From Pseudophaeomoniella oleicola (lineage: Eukaryota; Ascomycota; Eurotiomycetes; Phaeomoniellales; Phaeomoniellaceae), in assembly GCA_003868215.1 (NCBI GenBank), contig QWDQ01000045.1, forward strand, positions 150,569-214,568: 64,000 nucleotides of DNA, given 5' to 3'. Numbering within the stretch: the first letter of the stretch is position 1; each line of letters opens with the position of its first letter. A program made the translations under genes and the position numbers. Under the pieces are notes generated by a model. That model was given only the letters and a program-made list of their open reading frames with translations. It ran no database searches and had not been told where the DNA came from. Below, one piece after another: positions 1-64,000 of the stretch.

Positions 1-550
1 CTGCGGCCCCCAAGCTGGCGCGTAATACCACCGACTGCTAGGCCCCAAGATTTCCGCTATGGCACTCCTCTCTATGTTTAGACATCCTCGGGGGTGAACA
101 CCTCTCAAATTACAGAGGAATATCACCCAAGACCCTCTTTCCTACTGTAAAGTTCTACAGGCTTTGAAGTTCCTATTTCGAGATCATGATCGTGATGGGC
201 ATGAGAATTCGAGTTTCTATCCTTCGATCTGGATCCAATACAGCACTGCAACATTGCTATCACAGTCCGTTGAGGCATGTCGAGAGACATGTCGAAAAGA
301 ACAGAAGAGATCTTGAAATTCATTCGGGTCGTCGCACGTTGACATATATTGGCATGCGTATATCGTAAGGATGAAGGAAAAGGAAACGTTAATTGTGAAT
401 AGAGAGACGATGTCACGCACACAACGCACCCAAAATCGGTAAACAGGCATCGGTAGCTAGCTAGGTGTACAAGAACTGTGCAGATCAGAGACAGAGACAC
501 ACAGGGTAGGGTGACAGAAGAACAAAGCTTGGCGTGACACGATCTAATTC
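1..550. other. Intergenic, 3' flank of the OPT transporter gene
   Basis: No reading frame here looks coding. The short open frames on both strands lack splice support or recognisable domains. The stretch is the downstream flank of the minus-strand transporter that ends at 551. Confidence 0.6.
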
Positions 551-3165
551 TCACCACTTCCACGTGCCGGCCGCAGGACCAAAAGCCTCACCCTCATTGA
601 GCAGCGTCTGGATATTCTCCTCACCTAGAGCATCCTGCGTGTTGAACACGTAGCCGTTGCCCCACCAGCTCGGCGCGCTGCGACCAGGGAGGAAAACGGC
701 GAAGAAGATGATGATGGTGGAGATGGCGAGGCCAACGTCGAGGCCGGCAGAGGTGATGTAGTTGTATCGCATCCACCAGCCACGGTACTTACCCCGGATG
801 TATTTGTTGAAGACGAAGCCGACGGTGCACCAGGAGAGGTAGGTGAGGGGTGTGAGGGGAGGGATCCAGCCGGTCGAACCGAAGATGAGGGGAGCGGAGA
901 GGAAGCGGATATTGGAGCGAGGCAAGAGGCGTGCGCCGAGGTAGATGACGAAGGGGAGGAGGAAGCCGGCGAGCCAGAAGTATTGGAGCTTGACGTAGAG
1001 GGCGCCATCGGAGAAAAGATGTTTGGGTCCGATGACACCCCAGATCACAGAAGCATTGTAGAAAGTACGGATACTGCCGCAGGTGAAGTTACCTTTGGCC
1101 TCAGAAGTACAGATGTTCTTGATGGCACCCATTGCCCATTGCATAACGCCAAGTTGGACCAAGCACGACCAAATTGTGGCAATGGTCTGGGCGAAGAACA
1201 TGGGCCGTTGAGGAACTTTGAGATAGTGGCCTAGTTTCAAGTCTTGAGTGAAGTAGAGCGCTTGAGTCATAGTGATGTATCCGTATGTCTTGAACATCAT
1301 CATCGCCACTGGATGGCCTGGCTGGAGGTATCCAATGATGAATTCCGTAAAGACGTTGAGCCCAAGTTGGATGTTGGTAAAGGCTTGAACCATTCCGATT
1401 GGGACAGTCCAGATGAAAGAGATGGCGAAAGCGAGGATGAGCGAGTACCATGCCATGTGAGTAGGGTAACCATAGATGCACGCAAATGAAAATGCTACCA
1501 TCGTGACGAGAATGATGGAATACCACCAGAAGGGCACGAGCTTGTATTTTCGCATCATTTTCATATGAATATCGTCGAGTTCGCCGCGTGACGACTTCCA
1601 GCGGGACCATATCTCTCTGCCATGGAACAGACCCGTATGTGAGATGAGGGCAGCAATAGAGGCGAAACTGAGACCATAGGCCAAAGCGAACGTTGTGGAG
1701 AGGAACAATGGGGAATACGCCTCGTATGCTGCTGGGTCAACCACATGCTCCGGTGTCAAGATCTTACTAACGTTGTAGATCTGCTGTGTATTATCCCAAA
1801 TATGATTGTCGCTGATCGGAAGATACTGGCCGTACCACACACCACTGTAATGGATAGCGCAGGTGATGATCCAGAAGAAGAAGACGGTCCCGATCAGAGT
1901 GTTTCCAATGGCGTGCCATGGAGCGATCAGCGGACTTCCAAGCGCAGATGTGATCTCCGACCAATCGAAGGTGATTGGCAAAAGACTGATACCTGTAGTC
2001 ATTCCGAAGAGCTGATTGAGAACGACATTATTCGGCCTAATCCATGTGACAAACGCAAAGAGACTGAGCCCTTGGAAAAGGAGACCTGGGATCCTATGTG
2101 AAGTCAGGAGGGCTACATTCTTGCAACAATGAGTCATCTCAACTTACCAATACCATAGAAATGACCCTCCGAAGATTATCAAAAACCAGCGATAACGAGA
2201 GATGGACCATCCGTTGGTTCTCGAAGGATCCGATGGAGCGTGGTCATGTAGAGCATACATGAAGGCGGTGTTGACCAGAGCAGCGGGCCAGATCATAGCC
2301 GCTGGTTCGACCAGCCATTTGCGGAACATACCAGCAATACCGAAGCCAACGCATTGTGTGGAGAGAGCAAACAAAATGTTAAAGCCCCATCCCCAGCTCT
2401 TGAAGTGGTAAAATTCACGAAGAGACACGATGGTGTCAGTAAAGTAACCAGTGCCTCCTCCGAACGCTGCATTCGCCATGACGACAATGAGGGTATGTTC
2501 TTTGATGTTAAATCTCCCTGGCCGCAGATTGAAATGGACACCCAACACTTTGAACCTGCGATCAGGGAAGATCATGTCCCACCCTCTGCCCAGTGGGTAG
2601 GCGAGCAGTTGAACAACATATGGACTAATAACAATCAGGGGTATACGCATGTTGAAAAGTGCGTTCAGGCCCGATGCGATGGTTGTCAGTACCATGCCTA
2701 TGACCCAAGCACGAATCGTGCTGACTGGCAAATCCTCATCGTAGTTGCGCACGACGGCGCGAACCTAGAAGACCGTCAGCTTGAGATCCTTGGGCAATTC
2801 CGACGAGGTCAATGTACTTCGGGATATGGGGAGTTCTCGATCATGTCGCCTACAAGCTGCGCTTCCGCTTTAGGATCATGTGCATTCGTGGCCTCACCGA
2901 TGACTTCGAAGGCATCATTGCTCATGTTAGGGTCCCAACGATGATCGCTATGGAAAATACTGAGCTTGCGATTCGCCTCAGTCTCACTGATATCGCGAAT
3001 CTCATTGTAGACGGGATCCTTCTCATCAAGACCGACAGCTTCTGCTGGGATTTGGATGGAAGGGCCATCCTGCGTACCAATGGTGTCGCCATGAGCTCTC
3101 GGGGGTTGATCATCTGTATTTGACCTCGCAAAGCCAAGTCTCTTCTTGAATCTTTCCGTCGACAT
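551..3165 (-). CDS. OPT-family oligopeptide transporter, three exons
   Basis: Proton-coupled plasma-membrane uptake of small peptides (OPT family; glutathione or metal chelates are possible substrates). Exons on the minus strand are 3165-2818, 2764-2148 and 2093-551, with introns of 53 and 54 nt (GT...AG). The product is 835 aa. The start is the ATG at 3165, which opens a charged cytosolic N-terminus (MSTERFKKRLG). Family hallmarks are the RPGxFNxKEH box near residue 197 (NPG motif region) and KVPQRPMFFAQ near residue 614, the counterpart of the KIPPR signature with one Pro changed to Gln. A dozen or more hydrophobic segments follow. Length and topology fit fungal OPTs (about 750-900 aa). Intron 1 falls just after SPYPE, a conserved region of the family. 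Family assignment is firm; substrate is unknown. Confidence 0.93.
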
Positions 3166-3887
3166 TGTGAAGATCGAGCGATGCTCGAGGACAGGCTCAA
3201 AGAAAAGGGGCAATATGATCGCACATCTGTGGTACAAAGTCGGGAGGTTCAGCAGTAGATATAGCTGAGCAGAATCCTCACTAGGTCACCCACGCCACGG
3301 CTTCCCAAGTATACAGGTCCATGCATTCTTGAGGGCTGGGTGACAGGTATCGATACGAGATCACCCACCTTCAGAGTAAGCGGTAACAGCAGGAAATGCA
3401 AACCAGGATACCCGCACTTTAATCGAGGTAGATGCCAAGTCAATAATGCAGCCATAGGGTCCAAATGGGGAAGTGGATGAAGCAAGCTGCAGGGCGTACG
3501 GAAGGCTGGGTGGTTCACTCCCTCCTCGAACCTTTCTTGATTATTGGAGCATCATCAACGGTCAGGATCTCTTGGATCTCAATCCCGTCACTCGAGGGGT
3601 TACATCCTAGCCACACCCCGTAAATGGCAGAAGCTAAGGCAGAATTGGTCATTGATCATGTGTGTGTTCCCCAGACTGGCGCAGGGCCAGCGATGTACAG
3701 TACACATAAAGCAAGCAAAGGGTGGACGATGTTGAATGGATCTCCCGCTGCCTCGCTAGCCCCACGATTCCAAGAGAGAGACGATCTAGGCCTCACTCGC
3801 TAGTAAACCGTAAGATTGTAAGGTTGAGATCGATGAGCGACAGATATCCGTGAAATTGGGTGCTGACAAGTGGCGTCAGACACGGAC

Positions 3888-4324
3888 CTAACCTTTCATT
3901 ACACCACCAGTAGAACCTCGAGGAACGTTAGAGACGTTATCGGGAGATACGAAGCTGTTCGGAGCAGTCTCGTTTCCGTATAGTGAGACTTGCTCAGGGC
4001 AGATGTCGGTGTGCTCAAATGCGTAAAACGAGTACATTTTGCACCCGAAATGGCGTTGACTACCGAGAGACTTTCCTCCCTTGCAGTTGTGTCCCGTGGT
4101 GAATCTGGTGCAGTAGAAGCTGCGAGCTGTAATTAGTCTGATCTCAATCAAGAAGCATCGTAGCTTCACACAGGAAGTCGATGACCGATCATCCTGTTGT
4201 CCTACGAAGCTGCAGACGAAAGATGCAAGTTACTCTCGGTACCATACTCTACTGTCTCATCCCACGACTCGTTTTCAGGTGACGAGCCGTTGTGACTGGC
4301 GATGGCATCTCTTTGAGTTCGCAT
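3888..4324 (-). CDS. Doubtful small Cys-containing spliced gene
   Basis: Unrecognised. The best model joins 4324-4234 to 4126-3888, removing a 107-nt intron with donor GTAACT, a GACTAAT branch-like site and acceptor ACAG. It gives 109 aa. The second exon has a regular Cys/His pattern (FYCTRF, GHNCKGG, HFGCK, TDICPEQ) and an NET glycosylation sequon. Residues 1-30 are acidic and there is no obvious signal peptide. An alternative donor one codon region earlier (GTACCG) would also keep the frame. The branch-acceptor pair and the Cys spacing favour a real gene; short length and no known homology weaken it. Confidence 0.33.
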
Positions 4325-4762
4325 TAATTTCCTTGCGCCGGGGATGCCCTTGTTACTAGAAAGGTGCTTTGATACAGCCACATTACGTGTAATTTACAGA
4401 TTTGGGGGTGAAGAGGTGAGAAGGTGAGAAAGTGAGAAGCGTCTCCTGTAATAACTTGAACCGAGGTTGAAAGTTGGAGGTTGCGAGTTTCGACAGGTCG
4501 TTGAAACGATTGTCGATTGTCGAAGCTTTGCTCGAATCAATCAATTAACCAACCAACCACGCGACCTAAGAAACAGTAAATTACCTCGAGCTCAGGGCTT
4601 GAATCCTTTGAGTTAGAGCGACGATGTTTATATGTTTATCGACTTCTTCACGTCCAATATATATGGTGACCTCCTAAGATCGGGGCCAATCCCCTATTCA
4701 CCACACACACCTCATTCACCCTTCGGCGCCTCATTCATTCATTCAGCAGTCTTCCTCCCGAG
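4325..4762. other. Intergenic, 5' flank of the transposase-like ORF
   Basis: I saw no coding frame. It contains repeated short GAGAAGGTGAGAA-like units (about 4415-4440) and an ATTCATTCATTCA run just before the ATG at 4763. I looked for terminal inverted repeats matching the region after 5941 and saw none by eye. Confidence 0.5.
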
Positions 4763-5941
4763 ATGTCATCAAGTCCTCCTACGCCTACGTCGGATCGTCC
4801 GAGAACCAAGGCCCATTACGATGCTACTGTATTGGACGAATTACGAGGGGCGCGCAAAATCGTCGAGCTGGGTCAGACGAATCCAGATCTCAAAGTCGCA
4901 GATATCAGTGACCGCCTCTTATATCGTACCCTCAACATACCACAGAGCACAGGCCGTCACCTTATGAAAAGACTTTATAGAACTCCCAAACCCCATGGGA
5001 AAGACACCAGAGGCCGTAAGCATAAGATCAATGACACTCAACGCCGTGCCATCCTGGGTATCATCGAAGGAGATCCCGATGCGCGCTCTTTGACGCCTTC
5101 CCAATTGGCAGCTTCGATTGGTATCGACGACGTCTCATCACATACCATTCAACGATTGCTTCGATCCATGGGGTATAAGAAGTGTATGACATGCGGTGAG
5201 CCTCTACTTAGCGACGACCAGCGCGAAGGGCGTATCTTCATGGCAAATTGGATTCTCTCGAAGGGTACGTCCTACCTCGAACGAGTCCTCTTCTCCGATG
5301 TAGTTCATTTTGGTATCGATCTGAATGGGAAGCTACGAGTTTTGCATGGGTCCGACCAAACCCACCACTCGGAATGCCTGACCGAGGCTCCCAAGCAAAA
5401 GTCAAAGCGTTCTAGATTAATCGAATACCATTGCTGGGCTATGGTAGGCTGGAATTACAAGAGCAAACTACACTTCTGGAAGTCGCCTACTGGTATGCTC
5501 AACGGCCAGATCTACAAAGAAATTCTACAACGAATGGTTCTACCCACCATCAAAGAGCAGCCTATCCGCGTCTTCGAAATCGAACGCGATAGCGCCCACT
5601 TCACAGAAGAAACTCAGACTCTCCTCCGCGCCAACAACGTAGAATACTTTCTCAATCCTCCCAAGTCTCCCGATTTTTCCGTAGTTCAGCATGTCATCTC
5701 CGGTTTATCCTCGAACTTCGAAATGAAGAGCTGGGCCGGCAGCAGCAGCACCACTGCCACTGAAGAAGCAGAACAAGAAGCGCTTGTGAAACAGGCCGTG
5801 GTCGAAGCGTGGAATGATATCACGCAAGACTCTATTAATAAAGAAGTCGCACGTCTGCCGTCTACGTTGGAGGACCTCGTGAAGCTGTTCGAACCCGATC
5901 CTGATCCTGATCCTGCTGCTGTGATTACGACTGATGATTGA
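4763..5941 (+). CDS. Tc1/mariner-type transposase-derived protein lacking the catalytic Glu
   Basis: A single uninterrupted 392-aa ORF. Residues about 25-140 form two helix-turn-helix modules of the paired-like Tc1 DNA-binding type (VADISDRLL...STGRHLMKRL; LTPSQLAASIG...HTIQRLLRSMGYKK). The DDE_3-like nuclease part follows. The first Asp lies in VLFSDVVHF (D179) and the second in EIERDSAHF (D276, usual form QDNAPxH). The block normally written SPDLNPIE reads SPDFSVVQ (302-309), so the third catalytic acid is Gln309. The C-terminus is acidic with a DPDPDPD run. Intact frame, missing acid, and no terminal inverted repeats or TA target duplication seen suggest domestication rather than an active element. 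An old copy that has decayed only in its ends is the alternative. Confidence 0.82.
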   Translation: MSSSPPTPTSDRPRTKAHYDATVLDELRGARKIVELGQTNPDLKVADISDRLLYRTLNIPQSTGRHLMKRLYRTPKPHGKDTRGRKHKINDTQRRAILGIIEGDPDARSLTPSQLAASIGIDDVSSHTIQRLLRSMGYKKCMTCGEPLLSDDQREGRIFMANWILSKGTSYLERVLFSDVVHFGIDLNGKLRVLHGSDQTHHSECLTEAPKQKSKRSRLIEYHCWAMVGWNYKSKLHFWKSPTGMLNGQIYKEILQRMVLPTIKEQPIRVFEIERDSAHFTEETQTLLRANNVEYFLNPPKSPDFSVVQHVISGLSSNFEMKSWAGSSSTTATEEAEQEALVKQAVVEAWNDITQDSINKEVARLPSTLEDLVKLFEPDPDPDPAAVITTDD

Positions 5942-6416
5942 TGAAGTGATAAACCAGCATATACTGTACTTGTACTTCTACATTTGTAGCAATATACAAT
6001 CTGCTTTCCTTTCATGAATCCCATAGGCAAGTATCTGCACTAGGATTAGGTGAGACTTTCCCTGTTCTTCGTTTGTAGATAGACAGGCCGTTATTGTTGT
6101 GCATGTGTATAGTCCGTGATATGTAGTCGTCGTCTCCACCCCTTATCCCATACAAAGACCACTGACACTTCAATCATCATTTGTTTATGGGGGAGAAGTA
6201 AAGAATGAGGTGGTAGAAGGGATGGGCTGAAGGCACCACTCGCGCGTACTCCTAATTCTTCTCCAACTTCGATGTCAGACAGTGGAATCCTGATTCGCTT
6301 ATCTCAATCAGATATCTTCATTATTACTGGATTCACCGTCTAGACAAGACGCTCTATACTTGCCCAATAGTGGCAATTTTGCCAGCGATTGGAAGGGACG
6401 TTGTTGTTTCCCGAGT
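5942..6416. other. Intergenic between transposase-like ORF and Zn2Cys6 gene
   Basis: No coding frame is supported. This stretch holds the 3' flank of the transposase-derived ORF and the promoter of the Zn2Cys6 gene. No inverted repeat matching the upstream flank was seen. Confidence 0.5.
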
Positions 6417-8148
6417 ATGCCGTCCAATTCGGAACCGCCATTACGGCAGAGAAAGCGTAGGACCAAGACTGGATGTAGGACGTGCAGGTACGCAATCTTC
6501 AATGGGAACCGTGCTGTCGATTTCTTACAGTCGTAGGATCAGAAAGACAAAATGCGATGAGCAACGGCCACAATGTCAGAAATGCGTCTCAACTGGACGT
6601 ACATGTGATGGCTATGACTTTCCATCCTCAAAACTGGAGGCATCAAGACGCCGGCCAATACTCTCAAAACCCTCAACCAACGAAGTTTGCCACCGTAGTC
6701 TGGCAATCCTCCCCAAAATGAGCGATGATGAATCTACAGGCTTTGATTTCTTCCGCTGCAAAACAGCTGGAGAAATCTCCGGATGTTTCGCCTCAGATCT
6801 ATGGCAGTCCATGATCTTGAGATTGAGCCACGATGAACCCTCAATCATGACCTCGGTCGTTGCTCTCGGTGCACTGCACTTGAGTCTGAAGAAAGCGATC
6901 GATACACCCGGACGAAACAAAGAAGGTATTTTTGCTCTGCAGCAATACGGAAAAGCTATCAGGAAAGCGAGAAACCGCATCAATGCTGCAAGTGTTACGC
7001 AGCCATACGAAACCGCTCTTATATGCTGCTTGTTATTCATTTGTATAGAGATGCTCCTCTGCGACCCTCGAAATGCTCTGATGCATCTTCAGACAGGACG
7101 CCGAATACTCTTGGAACACCAGCGACTACAGAGACACCCTTCTCGCCAGCTTTCTCCCGTGACTTACCGAAACAACTCACTGATGCAGCAGCTCTTAGCA
7201 ATATTTGCTCGACTCGATTACGAGGCTACTTCCTTCGGAGTCCATTTGCCGACCACGATCGTTCGACCAGCCTACTTTGACGAATCATTCATCAATATTC
7301 CAAATGCCTTTTCCAACATTGGACAGGCGAGGCGACACCTCGACTCTATTCTTAGTCAAACATACATGTTCAAGGAGGCTTTGCTGAAAGAAGGATCTCA
7401 CAACATGCCTTGCGATGCGTCGGATTGGGCCACTCAGTACTGTTGGGACAACGCAGCATCGAGAATGCTTGACTTGAATAAGCACCCTGACTTCTCAAGG
7501 CGGGCTTCGGATCTCCGTATCAGGCTCGAACAGTGGTTGTCAAGTTTTACACTTATGCAGCAGTGTCGAGCAAGCCCAACACCGCATGAAGCGAGAGCGG
7601 CGCAATTATTGCAGACTCAGCATCTCAGCACCTGGCTCTGTGTTTCTACATTCAACACCACTTGGATAATGGATCATGATCAGTACCTGCCCGACTTCGT
7701 CCGACTGGTTCAGATCGCCAGAGACTATATCCAAGGGACACCAAGCTTAGGGACTACCAACGTTCCGCTTCCAATTTTCACGGTTGAATCTGGTATCTAT
7801 CCACCGCTTCTATACGTCACCTTAAACTGTCGAGATTCGCATCTTCGAAGAGAGGCATTGTCGTTGTTGAGTGAGGGTATACGTCAAGAAGGCCTATGCG
7901 TTGGCAAGATCCTTGCATGGTATGCCGAGCAGTTGATCGACCTGGAGGAAAGAGAAGCCTCAACGATTGGATCAGACATCAAAGCAGCGGACATTCCGGA
8001 AGATGCGCGGTTCTCTGACGTTGTTTTTGCAGTATCAGAGGATACGAAATTGGGCAGATTGGTCTGTGCCAAATTCGACCAGGAGGGAGACAGGGCACTG
8101 CGCATTGTTGAGCACAAATTCCCGCTGCCATTCAGAAAGGATCGATAA
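6417..8148 (+). CDS. Zn2Cys6 (fungal binuclear cluster) transcription factor
   Basis: Two exons, 6417-6487 and 6537-8148, with a 49-nt intron; product 560 aa. The ATG at 6417 opens MPSNSEPPLRQRKRRTKTG, a basic lead into the cluster. Three AG acceptors lie close together, but only the one ending at 6536 gives C20-x2-C23-x6-C30-x6-C37-x2-C40-x6-C47, the canonical spacing; the other in-frame ones give 4 or 8 residues between Cys 2 and 3. The intron position (inside the CRTC-R codon) is typical of this class. The remaining roughly 450 residues are helical and resemble the fungal-specific regulatory middle region of Zn2Cys6 proteins (DUF3468-like). Target genes cannot be inferred: no biosynthetic cluster surrounds it. 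Confidence 0.88.
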
Positions 8149-8649
8149 GGTATCTCATGGGGAAATGCGACGACGTTTATCACCCTTCGCTTGAGTATGT
8201 TGGAGCACAGAGTTTCAAGTGCGATACATTTGATCTCCTGTAACGCAAATGATCGTGAGCGATTTCCTATTTTGAGAGGCTACTCGAGATCATAGGACGC
8301 CGATACTCTCGCCAAGCGCATAGCCATTTGGGGGCGGAAAAGTGGAGTTACTGATCTTGGATCGACGTGCCCAAAGGAACTTCCTATTGGCTCGTTCGCC
8401 AATGAACCAATCACAGCTGATCTGACAGCCGTGAAGGAGGCTTGTTTTGGTCGTATTCCTATATTCACCATCCATCCTTTCATGTGCACAATGTCAGATG
8501 TGGAAGAAGACTCGGAAGACCAACATAAAAGATGGACGTTGACCTCTTAGAAACTTGTCTTCTCACGTTTCGCATCACACTGTGTCAAGTCTCTCCTGAT
8601 ATCCCAGATCTTTACAAGTCCTCGAGAAAATTCAAGACTGGACTTCAAT
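8149..8649. other. Intergenic between Zn2Cys6 gene and 269-aa gene
   Basis: No coding frame with support. The second half is presumably promoter and leader of the gene starting at 8650. Confidence 0.5.
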
Positions 8650-9459
8650 ATGTCTACTCCAAACCGCAATCTCCAGATCCACTACAACGGTCACTCAGCC
8701 TTACACATTATCGATACCGAAAGCCACAAGACAAGCCACCATGTCAAGCTCTCAACCTCAAAACCTCAAGTATCCATGTATCGCCTCAGCGGTCCCGATG
8801 TCGATGGGTTGGCCAATACACTCGATGCTGCGGCCCATGAATCAGAGCTCCCAGCACGTTCCACCGCCACGTTTTCACTCATATCTACCAAGGTCCATCT
8901 CCGCATCGCGGACCGAAATGTTCTCCTGCACAAGGATCACTTCTTCACACGATCGTACAAGTTTGAGGGCGCCGACGGGTCAACGTATTACTGGAAGGGC
9001 GACGATTTCATGATGGGAAATTTCCGTTTCGTGAGAATGGACTCCCATCCCGGTGCCCCACGTATTCAAACATCCTCCTCGGCACAACAGACCACCTCGT
9101 CCGCAGGCACAGCATCTGCGACCGGAGTAGCTCCGGAAGATCTAGACCACAACGCAACAACAATGATGCGAACCAACAAAGCCGACAACACCGTCACCAC
9201 CCCTGCTCCTACTCCCACCTCCGCAAAAAAATCCACCACCGAGACCTTAATCGCGAAATTCCGCAACAAGCCATTCTCCATCACCGACGTCGGCATCATC
9301 GAGCTCGTGGACTCGGCCGCAGCGACCAACCTCGACGATGCATTGGTCGACGAGATGATCATCAGTCTACTCGGCGTGCTGATCATGGTGCAGAGTTTGC
9401 AATTGAGCTCTAGGGTCGTGTACGGACGAGCTTGTGGCCTTCATCTTTTGAGGAGTTGA
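8650..9459 (+). CDS. Unrecognised 269-aa protein, beta-rich N-terminus
   Basis: A single-exon frame from the ATG at 8650. Residues 1-130 are rich in alternating hydrophobic and polar residues (LHIIDTES, VSMYRLSG, FSLISTKVHLRI, STYYWKGDDF), which resembles the Tubby-C/LURP-like beta-barrel small proteins of fungi; that link is a guess. Residues about 133-205 are a Ser/Thr/Ala-rich disordered linker. The C-terminal 55 residues are hydrophobic and could be an amphipathic helix or one membrane segment (MIISLLGVLIMVQSLQL). No signal peptide. Codon use looks coding. Function unknown. Confidence 0.65.
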   Translation: MSTPNRNLQIHYNGHSALHIIDTESHKTSHHVKLSTSKPQVSMYRLSGPDVDGLANTLDAAAHESELPARSTATFSLISTKVHLRIADRNVLLHKDHFFTRSYKFEGADGSTYYWKGDDFMMGNFRFVRMDSHPGAPRIQTSSSAQQTTSSAGTASATGVAPEDLDHNATTMMRTNKADNTVTTPAPTPTSAKKSTTETLIAKFRNKPFSITDVGIIELVDSAAATNLDDALVDEMIISLLGVLIMVQSLQLSSRVVYGRACGLHLLRS

Positions 9460-9957
9460 AATAGCGAATGGTGGTGGCGTGTTTGGTGTTTTTGTGTGTG
9501 CGGAAAAAGAGTGGTCAAAGGTGGTGGTTTTGGTTGGGGAGTGTTTTAACATTGAGAGGCAGTAGGTAGGAAGGTAGGTAGCTGAATGCATGTTTTTTGC
9601 GAAAGGGGTGGGGGCGGATACTCTATCCCTACCAACTGCCATACCTACCTACCTACGTTATCTTACCAATATCAACCTTCATTCATTTCATTCCTCAACA
9701 GTTCTTCTATTCTAGGTCAAGTAAGTACCTACCTATAGTTAGGTACCTTGCCAAGTTTTCCCCCATCCTAGAATTATCTCGAGGGAATTTTAAATTGTGA
9801 AATCATTGATAATAACTACTACTACACAGGTAACTAACTACAACATAAAATGTATTGATATTACATAATTCCTCCCTTTGCCCCCCCCCCCCCCCCCCGG
9901 GCCCAAACACAAGAGAATATAAAATTTCCTTCCTCATTTTCGCAACCAGCTAGCTTA
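9460..9957. other. Convergent intergenic region with C-run and TAGG/CCTA motifs
   Basis: Lies between the convergent genes ending at 9459 and 9958. It has several TAGG/CCTA clusters (about 9555-9575, 9640-9660, 9724-9750) and an 18-C homopolymer. No coding frame is supported. Confidence 0.6.
9881..9898. repeat. Poly-C run of 18, followed by GGGCCC
   Basis: Eighteen consecutive C at 9881-9898 directly followed by GGGCCC. Such a homopolymer is prone to length error in sequencing and may mark a local assembly weakness. Confidence 0.95.
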
Positions 9958-11196
9958 CTACTCGTTAACAACACCTAACTTCCGTCCATGTTCATACGGT
10001 CTGTATTCGCCGTATTCAGCTTCATCTCGTCGCTGTTGCTGCTGCTGCTGCTGTTGTTCGCGGCTATTACTACTGCTACTGCCTAAATTCCCAACATTAC
10101 CCATCGGTTTGCGCAGTATGCCTTGGAGTTTTGTGCCTTTTGTTTCACGAGGTGCCGCGGGAGGTTGTTGGGGGTCGTGATGGGGATGAGATGTGAGCGC
10201 AGATGCAGGTGTAGATACCGGGGTTGCTTGTGGACGACGTTGTTGTTGTTGTTCTCGATCGTGATGTAGGAGACGGCCTCCTTCGATTTCTTGGCGGCCT
10301 GCGTCGGCGACTTTGGTGTGGGCGGCGAGGGTGTCGGCGTCGACGTAGTTGCGGGATGAGGATGGGAGGGGGATGTGGCGGTCGGCGGTTTGGTTTACGG
10401 TTGAGCGGAGGATTTCGCCGGCGCCCTGGAGGTTGGGTTAGCCAAGGTTCGGGACAAGTGAAGGGATGGGTTGGGATGGTTTGCGATGTAATGAAGGGAG
10501 AGGGGGATAATAAGAACTTAAACTTACATGGATACCGGCGGCGGCTTGCTTGAGGCCTTGGAGGGTGCCTTGCTGTTGCGCATTGTTGTGGGCTACCATG
10601 TTGGGATTCGGTGATCTCGTTGATGGACGAGAGAAGTTTGGATGGCTGGGCGATAAGGGAGGCACTCCAGGCTGTTCTCCTGGCTGGGGACTTCGCTCGC
10701 GACGGATCGAACGTGATGGGATGGGTGGACTGTCGCTGCCTGGTTGATTGATATCCGAACTTGAGATCTCCTGAGGGGAATGGTCGGCGTTTCGGATCTG
10801 ACCGTTCTTGGGTGGTGTTTGCTGAGATGGCTTCGGGTCCATCCTGTTGGTCGTATTGGAGTTTTGGTTGGTGTTTCTGCCTCCAGATGTTGTAGTTGTC
10901 GTGGTAGTAGTGGTCGTCGTAGTCGTGACCATGTCATTGTCGTGGTCAATCCGTGATTCGTTGTTGTCCGTGTCCCTGGTGTTATTGGTGTTATTGGTGT
11001 TCCTGGTATTATTGGTTTTACTGCTGGGAGCTTCATCGGAATACGAAGGCGACTCGTTTGGTTGCGATGATGAGTTTTCAGAACCATAGGCAGAGTCTAC
11101 TTTCAAATTGTTGTTGTCATGACCATCGCTTCCCCGACGTCCTCGAAGGCCAGAGAGCAGCCATCTCGATTTCTTCGGATTAGGTGATGACGCCAT
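9958..11196 (-). CDS. Low-complexity Thr/Asn/Gln-rich conserved hypothetical protein
   Basis: Two exons on the minus strand, 11196-10528 and 10425-9958, with a 102-nt GTAAGT...CCAG intron; product 378 aa. The start ATG at 11196 gives MASSPNPKKSRWLLSG. Residues about 65-115 contain NTNNTRN repeats and an uninterrupted stretch of 12-13 Thr; the C-terminal part carries a run of seven or more Gln. The most ordered segment spans the splice (LKQAAAGIH-GAGEILRSTVN), an amphipathic helix that I believe recurs in fungal proteins of this kind, followed by a conserved-looking tail (YGEYRPYEHGRKLGVV). No enzymatic motif. Likely disordered and perhaps a scaffold or stress protein; function unknown. Confidence 0.8.
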
Positions 11197-12135
11197 TTTC
11201 GCAAGATCGTATAATGAAACAGTGATGAAAAGGTAATGGAGATAGTGGCAGTAGGAAGAACAGTGGTGGAAGGTTGAAGATGTGACAATCGCCGACACCG
11301 AGTAAACTCACCGTCATGATGTGTTCCCAGAAGTTGGAAATGGGCATGCATCATCGCATACCCGAGCCGTGTCGATTACCTGTAGCGCCACAAGATCCGC
11401 GGATGACATCAAAAGTGGTGGCTAAAGTGCTAAAGTGCTAAAGTGCAGGGAAGTAGGCTACTACGTAGTGTGAAGTGTTGGCTCTACCAGTGAGATCAAT
11501 TAAGACGATAGTGTTGCAGGGATCGTCTACGTCTCTCTACGTAGCACTCGTCCGCAACACCGTCTATCTCAGACACCGATGCATCTTAACACAACAGTGA
11601 TTGTAGCAAAAGCATTGAAAAATTCAAACAGGAATAAGGAGAGTTGTTGATTTTGTGTAATTATTTAGAGAAATGTTCCTAGGAAGCAAAGAGGAAAGAG
11701 AAGTGGTGGTTATTATTTGGCCTATGATCCCGACACACATAACCGAGCAATTTATTTCATGAATCAAAATTCCAAGATGCCGCAGTGATAATATCTGCTC
11801 TACCGCGGATAGTGAGGGAGGTATTTCGTCTCACTTTGTTACAGAAACATCTCACATATGTAAAAGAACGTTGTAGATAATTATGAACTTTTGAATTGGA
11901 GCTTTCTAGCTACTTTGCTCAAGGTCCTTGCTGCCTGAGCTGAAAACTATCGTGCCATCATAATGACTTATCCTCTATCATCAACTGATACGACGACATG
12001 AAAAACCAGCAACAAAACTGTTTCTATGCACATCATAACAAAAGAAATTGGAATTTCAATCCCGCTAGTGATGGAACGCCGCCCAAAGAACAAACCCATG
12101 TCGTAATAGAAGACAACACAAGATCAAGTGACCAT
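11197..12135. other. Intergenic between disordered-protein gene and hsp70
   Basis: No supported gene. It contains a three-copy 8-bp tandem repeat (11421-11446), a near-perfect TACTACGTAGTg palindrome (11459-11470) and a CTACGTAG core (11537-11544). It includes the promoter of the gene starting at 11196 and the 3' flank of hsp70. Confidence 0.6.
11421..11446. repeat. Tandem repeat, 8-bp unit GCTAAAGT x3
   Basis: Three directly adjacent copies of GCTAAAGT followed by GC. This is visible directly in the sequence. Its role is unknown. Confidence 0.9.
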
Positions 12136-14140
12136 TTAGTCGACCTCCTCAACAGTTGGGCCGTCGTCACCACCGGCACCTGGGGCACCACCAGCACCTG
12201 GGAAGCCACCTGGAGCACCGCCTGGGAAACCACCGGCCTCACCACCTGCACCTTGGTAGAGCTTGGTGATAATGGGTCGGGCAATCTCGTCGAGCTCCTT
12301 ACCGCGCGACTCGTACTCATCCTTGGTGGCGGTCTGGTTCTCTTCAACCCAGTCCATGGTCTCCTTAGCCTTGTCTTCGATCGCCTTGATCTCATCGGCA
12401 GACAACTTGTCCTTGGCCTGTTGCTCCTGGACAGTGTTCTTGTAGGATGACGCACGAGACTCGAGTTCGTTCTTAGCAGTGATACGTTCCTTTTCAGCAT
12501 CATCTTGAGCCTTGTACTTCTCGGCCTCAGACAACATGCGCTCGATCTCTTCCTTGGACAGACGACCCTTGTCGTTGGTGATGACGATCTTGTTGGTCTT
12601 ACCGGTACCCTTCTCGAGAGCGGAGACGTTCAAGATACCGTTGGCATCAATATCGAAGGTGACCTCAATTTGTGGGACACCACGTGGAGCAGGCGGGATA
12701 CCGGAAAGCTCGAACTTGCCGAGAAGGTTGTTGTCCTTGGTGCGAGCACGCTCACCCTCGTATACTTGAATAAGCACACCAGGTTGGTTGTCGGAGTAGG
12801 TAGAGAAAGTCTCGGACTTCTTGGTTGGAATAGTGGTGTTACGCTTGATGAGAGGAGTCATGACACCACCAGCGGTCTCAATACCCATGGACAATGGGGA
12901 AACATCGAGAAGCAAGATCTCGTTGGTGGACTTGGATGAGGTGTCACCAGAGAGGATAGCAGCCTGGACGGCAGCACCGTAGGCAACAGCCTCGTCAGGG
13001 TTGATAGACTTGTTGGGCTCCTTTCCGTTGAAGAAGTCTGAGACAAGCTTCTGGATACGTGGGATACGAGTGGAACCACCGACCAAGACGATTTCGTGGA
13101 CAGAGGACTTGTCGATCTTGGCATCGCGGAGGACACGCTCGACGGGCTCCATGGTGGAACGGAAAAGATCTTGGCAGAGCTCTTCGAAACGAGCACGAGT
13201 GATGGAGGTGTAGAAATCGATACCCTCAAATAGAGAGTCGATCTCAATGGAGGTCTGTGCAGATGAAGAGAGAGTGCGCTTGGCACGCTCGCAAGCAGTT
13301 CGGAGACGACGAAGAGCACGTGGGCTGCCGCTCAAATCCTTCTTGTGCTTACGCTTGAATTCGTTGACGAAGTGGTTGACAAGGCGGTTGTCGAAGTCCT
13401 CACCACCCAAGTGAGTGTCACCAGCAGTGGACTTGACTTCAAAGATACCCTCCTCAATGGTCAAGAGAGAGACATCGAAAGTACCACCACCAAGATCGAA
13501 GATCAACACATTGCGCTCACCTTCGGCCTTCTTGTCGAGACCGTAGGCAATAGCAGCGGCGGTAGGCTCGTTGATGATACGAAGAACGTTCAAACCAGCA
13601 ATAAGACCTGCGTCCTTGGTGGCTTGACGTTGTGAGTCGTTGAAGTAGGCTGGTACTGTGACGACAGCGTTGTTGACTGTACCACCCAAATATGACTCGG
13701 CGGTCTCACGCATCTTCGTGAGGACCATAGATGAGATCTCTTCTGGTGTGAAAGTCTGGGTAAATACGTTAGCATCATATATACAATGATTTTTTGGGAG
13801 CTCCACATACCTTCTCTTCTCCCATGAATTCGACCTGGATGGCTGGCTTGTCACCCTTGTTGATGACCTTGAAAGGGAAGTGCTTCATGTCGGCCTGAAC
13901 TTCAGCATCGTTGAACTTGCGGCCGATGAGACGTTTGGCGTCGAAGACGGTGTTGTGTGGGTTCATGGCGACTTGGTTCTTTGCTGAATCACCAATCAAT
14001 CGCTCGGTGTCTGTGAAGGCCACAAACGATGGCGTAGTTCGGTTTCCCTGGTCATTTGCGATGATCTCAATTCTGTCATCTCTGTAGATACCCACGCATG
14101 AGTACGTGGTACCCAAATCAATACCGACGGCGGGGGCCAT
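12136..14140 (-). CDS. hsp70: Cytosolic Hsp70 chaperone (Ssa type)
   Basis: ATP-dependent folding chaperone of the cytosol and nucleus. Exons are 14140-13811 and 13755-12136 with a 55-nt GTATGT...CCAG intron (branch GCTAAC); product 649 aa. Family signatures: [13 protein letters not shown] at residue 7, [11 protein letters not shown] in the nucleotide-binding domain, [14 protein letters not shown], the substrate-binding domain, a Gly-rich tail ([16 protein letters not shown]) and the terminal EEVD, which binds TPR co-chaperones and marks the cytosolic form. Length matches yeast Ssa1 (642 aa). The upstream region has heat-shock-element-like GAA/TTC arrays. Identification is certain at family level; orthology to a particular Ssa paralogue is not resolvable here. 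Confidence 0.98.
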
Positions 14141-14408
14141 GATGCAGTTGTGTGTAGATGTACAATGGAGGTATGGAGGAATATGCCAAGAAAGCGATGC
14201 GCCAAGAAATCAGTTGATGTGCGAAATCTCAACACACTCAGAAAATCAGAATGTCGTTTGAAGAAGGTTGAAAAAAGAAGAACAGTTGCGTCTGATTTTA
14301 TGTGAAGATTTGATCTGATGTGAAGAATGAAAAGATTGAGAAGACTGGGTAAGGTGGTAGAGAATTTATTGTTGAATACGCAGTAGGAAAACTCTTGGAG
14401 ATGCGCAT

Positions 14409-14490
14409 GGAAGCTTCTAGCATCTGAGAGCTTGACCGGCCCCGCATCAGCCTCATCCGCTTCCAGCCCCTTCTGGCGACCGCCAGAAAC
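14409..14490 (-). promoter_or_regulatory. Candidate heat-shock elements upstream of hsp70
   Basis: About 270-350 bp upstream of the hsp70 ATG. GGAAGCTTCTAG at 14409-14420 fits nGAAnnTTCn. Positions 14471-14488 are a perfect inverted repeat, TTCTGGCG-AC-CGCCAGAA, preceded by TTCC at 14461, giving spaced GAA/TTC units of the gapped HSE type. Binding by Hsf1 is inferred from the pattern and the downstream gene. Confidence 0.5.
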
Positions 14491-14708
14491 TGCATGACAC
14501 GGGCACTGTGTTCCAGACATGATAAGATGATTCTATAATTTACTACATAGTATGTATCTACTAACTAACCGCAAACCACACTGAGTCCCCTGTCATGTAT
14601 CTTGTTCTATAGCTACTGCTCTGTCTTCTGGTGATTGAGCTTCAAACACCACGCATGTCATTTTCACTATCATTGAGCGCGAAATGATGTCAATGAGGGG
14701 TTCCCTCT

Positions 14709-14724
14709 TTTACTACGTAGTAAA
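14709..14724. repeat. 16-bp perfect palindrome TTTACTACGTAGTAAA
   Basis: A perfect palindrome. A 12-bp copy (TACTACGTAGTA) follows at 14911-14922, with near copies at 14541-14552, 15253-15262 and 11459-11470. All lie within about 4 kb around hsp70. Confidence 0.9.
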
Positions 14725-14910
14725 CCCAACACTAACCGGTATTAGTTAAGTTCGCCTACAATATCCAGTGCCCTCGCCTCGAAGTTTCCATGGTGAATGG
14801 GGGCAGACCTTACTCCTACGGTGAGCTACAGGCACCACTCACACAACACAATTGCCTGTTGATTCTGCCTCACCAATGTAGGATTAAGATCAGGCATCAT
14901 TCTCACACTG

Positions 14911-14922
14911 TACTACGTAGTA
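14911..14922. repeat. 12-bp palindrome TACTACGTAGTA
   Basis: A second perfect copy of the palindrome core, about 200 bp from the 16-bp copy. Confidence 0.9.
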
Positions 14923-15204
14923 ATATAATATATTATGAATTCATGATGGAAATCTCTATACAAAATCACTGGCTGTCACTTAATTCCTGTCAGCGCAATG
15001 AAGCAACCTCTGAGGTGCCTATACCATGACGCAACCATCGTCATCCACTTGGGTATTCTCTGACGGTCTTTGTGATTCCCCCAACTGGACCTTCAATTTC
15101 ATTAGTGTGGAGTTGGTTCGAACCATCTTCAGTTGCCACCGGTGATGCATTTCTGTTTTGCTGAGATGAAAATTGAATCATGAACCTGAATGCCAAGAGA
15201 TGAC

Positions 15205-15224
15205 GATAAGATAAGATAAGATAA
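15205..15224. repeat. Four tandem GATAA(G) units
   Basis: GATAAG repeated three times and followed by GATAAC. HGATAR is the site of fungal GATA factors such as AreA, but no gene in a suitable position is evident, so this may be a simple repeat. Confidence 0.6.
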
Positions 15225-16175
15225 CATTGTTCCCAGATACCCTCTCTACTATCTACTACGTATTGCCAATGCATGCCTATTGATCCAGGAGTTTCACTTT
15301 CCAACATCGGGATTTTCTATGGATAGGGCTTGATACTAGCATTGATCTAGTGTTATCCGTCCGAATGCAGCATCCGCACAAGAGATTTGACAGAGTCCAA
15401 GTCTTCTGGAGTGGCTTGAACGTAAAGGCAATTTTCATCAGCGATTGCTGGTATCCCGGCTTTCCTGGATGTCTACTGTGAGAACACTTGGTGGCTGCTT
15501 TGGTGGAGGCTCTGCGACAGAACAGAATGCTGGAGGTCGCCGTTGTTGTTGCCATGTGGGATTATCGCTATGACTGTCTCCGCATCCTTTAAGAGGCGGC
15601 CTATCCTCGTAAGAGTGATCTGGCGCACTCATTTGTTGTCCGCACATTGACATCACTTGATCTTTCCGTCCGTCTAATCTCACGATGGAAGATCGCGGCC
15701 AACGCGCTCTGAGGTTCAGCCCAGACTTCAATTGGATATGCCTATTGTGCAATGTCGTGGTCTTCGTAGGGGTCCTTCTCCACCATACCCTGCGCCTTCT
15801 GCGGATGTGCGTAATAACATGTTTGATGCAGAATTGCATTCCGTGTATTCCAAGAGGCGAGTCACTGTCTCTTCGCCTTACCCATGCTGACCTGATGTGA
15901 TTTGCTAACATTGGTACGTTGTTCGATGCTCTTCATTTGGGCGCAGCAAAAGTCCGTGTAGAGAGGCATGTGACCACTGGTATCTGTGTGGCCAGCACCC
16001 TCCCATCTTCTGTACATTCCGCGCTATGTGATCACCCTCGAGGTCGTCGATATCAAAACAGTTGATCGAGCAGGAATCGAAGGAGGATGTCTGGGCCGTT
16101 GTCGATGGATTCTGAGAGCTATCCACAGTTCATCATTAGCTGGCATCTGAATACGAAGCAGACCTGATACATAGG

Positions 16176-16670
16176 CTACGAATTCAGGGTATCTGACGTT
16201 CGGCCCACAAGTGGCTGGCTATCATCTGACCTAGCTCCTGCCTGGCTCGAATGGCTGGGCTCTTGTGAGATGGCCAGGCCTAAATTGAGACTGTTCGCCT
16301 TCGAGGTTAGCCTTCCAGTACGTTTTCGGAATCCCCATAGAGACCGAAGCTGCTTTGCATTGTCATCCTCGGTGTTTTCGCCTCGGACACTCCATGCTGC
16401 TTCAAATTTGGCAAAGAAAACTGCAGGAATCACTATCAGCGCCGCTGAACCTGCCTTGGGAACCACCCTAAATCTCCGTCACCCTCCAACGGTCAGCCAC
16501 TGATGTCGTCGCCAAGCGGCATAAGCGTCAGCGACCCAACTTGAGTAGGGTGGGGCACGACTACCCCCGAGTTCCTTCCTATGGGGAACATGTCCAAAGC
16601 GTTTCATACAGTACGAAGTCGCAGGAAAAGGAAACTTTCGTCTCAACCGGCAACTGTAGTCGCTGCCCAC
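16176..16670 (-). pseudogene. Possible broken ORF with one in-frame TGA
   Basis: Minus-strand 16670-16482 and 16466-16176 are in the same frame, separated by one TGA (16481-16479) and a few codons. The second part has a hydrophobic segment (SAALIVIPAVFFAKF) followed by a charged, coding-looking tail. No homology is recognised. It could be a nonsense-mutated gene, or chance. Confidence 0.22.
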
Positions 16671-18189
16671 CCTTCACCGACTTTTCACAGATGACAGACA
16701 GCCATCATCCTCGGATTTCCACAGCTAGGAAGCGCGGTACGGTGAGGACATTTGTGAGCCCTTGTGGGTATATGTATAATCCTCCCCTCCGCCCATTTTC
16801 TTTTTGCTGAAGAGTAATTCATCTTTCCTTTCGTTAACTAACGGTCGTGTTGTGAACACACTCTGGGTACTGCTGCTATTCATGATGACCTCGCAAGGGT
16901 AGCGATCCTTGCATGGGGCAATGGACATGTTAGATATACCAAAGCTGACATGCCATCCACCCTTCTGAGTGACAACAAGACATGCTTGGTCTTCCAACAG
17001 TGTTGCTGACTACCTCGAGTTCCTCGAGACCCAGAGAGGCGGCTAGACCTTCAGCAAGAGACGGTGAGCATATCACTCAATATCGCAGAACGTCGGATCA
17101 CTAACCTGAACTTCGATGAAGCTGGGGACGCAACTGATCTGTTCCTCGCCTTAAATGTTTCAAGAGCATCGATGCTATCAAGAAGTCGCAAGGCGGGCAC
17201 TAAAGACTAGGAGCATTCGTTGTAGCTTTCCGATCTTGTTGTACAGCGTCATCAAGGGTACGTTCCTCTCTACACCTGTCCTCGCCTCTATATTCTATGG
17301 TGCTTGTTCACCTAACCTTGTCAGGCATTGCACTTTGAAAGTAGAAGAGCAAAGGCACCTCATTGCGGAAGCCGAAGGAGGCTGAAGTCTCAGACAGTCT
17401 TGGTGAAGTTGAAAGAGAGAGGCTAGAGGGAAAGTACAATACTGTTTACGGAAGACGAAAAGGGATGCCAAGAACATTGACCAATCGTGGATGATTCCGG
17501 GGGTGGTGGATGCACGGCTGGTTTACTTCCAGGGCGGCCTCGGTCGTTTCGTAGACCTTGGCCCTTCCCACTCGTTTCAGCCTCGTTACCTGAGGGTGAG
17601 TTATCCTGATGATCCAGCCCTTTCTGATTACAATACTGATGAATGGTCTGACAGATCACATGAAAATCTGCCATCGTTTGTGAACCAGATACTGGTCTAC
17701 CAATGCTGGTTCTCGCACTTCGAGGTCATCCCGGGCACGAATTTCTCTTTTAGCCATCGACTGAGGTCCCACAAATAGCAAGGATGGCCAGATGCAAAAT
17801 CTACAGCAACTCTTTAGCCACCATGAGGAGATATCTCAGACCGATCTCTGATATCATATCTATCCCACTATCGAGACCCGCCCATTCCCATGGCGTCATT
17901 CGAGCTTCTGTCAAGCCGGAGACGGCCTCTGGTCAAGCGGGACTCAGTGTCGCTCCCTCCGCTCCAAATTCCAAGATCGGCCATCAATGCCAACAGCTAC
18001 GCAAAGCTTGTACCATGTGCGAAAGGAACAGCTATGGTTGCAATGCCACCTTACCTCACCACTTTACCTTGTGATTGTTTATATATACATATATATGATG
18101 CTGCCTCTCCCTCTCGAACAGATGTCCCCGCTGCCGTTCTGTACGGCCGCGCTGGGACATCAGCTAGAGGAGGTTCCTGCCTCGAGACA

Positions 18190-18450
18190 ATGGGCACTCG
18201 AATCGAATGTCTACTCCTGCGGACACGGCGTTACGGCCTTCGATTCTCTCGCTAGAGGCGAGTGGGTGACTTCGTCGAGACAAGAGGTCGCGCTTACGAA
18301 TGCGCGCTGTGCCTTTTTCTCTTTGACACGACTCGAGAGACGGTATGGAAAGCGGCCAAAAACAAGCAACATGAACCCCAAAGGCTGGTTTGGGAAAGTA
18401 CCTCAGTTAGACCCAGAACTACCGCCGATGGATCGACCGCCTGAACAACA
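18190..18450 (+). pseudogene. Frameshifted relative of the half-RING gene at 24.7-25.4 kb
   Basis: From the ATG at 18190 the translation switches frame at least three times but matches, piece by piece, the minus-strand protein at 24746-25405: MGTRIE, then VYSCGHGVTAFD, then DFVETRGRAYECALC, then RLERRYGKRPKTSNMNPKG, then DPELPP. Comparing the DNA, I infer a 2-nt loss just after GAAT, a 1-nt loss before GACTTCGTCGAG, and a small insertion after the CxxC codons. The zinc-ligand codons CGH and CALC survive in different frames. It lies inverted relative to the intact copy, about 6.3 kb away. The C-terminal part after DPELPP diverges. Confidence 0.85.
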
Positions 18451-18711
18451 ATGTCACCAATCATTTGACAAGCATGCAAGTCTCGGCTTCAGTAATGACA
18501 TTTGATTGTACTAGTATCGACAACGACGACGACGACAACAACAAAGCAGAAGCCAACGAAACGAACGCCTTAGCCCATTGTTTCACCTTCTTTGACGCTC
18601 GTCCAGTTCTTGGGACCACTCCTCTGCGCCGCATTCAAAGTGCTACGTTCGAAGGGGATGATTTGAGACGCTGACACTTGCACTGGCATGACTCGGTGTA
18701 TGTCCCCTTCT

Positions 18712-19385
18712 TCACGGCGTCTCTTGGTCCACCCAAGGCCTGTAATGCTCGCCGGACACCGAATGCCTGCGCCGTTTGTGGATGTTTCCCGGTGAGAGTG
18801 GAGGCAGCATCAATCCAGGTTGCCGAGGCTCGGTCTTCGTATCAGAAAGGTTTTTGGTTTGCTCCGTCGGAGCCGTTGAAGTTGAGAGCATGGCGGATGT
18901 AGGCTGTGGTTTTGGTGGCTGTTTCACGAGTTAGGATTGTCGCAATTGGCCAAATTCGACTGTGTCAATGTGTTGGAACTTACCTGGCTAGCCGCCACCC
19001 GTGGTATTGCGACCTTCTTTGCATCTGGCTTCCCATAAGGCCGGTTGGGAAACTCAGGCAGGAAAGCTGGAGCAAGCTCCAAGTCGCCGCCATTTGCAAG
19101 AGGAAATGCCCAGTCAGGTAGCGTATAATGCAGCTTCCTTCCGGCAGTTTGAGCCTCCCCGTTGCGCTCTAGGGATTGGATGACACCCTCGTCGATGCGT
19201 CGTGCAATGGAATCCTTGAGGCACAAGGGGCACTCGGTGTTTGGACGTCGTGTTGTGGCAGGTTCCAGTTTGTAGTTCCAGCATTCTTTGGCGTCCTGGC
19301 CTTGGACGTGATGGGGGCAATACATCGTATACAAGATCAGATGCCAGCATGTTCCTGGATGCCAGACTCGAATATGATGACACAT
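18712..19385 (-). CDS. Small Cys/His protein of the half-RING (CxH...CxxC) type
   Basis: Two exons, 19385-18984 and 18918-18712, with a 65-nt intron (donor GTAAGT, branch CCTAAC, acceptor ACAG); product 202 aa. Residues 1-56 hold the putative zinc site: GTCWH, YCPHH, KECW and TECPLC, i.e. C13-x-H15, C23-x-H25, C35 and C52-x2-C55. After that comes a soluble charged region (RRIDEGVIQSLERNG) and a Pro/Ser/Thr-rich disordered tail with a basic HKRRRHS patch that could be a nuclear signal. No second RING half is present. An additional upstream exon is possible. Function unknown; see the family finding. Confidence 0.72.
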
Positions 19386-21501
19386 GGCTATAGAGTGTCC
19401 CGAGGACTTTGGTTTGGGGATTGTTCAGGAGATTAGGGAACTATTGACATGTGAAGTAAAGAGTTGGAAAATAGATGACTAGTATTAAGTACCTTAGGCA
19501 GAAAGAGATCTGATATAAAATCTGAGTCAAGGGGCTCCCTGGAAGCTCTCTTTTAAAGATCTGGCAGTAGATTTGTTTGCGTCTGCAGGGGCCCTCATAG
19601 ACTGTCAAAGACCTGCCTGTCCCGAGCCGCGTATAGCCTATCGTTGTAGATCGTTGTAGATCGTTGAGAACCCTGGACCCGAGCATATGCATGACTGCTC
19701 TCTCTCATAAAGACTTCCGGGAAAACTTTCCCCAAATCGTGGTGACAAGTCAGCCTAGACAGCCGAAAAAGATGATGATGACCTCTCTGACTCTCTGGAC
19801 GTACCTCTTCCCTGAAGCCCAAGTCCGATTTAAAGAGCTTGAGTTGTGCCTGTCCTAGCAAAATAAACCTTCAGAGGTATTCACCTTGACATCCTTCGGT
19901 ACCAGCGGGGAACTTGATTGCATTCTTACACGAGAAGTGTATACATACCGTACAGTACTGTACCTGACATCAAATACTGGTATACTACCTCTTCTGTTCG
20001 GGACCGCCTTGGCAAGTCTCACCGACTTCAGCTCCTTTTGTACACCTTCATCTCACTGGTCTCACTCACCCCAATTCATCGTCGGTCACAACCGTCAATG
20101 GACCTAGCAAGAATTAATGGCATTAATTATCAATGTCCCTTTCATTCCACATTGCAGAAATAGATGGGAGACTTCTGTCATCGTTGTGACGGCTGGGTGG
20201 CTGCTGGATGGTTGGGTGTATAAACGCCTATACAACCCAGCTCATGCTCAAGGCACGACCTCTGACATCCAGCAGTCCACACCAAATAACTGAATGACTC
20301 TGTTACAGTCATGAAGGACCTTGGGTGTTGATCACTCTGGTGGCGCCAATTGCCTCCGAAGTTTCTGCAACTCTCGCGCGGTGGTCTGTCCCCAATTACG
20401 ACTATGATTGGACGCAAACAAGGGCCGACAAATTCGAGCAAGGTACGAGATAATAAAGTTTTCGATTGTATATATATTGTATACAAGCATAATGTCATGG
20501 TGTAAAGGGTGACCGATGTGGGTGGCATACTCAGACAGGTTCTGGTCGTCGTGTGATCTGTTGGGAAAAACGTGGACTAGCAGCTCTGTGAAGGAGTAGC
20601 AGTGATGAGACAGGAAGCTTATACCTCATTGGAGCAACCATAGGCATTATGGTTCGAGTACGCCGAGGGGTTGTGATTGGATCCAGATTGTTCTATTCGA
20701 CCGGACAATCTGGGGGTCAGTGTCTCTGTGACCAGTTCTTCCTTGATCCCGGAGTCTGACCGCTCGTTTTATGCATGGTGGAGTCAACCCAGTCTAACCC
20801 ATCATGTGGATGAGGAAGTGATCTGGTGAGAGAAAAAGCACAGTCCACTGGCAACAGGATTTTGTCTGATGCCGTGACTATTGGTCGGAGGCGTCTTTGC
20901 CAAATGTGTATCTCGGCCAATGGGGATAGTTTCATACAGTCGATTTTCCCGACTATGCGGCATTTGGTCGTTATTTCCAACTAGACGCCTACAGTAACTG
21001 TCAATAAAGAGCACAAACATCGTCAATGTCGTGTCGCCTGTTGCACAGATTACAGCAAGGAAGCGATGCTGCAACCAACGATCTTTCAGAGAGCGTACCA
21101 GAAAGCAACATACCCTTGCTATCATGGCGTGTCCCGTTCTCATTGGCGGCGAAGTCGAAGAGCGCACCTACACCTGTGCACCCAGCCTTTCTTGCTGAGA
21201 AACCTTGGAAGCTGTACGACTGAAGGAAAAAAGATTTGGTACACAAGAAGTCCGCGATGGGAATATGACTATATGCCGCCTCAAGTACGCTGAATAGCCT
21301 CCGGCATGGCAAGCGTCATCAATACAGATGCGGTGCATAAACCCCGTTCCCTCTTTTGCAGACCGAGTCTAAGCCTTCGACCACAGCTTCATTCATCGGA
21401 ACTCTGACAGGAGCTCCCAATGAGCGACAGACAGACTCATTTCCTCGGGTACGTCCTCAACTTAATACGACCATCGACGATAACAAAGCGCAGTGCTAAA
21501 T
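19386..21501. other. Gene-poor stretch
   Basis: No frame has splice support or recognisable content. A short direct repeat TCGTTGTAGATCGTTGTAGATCGTTGAGAA occurs near 19642-19670. Confidence 0.45.
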
Positions 21502-22170
21502 ATGTACCGCCAATTGGTCTACACCTTCAAATGCGGCCACGTTGAAAGGTGCTTCATCCATGAGCAGAGGAACGCGGCATACGGAGTTCTGAAAGCTATA
21601 CTTGGGCCGGGTCCATTCATGAACCGAGTCCAAATGCAGGTGACAACCCTGAAACTCGAACACGAATGCCCAATCTGTGCTCAAACGAGGCAATTAGCAT
21701 CAGCTACTGCTACGAAGGTCGCGTTCAACAAGAGAGTAACCAGCCCAACACCACTGCCGCAGGAGAAACAGACCTCAGAGACCGACTCCACCAAAGATGG
21801 CCACACTGAGAACAAAATTATTCCAAACCACAAAGAGTGGACATCTCGTCGATTCGTATCACTACCTACGAACGAATCCACTGAATTCGGGTATGCAGCG
21901 ATGCAACAGAAGAATCATGAGCACTGTAGCCAGCATGGAGATACTCGCTGTCTTACAGAAACAGATTCTCCGTCATCTCCAAGCGATGACCCAGTTGCGG
22001 CAGACATCGATGGTGATGCCGTGAAGGAGGAGCATACAAAAGATTGTCCAACGGCCAAAAGGAAACGCGACTATGGCCCAGACCTGGAAGAAGGCAAGGA
22101 GAGTGAAGAGATGCCCAAGAAGATCATCAAGTTCGTCGTCTCGAGGAGGAAGATTCCAAAGAATCCATGA
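21502..22170 (+). CDS. Small Cys/His protein of the half-RING (CxH...CxxC) type
   Basis: The ATG at 21502 gives a 222-aa single-exon product. The N-terminal module has YTFKCGHVERCFIH (C11-G-H13, C17, H20) and HECPICAQ (C56-P-I-C59): four to six potential zinc ligands, resembling the first half of a RING finger without the second cross-brace. Residues about 75-200 are hydrophilic and acidic with many Ser/Thr. The C-terminus is basic (KIIKFVVSRRKIPKNP), and AKRKRDYG could act as a nuclear localisation signal. No signal peptide. Position of the CGH relative to the first Met is the same as in the candidate 25.1 kb start. Function unknown. Confidence 0.75.
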   Translation: MYRQLVYTFKCGHVERCFIHEQRNAAYGVLKAILGPGPFMNRVQMQVTTLKLEHECPICAQTRQLASATATKVAFNKRVTSPTPLPQEKQTSETDSTKDGHTENKIIPNHKEWTSRRFVSLPTNESTEFGYAAMQQKNHEHCSQHGDTRCLTETDSPSSPSDDPVAADIDGDAVKEEHTKDCPTAKRKRDYGPDLEEGKESEEMPKKIIKFVVSRRKIPKNP

Positions 22171-24745
22171 GCCAATGGGTGAACAAACATGACGATTCGT
22201 GTCGCCTACCTATCTACCTACCTCGATACCACTACCCTTAATCAAATATGATGTTATCATTGCTTCATTGACATTCTTTCCCAGTAGTGTGACAACTAGA
22301 TATGCGTACGCCATCGTTCATTTGATCTATCCATTCTTTCCTCCCGCAACAACAACGTCCAAATTAAATCCTCACGTCTGAGTTCCTCTTTGTTCAATCA
22401 CAATAAGATGTATATATAATATTTCTCTCTCCAAATCCTCGAAATCCCTCCTCCCCATATTCTCTCTCTGAACTACTCACCCGCACCTTTCTGCGTCTCT
22501 CGCATTACGCGCATTGACAATTTGTGCGTATACCTCAAATCCCTATCTATCGTTCGTGTGGAAAGTAGGTACCTAGATAGATGGTCTCGGATTGGCTTGG
22601 CTTTCTTGCTCGGAATGTCTCTGATTCAGCGCTCCTTTTTGTGTGCTGTGCGTTTTACATCAACTCTGATGAGATATAGTGGAGGGAAGGGGTTTTGTGG
22701 TATGTTCTTGGATGAGGGTGGAAGTGATGATATAGGGGGTTGTAGTACTTTGGGGATTGTTTGGTATCTGCGATCTGTTGATGAGCGGCCCTCGTTAGCA
22801 ATTTATACTGCAGTGGTAGCGTGCTATGAGATTTACCGATAGAAAAGCTTTCTGCAGGGTCTCTTTGTATTCCATCTTGCGGCTCCTGATGTTCGTGTAG
22901 CGGCTGCTGGAGGTATAGCAGAGAGAGATTCCTCACGCCTTCGAAGGATCGAACTTTCCACAGCGCTATGCAGATAGACGGTAACGAACGTTCGCATGGA
23001 TGGATGGATACTATTCGTGCTCTTCGGGTCAGTGGATATATCGTGCATTCTAGATTCGTATTCTTTCCGTGCGGTTCGCAGGGGTATTGTCATGAGATAT
23101 CGATGAAGAGAAGTAATCCCAACGAAGAACAGAGGCGCATTAGAGGACCTTCCAGCCAGCTCTCTGATGAAATTAAGACCTTATCAACGTTTGTAAAGAG
23201 TCTGTATGCAACAAAATCTCTTCCATGGTGTTACTGAGAAGGACCGTCGTCCCAGATGCCGCTGAGATTGCTCAAACAAAAAGCCATGAATAGAATCAAG
23301 CTCTTGCTGATCTACGAAATCAAGACAGTAGCTAGATGTCAGCGAATGCGCTCGCTCTTTGTAAGTAGTTCAAAGACAGAGCATTGCTTGAGGTAGGTAG
23401 GTAGCAAACACCGAGGAAAAGCTCTTGGGAGATGTCGCATTGTTTGTCATCGTCATCTATTTCGTTCTTCCCCGACGCACGAGGGGTTTGCTTTCGCTCA
23501 AAGGACTCCTTGATATATAGGAGAAGGTTATAACATTGCCTTAAACACATGTCTGAATAGAAGACTTATATACACCTTTGAGACGTATTCGCCATTGTCG
23601 AGAGGCTAACAGATTCTGCAAAGCAAGTGGTGGTCCCCAAGCTCCGCGATTGTATACGTACATACAGAAACGGATTTAGTTCTGTGTAACCTCCTTTTTC
23701 GTAGGGGGATGAGAGCCCGTTTCTTTGTTTTCTAAAGTAAATCAGTAATTCAATTGCTCGGCTAGACCAATTGGTCATCTTAGTCTCACGATGAGATCTG
23801 ACAGGAATCTGAATCAAGCGGTCATGTATGCGTGTATTCACAAAGCGAAGACACACAGCTGTCACCCCCTCCTCTCTCCTCAATGTCGGTATTCCACGAT
23901 CCTCAATACAACTTGTCGTTGTATTCAACTAGATTGCTGGCAACATGAGAACACACTACTTTCTTTCTGCATCTACAAGCTATCAAATATATTGCCGGAT
24001 ATAAGTCCCATACACGCCATATAGATCAAGACCTCCTGAACCAAAGTATCCGAATTGGAAAGAGCTTCGAAACATCCCAGGTAACGGACCAAAACCTTTA
24101 CTGACCCCGAAAAAGACTGGATACTTTACTGACCCTTTCTATTTTTCATAGGAGCCTGCTTGTTGACCACGAACTTATCCCGATTCCCGACGGATCCCTA
24201 CTTTTCTCTGATCTCGATACTTCAACGGGCCACGAAAATGTATATCAGTGACGGCACCAAGATGATGCTGATCCAGCTGCAGGGGAACAAGAGGATATAT
24301 CAGACATATGACTGCTTTACGTCTAGCTAGTAAGAGATATATAGTGGACGACATGACAATACGTCTGGAGCATGTTAGCTGTAGCTTCCCAGGGCTGGGG
24401 TATCTACAATATAATAGCTCCGAAGTGGGAGCAGCGGTTCGAAGTCAACCACACAAGAAGAAACAACACCCGCAAAAAATAAAAAGAAGATTGAGAGATA
24501 CTTTGGAGTTTGTGATACCGTTGTGGGAGGTGTTTATTTGAAGAAAGAGCATCATAGTCAACGTTGTGGTTGATCTGGCATAGACGTCCATCTACGAAAA
24601 GCGTGAGCAAGACACGAATGGAGTTTGGGTACGATATAGTCAAAGAATAACGAATGATCAGATCAGTGGAAAAGTCATTGGAATACATTCATATCGTAGG
24701 TATCGTCTGGAGATTTGCATAACTTCGTTTTCAGACTCTCAATCG
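22171..24745. other. Gene-poor stretch with TAGG/CCTA motifs
   Basis: Clusters of CCTA/TAGG occur at about 22205-22225, 22563-22580 and 23390-23402, with pyrimidine-rich sequence at 22380-22500 that looks promoter-like but has no clear downstream gene. Around 24030-24320 (+) two coding-looking pieces flank a GTAACG...CATAG segment (PKYPNWKELRNIPG, then MYISDGTKMMLIQLQG). I cannot find a start for it. Confidence 0.4.
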
Positions 24746-25405
24746 TCAACTTGCGCCATTCCCAACCCTCGTATCCTCTTCCGAACTGGATGGCGTGTTT
24801 CCCTTGTTGTCGACCTTATTCTCCTGTCCTTTCTCATGCTTCTTGCAAATCACGAAACGCTCGACTGGTGGTAGTTCTGGGTCTAAATCGGGTATTTTCC
24901 CAAACCAGCCTTTCGGATTGAGGTTGCTTGTTTTCGGCCGCTTTCCATAACGGCGTTCAAGTCGTGCTAGGAAGAAACACATAGCGCATTCGTAGCTGTG
25001 GCCCCTGGTCTCGACGAAGTCCACGACTCGTCTGTAGCGTGGGAAGTCAAAGGCTGTAAAGCCATGTCCGCAAGAATATACGTATTCAATGCGCGTGCCC
25101 ATTGCGTCGAGGTGATTGCTGAATGTTACAACGTACCAGGGAAGAGTAGTCGTAGAGACGGATATTGGCAAGATGAGCGGTATCAATTGGCTGATAGTGG
25201 CTTGATTGAGACCGTCAAGCGTGCGCAGGACAGGAAGATACTTCGAAGTCGCAGTGGTTAGCCGCACTTGGAGCGCTCTGAAGGCGTAGTCAATAGCTGT
25301 ATGAGGGAGCTGGGAGTATAGAGAATATGGAGTACTGGTTGCAGAGGTTTGGGAAGGGTTGTGTGGGTTTGAGAGAGAGAAAGATAGACTGGCGCCCTCA
25401 GACAT
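24746..25405 (-). CDS. Half-RING (CxH...CxxC) protein, intact relative of the 18.2 kb pseudogene
   Basis: An open frame of 219 aa from the ATG at 25405. The true start may be the internal ATG at 25102 (118 aa, MGTRIEYVYSCGHG), because similarity to the 18.2 kb pseudogene begins exactly there. Counting from it: C11-G-H13 and YECAMC (C39-x2-C42) form a candidate zinc site. Next is a basic segment RLERRYGKRPKTSNLNPKG, the motif WFGKIPDLDPELPP, and an acidic Ser-rich tail. The extra N-terminal 101 residues are Ser/Thr-rich and hydrophobic and could be leader sequence. Function unknown. Confidence 0.75.
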   Translation of the reverse strand: MSEGASLSFSLSNPHNPSQTSATSTPYSLYSQLPHTAIDYAFRALQVRLTTATSKYLPVLRTLDGLNQATISQLIPLILPISVSTTTLPWYVVTFSNHLDAMGTRIEYVYSCGHGFTAFDFPRYRRVVDFVETRGHSYECAMCFFLARLERRYGKRPKTSNLNPKGWFGKIPDLDPELPPVERFVICKKHEKGQENKVDNKGNTPSSSEEDTRVGNGAS

Positions 25406-28400
25406 TATAAGTCACAGTATGGGGGTGCGGTGTATTCACCCTTCGACAGATCACGGTGACACTGTCCAAGGTGTCTCCAGCGGTCTGTACCATCCTAGGA
25501 GACACCGAGCGGGGTAAGGGGGATTCTTCCACCAGACCTCAACGACCGATGAAACCGTTGAGAGATTGCGAAGGTTTTGTGTAGCAGTTGTCATAGTGAA
25601 GACATTATGCTAACAGCAGGAGCGATAAGTGTTGGCAGACTGGCCTATCAGCACATCCGACTCGGCGCAACGAACCGGATTTCAGGTGTCTCAAGAAGGA
25701 TGCGTGGTCCATACAGCTCCATGCATACCAGAGACTGTTAGAGAGGCATTGTGTTCAGCCGTCGATAGCATACCAACAATTTTGGAAACGTCGAGCGTAG
25801 CGGTCAAATGTTTCTAGCCCTGGCGCATGTAAGTGGTCATGCTCTGACTGTTCCTTTAGCTGCCCATGGTCGGTCAACTCTCCGTCCAAAAACAGCATCT
25901 GGCAATGTAGCAGAATAACTCCCCGAAAATTGCGCTTTTGTGCTCCCAAACGGACATCCCTTTTCAACAACACTCGAAGCATTAACTTTCTATACTTCTC
26001 GTCTTCATATACCTCAACTTACCACTTCATGTGGCAGAAGTGACTGGCAACGCCATGTCCAGCATTTATATTACAAGTCTTCTGACTTGCTGCGCCATCA
26101 AGACATGCCACGATGAAGTATCTTTGCCTAGGCAGGCCATAGCAACAAGTTATAAGCTGCTGAAGGTTCTCACTTCTTTGAATAATCGTAGGCTTTCATG
26201 ACACGACTGGAAGCTTTTCAAGTCTCCAGGATTTCTCCAGCGAGAACATGTGCTAGACAGCGCCATAGATACTTGTTATGTCTGGGAAATGTGCCATACA
26301 AGTCTGGGGTTCATCTCGTCACGCATCACGACAACGTCCAAGCTAGGTGATTGTATCATCCATCCTCTATGGTCCTCTCCGAATGTACCTTGGATGTTTG
26401 GTAAGTCATCGCCATTTCGAGCAACTGCACTTCCCGTCCACCCCGTGGTCACAACGCTATGCTGAGCTGGCAGTTGAGTATTCGGAGAGTTATCTTCGTA
26501 CAGATGTGGAATTACCTTCGGATTGGCAACTTGAGGTTAGCTTAACTTCATTAGTAAGTGCTCATGGAATTTCAACCCTCATCTGTAACGACGCTGACGT
26601 TGGCATAGACGACGATTTAAATCTAAGCTACCCGAGCATCCCGACAAGATGATGAGGCACAAGCCTGAATATTGTGCCTTCCCTGCTTCACGAGTCTGGC
26701 GATGCCAACTTGAAAGAGCACGTCCGCTCCCTGTCTATAGCCCAGAACATCAGTCTCCCAGAATTGACAAGGGAAATGAAGCCCCCCACCCTACCCCACC
26801 CCCCTGTTTCGAATAAACGTTCTCAAGAGAGCAAGTAATACGACATCGTCGGCGCTCTTGGCTGCCAGCCAGAAGTCCTTCGCACAGTTGGCTCTGGTTG
26901 TTTGGCAGAGGTCCGGAGTACCACAACTGTTCTGGCAATACCGATGACCTTCATCAAGTATGAGCTGTCGCGACAGCCATTGTTGACTTGATAACAACTT
27001 GCGCAGGAACAGAAGTTCGGGAGATGCTGGCTGCCATTGACCTGGTACCGCGATACAAGGTACTGACCCAATGCTGTTGGCCGTCCGCAGTACGTGATGA
27101 TATACCGCCTTCTGATTGGAAGGCCGCATTAAAGCATCATGACAACGTCGATACATATGAGGGGTGCGGATGAGCATGAGATAATGTGGCCCTCAGCAAA
27201 GGAGTGACAGGTCATGGTCGGGGATAGCGAAGATGAGCATTGGCAGATATCCAGCATAACAATTGTCTCCAAACCACACCCAAACAGCATATTATTACAG
27301 CGAGCAATCAATACCGTTCTGGAGATTGCTTGATGGCAACCCGGATCATGCTTTGTACACGAGCCTTCACTTGCGGGGGAACGCTTCCGGACACACTCAC
27401 ACACACCTGGGAGAAGCGGGTAGCGATATAAACGGAGACTGGTCATCGCCGGATATGCCGCAACTTGAAGCCCGAAGCGGAAGACTTTTCATTATCTCAT
27501 CCCCTCCTGAACCTTTCCATGCTCCTTTACAGGGTGTGGCGATTGGACTCACTTTCCTCTATCGCCGTCGTCGTCGTTATGCAGCGGATATGATTCCGAT
27601 GCGCCTTGGCAAATACGTTCATCGCCACGGACAGTTCCGGTCTCCGGCGGACGTCAGCGTAGATTTGTTACGACTAGTATCATACCGTCTGTACAGGTAT
27701 CATGATTAGGTATTTACATTTCAACGGCCGGAAGGGATGTTCCGAGACCAGAACATCTACCACATCAACGTCAGGTCCAGTGCGAGCTTTCTACTACTTT
27801 ACCTAAAACTCCGGAGTGGGTTACGTGTACTGCGGATAGGAAGGAAGACGGCAACTATCCTGAACAACGACCACGCAATTACCTTTCTATAGGTATCAGG
27901 CAGGAATTGTCTTAGAAGCGATCAGAACGTTGCCATTTTCCTTACAGACATGGCAACACCCTAAGTAGCTGGATTTCGAGTATGTTGGTCAAAAAGACTT
28001 TGATTACTCGTCGTTATACCCAAGCATTTCCCCCTATTCCCAAGTGACCAAAGGCATGCTGAAGTTATTTGCTATCTTTTATTGAATCCCCTTTTGTGTC
28101 GTTTTCAATACTGAATCGAAATCCATCTCCATCTCCCCCGCAAATGATCATTCAGGGGCTTTTAGAGTCAGGCATCTTATCTTTGTACAGCAGAACAAGA
28201 AGTCACTGGTCGAGCGCAGGTTTTAGATGGCACCCACTGTACGTGTGATATGGAACGTTTGCCGGCACATTAGCAAATCTGGCAGGGATGTCTAGATCTC
28301 TTTCACACATAAGCACACTGGGAAAAGGACACAACTAAGACCGTTGGGAGCATGCTGCTTATCTAATCTGGACTGCATTGGTACGGATAAGCCGTATATA

Positions 28401-29926
28401 CGACTCGCGCAAAACTGTGCTACCGTGACACGGCAGTAGCTATTGCCTATTTTCTACCTACCAAATGAACTTCGTCCATGCCTAAAGGCATCTATCAACC
28501 TAGGTAGTCGGGTTGAGTACGCTCACAAGAGCTACGAAGCTCAGGGAACAACGAAACCCCATGAGAAAGATCAGCGGGAACTTTTGTCGACGTATATCCC
28601 TGAAATCCCGGTGCCCTCAAGCGATCACAAGGAGCTCTGACACATTCGGCCTCGCCAATATCTGATTTTGGCTCTCATTGTTCTATAATATCAAGCAGGA
28701 AAATCTGCTGGAAAAGGCAATGTGCTTAACGAATGCAATCCAATGGGGACCCAGACCGTGGGGAACCCCTCCAAGCGTAAGCAGCGTATGCTATCTGGCA
28801 TACTTCCAAGAAAAGCATTTCCGATCGTTATTATTGGCGCAGTTCTAATGCCTATGTGTAAAGGTTTCCCGGTCCGTGGACATTTTGGGCGCCTCGGTTG
28901 CCATTGGGCCGGCAAGCATGCCAACATTGTGACCATAGGCCATATCGCACACCGGTGATTCCAGCAGCATTTCCGAAACATGTCCCATTAAAACCTGGTT
29001 GCAAATATGGCTGAAGATATCGAATCCCGTTAGTTTTGCAGGGATTGGACAGAACCTGCGGTCATCCTGCAAGTGGTCAAATGTGATGGGCGTATCATAA
29101 GCGAGCATCACATTGTCGGCGGATGTACACCGAATGTTTCAACTACCCCACTGGGTAGACCAGATCTGGGACTACGTCATCATCACTGATCTGCCAGGGA
29201 TGAAAACTACCGGAAGAGGTACATTAGCAGTCATTAATTATATACAAGTGGAAAGATCACTCCTAGGATAATTACATCTGCAGCGCATCAGTTGTACAGC
29301 TAGCCAATTGAAGGAAATCAACTTGATAATAGTATCTTCGTGAGGACCAGGTGCTCGACGGCTTGGATACTTATGCAAAGTCATAAAGACATGACTCAAT
29401 TTCCAGGTCATAGTCCTATGACGGCGAATATGTAACCAGCATGGCTGGAGTTGGCTTCGCCATTGGATAGAGGGTGTCCAAACTTATACGAAGTTGGACA
29501 ACAAAGATCGTTATGATGCCCTTGCTGCAGAACTGCTACGACTAATTTGTGGGATAGTATAATGGAGTATGCTTTGGCACGGCAATGGACTAGTACGATG
29601 ACAGTACCAGAGAGACCATTATCAATCTGGACGCACATCTGGACCAGAACCGCATGTTATGTCTCGGCGTTGACTAAATCGTGATGCCCAGGATATACAG
29701 CATATTGGCAATAGAGGACAAACAACGTCGTCTGCTTCACAGAACACGCATTCGGCACGACAAAGCTCTACACTGTTAACAGGATATGAGATCTCTACAA
29801 ATAGAACTCCAGAATTCTCTCTGAAGATTTCGATCATAGTTCTACTCTTACTCTCATCCGCATCTGCTTTGTCTGAAGTTCTATCCAGTAACACCAAAAG
29901 ACTGATCGGCTCAACAATCTTTGAAA
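25406..29926. other. Longest gene-poor stretch of the island
   Basis: No confident gene. Best coding-looking pieces: plus strand about 26383-26620 (PLRMYLGCL...ELPSDWQLE, with a GTAAGT donor after TSL and a CTGACG...CATAG acceptor); minus strand 26791-27000 (Cys-rich HRYCQNSCGTPDLC); plus strand 27263-27709; and minus strand 28845-29108. None has a complete start-to-stop model that I trust. A CACACTCACACACACCTGG run lies near 27394-27412. Confidence 0.4.
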
Positions 29927-30481
29927 ATGTCTTTGACGTTGAATTCTGACTCTGTCCAAGAGAAGCCAACAGGATGCTTGATACGCTCAGTGTCATGGCC
30001 CCAGGCTGGTCATGGACCAAATATGCATCACATGATTGTGGTCCAGAATGAACCCGCCGATGTGGCGACTGGCCCAGTCTCAAACCCCATCTCTGGCATA
30101 CGTATGTCTCCTTTAGTCCTCTGTGTCCAGAGTCAGGCTTACTAATGGAATTCGTGATAATCAGCTGCTAGGACGACCCCTCTTACTGTCTCCAACTTGT
30201 GGCTATCCCAGATTGTGTTTGGAGATCATAGGATTAGCCCACGGATTGACTCTCAGGTTGAAAATATCCGGACTTGGTTGGGAACCGTACCAGGGCCAAT
30301 GCGGAGATCTTTCTCTGCGCCTAGCATCCTGAACGACGTTAGTCATACTGTCCATCCTGCCTTTCCATCTGGACAAGCTCAGGTCACTGCGGAGGAAGAT
30401 GTCTCGTCATGTGCCGTTGAAAGCACAGACATGAGCGTCAGTGAGCTCGGTGCGATTCACGGAGTTCCTGCTAAGCAATGA
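29927..30481 (+). CDS. Spliced hypothetical protein, 163 aa
   Basis: Exons 29927-30101 and 30165-30481. The 63-nt intron is textbook: donor GTATGT, branch TACTAAT, acceptor TCAG, and it joins the frames exactly. The product has no membrane segment or signal peptide. It contains SVSWPQAGHGPNMHHM near the start, a short amphipathic region RIDSQVENIRTWLG, a Ser/Pro piece RRSFSAPSIL that looks like a basophilic kinase site, and an acidic Ser-rich C-terminus. No domain is recognised. Intron quality is the main reason to believe the gene. Confidence 0.65.
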
Positions 30482-30978
30482 ACCATTCTATGAGACTGGG
30501 TTATGATGGAGGAGCACAAGAGTACGAAGGCAGATGATGCTCATTAGCTATTAGACTGCTTGCTATTGAACGGAAGAGACTGTGTCTCTTACACATATCA
30601 TCAGAACTCTCCTCTCTATTAAAGAAAGTGAAACGACAGGGGCGTTAACCCGTCCTAAATACCTAGCATTAGGCTCAATCAGATACTCTCCATACCAGCA
30701 AGTCCCTGTATTGCTTTGTACTCCCGCAGAGCAGGCGGGGTAAATACAACATAGTTCAGAGCAGGGTTCTATTAACTCCTTCCTGTTCATCTTCGCTCGA
30801 TTACGTACTCATACCTCGTCGACCTGGGTTGCTTTCATATGTTCGAAGAGAGGCAAATCCCTTGCCTTGGTTTACAGGTACGAATTACACAGGACATTGT
30901 TGAATGTTCAGCTAACGCAGGACAGGGTTGACACAGGTTCTAGATCTTAACGCCTGTAGGGAAGCATAGACTGCCAAT

Positions 30979-31599
30979 ATGTCTACAAAGCAGACGAACA
31001 AAATGCAAAGTGCCAGTGATTCAGCTGCGTCGTCGAGCCATGATCCTGGACGAACCAGTAAAGGAGCTGATTCGAGCGCCATCCCCAAGATTCAGGGGCA
31101 CCACACACCACTTCTGCCAGAAAGTCACTCCTCGTATCTTCCTTCCAATGCTTCAACTTTGGCATCTTCCAATATCCAATTTATGGACGATACCCCAATG
31201 GCACGATCGGAAGACAGAATGGCTCTACAAAAGGACGGAGAGATTGTCTCCCCAACTCCAGTGTCTGTAGTTAGCCAGCAAGCCATTCAAAGACTGGTGG
31301 AGAGTTATACTCTTCCATATCACCAAGAAGAAGACTTACCTCTGGGGTGGGAGATCTATGTGTATAAGCCATTACCAGCACTTCCTATCGAATCAGAAAC
31401 TCACCATTCGCGACGTAAGCGAGCACGCAGAGACTCTCCAATTGTTGTTCCATCGTTGGTGTCTGATTCTGACCTCGATCCAAGTCCCAAGGTCCCAACA
31501 ACGCCTCAGAATACACGACGCTATGGATTCATCGGCGATGCTAGAACAAGGGAGGAAATAAGGGCGTTGGCAGTTAGGGAGGGAAACAATTGGATCTAG
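30979..31599 (+). CDS. Disordered hypothetical protein, 206 aa
   Basis: A single exon from the ATG at 30979. The first 100 residues are Ser/Thr/Pro-rich. A more ordered middle reads AIQRLVESYTLPYH and LPLGWEIYVYKPLPALP. A basic patch SRRKRARRDS could be a nuclear localisation signal. The end is GFIGDARTREEIRALAVREG, a likely helix. No known domain. It lies about 500 bp after the spliced 163-aa gene on the same strand. Confidence 0.6.
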   Translation: MSTKQTNKMQSASDSAASSSHDPGRTSKGADSSAIPKIQGHHTPLLPESHSSYLPSNASTLASSNIQFMDDTPMARSEDRMALQKDGEIVSPTPVSVVSQQAIQRLVESYTLPYHQEEDLPLGWEIYVYKPLPALPIESETHHSRRKRARRDSPIVVPSLVSDSDLDPSPKVPTTPQNTRRYGFIGDARTREEIRALAVREGNNWI

Positions 31600-34242
31600 G
31601 GAGGGCAAACCATGCATTCATTATGTGATGGAGAGCTCGCTCGATGACTGCAAGCTGCCAGACATCCAGCCGTCCTTTTCTTGCGTCGAGAGGTTCACAG
31701 TGCGGATCGTTCTATTGAGTAAAGGCTGTCAGACAAAGCCCCTGTCTACTTAGCCTCAAAGAGTATGTACGATGTCTAAGCAGGCATCAAGCACAAGAGA
31801 ATCTTCTATTCTCTGCATTGAAAATTCCATCACCGTCTAGTTCTTGGTCGCTGGACTCTTCTATCTTGGATCGTGACCAGGATATTACCCCGAAACGGTA
31901 AAGCGTATCAAGGGGGTGCTGCCCCACCGCTTTTCCGCTTTGATTGTCGTCATTTCTATCAACAGATTTATTAATTATATTTGTATCTGCCATCTCAAGA
32001 TCCTCATTGTATCAATTCTTCATCTCAACACATCTATCCAATTGGTCATGATGAGGTATAATCCCTTCTGTTATCACCAATGCCAATGAAGTCAGTTTTG
32101 TCTACTACCAGCGCTGTTTCTGTACCCCGAGATGACAAAGATACCAAAGCACATCGCCAAGACCGTGATAAGGAAGCAACAATGACACGATCAGTTACTC
32201 ACAAGCTTCACGTGGACTAGGGTTATCCTTGAGGACCGCGTTGACGTGAGCAGAAGGTCACTGTATCCAAGAAGATTGCCAGTGTGTCACACGGCGCTTG
32301 AGGTAACGATTACCTGAATACGTTACCATTACAATACGGGACAATACATGTTCGAACAGGTTTGTCATGTTTCCAAGTTCGTCGGTATTATGTATCGTTT
32401 TCTGGTTGAGACCTTACTGCCTGAGATGCAATGCCGGCTGGCGAGGGTTGTCCTTATCCCGCTAAGCTACCAGCGTTTATTCGGCCTGAAACAGGAGCAC
32501 ATGCAGCCACCAACGTGACTGACGCCATGCTGGGCTTATACCAGTCAAGGTCTAAAAGTCAGGAAACCAGTATGGCAGGCCAATGTCTGCAGAAGGAATA
32601 GAGGGACACTGATGCCAAAGAACGGTGACTGGTGCTTCACTTGCTTTCCGATCAATTAATGCATCTATTCGTCATTGTGTCGCTCGGCCAGTCATTAGGC
32701 TGCAATGGAAAGTCTTGCCGGTCTTCCTATCCCTCAGGATGTTCGAGGGATTTGACACTTTCCTCGTTACAGATCCAATCAGAAGTGGCTTCTGTTGATG
32801 TTTCCGTTACAACCTGCACACACATGGCGAAGGTTCACCTCCAGCAGGCATTCGTCAGTCTTATGTGGCAATCCCCAGGGATACATCGGTCTGGACCCGT
32901 TCAGCGATCCATATTCTCTTCCCACCGAAGTTTGGTTGGTCGTCAATCCGGAAACCCGCTTTCAATGCACGACTTCCCCGAATCCAGGCACAGCCCTGCA
33001 CACATGTGAAAAGGAGATACTTCTAATCTCAGTGCATCGGCAAGCATCACCTTGCAAATCATGAAACAACAGCTGTTCATCAAGACAGACGAAAAGATGC
33101 ACACACCCTGGTCAAGCTTGTGATGCATATCTTAAGACCTTGATTGAGAGGAACGTCATGGGATCATGTCGCGATATCTTTCAACCAATCGACAAGCTAG
33201 TAGCCAGAATACCACTCGATATTTGGGGCAGATGTGGCGATCCGTTTTCTGTTCAAAGTTAATTGTCTACGCGCAGAGACGTGGCCAATGATTCTTCTTT
33301 CTGATTGCTGCAGATGAGCGGTGGAAAGCCTCTATCCTCAACACAACTCCGAATAGACCTCTTTCAAGAAGGCTGCCATTATCTGAACCAAGCACAGAGG
33401 CAACATTTCCTATTTCGAACAGGGTTCGAGATGCCACTACATCCAATAGATCCAAATTTCGAAGCTTCGTCTTGACACCCTCATTTTCTCACCAGCGATT
33501 GACAAATACCAACATCATGTCATGCATGATTCTCCTTTCTCTACTCTTCCTCCTCGGCGCCTGTTGCTCTCCCTACCCTCCATACATGTCAAATTCCAAA
33601 TATTCCTCCTCCTGCATGACGTGAAAATTTCTGATCTGGACACAACTTCGCCGACCTGGGCATCCCCTTCTTGACACTAGCTTTTTGATCCCTCCTTCCA
33701 CGAGCTCTTGGCTAACGCGAGCAATCGAAAACGCCCCTGAGGCAAGCACTGCCATCCTTGGCAAAGACCCTTCAGGTGAATGTTTTCGGCCAGCAAACGA
33801 CCCCGTTCCCTACGAAGAAGCAGCAGCATCCAATCTGCAACCTCCCTCGAAACCGACCAGAGAGAGTCCAACGTGTCAAATCCTGCAAGAGTATTAATCC
33901 AACTCTCCAACCCTCCGTCGTCTCTAGGATTCTATCCCGATTGTCTTCCCTCTTTGACTACTCTTTCCCCCCTCTTCCAGTCCCTCAGAAATGTCTCCGA
34001 CATTCGATCCCACATACCCCTCCTCCCTTCCCTCTCTGCCCATCCCCCCCAAATAAAGAAGAACAAGAGATGCTAACAAGTCCCCTCCCTATCGCTCTTC
34101 TCCTCTCCTCTTCCCCCCGTCACATCCAATGTGTCATTCGCTTGAATCCCACATGAGGACGAGTCTACTCTACTCCCAAGGCCTCACGAGAGAAAAAATT
34201 CTTAACGTCCTATCCCTCGATGCTGGATGACGTACCCAATAT

Positions 34243-34265
34243 ATCTGTCTGTCTGTCTGTCTGTC
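34243..34265. repeat. (TCTG)n microsatellite
   Basis: About six tandem TCTG units, followed 25 bp later by an (AGT)n array. Confidence 0.95.
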
Positions 34266-34291
34266 TTGTATACTCCATATTGTCCTTCAGT

Positions 34292-34292
34292 C

Positions 34293-34341
<49 letters not shown>
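34292..34341. repeat. (AGT)n microsatellite
   Basis: About 16 units of AGT. The same motif forms the array at the right end of the window. Confidence 0.95.
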
Positions 34342-34923
34342 GCTAGTACCCCAATTTCAATCCCCCCGCCCCCTTAATTTCTTATATCTCTATCCTTTGA
34401 TTTTGATCTGGAAAAGAAACCAAGGAAAAACCTCAAATGTACCTAGGTAAGGTAGGTATGTATGTATCCTAGGTAGCGCTTACTTAAGCCCAATCCGTCA
34501 AATTTCCTTATAATACTATCTATATATTACAACGTCGATATCGAGTAAAAAAAAAAATATTTTTTCCTTTTCAATTTTGATAATAATATTACTCTCGCTA
34601 TTAGTAGTACTATTATTACTGCTACCAGTAATTAATTACCAATGGTAGGTAGATATAGAGACTTGGGATATTTTAATGATGATGTTGTAGTAGAACGGTA
34701 GGTAACCTCTTTCCCGAATCCGGATGTAGGGATCTAGATTGATTAATTAGATCATACTACTACTACTACTGCTACTATCAAGGTTGATAATACATACACA
34801 GAGTCCCCTAGAGAAGAAGGAAAATGTTTTGTAATAAAGGTAAGAAAAGTAAAAGAAGGTGATACAAGAGAGAGAGAAGGAAAGGGAATGGATTGACAGA
34901 AAAAAACCCAAAGTCGAATGCTT

Positions 34924-35055
34924 CTAACGCCAAGAACGCGCCTCGCCGGTCGTTGCAACTTTCTCATTTACTTCGTCGTTAGGATGGAAGCCTGCCTTTT
35001 TCCTGGGTGGGGGTCTTTGGGTGGTTTGGGTGTCGTTGTCTCGTAAAACATGCAT
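34924..35055 (-). CDS. Candidate 43-residue basic microprotein
   Basis: ATG at 35055, stop at 34924. The sequence is hydrophilic and has no low complexity: MHVLRDNDTQTTQRPPPRKK, then GFHPNDEVNEKVATTGEARSWR in two parts (basic-proline block, then an acidic/polar helix ending in SWR). A CT-rich tract lies just upstream on the coding strand, typical of fungal leaders. It could also be the last exon of a longer gene, but I saw no good acceptor. Unrecognised. Confidence 0.38.
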   Translation of the reverse strand: MHVLRDNDTQTTQRPPPRKKAGFHPNDEVNEKVATTGEARSWR

Positions 35056-35069
35056 TCGAGAAAAGAAAA

Positions 35070-35092
35070 AGAGAGAGAGAGAGAGAGAGAGA
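35070..35092. repeat. (GA)n microsatellite
   Basis: About 11 GA units. On the minus strand it is a CT tract directly before the candidate microprotein. Confidence 0.95.
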
Positions 35093-35204
35093 ACATTAAA
35101 AAAAAGGGTGCTTGATGAATCATAAGCCGACAATATCGCAGGTCATAAAATCATTGCCTCCAGGATTCTCGACAGCTTCCACATTTGCTTTGTTTTATTT
35201 TCGG

Positions 35205-35773
35205 TCAGGTATTCTGTGCTGCGGCTTTTCTGGAGGAGGAGAAGAGTTGATGCCAGCTAACACAATGCAAGAGACGAGAATACGCAACTCCTCCTCCAGT
35301 CGAACTTACTCTATCATCGCCCTAGCTTCGGCCAACATCGAGATCCACGTATACTGCCGATCCAGTTCCTCGACTTTCTTCCAATCGTTGACCCTCAGCG
35401 CACAGATAAAGTCCTGAATCCAGAGTTCCAAGCCGTCTAAACTCTCCCGTGGGAAAGTGCGGCTCTTCCGGGCCTTGTCGAGGCATCGGTACAGGTATGC
35501 TTGAATTTCGCGCTTCTTCTCGTCGATTGGGTCGCGTTTTGATTCGAGGTCATTGAGGTGTTGGCAGCGGCCGCAAGGGAATGCAGCGGTCGTGCAGACG
35601 ACGAGGGGGGATGACTGTGTGATGGGTTGGCCGTTGGCGTGGAATGCAAATGTCGGACATGAACATAAGCAGTCATAGTCGGTGTGGGAGCACGTGAACG
35701 AGAAGGAATGTTTATGGGGCGGTTTTGCGACTTCAATGGGATCCAATTCAGGAGGTAGAGTGTGCATAGTCAT
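35205..35773 (-). CDS. Small Cys/His protein of the half-RING (CxH...CxxC) type with helical C-terminus
   Basis: Exons 35773-35310 and 35229-35205, with an 80-nt intron (donor GTAAGT, acceptor CCAG) adding the last codons AAAQNT; product 162 aa. The putative zinc module is SFTCSHTDYDCLCSCP (C28-x-H30, C35, C37, C39) and FPCGRCQ (C67-x2-C70). It is followed by about 80 residues of predicted helix with charged periodicity (DEKKREIQAYLYRCLDKARK; WKKVEELDRQYTWI). No signal peptide. The same ligand order occurs in the genes at 18.7, 21.5 and 24.7 kb, but the rest of the sequence is unrelated by eye. Confidence 0.72.
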
Positions 35774-36014
35774 GTTGAGCAATAGGATGAAGGACGCGTA
35801 TGGATGTGTAGAAGGCTCAGTAGAGTAAAGAGAGTAATATCGTTCCTAGCTTATGTTCTGAAATGGCAGTGACCCTAGTTGTCGTGCTCCAGGGGCCGGA
35901 TATAGCGATCTATATATCGATATTCCCCATCATTGCTTTTTGCTTGGGTGGGGGCCAACCCTTCCCACGGCTACTGCGTCTGCATGCCTCCCACATCCAT
36001 GTTAGTCAGTGAAT

Positions 36015-36480
36015 CTAGCAATCAGGAGGATTTCCGAAATCCGAACGAGGATTAAAAAAGGCAACGACAGTTCCATTCGCGCATAACGCGCAATGATCCG
36101 AGCTTGGTGGCGGCCATTGCGGCAATGCTTGCTTGCAGCTAGGGTTGAGTAAGATAGAAAAGAGGTTGGTCAGCAGCTGCGTATCGGGAAGGTTGTCCTG
36201 ATTCTGCTGACGCCAAAAGTCCAATCCTGCTGTGATGCCACCTCGGAACGAAAAAAGGCAACAGCCTAGACATGTAGGTACAGCTACTATAGGTGCGCTT
36301 ACAGTCAGCAAGATGTCCGTGTAAGGATAATGCCGCAAGTAGACTGTTCGCGATAATGTCAATGCAATAGTAAGCCTTCTGTTCCTTTCTCAGGGCTTTG
36401 ATGTGAATGGCCCAATCGGAATCGAAAGACAATATCAATGAAAGTGAAGGTGAACAAACTGGACGATAAGCTTTCCCCAT
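36015..36480 (-). CDS. Helical hypothetical protein with C-terminal CxxC, intron uncertain
   Basis: From the ATG at 36480 the frame is open through HIKALRKEQKAYYCIDIIAN and GHLAD, then reaches a GTAAGC donor at 36302. A coding-looking second part follows (LDFWRQQNQDNLPDTQLLTN; LNPSCKQALPQWPPP; DHCALCANG; stop at 36015). Acceptors at 36266 (37-nt intron, unusually short) or 36230 (73 nt, CACAG) both keep the frame; the latter gives 130 aa. The CxxC and the PQWPPP segment suggest a real accessory gene. Orientation and distance match the half-RING gene just downstream. Function unknown. Confidence 0.5.
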
Positions 36481-37358
36481 GAGGAAAGACACACATGTAA
36501 TTGTACCGATGTATACCGATAGTATCAATCTCCTGGTCAGTGGCTTCGAAGAACCCCGGGACTTATGTCAAGTCGATGCAGCCTTCATTGCCCTTTTGAA
36601 CAGTTTCAGAGAAAGTTATGACCAAAGACCACCGTCTGCGTACAAAGGACCGTCCTTAATCTGATGACATCCTGACTGCTCAGATTCCAGGAATCGCCGG
36701 ACAAGCATGTCGGATGCATTTCCTTGTCGCAGTCACTGGTAAGCCACAAACAAGATTCATTGACCTCACTGGTAATGCCGGAGCAAATACTTGCTGTCCA
36801 ATGCTGGACACTCGTAGAGTATGATGGCCTCATCAAGGTAGATACGATGAGGCATTATATCTGCTGGGACTCCTGTCGACGCCCTCGTGGCTATTGCGAC
36901 ATATCCATCCATACCAATGTCAGTAAAGAATACGAATCCCACTGGTTTCTTGATATTTTGTTGGATGCGTGTTTCATACATACTCTACACGGTACCTAGG
37001 GAGGTTGCTCACGCTCATCTGTGGTCAAATTATTATAATGACTTCCAGATGAATATGAATTGTACAATTGACTATTGACAACGGAACATTCATTGTATTT
37101 CCCCATCCTTCATTATGCCAGCGTCCGTCCGCTACTCCTTTTCGCTAGTCTCGTTTTCTCCCTTTTGCCTTATGTCCATGCGATCTCAGTCTGACTTGGA
37201 ATATATTGAATCAGGAAGTATGGCCATGTAGCAAAGATACTGTAATGCCATACACACTTTCGTTGGCAACATGGCTATATATATTTACGAACGCGCAGGA
37301 TCTATCCCAGTGTGGCAGTCCAACAGCAACTGCACCACATGCCATAGTACTCATGTCT
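36481..37358. other. Intergenic, possible gene fragment
   Basis: Minus-strand 36981-36766 (VGFVFFTDIGMDGYVAIATR...) and 36750-36606 look coding but are joined only by a 34-nt GT..AG segment, too short for a usual intron. They may be a decayed gene. Otherwise nothing is seen. Confidence 0.35.
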
Positions 37359-40300
37359 TCAATACGCTCCTGCTCTTCGGCTCCACGTCGGTTGAGATAT
37401 CGCTGCGGGCTTCTCATACGCAGACGCTACCACTGCATTATATTGCAGCTTGAAGCCATTCAACTTGGCTCCCGCCGCATCGAATGCCCACAGTGTCAAA
37501 GCCACCCAGTTGTTACCGTTGTAGTTGAGCACGCCTTCAGGTACCGGGAACATAGTCTGTGGTCCGATGTTGTTAACTGCGACCATCTTGTTAACCTCGA
37601 TCATTACCATACTCGGATTAAAAGACTTACTATACTCGCCAAACTGGTATCCGTTGACATACAATTGAACGCGAAAATCACAGCTGGATGTATTATTTCC
37701 CGTTGCACTTACATTAGCAAAGACGAAAGACAGGGGGATATCGTAGCCATCCGGGAAATCTAGATAAAAATTGGTAGTGTAGAATCCAATTCCGGCAGAT
37801 GGGATCCCTTGGTAAGGTGAACTAGTAGACCAGTTGGAAATTGGAGGGCCGGGCTGATGAAAGCCTTGACGTTCAGCGTACATTCCGCCTTCATTCAAAG
37901 GACCACGCGCGTGATCACGATACTGCTCACCACCGAGATTACCTGTAAGCTTCCACGTGACTTCTGCTCGTTTGTGACCGGCAAGGTTATAGTCAAGGAT
38001 TCCGCGGGGTGTCTTTGCTAGATCAAAGCCAGGGGTCCAGTTCGTCTCTGTGCCCATATGGTCGATGACAATTGTGATAACGTACGTCTTCCCTTTGACA
38101 AGTTGGGGAAGTATCACTGTCTGGTTGTAGCCGGACGCGACGTTATTTCCAACCCAAGAGTCTAGAAACGTGGAATTGATCCATATTGAATGACCGAAGC
38201 CGCCTCCTCCTTGAGTTTCTACATAGAACGTTGATTCATTTCCGGAGGCTACAAAGTGACCCCTGTACAGTAAAGATCCGGTATGGTATCCGTAGTCGCC
38301 AGCGTATAAAGAGGTGGGTGTTGTGAGATTGCGAGATGTGTTGGGGCTCTTCGCAAGACTTGCATTTAACCAAAGTGAGTCATCAAAGTCATCCCTAATC
38401 TCGGGCAAGGAGTCCAGATATCGCCACTCGACATCCGTCAACGAGGGCAGGTTGAAGTCAGGCGTTGAGAATGGGATGGAACCAATGAGACGACCGCTGA
38501 ACGTCTGAAGGTCTGCGACTTGCTTGCCATTGAAATAGAGGCTCAAAGGCCCTTGAGGCTGTCCAAAAATAACTTCCAGATCTGTGGTAGCATTGATATC
38601 GCCAGTCAGAGAAATAGAATTGTTGGTGATCAAAGCATCCCGAAGGAGATAACCCGCTCGAACTATAACTGCAGATTTGGTGTGAGACGAGTAATTTCGA
38701 ATTGGTTCAGCTGCAGGTAGTTCAAGGACCCAGTAATTATAAGCTTCGTTACGCCAAAGTAGGTATACATCAAGCTTGTTACCAAAATGAACGATTCGAC
38801 GGCTGCCATTGACTTGCCAATTGATAGTAACAACTCCGCCACTTGATGAATGCTTCACTCCACTACCTTCAATCATGAGATCTCCGAGCGATGATGACAG
38901 TGCCAATTCATGCGTTTCGCCCTCGCCACCGTATAGCACGAGTACAGTCTTAGAGCCATTCTTCTTCCATGTGAATATCTCCGCCGAAGAGTAGATGAGA
39001 TTGATCCCGCCGAGATCGTAGTCGGTTACATGAATTTTCGAATCTCTGCCATTCAAGGAAAGAAGACCTCCGAAGCGCGGAATTGTCACGTTGCCAATGC
39101 TCGTCGCCACCGAGAGTTTGTACTGAGATGAAGCCTCCGAGTCAAATACGCTTTGCCGAACCACATAGAAATTGGTCTTATTTGCACCCCAAAGAGGCGT
39201 TACCGAGACGTCGCTGTTGGTAATGTAGGTTGCGTTTGTAACATTACCGGGTGCAGCAGTCAGATACGCGGGCGACACAGCCATGAAGTTAGCCTCAAGC
39301 TTCGCTTCACTATACTTCTCACGGACCAACGTCCGATCCTCTCTGATAGCCGCTCCGTAGTCGTACGAAGTATAAGCCCCTGGCTCCCCTATATTACCCC
39401 AGTTGGTGCCACCATATATCATGTAGGTATTGAAGATCATTACGCCTGCAGCATAGCTGTTTTTGTTGAAGACACGCTGGTATTCAGGACCGGTCAAGAC
39501 CGCACATTGATCATAACCGGGTCCGCCCAATAAGTCAATGGCGCCACTCTGGAATTCTGCAATAGAGAATGGCGTGGTCGGGCTAAGCCCCTCATGGTAC
39601 GCGTGATAGTCTGTTGGAATGCTGCTTGCAGACCAATTGTATGGCTCAGCACTGACAAATCCTATTGGGTAGGAATCGACACCATATATATCCACGGCAG
39701 AGGCAGTACCTGGGACAAACCTCCCCGCTCCGTAGAAAGCATCATTGTTGATGAAGGGAATCACAATTCCTGCATCGCGGTATTGATTCTCCAGTTCCCC
39801 AAAATATAAGGGATCCGGAAAGGTGATCCAGTCTGCGCCATACGTGTACTCATTTTCGGGCTGCAGCAAGATCACCGGGCCTCCATTCGTAATTTGGGCT
39901 TTGGCAATGATTGACCCGATGTGAGAGACATAATTCTGAGTTGCTTCCATGTAGGCTGACATATTCGTCCGGAGAATGGCCGGATTGCGTGAGAGCCAAC
40001 CTGGAAACCCGCCACCCGATACTTCCGCATTAATATAAGGACCAGGACGGGCGACAAGGTATATTCCAGTCTCCGAGGCAGCATGGAAGAAGGGATCGAA
40101 ATCAAACACTCCTTCGGCTGTGAAATGGCCAGGATTCCCTTCGAGCAGCGCCCAGTCGACATAGAACGTAGCGCCGTTGTACCCGAGCGCCTTAATCTTC
40201 TGAAAGATGTCTCTCCAAAGCCCAGGTACTGGAAGTCTAAATGGATGAAAGTCTCCAGAATACAGCATGATCCGCTCGCCTCGAACGAAGAGTGAATGCT

Positions 40301-40489
40301 CATCCCAAGTTACCTGGAATTGTCAGGGCACGGAGACAGATTATGATACCTGTTAAAACGAACCAGGTCTTGAAGTAGCGCTCTTTTGTAAGGCTTAATG
40401 ATACCAGGTGTCCCTGGCATGGCCAATGCAGAGTTGCTTAAAGAAAAGAAAGACATGATGAGAATGTAAAGCCATCCGTGGACAACCAT
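37359..40489 (-). CDS. Secreted beta-galactosidase, glycoside hydrolase family 35
   Basis: Hydrolyses terminal beta-D-galactosides, probably from plant cell-wall pectin or xyloglucan, outside the cell. Exons 40489-40364 and 40313-37359 are split by a 50-nt intron with the less common donor GTTCGT (the only one giving LLQDL-VTWDEHSLFVRGER); product 1026 aa, the usual size of fungal LacA-type enzymes. Residues 1-23 are a signal peptide (WLYILIMSFFSLSNSALA). GH35 motifs: GPYINAEVSGGGFPGWL, the acid/base Glu in LLQPENEY (E197) and the nucleophile Glu in FSIAEFQSG (E295), then the C-terminal beta-jelly-roll domains. Many NxS/T sequons support secretion. Confidence 0.95.
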
Positions 40490-41737
40490 GATGATGCGAT
40501 CAACTGTCCAACGGTTTGGCGCATATGAACAGATGATCTTCCAGTGTCATGAGGGTTCATGAAAGATCATGACTGAGGTAGCATGGGCAGAGGTAACCGG
40601 AACTTCCTAACCATTCGCCAGTGTTCTGGCATCTCGGGAGTTGGTCTAGAGAGTTTTATGATCTTCTGACTTGACTTAGAGTGGTTTCGCGGAATGCGGC
40701 ATAGATTGCAAGGTACAGGGACCTGATGACAGGCGCGATTTCACTATCGAGGGGGTTAAATGTCCAACTTTGCTTTGTCGCTGTCGTTGAGGGACGGAAA
40801 GACTGTCCACGGTAAAGGATTCAAGTTGAGGACTGCGGAACAACCCAATTGATCTGTGCAACCCCGCGTTGGTTGAAGTCGGAAAGGGCATCGCTCGCCA
40901 GAGTACGATTGCTCTCAGTCGGTCAGTTTAGCCAAGCGAAGGGTTAGTACAGATGGAGTCTATGACGCCGGCTAATACAAATACACAATGTATGTCATGG
41001 ATTAGATGCCTTGTTCGAGGTCGTAGGAAACTAGGAGCGATTCCCGAGCATCCGAGATGAGCCAACATTATTCATCAGAACCAACCGTATTATTCAGATA
41101 CATCTAGAACGAAAGGCGTGTTGAAATTGTGATTATCTGGACGTGGATGATGAGCGAAGCATGAAAGACAACGAATGAAGTGGAAGTGGAAGTGGAAGTA
41201 TTTAGCTGACGGCAGAAAGTAATAAATTAGCGCCACAATCGTTCGGCGCCTGTCAGACTCCGCTCCGGAGTAGAGTAGAAACTCGTAGAGTAGAAACTCA
41301 GCTGAACGACAATTCAACCACTCACATCAACAACAACCACAAAAACTCGATGAGTCTCTCAGAGTTCATCTAATGCATCATTATAACATTTAAATCTACT
41401 CGATTCTAGTGTGCACATTATGAACATCAATTCTTGTCATAGGCCTTCTGCCACAGCGACATGAGAGATCTGTGGCAGGGACCAGAGAGACTCGGAAGAA
41501 GAATTGGACATTTCCAGTAGTGAGTATACGTCAACACAATTGGATTGTTAGTCACTAGATGCTTTGATGGTTTTGAAGAAACCCGGAAATGAGATCATAT
41601 CCTCGCTACGCCTCCCTTCGGAAACCACACCTCGATTGCTATGGCTCTCCCCAGTCTTCCAGATACCCCGCGAGCTCCTTGCACTGATCCTCATGGGCCC
41701 ACGCATACCGCCCAATGCAGTCTCGCAAGTGCTTCCC
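40490..41737. other. Intergenic between GH35 and the small secreted protein gene
   Basis: No coding frame with support. GH35 promoter sequence lies at the left. A GGAAGTGGAAGTGGAAGT run lies near 41181-41198 and a duplicated CTCGTAGAGTAGAAA unit near 41282-41298. Confidence 0.5.
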
Positions 41738-42340
41738 TCAGGTGTTTGGTTCAACGGGCTCTAGTCCACTGTCGGGCCACGACTGCACCCCGAAAGTCAT
41801 GTGGACATCACTGAACCCGAAAAAAGCCCTGGTATTATTCGTCTGCCTATTTGACGGAGCGAGTCAGCAAGACCCCTAGGCATGATCTCGTACAACCCGA
41901 ACGTCTATGATTCAGAGGTTAGGGCTTGAAAGGCTCACCGAACGACCGTCATAACTGCAAATGGTTCGGCTATGTTCGACTCATATGTCCAACTCACAGC
42001 CCACTCCGTATTATTGACGGTACATGGCAGGTCCCGCCAAGACGCAGTGGCAGCTCCAGGAATGGTATCTGTGATGTTGCACGAAGCGGGTTTAGTACCG
42101 TCGTGGGCATCGATGTAGAAGAGGTAGTTGCATTGAAGACCATCATCGGTGCAGTCTTGCCGATGAAGAGTCAGCACAAGTCCCAATGACTGACAACGGG
42201 GTTGCAAAAAATGCTTCGAGTTACATACCGCGAACGAGGCAGCGAAGGGTCCAAAAGGAGCTGTATGGGTAAGGTGGTCCGGGAGCCGCGAGAACTGCAA
42301 CGAGAGTTGCAAAAGAGAGTACAACACTGAGAAACTTCAT
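41738..42340 (-). CDS. Small secreted Cys-containing protein, 145 aa
   Basis: Three exons: 42340-42229, 42155-41939 and 41846-41738, with introns of 73 and 92 nt (GTATGT...CAAG; GTGAGC...ATAG), all in phase. Residues 1-19 are a clear signal peptide (MKFLSVVLSFATLVAVLAA). The mature part has Cys in LRCLVRDC, GLQCNYLF, PASCNIT and DLPCTVNNT, three N-glycosylation sequons (NIT, NNT, NNT), and alternating hydrophobic residues suggesting a beta sandwich. Candidate effector or cell-surface protein. No family named with confidence. It lies on the same strand, about 1.3 kb upstream of GH35. The first intron's AAG acceptor is the weakest point. Confidence 0.7.
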
Positions 42341-44203
42341 CTTGCTTTCGTTTCCTCTCAAGAGGCTATGCTATGCTTCGGAAAGGAGGTAGATCTCAGC
42401 TACGAGATGGTTTCGAATCTGCAGTCACGATAGGAGACAAACAGAAACCATAAGGAATACAGTATATTGCTTTGGTATTTGTATTGGACTGCCATCACGC
42501 AATGATGCAACACTCGACGTCAACGTCACCATACCTGCTCATGATCGAGACATCACCACTGTACCAAGCACGAACTGGCGGAACCCAAATGTGGTCATCT
42601 CGTCATCGAGTGAGACCTGCATTTGCCGGAGATCACATGCTGTTACAGGTCCAGCTTCAGCCAGCCAACCGTACACTCTACCAAACCACGAGCGAAATCT
42701 ACTCGGCGCTGTCTCCGCGATGTATCAGCAGTCTTGAAGAATAAACCAGCACAGCCCCATCTCTGCCAGATATGTTTTCCCGCGCCAACCCCCCGGGTCG
42801 AGAAAATCTCGGATCTCCTTATGTAAGGGGGGCATTACGAAACAGGGAAAATCCTGCAGATGGAAATTATGATATTCCTCAGGTACCCAAGATGTGTCTT
42901 TATTAGTCAACTCCCACGTGCAAGCTTTCCATTTGTTGGGGGAGAGAAAGGTAGAAGGTTTGATTCTGCAGCCCCCTTAAAAAAGCCTTCCATATCGAGA
43001 CGTTGCTCGTGAATCGACTTCGCCACAAGTGGCACGTCCTCCATTTCCTTATTCATCTCCCTCCAATCTCTCTCACCCCCGATTGAGAAAACCTTGCCGA
43101 TTACAATAGGAATCTGTACTACTACAGTCACAGGCGAGCCAGAAATCATACCACAAAATTCCAAAGGCTTCGCCGATCTTTCGAAATCGCCTATCACATC
43201 ATCACATACCGATCCGCCACTCAATCGATCCCTCCCCCCAGAATGACCAGCATACAAAAAGCCTATCGACTGTCACAGATACCTCGGTGCAAACTCCGAA
43301 CATCGTCCACCGAACGTCAGCACATTCCCGGATCCTCGTCTCAAACCAGAGACGTAGGTAGATACCGAGGGTATGTAGGTACGTAGTATGTAGCGAGTTA
43401 GGTAGGTGGAGTCCCCCTTATCAGATCTGCCCACACCCTGCAGCATACCGCTGAACTGTCCGTCCGTTGTCCTTTGTGCTTCAAGCCAACGAAACCCCTG
43501 CATCCCATACTTTCCGCGTATTCGAGACGACAACACCTTACGACTGTCTCCCTTCTCAAATCTTCCACTTCTTCTTCTTCCCCTCTTCCCCCCTTCCCCC
43601 CTCTCCACCTTCCCTATGAACATATTCACACCCACCTTTCAAAAGAACTGGAAACCAGGATTGAAAATCACCCACTCACACGCACACACACACACACACA
43701 CACGCACGAAAAACAACAATAACGTGCACAGACATACCGACAATAAACAAATGCCCCCGGAGATGTATCCCGTCACTCGACTCACGCATCCGCCACCGAT
43801 CTCCCCGCACACACAGCAGCCAGCCAGCCACACCTGGCGCACTTACCTAACCGCGATAGCCGATTGAAACCCCCCCCTGTCTAGCCGCTACCTAACCTAC
43901 CTTACCTACCCATCGACCTACTACCACCAAGATAGGAGATGGAATGTTGACTGATGTCAACTTTGTCTTAGGAAGTGGGGGCAATGGTAGTCAGTATCCT
44001 GAGGGTCCGAGATGCGAAGGAGGTCGATGATGATGATGGCACAGAACAGATACAGTCGCGTTGGTTCGATCTGCTCACACGAATCGTATCACGAAGAGGA
44101 AGGGGTGGCGGTTGCTATGAAGCTAGCAGCAGCAGGATGATAAAGAAAAAATAAAAATGATTGAACAATGTGTTTTTCATTTTCCCGTTATCAAAAAACG
44201 GTT
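42341..44203. other. Intergenic, pyrimidine-rich, with TAGG motifs and a CA microsatellite
   Basis: No supported gene. TAGG/CCTA clusters occur at 43352-43410 and 43887-43920. A long C/T tract is at 43560-43615 and (CA)n at 43682-43704. These look like promoter or leader sequence, but no downstream plus-strand gene is evident before the cyclin gene's 3' end. Confidence 0.5.
43682..43704. repeat. (CA)n microsatellite
   Basis: About 11 CA units. Confidence 0.9.
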
Positions 44204-45385
44204 TTATCCCTTGTCCGTCTTGTTATCATATCCATCCAATTGCACCGAATCTCTCTCCTCCTCTAACTGCCCGGTGATGTCAATCTCGTAGCCATCCGCC
44301 CGATCGACAAGGCTTCTGTAATAGTCTACCAAGACTTCCGGTTTGGGAACAATCCTCCATTCAACTCTCCATAGGAATTCTAATTCTAGCAGAGCCAGTT
44401 CCTTTATGCTCACACCTCCGACTCTTGCATAGGTTTTGTTGGTCCAAAAGCTGTCGCTGAGACCTTTGGATGCCACCGTGGCGCTCGTGATGAGGAATCG
44501 GTGGACTGTGAGACTGCTGATGGTGAAAGCGGGATATAATGCGCACAGGCGGTCTATGTAATATACCATGCTCAGAAGGATGGGTGGCGACAGGGTTGCA
44601 TGGGTCGTCAGTCGCTGAAGGTAGTCAATGACGGAGATAGTGGGTGGTGCTCTCGAGTGGAAGCGTGTCAAGTGTCCATCCCGTAAAGGAATAGCATCAT
44701 TGTATCGTATCAACTCCATCAACATCGACGAGATTAAGATTACGAGGTCGCGCGTATCACAGTCTTCATACTGGATGGGCATGTGCTTGACGGCAGGCGT
44801 TTCTGGCCGTGCTCTTTTGGAAGATGGACTACCGTCCGGGATTTCAATCGATGTCGCCGGTTCACTTGGTGTCGATCGAGGGATGGGTTCGGCGGGGACT
44901 CGCGCGCTTGGCGAATCGGGCGTCGATCGCTTTGCGCCCGTTGCAATCGAGGATGTAGGTGCGACATGGGATGACGACATCGAGGTCGTATCTACACTTG
45001 TGGCGGAGCGCAGCGGCTCATCCGGCGCGATCTTTCCTGACGCGATGGTGGCTTTCGAGATGCCAGTGGAGATGGACTCTAGGGGTGGTGACCACTGTGT
45101 CCCAGCATCCACCATGCGCCTTATAGAGACTGCCGTCTGCAACGCCGAAGCCGATTTAGCGGGTGAGGATGTGGGTTCTGAGATTTGCTTCGGCGTTGCA
45201 GTTGGCGTTGATGCGGTTTGTGTGCTTGTCAATCGAGACTGCCTTCGCGGTAGGTTGGAAGATGAATGCGGGGAGGTTGTGGTTCGGCTATAACCATCAT
45301 AGTGCGAGGAACGAGTGATGAAGTGGGGAGACGGTGAGGAACGGTGGGCAGCAACGGTCGGAGACGGCGAAGAGGTTGTAATCAT
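44204..45385 (-). CDS. PHO80/PREG-type cyclin
   Basis: Regulatory subunit of a PHO85-type kinase; in Neurospora and yeast the PREG/Pho80 cyclin represses the phosphate-starvation response by keeping the activator phosphorylated. A single 393-aa exon from the ATG at 45385. Residues 1-200 are Ser/Thr/Pro-rich and disordered. The cyclin box (about 205-345) has the PHO80 pattern RYNDAIPL, LTRFHSRAPPTISVIDYL, VYYIDRLCALYPAFTI, SLTVHRFLITSATVASKG, TYARVGGVSIKELALLELEF and WRIVP. The family (P/U-type, cyclin PHO80-like) is secure; whether it is the true phosphate regulator or a related Pcl7/Pcl6-type cyclin is less certain. The VTC subunit gene lies 8 kb away. Confidence 0.88.
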   Translation of the reverse strand: MITTSSPSPTVAAHRSSPSPHFITRSSHYDGYSRTTTSPHSSSNLPRRQSRLTSTQTASTPTATPKQISEPTSSPAKSASALQTAVSIRRMVDAGTQWSPPLESISTGISKATIASGKIAPDEPLRSATSVDTTSMSSSHVAPTSSIATGAKRSTPDSPSARVPAEPIPRSTPSEPATSIEIPDGSPSSKRARPETPAVKHMPIQYEDCDTRDLVILISSMLMELIRYNDAIPLRDGHLTRFHSRAPPTISVIDYLQRLTTHATLSPPILLSMVYYIDRLCALYPAFTISSLTVHRFLITSATVASKGLSDSFWTNKTYARVGGVSIKELALLELEFLWRVEWRIVPKPEVLVDYYRSLVDRADGYEIDITGQLEEERDSVQLDGYDNKTDKG

Positions 45386-46676
45386 GACCGGGAAGCGCAG
45401 CTCATATCACGCAATTGAGCACTGGGATCATTACTGGAAGTTGATGGCTGCCAGACGAATCACCGGAAGCGTATGTTTGTGCAGATGTGGCAGAGTGGGA
45501 GAATTGGGTTCGATGGTGATAAGTTTCTTGCGGTTTGAGTTGGGCAGGGATTCGACAAGACAAGCGATTGAGGGCGGGATGGATAAACACGTGCTGGGGT
45601 GATCAAAGGGCCAAATCGACGCTGATGGAGTTTAGTCAGGGAGGGTGTAGCGGGTGAAGTTTGCAGGCGCATCAAGAGGTCCGGATGCAGATTTATCAAA
45701 GGGATCGATTGTCGTTGGTGGTGGTGATCGTAGTTGCGATTGTGAGATTGAAGCTTGAAAGTGATGATCTCAAGTAAAGTAAGTACAGACAAGAAAGCGC
45801 GCAAAGGAGTGGGAATGGAAGGAGAACGGAGCGGAAAAGGGAAGCGGAGAGTTGAGGGAAAGAATGGAGAGAAGTGCTCGATCAACTCCGCATCAGATAT
45901 TAGTTATTGTATGCTTCAATGCAAATCACGAGCATGCCAGTCATTGTCGAAGGACTCTCTTCATGAAGTTGATCAGATAGTGAACGAGCCTGCGATTGCT
46001 AGAGTGCGTGCTATGGCAGATGTACAGAGTGCATGTTCAAGTAGGGAGGTGATAGGTGATGGCTTATAAGTAGTAGGCATAGACCGCCTATCGAAGGTAA
46101 GGTAAATACAAAGGATCATGTAATTAATAGCAATGCCAGTTCAGAAACCGAGTATACATCCAATCAACCCAACGCAATATGTTCTGGGCCATCATACACC
46201 TCCTTCTGTGAGCCTCCATGGTATTTAAGAGGTTTACCCAGTGTACCTGTGTTAATTATATGTTATATCTTATATGTTATATGTTATATCTTACAGGCTA
46301 CTCAGTTCACTGCGATCCTTTCAAATACATCGACGACGGAAGACGTCCCACCTAAACCTTCCCCACAATCATCATCATCATCATCGTCGTCGTCGGTGTT
46401 CAGATGCAGCAGTCAACTCGGTCCTCGTCAGCATAGGAATCAATTCACTGACAGCAATCCAAGACATCAGCCCGACTGATAGACTTTGGTTGCACAGGTT
46501 GTCAGATGGTCGGGCCCGAGACCTGACTTGGGAGCACAGGTGGCTGCAGGACTGACGTTCAGAAGCCGTTGTGATCAGACAGGGCTGAAAGTTGAGAACG
46601 GCTCAATCGTGGGTGTCATAGGCATTGATTGAAGCAGGACGCGTCTGTCGATTCTTCCTCATCGTCTCATGTCATA
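45386..46676. other. Divergent promoter region between cyclin and ARMC8/Gid5 genes
   Basis: No supported gene. An AT-rich tandem of TTATATGTTATATC-like units lies at about 46252-46290, and a (CAT/CGT)n run at about 46370-46395. Confidence 0.55.
46252..46292. repeat. AT-rich tandem repeat, TATATGTTATATCT-like units
   Basis: Imperfect tandem units of about 10-20 bp, followed by CTTACAG, which resembles a splice acceptor. It may lie in a 5' UTR intron. Confidence 0.6.
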
Positions 46677-49600
46677 ATGACTCGCTCGCCATCCTCCTCG
46701 TTGCTGTCCGAACTCCAGAACCCGACCTTTCCAGCCGCACTGAACGCCGCCTTAGTCGCTCTCAAGAACGAACTCATCGGCCACGAACAAAGAAAAAGGG
46801 TATGGATAGGATATGGAATCGTGCCAATTGTGGCGCACATCTTGGACCAACGCAGAGGGGACACAGGCAAGGGAATCAGCCACGGTGCGGGTCTGGAAAG
46901 TAGTACCCCAACGGAAGTGACGCAGACCCTCGCCGAAGATGACATGGCCTGTATACATGCGGCAGTCATTGTCGGTAACATCGCTCAGGGTATGTAATGC
47001 TCCTCTCTGACCCAAGCTCTCACACTCACGGATGGTGATTTTAGCCGGATCTTCATTCGTTGTTCCCCTACTGGCTGGCGGAATTATTCCCCGAATGGTT
47101 TCGATATTGTCTACGTCCAACTGTCCGATACAACTGATGGTAGCGATCCTGAAATCGCTCAACACCATTGCTGATCGGCTTCCTCCGCAATATGCCAACG
47201 ACTGGCCCGTCGACCGTCAACTGGCTGCGACATTGTATTCGAAAGAACACATAAGAGGCCTGGCCGTGATCATGGGGCAGTCCTCACCGCTTCCGGTGAT
47301 CCAGCAAACCATCTCGCTCACGGCACGTTTGATATCGAAGACATGCGTTGAGGAAGGTCACAAATCTGCATGTGTGGAAGCCGGGATCTTAGACTCACTA
47401 GCGGTACGACTAGCATCCTTTGTGGTGTCCCAGGGTTTCGTATTGCCTGGAGCAGAGAGCTACGTTCACGAGCCTGGATCCCTGGGGAATTTACCGCCGT
47501 CGGCCCCTCCGAAAGCACAGCTTGGACCGGTATTACAATGCATTTCCGTCCTCATACAACAGTCTTCCGTTCGCACCGAACATTTCCTCGCCTCGCCAGC
47601 GATAGTTACAGTATTTCCCAAGCCGAGACCAGAATTTGCTCCAATGGATATCAAACGAGGATCCCTACCCGATACCCCTTGGCTTTCCGGTTCCGCCGTA
47701 CCTCACTATACAGTCTCGAACCCGATAGACGCCCTCTTGCCCGCTGTTCCTAGCAGTGAATCACGTCACTCGAGCTCCGACTTTCCTCCCCTGGGGTTCA
47801 GGAAGTTCTATTCAAGAAATTCTTCTTTCCTGTCACTAGGTCTGGACGACGGCTCAGCTGCATCAGAGTCCAATGATGAGGAAGAGAATGCTGTAGTCTC
47901 ATGGCTAATCTGGCTGATAAGGTCCGACAGTTCCCTTGTTGTGCGACTGAGGGCAGCAAATATCCTCATTAGTTTCTTTCGTCTCGGCTTGGTCAAGAAG
48001 AGTCGAACGCCTATGCTGGGTATGTTACTGGTCCCAATGCTGGTAGGGTTGTTGGAGCGTGAGCCAGATCTTACTGGCGAGATGAATGACGGAGATGTTC
48101 TGCCATTGCAGCTGCGAATAAAGGAAGAGTTGCCACATCTCCTAGCAAATCTAGTCATGGATAGTACCGAGCTGCAGAAAGCGGCGGTTGACGCTCATGC
48201 AATCAAGTATCTGGCAAATTTGCTCAAGAAGACGTTTGATCCTTTGCCCGATCACGCCAAGGGCATGTGGTCGCCTGTTAAGGCACCAAAGACTCCAAGG
48301 AACAGACCTGAACCGGAGATGTCGCTTGGGATATCTGGACCTACTCCCATGGCTCGCCATCTCATGGTATTTCGTGAAGGTATCCTGTTGGCGCTGGCCT
48401 CGATCGCTCCATTCAAAGACGATTATCGAAAGGCCATTTGTGACCATGGAGTCATCCCTTTCATCGTCGACTCACTGAAACCATACACAACGATACCCCA
48501 TTTGAGTGACAATGGTCCGAATGGCCCTCATATGATACCTGGCAATCCCACGCCGACTCTTCTGGCAGCTTGCAATGCGGCAAGAGCGCTCACCAGGTCG
48601 GTAAGCGTCCTACGGACAAGTTTGAACGATGCCAATGTCGGGCCCCCCATATTTACTCTTCTCAAGAATAAAGATGTTGACGTGCAGGTGGCAGCTACCA
48701 CGGTTGTGTGTAATCTAGCGCTCGATTTCAGTCCGATGAAGGAGGCTGTCATCACGAATGGGGCGCTCAAGGTTCTTTGCGAGCATGCTCATGCTTCGCA
48801 TGCCAGGCTCAGGCTAGAGTCAATATGGGCCTTGAAACATCTTGTATACAACTCCGCCAATGAGATCAAGGTTAAAGTTCTCCAGGAACTTGGAGTTGGT
48901 TGGACCATGTCGATCCTCTTACAAGACCCATCGGTTGACGAACACAAGCTTGAGGAGGAAAGTCTCGGATGGTCTGCCCCATCAGGTCTCAGCAACACCA
49001 ACTGTCTTGGTCAGCCAATTGATCTGTTAAACCCGAAAAACACTTCCTCCGACGATGTCAGCATGACAGAGGTACCGATAAATCAAGGACTTGAAAACTT
49101 CAAGGCACACGCTGCAGAGAGACGGGCAAGGGCTGAATCGGATGCCTTTTTGTCCCCAGAGACACAGAAGTTAAATCTCGCCATACAAGAGCAATTGCTT
49201 GAGTTGCTTCGTAATGTAATATGTGGTCCAGGCGCATCAGAGATGATCGAGTATCTACTACGAGAGATCGGTCAGACTGAGTTCTTCCGAATGATCTTAG
49301 ACAAAATCCGACCAACTCTGCCATCGTCGGCAAGATCCAAAGCTAAACCGCGACTAAATACATCAAGCCCACAGATTGCACCTACTCAACCCGCTGAGAT
49401 TCTCATTGCATGCACCTATATCATAGTCCATTTGGCTGCTTCAGAAACACGACACCGTCGCATGCTTGTGTCTCAGACTGAACTCTTGCGTGCCATTGTA
49501 CCGCTTTTCAATCATCCGAATAGGGTCATACGGGTTAACTGTTGCTGGATAGTCATCAACTTGACGTACGAAGACGATGCTGGTGATAAGCTTAGTTGTC

Positions 49601-49731
49601 GACAACGAGCTCGAGAGTTAGAACGACTGGATGTCATGCAAAAGCTCGCTGTTTTACGTGAGGATCAGGACCTTGATGTTCGAGAGAGAGCCAAGACAGC
49701 TGTCAATATCATGGGAGGGCTTCTGAATTGA
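46677..49731 (+). CDS. Armadillo-repeat subunit of the GID/CTLH ubiquitin ligase (ARMC8/Gid5-like)
   Basis: Scaffold that recruits the substrate receptor in the GID/CTLH E3 complex, which degrades gluconeogenic enzymes in yeast. Exons 46677-46989 and 47045-49731, 55-nt intron; product 999 aa. Armadillo repeats run through the whole protein, e.g. ACIHAAVIVGNIAQ-AGSSFVVPLLAGGIIP across the splice in two parts, VQVAATTVVCNLALDFS, and the most diagnostic C-terminal repeats LFNHPNRVIRVNCCWIVINL and DVRERAKTAVNIMGGLL, which resemble the ARMC8 end. Middle inserts are disordered (about 225-285; around residue 440). The first Met at 46677 is chosen because no ATG precedes it in frame; a short upstream exon cannot be excluded. 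Confidence 0.82.
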
Positions 49732-50727
49732 TAGTGCAGGCTATCATACATTGACTCTGCACCACAAGCTTTTTTTGCTTATACGCTCACGACGGACTGT
49801 GTTGCTTGATGATTGTTCTCAAGTCACCCAGAGAGTATATAAGAAATACTTGATCTATATCCCTTCGCAGACCTCGAGACTTCGAGTTTCCATGCTTCAT
49901 CGATCAAAGCTCTTACAACAGCGCGCTGGACGACAATGCTTCATTGCTTTGAAATTGGGGATTGGTTACGAGACGCCTGCTCTACAAAACCACGAATCTA
50001 TGTCTCATCAACAACAGCAAAATACTTTGACATGACTGTTGGAGTTCACATCGAGAGTGAAAGTCCATACGGAAGAACGCGCTCAAGGCAACTCAAGCCT
50101 ATCAGACGGAGAGAGTAACATCGGCTCATAGTGGTCCGTGTGCTTATCTGTTGCTTCGACAGAGTACGATTAGTCATATCATTACTTCCAACAAGGCCGA
50201 ATCGCTCGAACCCTATGATCGTACGTTAGGGACGTATGTTAGAGGTTCACTACATCAGTTACCCATATTGGGGAAACAATTGAGCTGGTTGGTGGTCTCC
50301 ATGATCGCCGTCTGTAGAGATACGCATATAATATCATAGCAAGCCATCTCCATCTTCTTCCTAATACTTTGCAAATCCTTTCCTCGCTACTAATTGGCCC
50401 CGCTCAACACTCCAGGAACATCTGATAACGCTCTTCTTCTTCTTTTTCAAGCTACTTGGGTATGTACCTACCTAGGTATGTAAGTAGGTAAGGAATTGAT
50501 TACTTTTCACCGTTTCGAATCCTGATTAATCCAGAGCATAATAATACCAACTACCACCGAACCAAACCATTCCAAGTTGGCCTTTGTTCCTTTTTTACCC
50601 ATTCATCTTCACCATCCGGATCATCATATCGTTATTGAATCACCAAAACCCTCCTCCTCATCCCTCAGATTTGATCCCCTATTTATTTACTCCCTATTTT
50701 GACCCAAAACCGAGGGAGGTGTCCTCG
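49732..50727. other. Convergent intergenic region
   Basis: Lies between the ends of the ARMC8-like gene and the 652-aa gene. It includes a CCTACCTAGGTATG/TAGG cluster at 50463-50492 and a pyrimidine-rich, T-run-rich 3' end. No supported gene. Confidence 0.55.
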
Positions 50728-52686
50728 TTAATTTTTTTTTTTTTGATTCGGATTCCTTTTTTTTTTCTCCCCCTTGCGCTCCCTGACTTCTTCTTTCACG
50801 TTCGCATACGCCGATTTCCGTGCCGAGAGCAACTCGTTTAGATCTTTGAGCAGGAGGAGACTAGTCGTAGAAGTGACTTGTTGTGATGATGGTGGTGGTG
50901 GTGGTGGTGTTGACGTAAGGCTACGACGCACATGTTCGATATGCCGTTTGACGAGCTCGAGTTCCAATCTACACAGCTGTTTCTGTTCGAGTTTGGTCCA
51001 GGTGTCGAGCGTGGCGGAGAGGTGCGTGATGATGGATGTCATGCTGTCGTGTAGGTGATTGATTTGTTGGGGGATGTTGAGGAGGGTCGGTTCGGTAGAA
51101 GAAGAAGAAGGGAATTTGATACGATCCGCGATTTTCAAAAGGCGTTTTGCTTCGCGCCGGGGTTTCTTGTATCGCTTTCTCGCTTCTTTTGCGGTTAGAT
51201 TTATGGTGTTGGGGAGGTATTTTTCGCTCGGCATGGCGAGGTCGAGAGGGGGGTAGAAGGATGCTAGGAAGCGTTGGACGAGGGTGTCGGTGTCGAGGTT
51301 GTGGTGTGAAGAGAGGGGGAAGTAATGCTCTTGTGGTCGTTGTCGATGGCAGTTGTGAATGTGGGAAACGTCAAGGTACGAGGTGAGATCTCCTGCTGGG
51401 TCCTGTGAAGGGGTAGGTTGGAGGTGAGGGGAGAGATCGGCATCGGGGGACAGTCTGCTTGTCATGAGGTGTTGGTTTTCACGCGCTTCTTGGATATATG
51501 TGCTGGTTTGAAGTATTCTAGACGCGGCTGCTTGCAGGTTTGATGATGTTGCTTTGAGTTCGTTTGCTTTTTTCTGGTGCAGAATTTCCTGTCCACGCTC
51601 ATTATGGTCAGGGGTGTGTTTGTCGGATAATGCCAGATGGTTTCGTGCATCTCCGTGGCCATCATTGATACCAACTTTCACTCGATCGAATCGTTTTGCT
51701 CCATTGTTCGATTCATCTTCAACAGACTCTGTTGCGGAAGAGTCTGCTGACGATGGAACAGGACTGACCATTCTACCAGCGTGCTCATGGGCATCAACGT
51801 CTTCGTCGTCCTCCTCCATCTCCTCATCCACCTCCTCAGCACCATTATCCTCACCATCTGCATCTTCAATATTGTCATTGTCAACATCCACCCTATTTGT
51901 CCACTTGCACGCCTTCTCCAGGAACATAGCCGGTGTCGTGAGTAACGAAGGCGAAGGTAGATCATCGAACTCTGAATCGGCCAACTCAGAGTCACCATCA
52001 GGCTCACGAGGCACTGAATCTGCCAACGGCGTTGATAGCTTTGCTGGCGGGCCTTGTACCAACGGCAAGCTGAAAGAAACTCTCTTAGGGGTACTGCGAT
52101 GGGGCGAGTCGTGAAATGATGACTTGAGGTTGCCTTTCCTTGGCGTATACAAGGCTGACGTGAGAGTATGACTCGACGACGGAGTATGTGGCACACACCA
52201 CGATACCGTGGAGTGGTCTGCTTTACTAGGAGTGCTGGGAGCTCGAGTTCGCTCGATAAGAACAATTGGAGAGCCCCTACGTGGAAGAGGTTCCCTGTCC
52301 CTGGAATAAGAGCCTCCATCACGCTCGTCCACGGCGTCAGTACTGTGATGAAGTGGATCACTCGAAGCGTTCGCGAAGCCAGGTCCTTCATATCCATTGA
52401 CTGCCTCTGCTGCAGAAAGCGCACCACTCATGTAATATTCATCTGGGACCTTCTTCTTATTCTCGACGTTCTTCTCGATCAGCACAATGGGGTATTTCGT
52501 CTCTGTCTGCTTCGGTCCAGATCCGTGATCACCGCCGCCCTTAGAAGCGAATTTAGAAGTTGCTCGACGCTTGCGACGTCTTCGCTGACTGGCTGTCAAA
52601 GATGGAGAGTAGTCGTTGTCCGGTTGGCGAACGTTCTCATTGCTATCCTCGTGGTGGCGGTCATCCTGACGACGTCTTTTTGCCAT
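50728..52686 (-). CDS. Nuclear-looking protein with two SUMO-interaction-like motifs, 652 aa
   Basis: Unrecognised. A single exon from the ATG at 52686. The N-terminus is strongly basic (MAKRRRQDDRHH; SQRRRRKRRATSKF), consistent with a nuclear signal. Two near-identical short motifs, YPIVLIEKN (near residue 66) and SPIVLIERT (near residue 141), fit the hydrophobic core plus acidic residue of SUMO-interacting motifs. A central acidic stretch (about 265-305, EEVDEEMEEDDEDVD) follows, then an ordered helical region (about 460-640) with IQEARENQHLM, LVQRFLASFYPPLDLAMPSE, RKRYKKPRREAKRLL and a coiled-coil-like KLEQKQLCRLELELVKRHIE. A run of seven Pro and a lysine-rich tail end the protein. It may be a kinetochore or chromatin component, but this is only a guess. 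Confidence 0.75.
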   Translation of the reverse strand: MAKRRRQDDRHHEDSNENVRQPDNDYSPSLTASQRRRRKRRATSKFASKGGGDHGSGPKQTETKYPIVLIEKNVENKKKVPDEYYMSGALSAAEAVNGYEGPGFANASSDPLHHSTDAVDERDGGSYSRDREPLPRRGSPIVLIERTRAPSTPSKADHSTVSWCVPHTPSSSHTLTSALYTPRKGNLKSSFHDSPHRSTPKRVSFSLPLVQGPPAKLSTPLADSVPREPDGDSELADSEFDDLPSPSLLTTPAMFLEKACKWTNRVDVDNDNIEDADGEDNGAEEVDEEMEEDDEDVDAHEHAGRMVSPVPSSADSSATESVEDESNNGAKRFDRVKVGINDGHGDARNHLALSDKHTPDHNERGQEILHQKKANELKATSSNLQAAASRILQTSTYIQEARENQHLMTSRLSPDADLSPHLQPTPSQDPAGDLTSYLDVSHIHNCHRQRPQEHYFPLSSHHNLDTDTLVQRFLASFYPPLDLAMPSEKYLPNTINLTAKEARKRYKKPRREAKRLLKIADRIKFPSSSSTEPTLLNIPQQINHLHDSMTSIITHLSATLDTWTKLEQKQLCRLELELVKRHIEHVRRSLTSTPPPPPPSSQQVTSTTSLLLLKDLNELLSARKSAYANVKEEVRERKGEKKKRNPNQKKKN

Positions 52687-53243
52687 TTTTCAGCTTTCGT
52701 GAGGTAGGCTGTGGGTTCAATTGCACTGAGACGTCGTGTAGTGAGTACTGGGAAGAGAGGGACGAAGGCACGCCTCTGTGAAGAGAGGATAAGTTGTCGG
52801 CGGAGCCAGGAAGAGAAGGGATATGCTCCTCGCTGGTTAGTTGTGCGATATTACCACCAAGAAAAGGCAAGGGCTCGTGAATGTGTCTTCCAATAAATGA
52901 GCTAGAGACAGGGAACCTCAGTTCAGATAAAGCAGTGAAAATCTGGCAGGGTGAGTGTAAAAAGATTGAGTGGGTTTGCAGCTGAAAGGGGATATGTTTA
53001 CTTGAGCTGCGATTGCGCATATGCTTCATATGACCAACTCGGCGTTGCCTGTCGTCTCATTCACTTATGACATACATCAGCTCTGAGCGCCTCCTCTTGA
53101 AATGAACATTCACCATCAAGGAAACAATGCCCATTAAGGGGAACGACAGTAAAGGAGAACGACAGTAGTAGAAGTTTCTTTCTCGTGATTTGATGATTCT
53201 CTTTGTACAGTGATTTGTGCATACATACAACAATCAGGTGAAC
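52687..53243. other. Intergenic, promoter of the 652-aa gene
   Basis: No supported gene. It holds the 5' region of the gene starting at 52686 and the 3' flank of the VTC gene. A short duplicated GAACGACAGTA unit lies at 53151-53168. Confidence 0.5.
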
Positions 53244-55598
53244 CTACCCAACCAGAACGCCCCCGGTCTCATTCAACAAAAGGATTATGTTGTCAGGACT
53301 GTTCTCTTGCCTTTTCATTGCCGCACTATACTTGAACCCAAAGTTCAAGCACAGAGCGACAATTAAGCCAAGGCTTACAACCAGTGGCCCGAGTTTGTGA
53401 TCAAAGTCCTTCCCACTCCTTTCACGAATGAGTTTACTTCTCCATACGTAGATCCCCCATCCCCATAGTCCAGCAAAGACGGCAAACAATAGATAGACAA
53501 CGGCCAAGGCCCGGGCCACGTTATTGTCGATACCAGCTGCGTTATAAAGACCCAAGGATAATGATGCAAGTAAAACAGAAACATGCTGCCATTTGACAAA
53601 GGTACGCTGATTGGCAAGCCAGACCTTGGCTTCCACTCGCACTGGGCCTTGGTCCTTGATCCATGTTCCGGGATGCCGAACACCAGGCGGCAGCGCCGCA
53701 TCTTCCCATGCTGACCCCCCCTGTCGGTGTCGTTGTGCGTAGCGGGAGGTTGAAAATGATGGAAACAATGATTTCAAAGTGGATGGCTTGGAGGCATCGG
53801 TCGTATCTATCTGCGGGATTGATGCTTGCAGCCCATCATCATCAGAATCATGTTCCTCCACTGTAGGCGCAAGTTGGGACTGTCTCGCGAATGAACGGCG
53901 TGACTGTGAAAGACTTGGTTCGCCTTCACTGGAGAATCGGTGCGGAGATCCGATCTTTGGTTGGAAAGATGGCGAAGCGGACATTCTTGAGGTTGCCAAC
54001 AAGCTTCCAACCGCAAACTCATCCTCTGCCCGCTTTGCTTGCCTTTGCTGTTCCTCTTGGAATGCAACCTCAGGATCCTGTCGAATGTCCGTTTCTAGAT
54101 CACTAAGCCAGAACGGGAAGGTATTGACATAGTCTTCGAACAGCTGCGCGACACCATGGACGTATTTAGAGAACCGCGGGGTTTCTTTGACCAAATGGGA
54201 GGACATAAGATCGTCTAGCCATTCACTCGCCTTCTTATTTCCTCCATTCTTGACCTTGATATCGAGGATGGCATGAGGAAACCGAGCTATCTCTCCCTTT
54301 TTGATGGAAGTATAGGGAAATTCAAGCTCGTTCTCGTCAATTTCTTCGCGATGCCATTCCTCTGGGTCTCGGCAAGGGCGGTCAGGATCCAGCGCATCCT
54401 CACGGATGAAGGCCAAATCTGTATCCAGGGAGATTCTGATACGGTCGTCACCCGGAATTTGAAAGGCGGTACGCGTGTGGCTTGCGCGTAGCATTGGTTC
54501 GAGCTTGTTAGCCTTGATGAATTGCTGAATCTCCTCGACGCGGCTCTTGAATGCTTTGACCTCGTCAGAGTCAGGGCCGCTTCTCTGCTCCAACCTCGAG
54601 ATTGATTTCTCCATTTTGTATTCGCCTCTTAGGAAAGGCATTATATACTTCTCTTTAATCGGGAATTTTATCTCTCTGCTCTCATGTCCCACTACTTTCT
54701 TCTCGAAATGAATCTCTGATTTGTCCTTGAGCTGACCACTCCATCGCAGTCTCAGTGATCTAGCGCCGTCTGTCTGTTCTATTTTCTGGTTGTAAAGCTC
54801 AAACCCCGGATTGTCGAAGTAAATGGATGTGATGGCAGGGTCTTTTTGGGCTGAGTCAACGACCTTTGATGATTGTGGATTGTATACAAGGACAGGCAGA
54901 CGTCGAAGAATATAGGTTTTGACCTCCAGCAAGTTGTCCATATGCACCCAGAATTTATGGGACGTGTATGAGTCTTTTTCCACCTTCGTGTTGGACGAAG
55001 TTTCGGTCTGGCTTTCTTCCGACGCTTGCGTCACCTGCCTGACAAACGTATACATGGTCGACAATCGATAGAGGAGAGGGGAATAGTCTTCGGAGTTGAA
55101 GGGAAGCTGTGATAGGCGCACCTGAAGTAATGGGCGCACCCGATACTTGAGGCCCCGTCTGCGGTCATGCTTCTTAGCAGCCTTGAGGAAGCCGGTATAG
55201 TTTATCCTGCTGTATTTCTGCAGTCGGTTGATCTGCTCTGATATGCTGTCCAATTCCTTGTTGACTTCTTCTGCAATTTTGCGATGTTCATCTTCTGCTT
55301 CCTCTCCATTATTGACGACGGCAGCTACAGGTTCCAACTTGGCTTCGCACTCGGCAGTCTTTTCTCGCAGGTTTTTGTAGGTCTCCACCTGGAACGAGTT
55401 GACCTTGTCTAGTTGCACATTGATCAATTCATTGACGAATGCCTCCTCATCAGCATCGGACCATTGTCCTTCTGCATCACTGGGGCCTTGGGGAGACGAT
55501 TCGTCTTCTCGCAGCAGTTTCTTGAGCTTGCTGTAATCAACATACTGATCTTTCCATGGCGGATAAATGGCGGCTTTGAGGGTCGAGCCGAAGCGCAT
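53244..55598 (-). CDS. VTC complex subunit, SPX-VTC-DUF202, Vtc2/Vtc3 type
   Basis: Part of the vacuolar transporter chaperone complex that makes polyphosphate from ATP and moves it into the vacuole. A single exon, 784 aa. Residues 1-180: SPX domain (MRFGSTLKAAIYPPWKDQYV, YSKLKKLL, YTGFLKAAKKHDRR), the inositol-pyrophosphate sensor. About 215-510: VTC core tunnel domain (SIYFDNPGFELYNQK, RSLRLRWSG, IHFEKKVV, RTAFQIPGDDRIRISLDTDL, FSKYVHGVAQLFEDYV). About 520-640: disordered linker. About 655-770: DUF202 with three membrane helices (VSVLLASLSLGLYN, ALAVVYLLFAVFAGLWGWGI, LVVSLGLIVALCLNFGF). The YPPWKDxYxDYxxLKKLL start, the EYSPLLYRLS-like segment and RPCRDPEEWHREEID resemble Vtc2/Vtc3 (regulatory) rather than catalytic Vtc4. 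Confidence 0.92.
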   Translation of the reverse strand: MRFGSTLKAAIYPPWKDQYVDYSKLKKLLREDESSPQGPSDAEGQWSDADEEAFVNELINVQLDKVNSFQVETYKNLREKTAECEAKLEPVAAVVNNGEEAEDEHRKIAEEVNKELDSISEQINRLQKYSRINYTGFLKAAKKHDRRRGLKYRVRPLLQVRLSQLPFNSEDYSPLLYRLSTMYTFVRQVTQASEESQTETSSNTKVEKDSYTSHKFWVHMDNLLEVKTYILRRLPVLVYNPQSSKVVDSAQKDPAITSIYFDNPGFELYNQKIEQTDGARSLRLRWSGQLKDKSEIHFEKKVVGHESREIKFPIKEKYIMPFLRGEYKMEKSISRLEQRSGPDSDEVKAFKSRVEEIQQFIKANKLEPMLRASHTRTAFQIPGDDRIRISLDTDLAFIREDALDPDRPCRDPEEWHREEIDENELEFPYTSIKKGEIARFPHAILDIKVKNGGNKKASEWLDDLMSSHLVKETPRFSKYVHGVAQLFEDYVNTFPFWLSDLETDIRQDPEVAFQEEQQRQAKRAEDEFAVGSLLATSRMSASPSFQPKIGSPHRFSSEGEPSLSQSRRSFARQSQLAPTVEEHDSDDDGLQASIPQIDTTDASKPSTLKSLFPSFSTSRYAQRHRQGGSAWEDAALPPGVRHPGTWIKDQGPVRVEAKVWLANQRTFVKWQHVSVLLASLSLGLYNAAGIDNNVARALAVVYLLFAVFAGLWGWGIYVWRSKLIRERSGKDFDHKLGPLVVSLGLIVALCLNFGFKYSAAMKRQENSPDNIILLLNETGGVLVG

Positions 55599-55983
55599 CT
55601 CGACAAACCTCCAAGGATATACCGATACTGCTCAATGCTCAATTTAACTGGAAAGCAGACGGTGAATATGGCTGAAAGATGAACAAGAGATAAGGGGAAG
55701 AGAAGATCAAGCACAGGTATACATCACCGCATTGGCTTCTTTGCAACTCGCAACTCGCAACGAATCAGCTTTCTCAACTTCCGCACCTGCTCTGCGGGAC
55801 ACGATAACTTTCTGATTGGCTCGATAATAAAAAGAGCTCTTGGCTGATGACCTAAGATATTAGTCAACCATTTGCGGAGAACTGAAGGTCCCCCGTTGAT
55901 ATGAAATCAGCCCTACCGAACTATGCGACGCAGATGATATACAACGAACATATTCTTAACAGGAGTCCCATTCCCGCTTGTGG

Positions 55984-55998
55984 ATGTTCAATGGATAA
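55984..55998 (+). promoter_or_regulatory. Four-codon upstream ORF overlapping the Nudix start (TAATG)
   Basis: ATG TTC AAT GGA TAA at 55984-55998. Its stop shares the final A with the main ATG at 55998-56000, a geometry that allows termination-reinitiation. This holds only if the transcript starts upstream of 55984. Confidence 0.5.
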
Positions 55999-57380
55999 TG
56001 AGTGATCCCGCTGAGAGATTCACTGACCTTGCAGGAAAATTGGGCAATGTTCTCTTTGATTTGAAGCAACATCCATCACCATATGTACCTAATCCACCGG
56101 GCACCAAGAAGAGAGCGTCCGTAGCTCTTGTTGTGCGAGTTAATCCAGATTTCAACCATGGCGCCGTTTCAACGGAGAGTGCGCCGCCCGCTCAACAGCT
56201 GAATCTTGACGCTTTCTTTGCAAAAGACTGGGTGAAACATGGCAGCCCCGAAGTCCTCTTCATTAAGCGCATCGACCGATCTGGTGACCGATGGTCTGGT
56301 CATGTCGCCCTTCCTGGTGGCCGCCGCGACCCTGAAGACGAGTCTGATCTAGCAACTGCGATACGTGAAACTCAAGAAGAAGTCGGTCTCGATCTTACCT
56401 CCTCGTGGTGTATCCCTGTTGGCAACCTCCCTGAAAGAATCATAAGCACAACCTGGGGCAATCAGGTCCTCATGGTAATCTGTCCCTACGTTTTCCTGTG
56501 GACAGCGCCAACAAGCCCACCACTACGTCTACAACCCACTGAAATTGCAAGTACACATTGGGTGCCTCTCGCCGGCCTCCTCTCTCCCTCTCTCCGAACC
56601 CAACAACTCACCCATTTCTCTGATCGTCTCATGAACAACCATGGCTCCTTGACTAGGTACCTCATAAGACTTATGATAGGTAAAATGACATTCTCCGCCA
56701 TACGCCTCATTCCTTCCGAGTCCGTGTTCTCGACTACACTCGCAGACATCACGTCCCCACCACCATCTCTCAACCGCTTCCGAGCCCTTGCATCTTATAT
56801 CTCCCCAACGCGCAATCTCCCGCCCAAGCCCCAACCCCTCCACCTATGGGGCCTAACCCTCGGCATCCTTGCCGACTTCCTCGCCCAATTCCCACCCCAC
56901 GACGCCATCGACCTCTGGACCTACCCCACCTTCACCCCCTACGACCTCCAACTCATCATCTACATCCTAACATGGTCCAAACGCAAACAAAACGCCCGAG
57001 TTCTCAACGACGGCTCACGCACGCCTCCTCCTCCTCGTCCAGCTTCATCCTCACAACAGCCATCGCCCAGGAGATATAGTACAGGCGAAGCAAACAACAC
57101 GGCCATCGACGCCACCACCGCCGCCGTCGTCGCCATTGAAGACGAACACCCTGAAAACAAGCCCATTACTACTACTACTACGACGGCCGCAGCAGCAACA
57201 CCTAGCATCGCAACTCCGACGCTCCCAAAATCAGACGCCGTCAGCACCCTTCTAAACGGCTACTACGACCGCCTGAAACTCGCCATCGGTGCCTTTCTGG
57301 TCTGGAGGCTTGGGCTCAGTCTTTCCGTCGCTGTGGCTTTGGTGAGGTGGTGGAGGCGGGGAAGTCGGTGGAGGAGGTAA
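55998..57380 (+). CDS. Nudix hydrolase, CoA-diphosphatase-like, with C-terminal membrane segment
   Basis: Hydrolyses nucleoside diphosphates linked to another moiety; the UPF0035-like lead-in (FIKRIDRSGDRWSGHVALPGG) points to coenzyme A or acyl-CoA diphosphatases such as yeast Pcd1. A single exon, 460 aa from the ATG at 55998. The Nudix box lies at residues about 107-130 with LPGG, IRETQEEVGL giving the metal-binding REtqEE. Residues 130-290 complete the fold. About 340-415 is low complexity (Pro, Thr, Ala runs). A hydrophobic segment near the end (AIGAFLVWRLGLSLSVAVAL) followed by RWWRRGSRWRR suggests a tail anchor, unusual for soluble CoA hydrolases. The gene is divergent from the VTC gene, about 400 bp apart, so they may share a promoter. 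Confidence 0.85.
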   Translation: MSDPAERFTDLAGKLGNVLFDLKQHPSPYVPNPPGTKKRASVALVVRVNPDFNHGAVSTESAPPAQQLNLDAFFAKDWVKHGSPEVLFIKRIDRSGDRWSGHVALPGGRRDPEDESDLATAIRETQEEVGLDLTSSWCIPVGNLPERIISTTWGNQVLMVICPYVFLWTAPTSPPLRLQPTEIASTHWVPLAGLLSPSLRTQQLTHFSDRLMNNHGSLTRYLIRLMIGKMTFSAIRLIPSESVFSTTLADITSPPPSLNRFRALASYISPTRNLPPKPQPLHLWGLTLGILADFLAQFPPHDAIDLWTYPTFTPYDLQLIIYILTWSKRKQNARVLNDGSRTPPPPRPASSSQQPSPRRYSTGEANNTAIDATTAAVVAIEDEHPENKPITTTTTTAAAATPSIATPTLPKSDAVSTLLNGYYDRLKLAIGAFLVWRLGLSLSVAVALVRWWRRGSRWRR

Positions 57381-58158
57381 AGCAGACAAGGCAACAAGCG
57401 AGCAAGCAGGCATGTGGATGTTTTGGATTCTTTTATTGTTATTGAGCATATAAATATATATTATATTTTGCATATATATATATATGCATTAACTTATATG
57501 ACATTTTATCGGAAATACGTATCATTTTCGATTTTTTACTCAACGTGATTTAATTGAAAAGCAAGAGAGAGAGAGAGAGAGTGAGAGTGAGTGAGAGAGA
57601 GACACATCTTCTTCGACATATCACCAAGCGAGCACAAGGTAGTCATCATTCGTCATATCATAACTACCTAGGTACCTACATAACATCATCGTAGACCAGA
57701 ACCCCGATGAACGGCTATATTCTATCTAGGTGTTTTCAGCGCAAAACTTTGTCGAGTTCCCCAAAAAAAAACGACGAAATGAAAAATAAATCTTTTTTCT
57801 CCGTCTTTCCATACTTTATCATGATTATCATTACTATCATCAATCAAGAGGCCCCTCGAGGGTTCTATCGTCCCGTCGTATTTTGCTCGTCTTTGTTTTT
57901 CATGGAACCGAGAATATCCTGAAGTTGGTATCGAGAAGGAAAGAAAAAGAAGAATAAAGCTAACGGAATTCGAGAGAGAGAGAGCTGGACTGATTAAGAT
58001 AGGAAATCTTCTTTTGGTGCTGTCCATGTTGAATGGGCAGAAGGGTTGTCTGCCTCTTCAGGAAGGTCGTGAAGTTGATGCACAGAGGATATGAAATGTT
58101 AAGATATCATGATCCGAGTTGACTTAGCGTCCTCACCGATGTCTCCTGTTCTCAACAA
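57381..58158. other. Convergent intergenic region with microsatellites
   Basis: AT-rich after 57430 (TATATA runs to 57485), a (GA)n tract at 57564-57602, and CCTAGGTACC at 57667-57676. No supported gene. Confidence 0.6.
57564..57602. repeat. (GA)n-rich microsatellite
   Basis: Tandem GA units with GTGA interruptions. Confidence 0.9.
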
Positions 58159-60075
58159 TCAAATCCCAGGTGGGCAGTAGAATGATGGTGCACCGTGGGC
58201 GTTGTTGTCCTTTTTGTAGCCCAATTGTCTGTTGATCTTTGGTGCAGGCTTGTACCCTAAATACGCCTTACTTATATTGCTTTTGCTGTTGGCAGGTTTG
58301 GAGCTGGAGGTGACGTTATGCTTCTGAGCTTGAGATTGCTCTTTACGGCCATAGAACTCATCAGGCCGTATTTCCGGTAGCCGCATAGGAGCATTTGAAC
58401 GATGGGATTGGGCCTTTGAGTCGACATTCACGGTTGGTTTAGTCATGTGGCCGGCCAGCTGCAGTTGTTCTTTGTTTCGATTGATTTGTTCAGAGGCATT
58501 GGCGCGTGCCCTGTTTGGTCGGACAAGCGACGTTCCTGAGCTCATGTTATAATCAGTGGACTGATTGGCGACAAGCTTCGAAGACTGAGGGCCACTACGC
58601 GCAGACAACTGTGATCCGGGATATCTTTCGGCGAAAGGGGACATGAAACTTTGACTCCTCCTCAATCCGGTGCTAGAACTTCCGCTAGTAGATTTAGAAG
58701 ATGCGCTCTTGCTCTCATAATAAGCCCCAACGTCAGCGAAGCCACGAGCATGACCTCCATATGAGCCTCTTCCGTGATCTATGATGGGAACTCCTTTCTC
58801 ATCGACCTCGAGATTGAGTCCTTCCATCCAGTCTGTTGGTAGCAGATCATCCGGAGGTTGAAAGTCAGCCGTCGTTGGACGGTAAGCCGACATGGACGAG
58901 AAACGGGTCGGCACAGGTGATGGAGAAGATTTGGAAGCAGTCCGGCGGGGAAGGAATGGTTCATTTTCGTTTGACAGTGACGTGGTAGTTGAAGGATGTG
59001 TCGGCGGCTCGCGATACAGCTTCGATGATGGCAGAAACTCAAGATTATTGGGGGCATTATTGTGGAGTGTCCGAGGGTGGCCTTCATTGGTATCATGGGT
59101 ACTGCTAATCGGCGAATGATCACGCAGAGTGGGAGGAGCGGTCCTTTGAGTGGCTGCGAGTTCCAATTTTGTGTCTCTCCCCGACGGAGCAAGTTCATTA
59201 GGCAAGATATCCATCTCCTTATTGACGGCGCTTTGGCGAACTCTAAGTTCCCCAGGAGGCAGTGGTAGATCCTCCTCGTCGTCTTCGTTTGTGGAATCTG
59301 ACGTATCGCTATCAGAGTTCCCATACCACGGCTGCCTTGATGGTCCGGCATCGAGGTACTATAGACTCCACGTTAGCAGAATCAACTCGTAGGGCAATGT
59401 GTGCTTACCATTTCTCCGGAGTTGCCTCCATTGAGACTGATGCTTCGAGCGAGGATCGCCTCGGTTGATTCTTTCTGCATTCCAGGTGTTACCGCCGCCG
59501 ACATCATGTTCGAGTTGGCAGCCTGACGTCCCGGAGCCTGCGTATAAGGTTGTCGGCAAGTCCGTCTGGCAGGATCTACATCAGGATCAGAATCTTCCGA
59601 GATCTCTATGACCATTGAGTCGGCCTTTGTCTCTCTCTTGATCTTCTTCCGATCAACCTTACGCTGTTGCATTGAGCTTCGCTTTCGGGAAGAGGAGTTA
59701 CCAGCATGTTCAGATACACGCGAGTGCGACGGCTGAGCCTCATCTGAGTTAGTGCGTGATAATGCCGTCGTATCCACGGCGCGTTGTCGGCCGCGGGGAG
59801 TTGCTCGGAGGTTGACGCCATTTTGAGAAGCCTCTTCGAGAATTTTCTTTGCAAGGTTACGGATTGGTCTGAACCTTGATTCAATTGAGTCGTAGGTTGC
59901 ACCTTGACCGAAGACCGTTGCGATCAGATTATAGTTCAGCTGGACCAGTAGTCAGCCCTACCACTCGGCGAATTGGTTACGAAACCCGAACACTTGCCTT
60001 AGTGATATCGTGAGCTACCAAAAGAGAAGCCATCAAGCGAGGCCATGTGTCAACGTCTCTCCAATCAATTGGCAT
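58159..60075 (-). CDS. Protein with N-terminal Myb/SANT-like module and long disordered tail; GC-AG intron
   Basis: Exons 60075-59998, 59939-59409 and 59358-58159; product 602 aa. The first intron (58 nt) has a GC donor (AAG|GCAAGT...TCCAG); the second (50 nt) is GTAAGC...ATAG. All phases agree. Residues 1-65: MPIDWRDVDTWPRLMASLLV, HDITKLNYNLIATVFG and SIESRFRPIRNLAKKI, three helices with Trp/Leu spacing like the fungal Myb/SANT-like DNA-binding modules. The rest is basic, Ser-rich and acidic in turn (RKVDRKKIKRE; VIEISEDSDPDVD, a SUMO-interaction-like core; DSDTSDSTNEDDEEDLPLPP). The C-terminus is conserved-looking (YLGYKPAPKINRQLGYKK). Likely nuclear. The only in-frame ATG before the module is at 60075. 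Confidence 0.78.
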
Positions 60076-62327
60076 CTTTCCTGGTCTTCCAATCTGGCCG
60101 ATCTGCGGTAGGTCGTATAGTTCCACAGGCGGGCCTGGAACCACGAACAAGGTACGGTGCGCCACGTTGTTTGAATACACGGGTTTCCCACACGCTTTCT
60201 TCCGCAGGCGGCGAGTAGAGGCAAAGATGCGTTGTAGTCGTGAGATCACGCGAGACGGAAAGGTAGTCTTCAAGAACGAAGGAAGAGAACACCAACGTCT
60301 CGTACTTAATGGTTTATATATGATTTTTTCAATCCCAGAGCGACACGAACGCGCAGGGTTGTTAGAAGCCAAACAACGACGATGAAGTCTTCCAACTTGG
60401 TAATTCGATCTTACATACGAGTCCTTGAGGCAACGTCCAGCAGTATATTTTTTATATGACTAGGCAACTCAGGCTTTGTTAACAGTTTCTCGATCCAGAA
60501 AAGAAGAAACAGACAACGGAAGCAGGTCATGTAATGACTGGCACCTCAGCGTAATTCCGGATCGACGATTCCCATTTGGCGGGACCAGAGACTTCGAGTA
60601 AATCCGGGACGATGAGTGTATCATTAACGACCTCTATCGTGGCTGGGTACTCGTACGACACTCGCACAGTATGTACAATCTTTCATTGCAACGGCTTGTG
60701 GCACTGGACGGGACTCGGGCTCCCTCTAATCGAAGGGCAAGGTCCTAGAGCTCTTCTTCTTTGATCGGCATGCATTCCACGAAGACAGGCTCGCAGAAAT
60801 ATAGAGGAGGCTGGTCCAATCATCAGTAAAGACATGGGTTACGCCATGTACCCACACACGGCTCCGCCCATCTCGTCGCAGGGCTTTCGGCCGTGATATT
60901 GCAAGAAGCAAGTGGGCGACCAGCGATGTAACTCAAAGGTCTCCATGCAGAAGCAAGCATGATGGAAAAGCAGAGCGGTGTACAAGATACCATACCTTTC
61001 GAGCCAATGGCCTGGCCGTATCCTCTAATTGGAATCCAAAGGGCCGGTATGCCGGGATGTCAAGATGGGCAGTACGGCATTACGGCAAGGTGACATACTG
61101 GATGTGGCTGCAACACGAAGGTTTGATAGTACCGGCGCTGACTGTCGAATCAGAATCGAATGTAGAGCACCATCAATACCTCGCCCCGTCTAGATGGGCG
61201 AGGAGGGAGGGTTGGACGAGAGGGAGACACTTTCTCGGCGGCCATTCTAGGGTGTTCCTGCAGCGTCCCAGGCTGTCGATCAGGCACACCGCTCATTGAA
61301 TGGTGTGATTAGCGACAGTATGTCACATCAAGATTCGACGGCGTCTTCCGGTGTTGGGGATGTTATTAAGTATCTAAGATGAGGTGGTTGGAATAGAGAT
61401 ACAACGGAGGTGGTTGAGATGAGGTTGAAAATGGCGTGGTCGGATAAGATTGTCGTTGTTAGCGCGGATTATAAGTTTTTCCCGTTCGCTCTTCTCTTCC
61501 CACATTTGCATATTGTTAGTGTGAGCCTTGCAGGACAACCGACGTCAAGTCTCTCTCTCTCTTTCTTCTACCCCAGACACTTTGGTACAGATTGAAGTTG
61601 ATATTGGTACTGATATTGACACTATTGTTTGAATGATCATCGACTTTACTGGTTGTGACAGGCTCTTAAGTGGCTGCAGTAGCGCCATCCGCGTACCACC
61701 CTCCACTGCAAATACCCTGGACACTTCTGACGAGGACGCTGGGTCGAATCAGGACATATCCCGAACATCACCGAAGTCTTTTGCTGTAGTTTCATTTCAT
61801 CGTCAGGCAACAACATGAATATCACATTCAGACCACCATCTGCCTCAACTTGCATTTCAAACTTTGTATCCTTGCAGAGAATGTGCCGTAATGAACCAAT
61901 CGACCCATTGGAAATTGGAAATCCTTATCAGTAGAAACATCGTCGCTGCAGCGACCACTTTCGGGGAACACGGATCCGTTTCCACTGAGATATCAGCCAC
62001 GTTCTGTTAATCCAACGCGAGACGAGTTCATCTACGCTATCACCCGCGAAGTCTCAGGCAGTCATTGTAGCGTAAGAAAAGTGACGGTACAGGAGTCTAC
62101 TTTCCGACCTCGTATCTAACTTACAGTCTTAACCTAACTCTCCTGCCGATCTCCTCTTCTCTTCTCAATTCATGATTCCACTTTCACATCCCTTTTCTTC
62201 ACTCTCTCAGCATATTAAACTGAGTTCATCCTGTGCTACCCAGAGTGACATTGAGTCTTCACCCTCCTCTCCTACTCTCCATTAAGAACCTCACCGTCTC
62301 AATATCTTCAGTGACCAACTTCACAAC
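60076..62327. other. Intergenic between the two Myb/SANT-like genes
   Basis: Divergent arrangement. The minus-strand frame continues open upstream of 60075 as far as 60372 but has no ATG there. Elsewhere I find no coding frame with support. Pyrimidine-rich promoter sequence precedes 62328. Confidence 0.5.
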
Positions 62328-63093
62328 ATGCCTATCCGTTGGGGTCCTGCTGAGGACCAGACTGTGAGTTTCTATGACTGCGCTTTCTATCTCAATATCC
62401 TCTGACCTTTCATAGTTGCTCTTGCTCGTCCTCGAGGTCCATCAAAATCTGAACTTGGATACCAATGGTATCGCGTCAGCGTGGCGTGAGTCGTCCTCAA
62501 CACTGCGTCCACCTCAAGGTTTGCTTGCTTACACACACAAATCTAGCGGTGTCTGAAGGACAAGAGAGACCAACTCCTCGTGCTATCCGCGAACATTTGG
62601 TCAAGTTGAGGAATTCAGCCAAGCAGTCCGGTAATGGCGGAAACTTTACTATCGGAAAGGCTAGAGGACCCAAGTCAGCTGCTAGTACCAATACCAAAGC
62701 CGTGACAACTCGTGGTCCCGTTCCCGCAACCCCAAGGAAGAGGACCAAGACCTCAGCTGTCAACGTCAAGTGTGAGCAAGATGATGCCAACAGCGTCTTG
62801 ACTGGTAGGATGTTTGAGTTACCCACACTTAAATTTATGCTAACCAATTCCCAGCTCCTAACAGTCCCGACGGCCCAATGTCGTATCCAACTCCCACTTC
62901 AGCCAAGTCTGCCAAGGTCGTACCGCGAGGTCGCAAGAGATCCCGCAGTGAGGACCTTCTTGATTCCGAAGAGGACGAGCCATTTTCCCGTGAGGATAAA
63001 ATCAGTACCCGTGGACACAGAGTCGAGGTCTATCAAGCTGATGAAGGTGAGGCATATACCTCCGGGTCTGAGTACAACCCAGACAAGGAGTGA
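62328..63093 (+). CDS. Small protein with N-terminal Myb/SANT-like module, four exons
   Basis: Exons 62328-62363, 62416-62485, 62547-62804 and 62855-63093, introns of 52, 61 and 50 nt, all GT-AG and in phase; product 200 aa. Residues 1-65 resemble a divergent fungal Myb/SANT module: MPIRWGPAEDQTLLLLVLEV, NLNLDTNGIASAW and RPTPRAIREHLVKLR (W1, hydrophobic helix, recognition-like helix). The next 135 residues are basic and disordered (TPRKRTKTS; PRGRKRSRSED), then acidic (DLLDSEEDEPFSRED; the last residues SGSEYNPDKE). Likely chromatin- or DNA-associated. The MPI-x-W start and layout match the gene at 58.2-60.1 kb. Function unknown. Confidence 0.78.
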
Positions 63094-63923
63094 ATCTTAT
63101 GTCTACCCCGCGTTTCACATGGTCGCATTTCCCATGTTACCCCTTTTCGGTTCTGGAAACTTTCCAATCGTAGCTGCCAAATTCCAAGAGGAGGAGGTCT
63201 GGCACTTCATTCCACTCAGCGGTATTCGACCATTATGTATGCTAACGTATCTTCTAGGATCTGGTGTCCCGTCCCGCGACTACCACGGTCACCAACACCT
63301 TGTCCCGGAAAGCATGTCTTGGCCTGCGCATCCATTCAACATCCCAGCGCCTCAGTTCCACCAAACTCCAGCATACGACCAGCCGCATTGCTGATACGCT
63401 AGGCATCACGCACCCATTGGTCCTACTGGGTCTTGAAACGTGGCGGAGGCTTTCGGTCTATCACTGTCTAATTGTTGGCTTTCGATTGCTTCCATCATCT
63501 ATGTTATTCACCCCAAATCTTGTCATGGAACGCAATCCCATTCTCATAAACTGTCTGTGCCATCAAAGGTGTATTTTTTGCCGCAGGTAGCTAAGTAGAT
63601 AGGTAGACATCTGAATCAGAGAAACAGTCCTGTTCCCATCCTTACCCGACTTTTCCCTAGAAGTCTGCCTGCCCTTCCTCCAAACACTGTAACCCACCAG
63701 CATGGCCCATCATTATTCGCATGGGAATTTCTTTTCTTCCCATCTATCCTAACATCTCTTCTTATCCAAGTCATATCCCCTTTCCCTTCCCTTTCCCTTC
63801 CCTTCTCTTCCACCACCCCAGCGAAAAAGGAAAATTGATTTGCCGTCCCATTAGATTATATATATATATATTTTCTTTTTTTTTTGGAATTATGACAGCC
63901 GGGGAAAGAGGAAGGGTGGTAGT

Positions 63924-63924
<1 letters not shown>
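63094..63924. other. Intergenic, promoter-like right end
   Basis: No supported gene. From 63.6 kb the plus strand is pyrimidine-rich (TTTCCCTTCCCTTTCCC near 63780-63810), typical of a leader or promoter for a gene beyond the window. Confidence 0.5.

Positions 63925-64000
<76 letters not shown>
63925..64000. repeat. (AGT)n microsatellite at window end
   Basis: About 25 AGT units running to the last base. Confidence 0.95.

Follow-up and report, generated by a model that had tools for sequence, protein, structure and literature searches.

RING fingers bind two zinc ions through eight ligands in a cross-brace, with 2-3 residues from C-x-H to the next C-x2-C. Treble-clef modules with a single zinc consist of a knuckle on a hairpin, a loop, and a helix that carries the second ligand pair at its start, and GATA zinc fingers follow the pattern C-x2-C-x17-20-C-x2-C, with a helix and a basic stretch after C-x2-C. 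A metal site of another type is the [4Fe-4S] site of Thermotoga maritima TrpRS (2g36), which is spaced C-x22-C-x6-C-x2-C according to PMC2954223, where its ligands and PDB code are also given.

A small fungal protein that matches nothing in Pfam is easily dismissed as noise or as a fast-evolving orphan. We examine four small predicted genes, A to D, in one block of a 64,000-nucleotide window (the whole stretch of DNA analysed) from Pseudophaeomoniella oleicola. The genes appear to fall into two unrelated groups instead of forming one fast-changing family, and, taking our explanation as a whole, we lean somewhat towards the view that small metal-binding protein genes of two kinds (A-C and D) lie in the block, with zinc as the putative metal.

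Results

The block (14800-36500; 21.7 kb) has few long frames and is flanked by HSP70 and GH35 genes, in agreement with the initial annotation, which had described a gene-poor stretch between conserved genes. Allowing 20-45 residues between C-x-H and C-x2-C and counting frames of at least 150 aa, we found four motif-bearing open frames in the block, at 18927-19424(-), 21484-22167(+), 24749-25411(-), and 35309-35845(-), whereas 100 dinucleotide shuffles yielded none (mean 0.0, maximum 0). The remaining 42 kb of the window gave no hit, and a 70-kb sample (L009-L015) contained a single C-x-H…C-x2-C frame, of 103 aa, and none of at least 150 aa. The open frames of the four gene models proposed earlier thus exist where they had been placed and exceed chance (shuffles 0/100). 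All four fall within about 17 kb, and genes A, B, and C within 7 kb. For a fifth model suggested at 36.0 kb, we found a 124-aa open frame alone and no support in scans of open frames and codon usage. Codon usage failed to separate the frames of the block from non-coding frames of this genome, and failed likewise for the GH35 gene. In a search for repeats, 3 kb of the block matched nothing but themselves at E≤0.001. The features are:

18180..18426, plus strand: broken copy of gene C (pseudogene), with an ATG at 18190; from blastn similarity, two overlapping frames, and codon comparison
18712..19385, minus strand: gene A (P0002), predicted, 202 aa; from an open frame, intron signals, and shared columns (exon 1, 19385-18984; intron, 18983-18919, 65 nt; exon 2, 18918-18712)
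21502..22170, plus strand: gene B (P0003), predicted, 222 aa; from an open frame and shared columns
24746..25102, minus strand: gene C (P0001, from MGTRIE), predicted, 118 aa; from an open frame and purifying selection relative to the broken copy
25103..25411, minus strand: in-frame open extension 5' of the gene C Met; candidate leader, extra exon, or chance
35306..35773, minus strand: gene D (P0004), predicted, 155 aa; from an open frame, paralogue alignment, and codon positions

The broken copy, 18180-18426(+), aligned to 25112-24867(-) at 78% DNA identity (blastn), with similarity beginning about 10 bases upstream of the gene C Met; the upstream in-frame extension had no Pfam match. The copy is interrupted by one in-register TAG and by several indels that break the frame, which confirms the presence of a pseudogene in the block and identifies it as a copy of gene C. 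Changes at codon positions 1, 2, and 3 numbered 8, 2, and 31 (of 78, 78, and 76), and of the 75 codons aligned, with 3 gapped ones excluded and one stop scored as different, 65 specify an identical residue. Over these 75 codons, dS was 0.997, dN 0.071, and omega 0.071 (bootstrap 0.02-0.15), in a comparison that depends on where several gaps in the broken copy are placed. Gene C is nearly unchanged across about one synonymous substitution per site, and its broken duplicate provides a ready-made evolutionary test. The earlier description of these genes as fast-evolving is contradicted for gene C, which belongs to the sole testable pair in the block. We propose that gene C duplicated long ago, that strong purifying selection would have acted on both copies through most of their later history, and that one was then broken to leave the pseudogene.

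The gene C motif reads Y7-x3-C11-G-H13 ... T32-x5-E38-C39-x2-C42, and is followed after C42 by a conserved basic stretch and then KGWFGK-x-P-x-LDPELP up to residue 78. C11, H13, C39, and C42 are retained in both gene C and the broken copy, and H35 reads R in the copy. A single CHCC site in the gene C protein is supported by these sequences, since the four ligands were kept at a dS of about 1 while the nearby His35 was lost. The suggestion of one zinc site with about four ligands therefore fits gene C best, and fails for gene D with its ten conserved C/H. The statement that the tails are unrelated overlooked constraint on the gene C tail, where the broken copy shows conservation of residues 43-78. 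In sum, the copy points to four retained ligand residues, one lost histidine, and a conserved surface beyond the metal site.

The AlphaFold model of gene C (mean pLDDT 42.9) has no assigned strands and places a low-confidence helix at 37-52, from C-x2-C on. Neither a zinc site nor a hairpin was seen in the models of genes C and D, in which the motif regions are poorly modelled. We suggest that C-x-H would sit on the turn of a beta-hairpin and C-x2-C would open a helix, one zinc joining both in a treble-clef-like manner. The basic stretch and KGWFGK-x-P-x-LDPELP would then probably be where an intracellular adaptor binds its partner; a nuclear location is more likely than secretion. Several candidate relatives of gene C were set aside: a C76 match (E 0.09; E 0.002 in a small local set) whose aligned piece contains a stop and lacks both C-x-H and C-x2-C, a weak cytochrome nitrite reductase match (E 0.013; best single stretch 1.7), and two genome pieces that looked GATA-like by eye and aligned at chance level (p 0.76 and 0.51).

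Gene A most likely has a second exon, its predicted intron preserving the reading frame with donor GTAAGT, a branch-like CTAAC, and acceptor CAG; an alternative acceptor 15 nt further on likewise keeps the frame open. Its N-terminal module is rich in C/H (twelve among the first 55 residues; C23-P-H25 ... E51-C52-x2-C55), and its tail carries a basic HKRRRH stretch. Of its two C-x-H, C23-P-H25 and not C13-W-H15 aligns with genes B and C. Gene B contains Y7-x3-C11-G-H13 ... T49-x5-E55-C56-x2-C59, two extra C/H near CGH, and a long tail with a KRKR stretch; a weak Pfam match to DUF7838 (E 0.05) fell below the cut-off. As had been noted, CGH occupies residues 11-13 in both the 21.5 and 24.7 kb proteins, taking the Met that starts MYRQ and MGTR, respectively, as residue 1.

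Gene D encodes a different module, H20-x-H22 ... C28-x-H30 ... C37-x-C39 ... C60-x6-C67-x2-C70-x-H72, followed by a helical region. A paralogue on another contig (G000:C21 233746-234114(-)) is 41% identical over 123 residues, and ten C/H are invariant between the two (H20, H22, C28, H30, C37, C39, C60, C67, C70, and H72), so gene D is not a four-ligand protein and its roughly ten conserved ligands probably make two metal sites. Codon positions 1, 2, and 3 differ at 57, 43, and 78 of 118, the third being most changed. AlphaFold modelled residues 81-155 as helical (pLDDT about 60-85), with residues 1-80 below 50. From these features, gene D probably represents a different family from genes A-C, with two putative metal sites and a predicted helical C-terminal region. 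The paralogue had a weak C102 match (E 0.015); a Foldseek search with gene D (best E 1.3) and an ASH2 match (E 0.3) were set aside as weak.

That these proteins belong to no named family agrees with Pfam at E≤1, where three of the four had no match and gene B had three, all below cut-off. No RING family was matched in Pfam by the four proteins at E≤1 or by spliced gene A at E≤10. Protein database searches returned 112 candidates for gene B, 170 for gene D and its paralogue, and 42 for genes C and A, none at E≤1; the queries themselves were not returned in any of these searches, even for gene B, whose frame is uninterrupted. The database therefore seems to lack the proteome of this organism, and the absence of homologues is no evidence for lineage restriction. 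Against PDB sequences gene B had no match, and a C-A profile had a single match (E 1.8), set aside as weak. Across the 26.1 Mb genome, [FY]-x-[FY]-x-C-G-H matched 15 times versus 10 for a reversed control; 4/15 lay in frames of at least 150 aa, namely genes B and C, a C27 gene (L022), and L026. The L026 match probably arose by chance, judging from a motif that starts 18 residues before the frame end, and the C27 protein matched only itself and one sequence at E 0.7 in the whole genome. A narrow literature search found no paper on such a zinc-motif gene family among the entries listed, and one may exist.

Discussion

Genes A, B, and C share Y, T, and E columns (p 0.0003; 20,000 shuffles with ligands fixed), defining the signature Y-x3-C-x-H … T-x5-E-C-x2-C; if the other C-x-H of gene A is used, T and E alone are shared by the three (p 0.0067). 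In sequence terms, they are probably old local duplicates. The alternative that they are unrelated small proteins, each with its own CxH/CxxC pair, leaving gene C and its broken copy as the sole family, is unlikely but deserves weight: plain local alignments among the three are weak (p 0.011, 0.028, and 0.14), the shared columns were tested after the alignment had been seen, and motif spacing varies (25 residues in gene C, 26 in gene A, 42 in gene B). Three columns identical in all three genes, the same Met-to-CGH register in B and C, and their proximity speak against it. The grouping of all four genes as one family, proposed initially, survives for A-C, which may be related, and finds no sign in gene D, whose non-ligand columns compare with those of A-C at chance level (p 0.15, 0.32, and 0.88), with 0 columns common to all four. 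We consequently regard as improbable a single fast-evolving, lineage-specific half-RING family with one zinc site, acting in self/non-self or host interaction. C-x-H…C-x2-C in all four genes over so short a distance, and no Pfam family reaching its curated cut-off, would suit such a family; gene D, with chance-level columns and ten conserved C/H, would not, nor would the slow evolution of gene C (omega 0.07). That the motif genes are chance open frames is extremely improbable: codon usage is uninformative here, but the shuffle control, the omega of gene C, the conserved paralogue of gene D, and the consensus intron of gene A all argue otherwise.

A further possibility concerns gene D and its paralogue, which might bind [4Fe-4S] through C39-x20-C60-x6-C67-x2-C70, as in T. 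maritima TrpRS, with the other C/H forming a zinc site. Among PDB sequences, a two-sequence gene D profile ranked the TrpRS chain 2g36_A first (E 0.007; 0.011 for the single stretch). The alignment puts four cysteines in register at this spacing, and the C-x6-C pair opens with CTT. We consider this improbable, as neither single sequence finds the chain at E≤10, it is the best of 11 matches at E≤10 but E 0.007 is not a strong value given several searches of the PDB, the x20 spacing in both proteins lies just below the x21-24 range in PMC2954223, and a four-Cys zinc site accounts for the same residues.

Returning to two kinds of metal-binding protein, our best reading of genes A-C is that they would encode small intracellular treble-clef-like zinc adaptors, with function, zinc, fold, location, and binding all inferred. 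The most far-reaching version is a long shot: an unnamed fungal family bearing the A-C signature, in which strong purifying selection would maintain a minimal treble clef that the C-x-H knuckle builds around one zinc; next to it would lie another family without a name, gene D, combining a zinc site and a C-x20-C-x6-C-x2-C site of the iron-sulphur type. The gene C module offers a compact target for zinc-binding and structure work.

Compared with known systems, gene C shares C-x-H and C-x2-C metal-ligand pairs with the RING finger, but its conserved ligands number four, its pairs are separated by 25 residues, and Pfam gives it no RING match; set against eight RING ligands, gene C keeps four C/H, and genes A and D are rich enough in C/H but have one C-x2-C each. 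Like treble-clef modules, gene C has a helix predicted, at low confidence, to start at C-x2-C, whereas its knuckle is C-x-H rather than C-x2-C and its fold is a prediction. As in the GATA zinc finger, C-x2-C of gene C is followed by a putative helix and a basic stretch, but the first pair is C-x-H, the spacing is 25 versus 17-18, and there is no Pfam match. Gene D resembles the T. maritima TrpRS site, as described in PMC2954223, in its C-x20-C-x6-C-x2-C and similar surrounding residues, and differs in being 155 aa long, in matching the synthetase in its C-terminal part alone and with a two-sequence profile alone, and in having six more conserved C/H.

Clustering of the motif pattern

Scanning all six frames for C-x-H followed after 20-45 residues by C-x2-C (written as a regular expression), we found matches in 5 open frames of at least 60 aa, 4 of at least 100 aa and 4 of at least 150 aa within a gene-poor block at 14800-36500. 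Across 100 dinucleotide shuffles of the block the respective means were 0.11, 0.05 and 0.0, and the observed counts were reached in 0/100. The same scan gave zero matches in the remainder of the window, bearing out the concentration of such frames proposed in the initial annotation. A 70-kb sample of the genome (loci L009-L015) held a single match of 103 aa, and relaxing the spacing to 50 over loci L009-L033 (130 kb, copies of window genes included) added one more, of 86 aa. The pattern and its clustering are real within the sampled sequence. The fifth matching frame of the block (15280-15561, minus strand; 94 aa) may be chance. The other four, the broken copy of one of them and the flanking genes are:

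12136-13884, minus strand: HSP70 gene, one flank of the block
18180-18426, plus strand: broken copy of gene C
18712-19385, minus strand: gene A
21502-22170, plus strand: gene B
24746-25102, minus strand: gene C
35306-35773, minus strand: gene D
37359-40322, minus strand: GH35 beta-galactosidase gene, other flank of the block

The window (G000:C53:150569-214568) lies at the right end of its contig, in a genome of 26.1 Mb in 112 contigs. A genome search with 3 kb from the middle of the block returned self-matches only, leaving that part without a recognisable repeat; simple repeats (TAG-type trinucleotide, GA dinucleotide) are visible near gene D at 34294-34341 and 35070-35092. Some 9 kb to the left of the block, an open frame at 4670-5938 (plus strand) matched the Tc1/mariner-type transposase helix-turn-helix PF01498 at 28.1 bits, below the curated cut-off. 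Inside the block, a 209-aa frame at 30970-31599 (plus strand) with a basic RRKRARR stretch and no Pfam match is possibly another unnamed gene. Domain searches also returned a Zn2Cys6 domain and a fungal transcription-factor domain, as well as VTC, DUF202 and SPX domains in the protein at 53244-55631 (minus strand), which we take to resemble the polyphosphate polymerase VTC4. The first two domains, taken with a short predicted intron in gene A, would fit a filamentous ascomycete.

Two probable groups of genes

Gene A likely contains an intron, predicted at 65 nt with GTAAGT, CTAAC and CAG, which would keep the frame and give a product of 202 aa. Gene B is based on a 228-codon open frame and on columns common to A, B and C; codon usage is uninformative on coding status in this genome. 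We examined these columns by holding the ligands fixed and shuffling all other residues. Three residues recur in genes A, B and C: a Y at -4 relative to C-x-H, and, relative to C-x2-C, a T at -7 and an E at -1 (p 0.0003), with pairwise values of 0.001 (C-B), 0.012 (C-A) and 0.016 (B-A), all somewhat generous since the alignments had been seen beforehand and one of gene A's two C-x-H motifs was picked. With the alternative C-x-H of gene A, p was 0.0067 and Y was no longer common, and plain local alignment among the three was weaker (p 0.011, 0.028 and 0.14). Gene D gave p 0.15, 0.32 and 0.88 against A-C, and zero columns were common to all four. Rather than the single family of four first envisaged, the residues thus point to two groups: A, B and C probably go back to old duplications at this locus, and D probably belongs to a different family located nearby.

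Constraint on gene C

The second copy of gene C lies in reverse orientation relative to it, with 78% DNA identity, and is now interrupted by several indels and a stop. Read in the register of gene C, the same residue is encoded in 65/75 codons, differences at codon positions 1, 2 and 3 stand at 8:2:31, and dS is 0.997 and dN 0.071 (omega 0.071; bootstrap range 0.02-0.15). Sequence comparison thus places the gene C protein under strong purifying selection; evolution is slow where measured, contrary to the fast evolution initially suggested. Long neutrality of the broken copy would have raised dN above the value seen: with half of dS assigned to each branch, at most ~14% of the broken copy's branch would have been unconstrained, as a point estimate.

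C11, H13, C39 and C42 are kept in the broken copy, where H35 reads R, and the conserved positions have the layout of one putative four-ligand site. Conservation is as high in residues 43-78, a basic stretch closing with KGWFGK-(I/V)-P-x-LDPELP, as in the metal module, so the notion of unrelated tails fails for this gene. Upstream of the likely Met the frame stays open for ~103 codons (25103-25411, minus strand), with its own Met near the start; this stretch may have arisen by chance, or may represent a leader or a fused exon.

Putative metal ligands of gene D

Gene D has a paralogue on another contig (G000:C21 233746-234114, minus strand; 41% identity over 123 residues, E 2.5e-29), from which it has diverged most at third codon positions (57/43/78 of 118). 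Ten C/H are invariant between the two, enough in number for two potential metal sites. The initial annotation gave the four genes about four ligands each; four conserved ones are shown for gene C alone. The N-terminal part of the paralogue weakly matched G000:C102:466864-467061 (minus strand; locus L036) in a 444-aa frame (33%, E 0.015).

A two-sequence D profile gave 11 PDB matches at E<=10, with T. maritima TrpRS (2g36_A, E 0.007) ranking first; in this chain, four cysteines spaced as in its [4Fe-4S] site stood opposite C39, C60, C67 and C70. The TrpRS report gives this site as C-x22-C-x6-C-x2-C, with ligands Cys236, Cys259, Cys266 and Cys269 (PDB 2g36; PMC2954223); the chain numbering in our alignment is offset from it, apparently by 12. 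The match was absent from single-sequence PDB searches with gene D or its paralogue alone, and we read it as a hint at ligand geometry, not homology.

AlphaFold models of D and C, run without an alignment, were not usable in the metal region. For gene D, residues 81-155 were mostly helical (block-mean pLDDT 60-85) and residues 1-80 fell below 50; Foldseek with this model found nothing at E<=0.001 (best E 1.3). The gene C model (mean pLDDT 42.9) had a helix at 37-52 beginning at C-x2-C and zero strands assigned.

Possible function and comparison with similar proteins

The gene C product would most likely be a small intracellular adaptor, in which one zinc would lock a hairpin to a helix and the protein would offer a partner a basic, tryptophan-containing surface. 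Basic stretches in gene A (HKRRRH) and gene B (KRKR) would fit a nuclear location and prove nothing. Nothing here supports rapid evolution, or a role in host interaction or self/non-self recognition. The cluster is real and mostly ordinary in kind: its members are small zinc-motif genes without a name, and for one of them constraint is demonstrated. The general layout also occurs outside the block, in the D paralogue and in a gene at G000:C27:312858-313331 (minus strand; L022/L031), which has MCGCREYAFYFVCGH near its start and C-x2-C later. An N-terminal CGH followed by a later C-x2-C is probably common in small unnamed ascomycete proteins.
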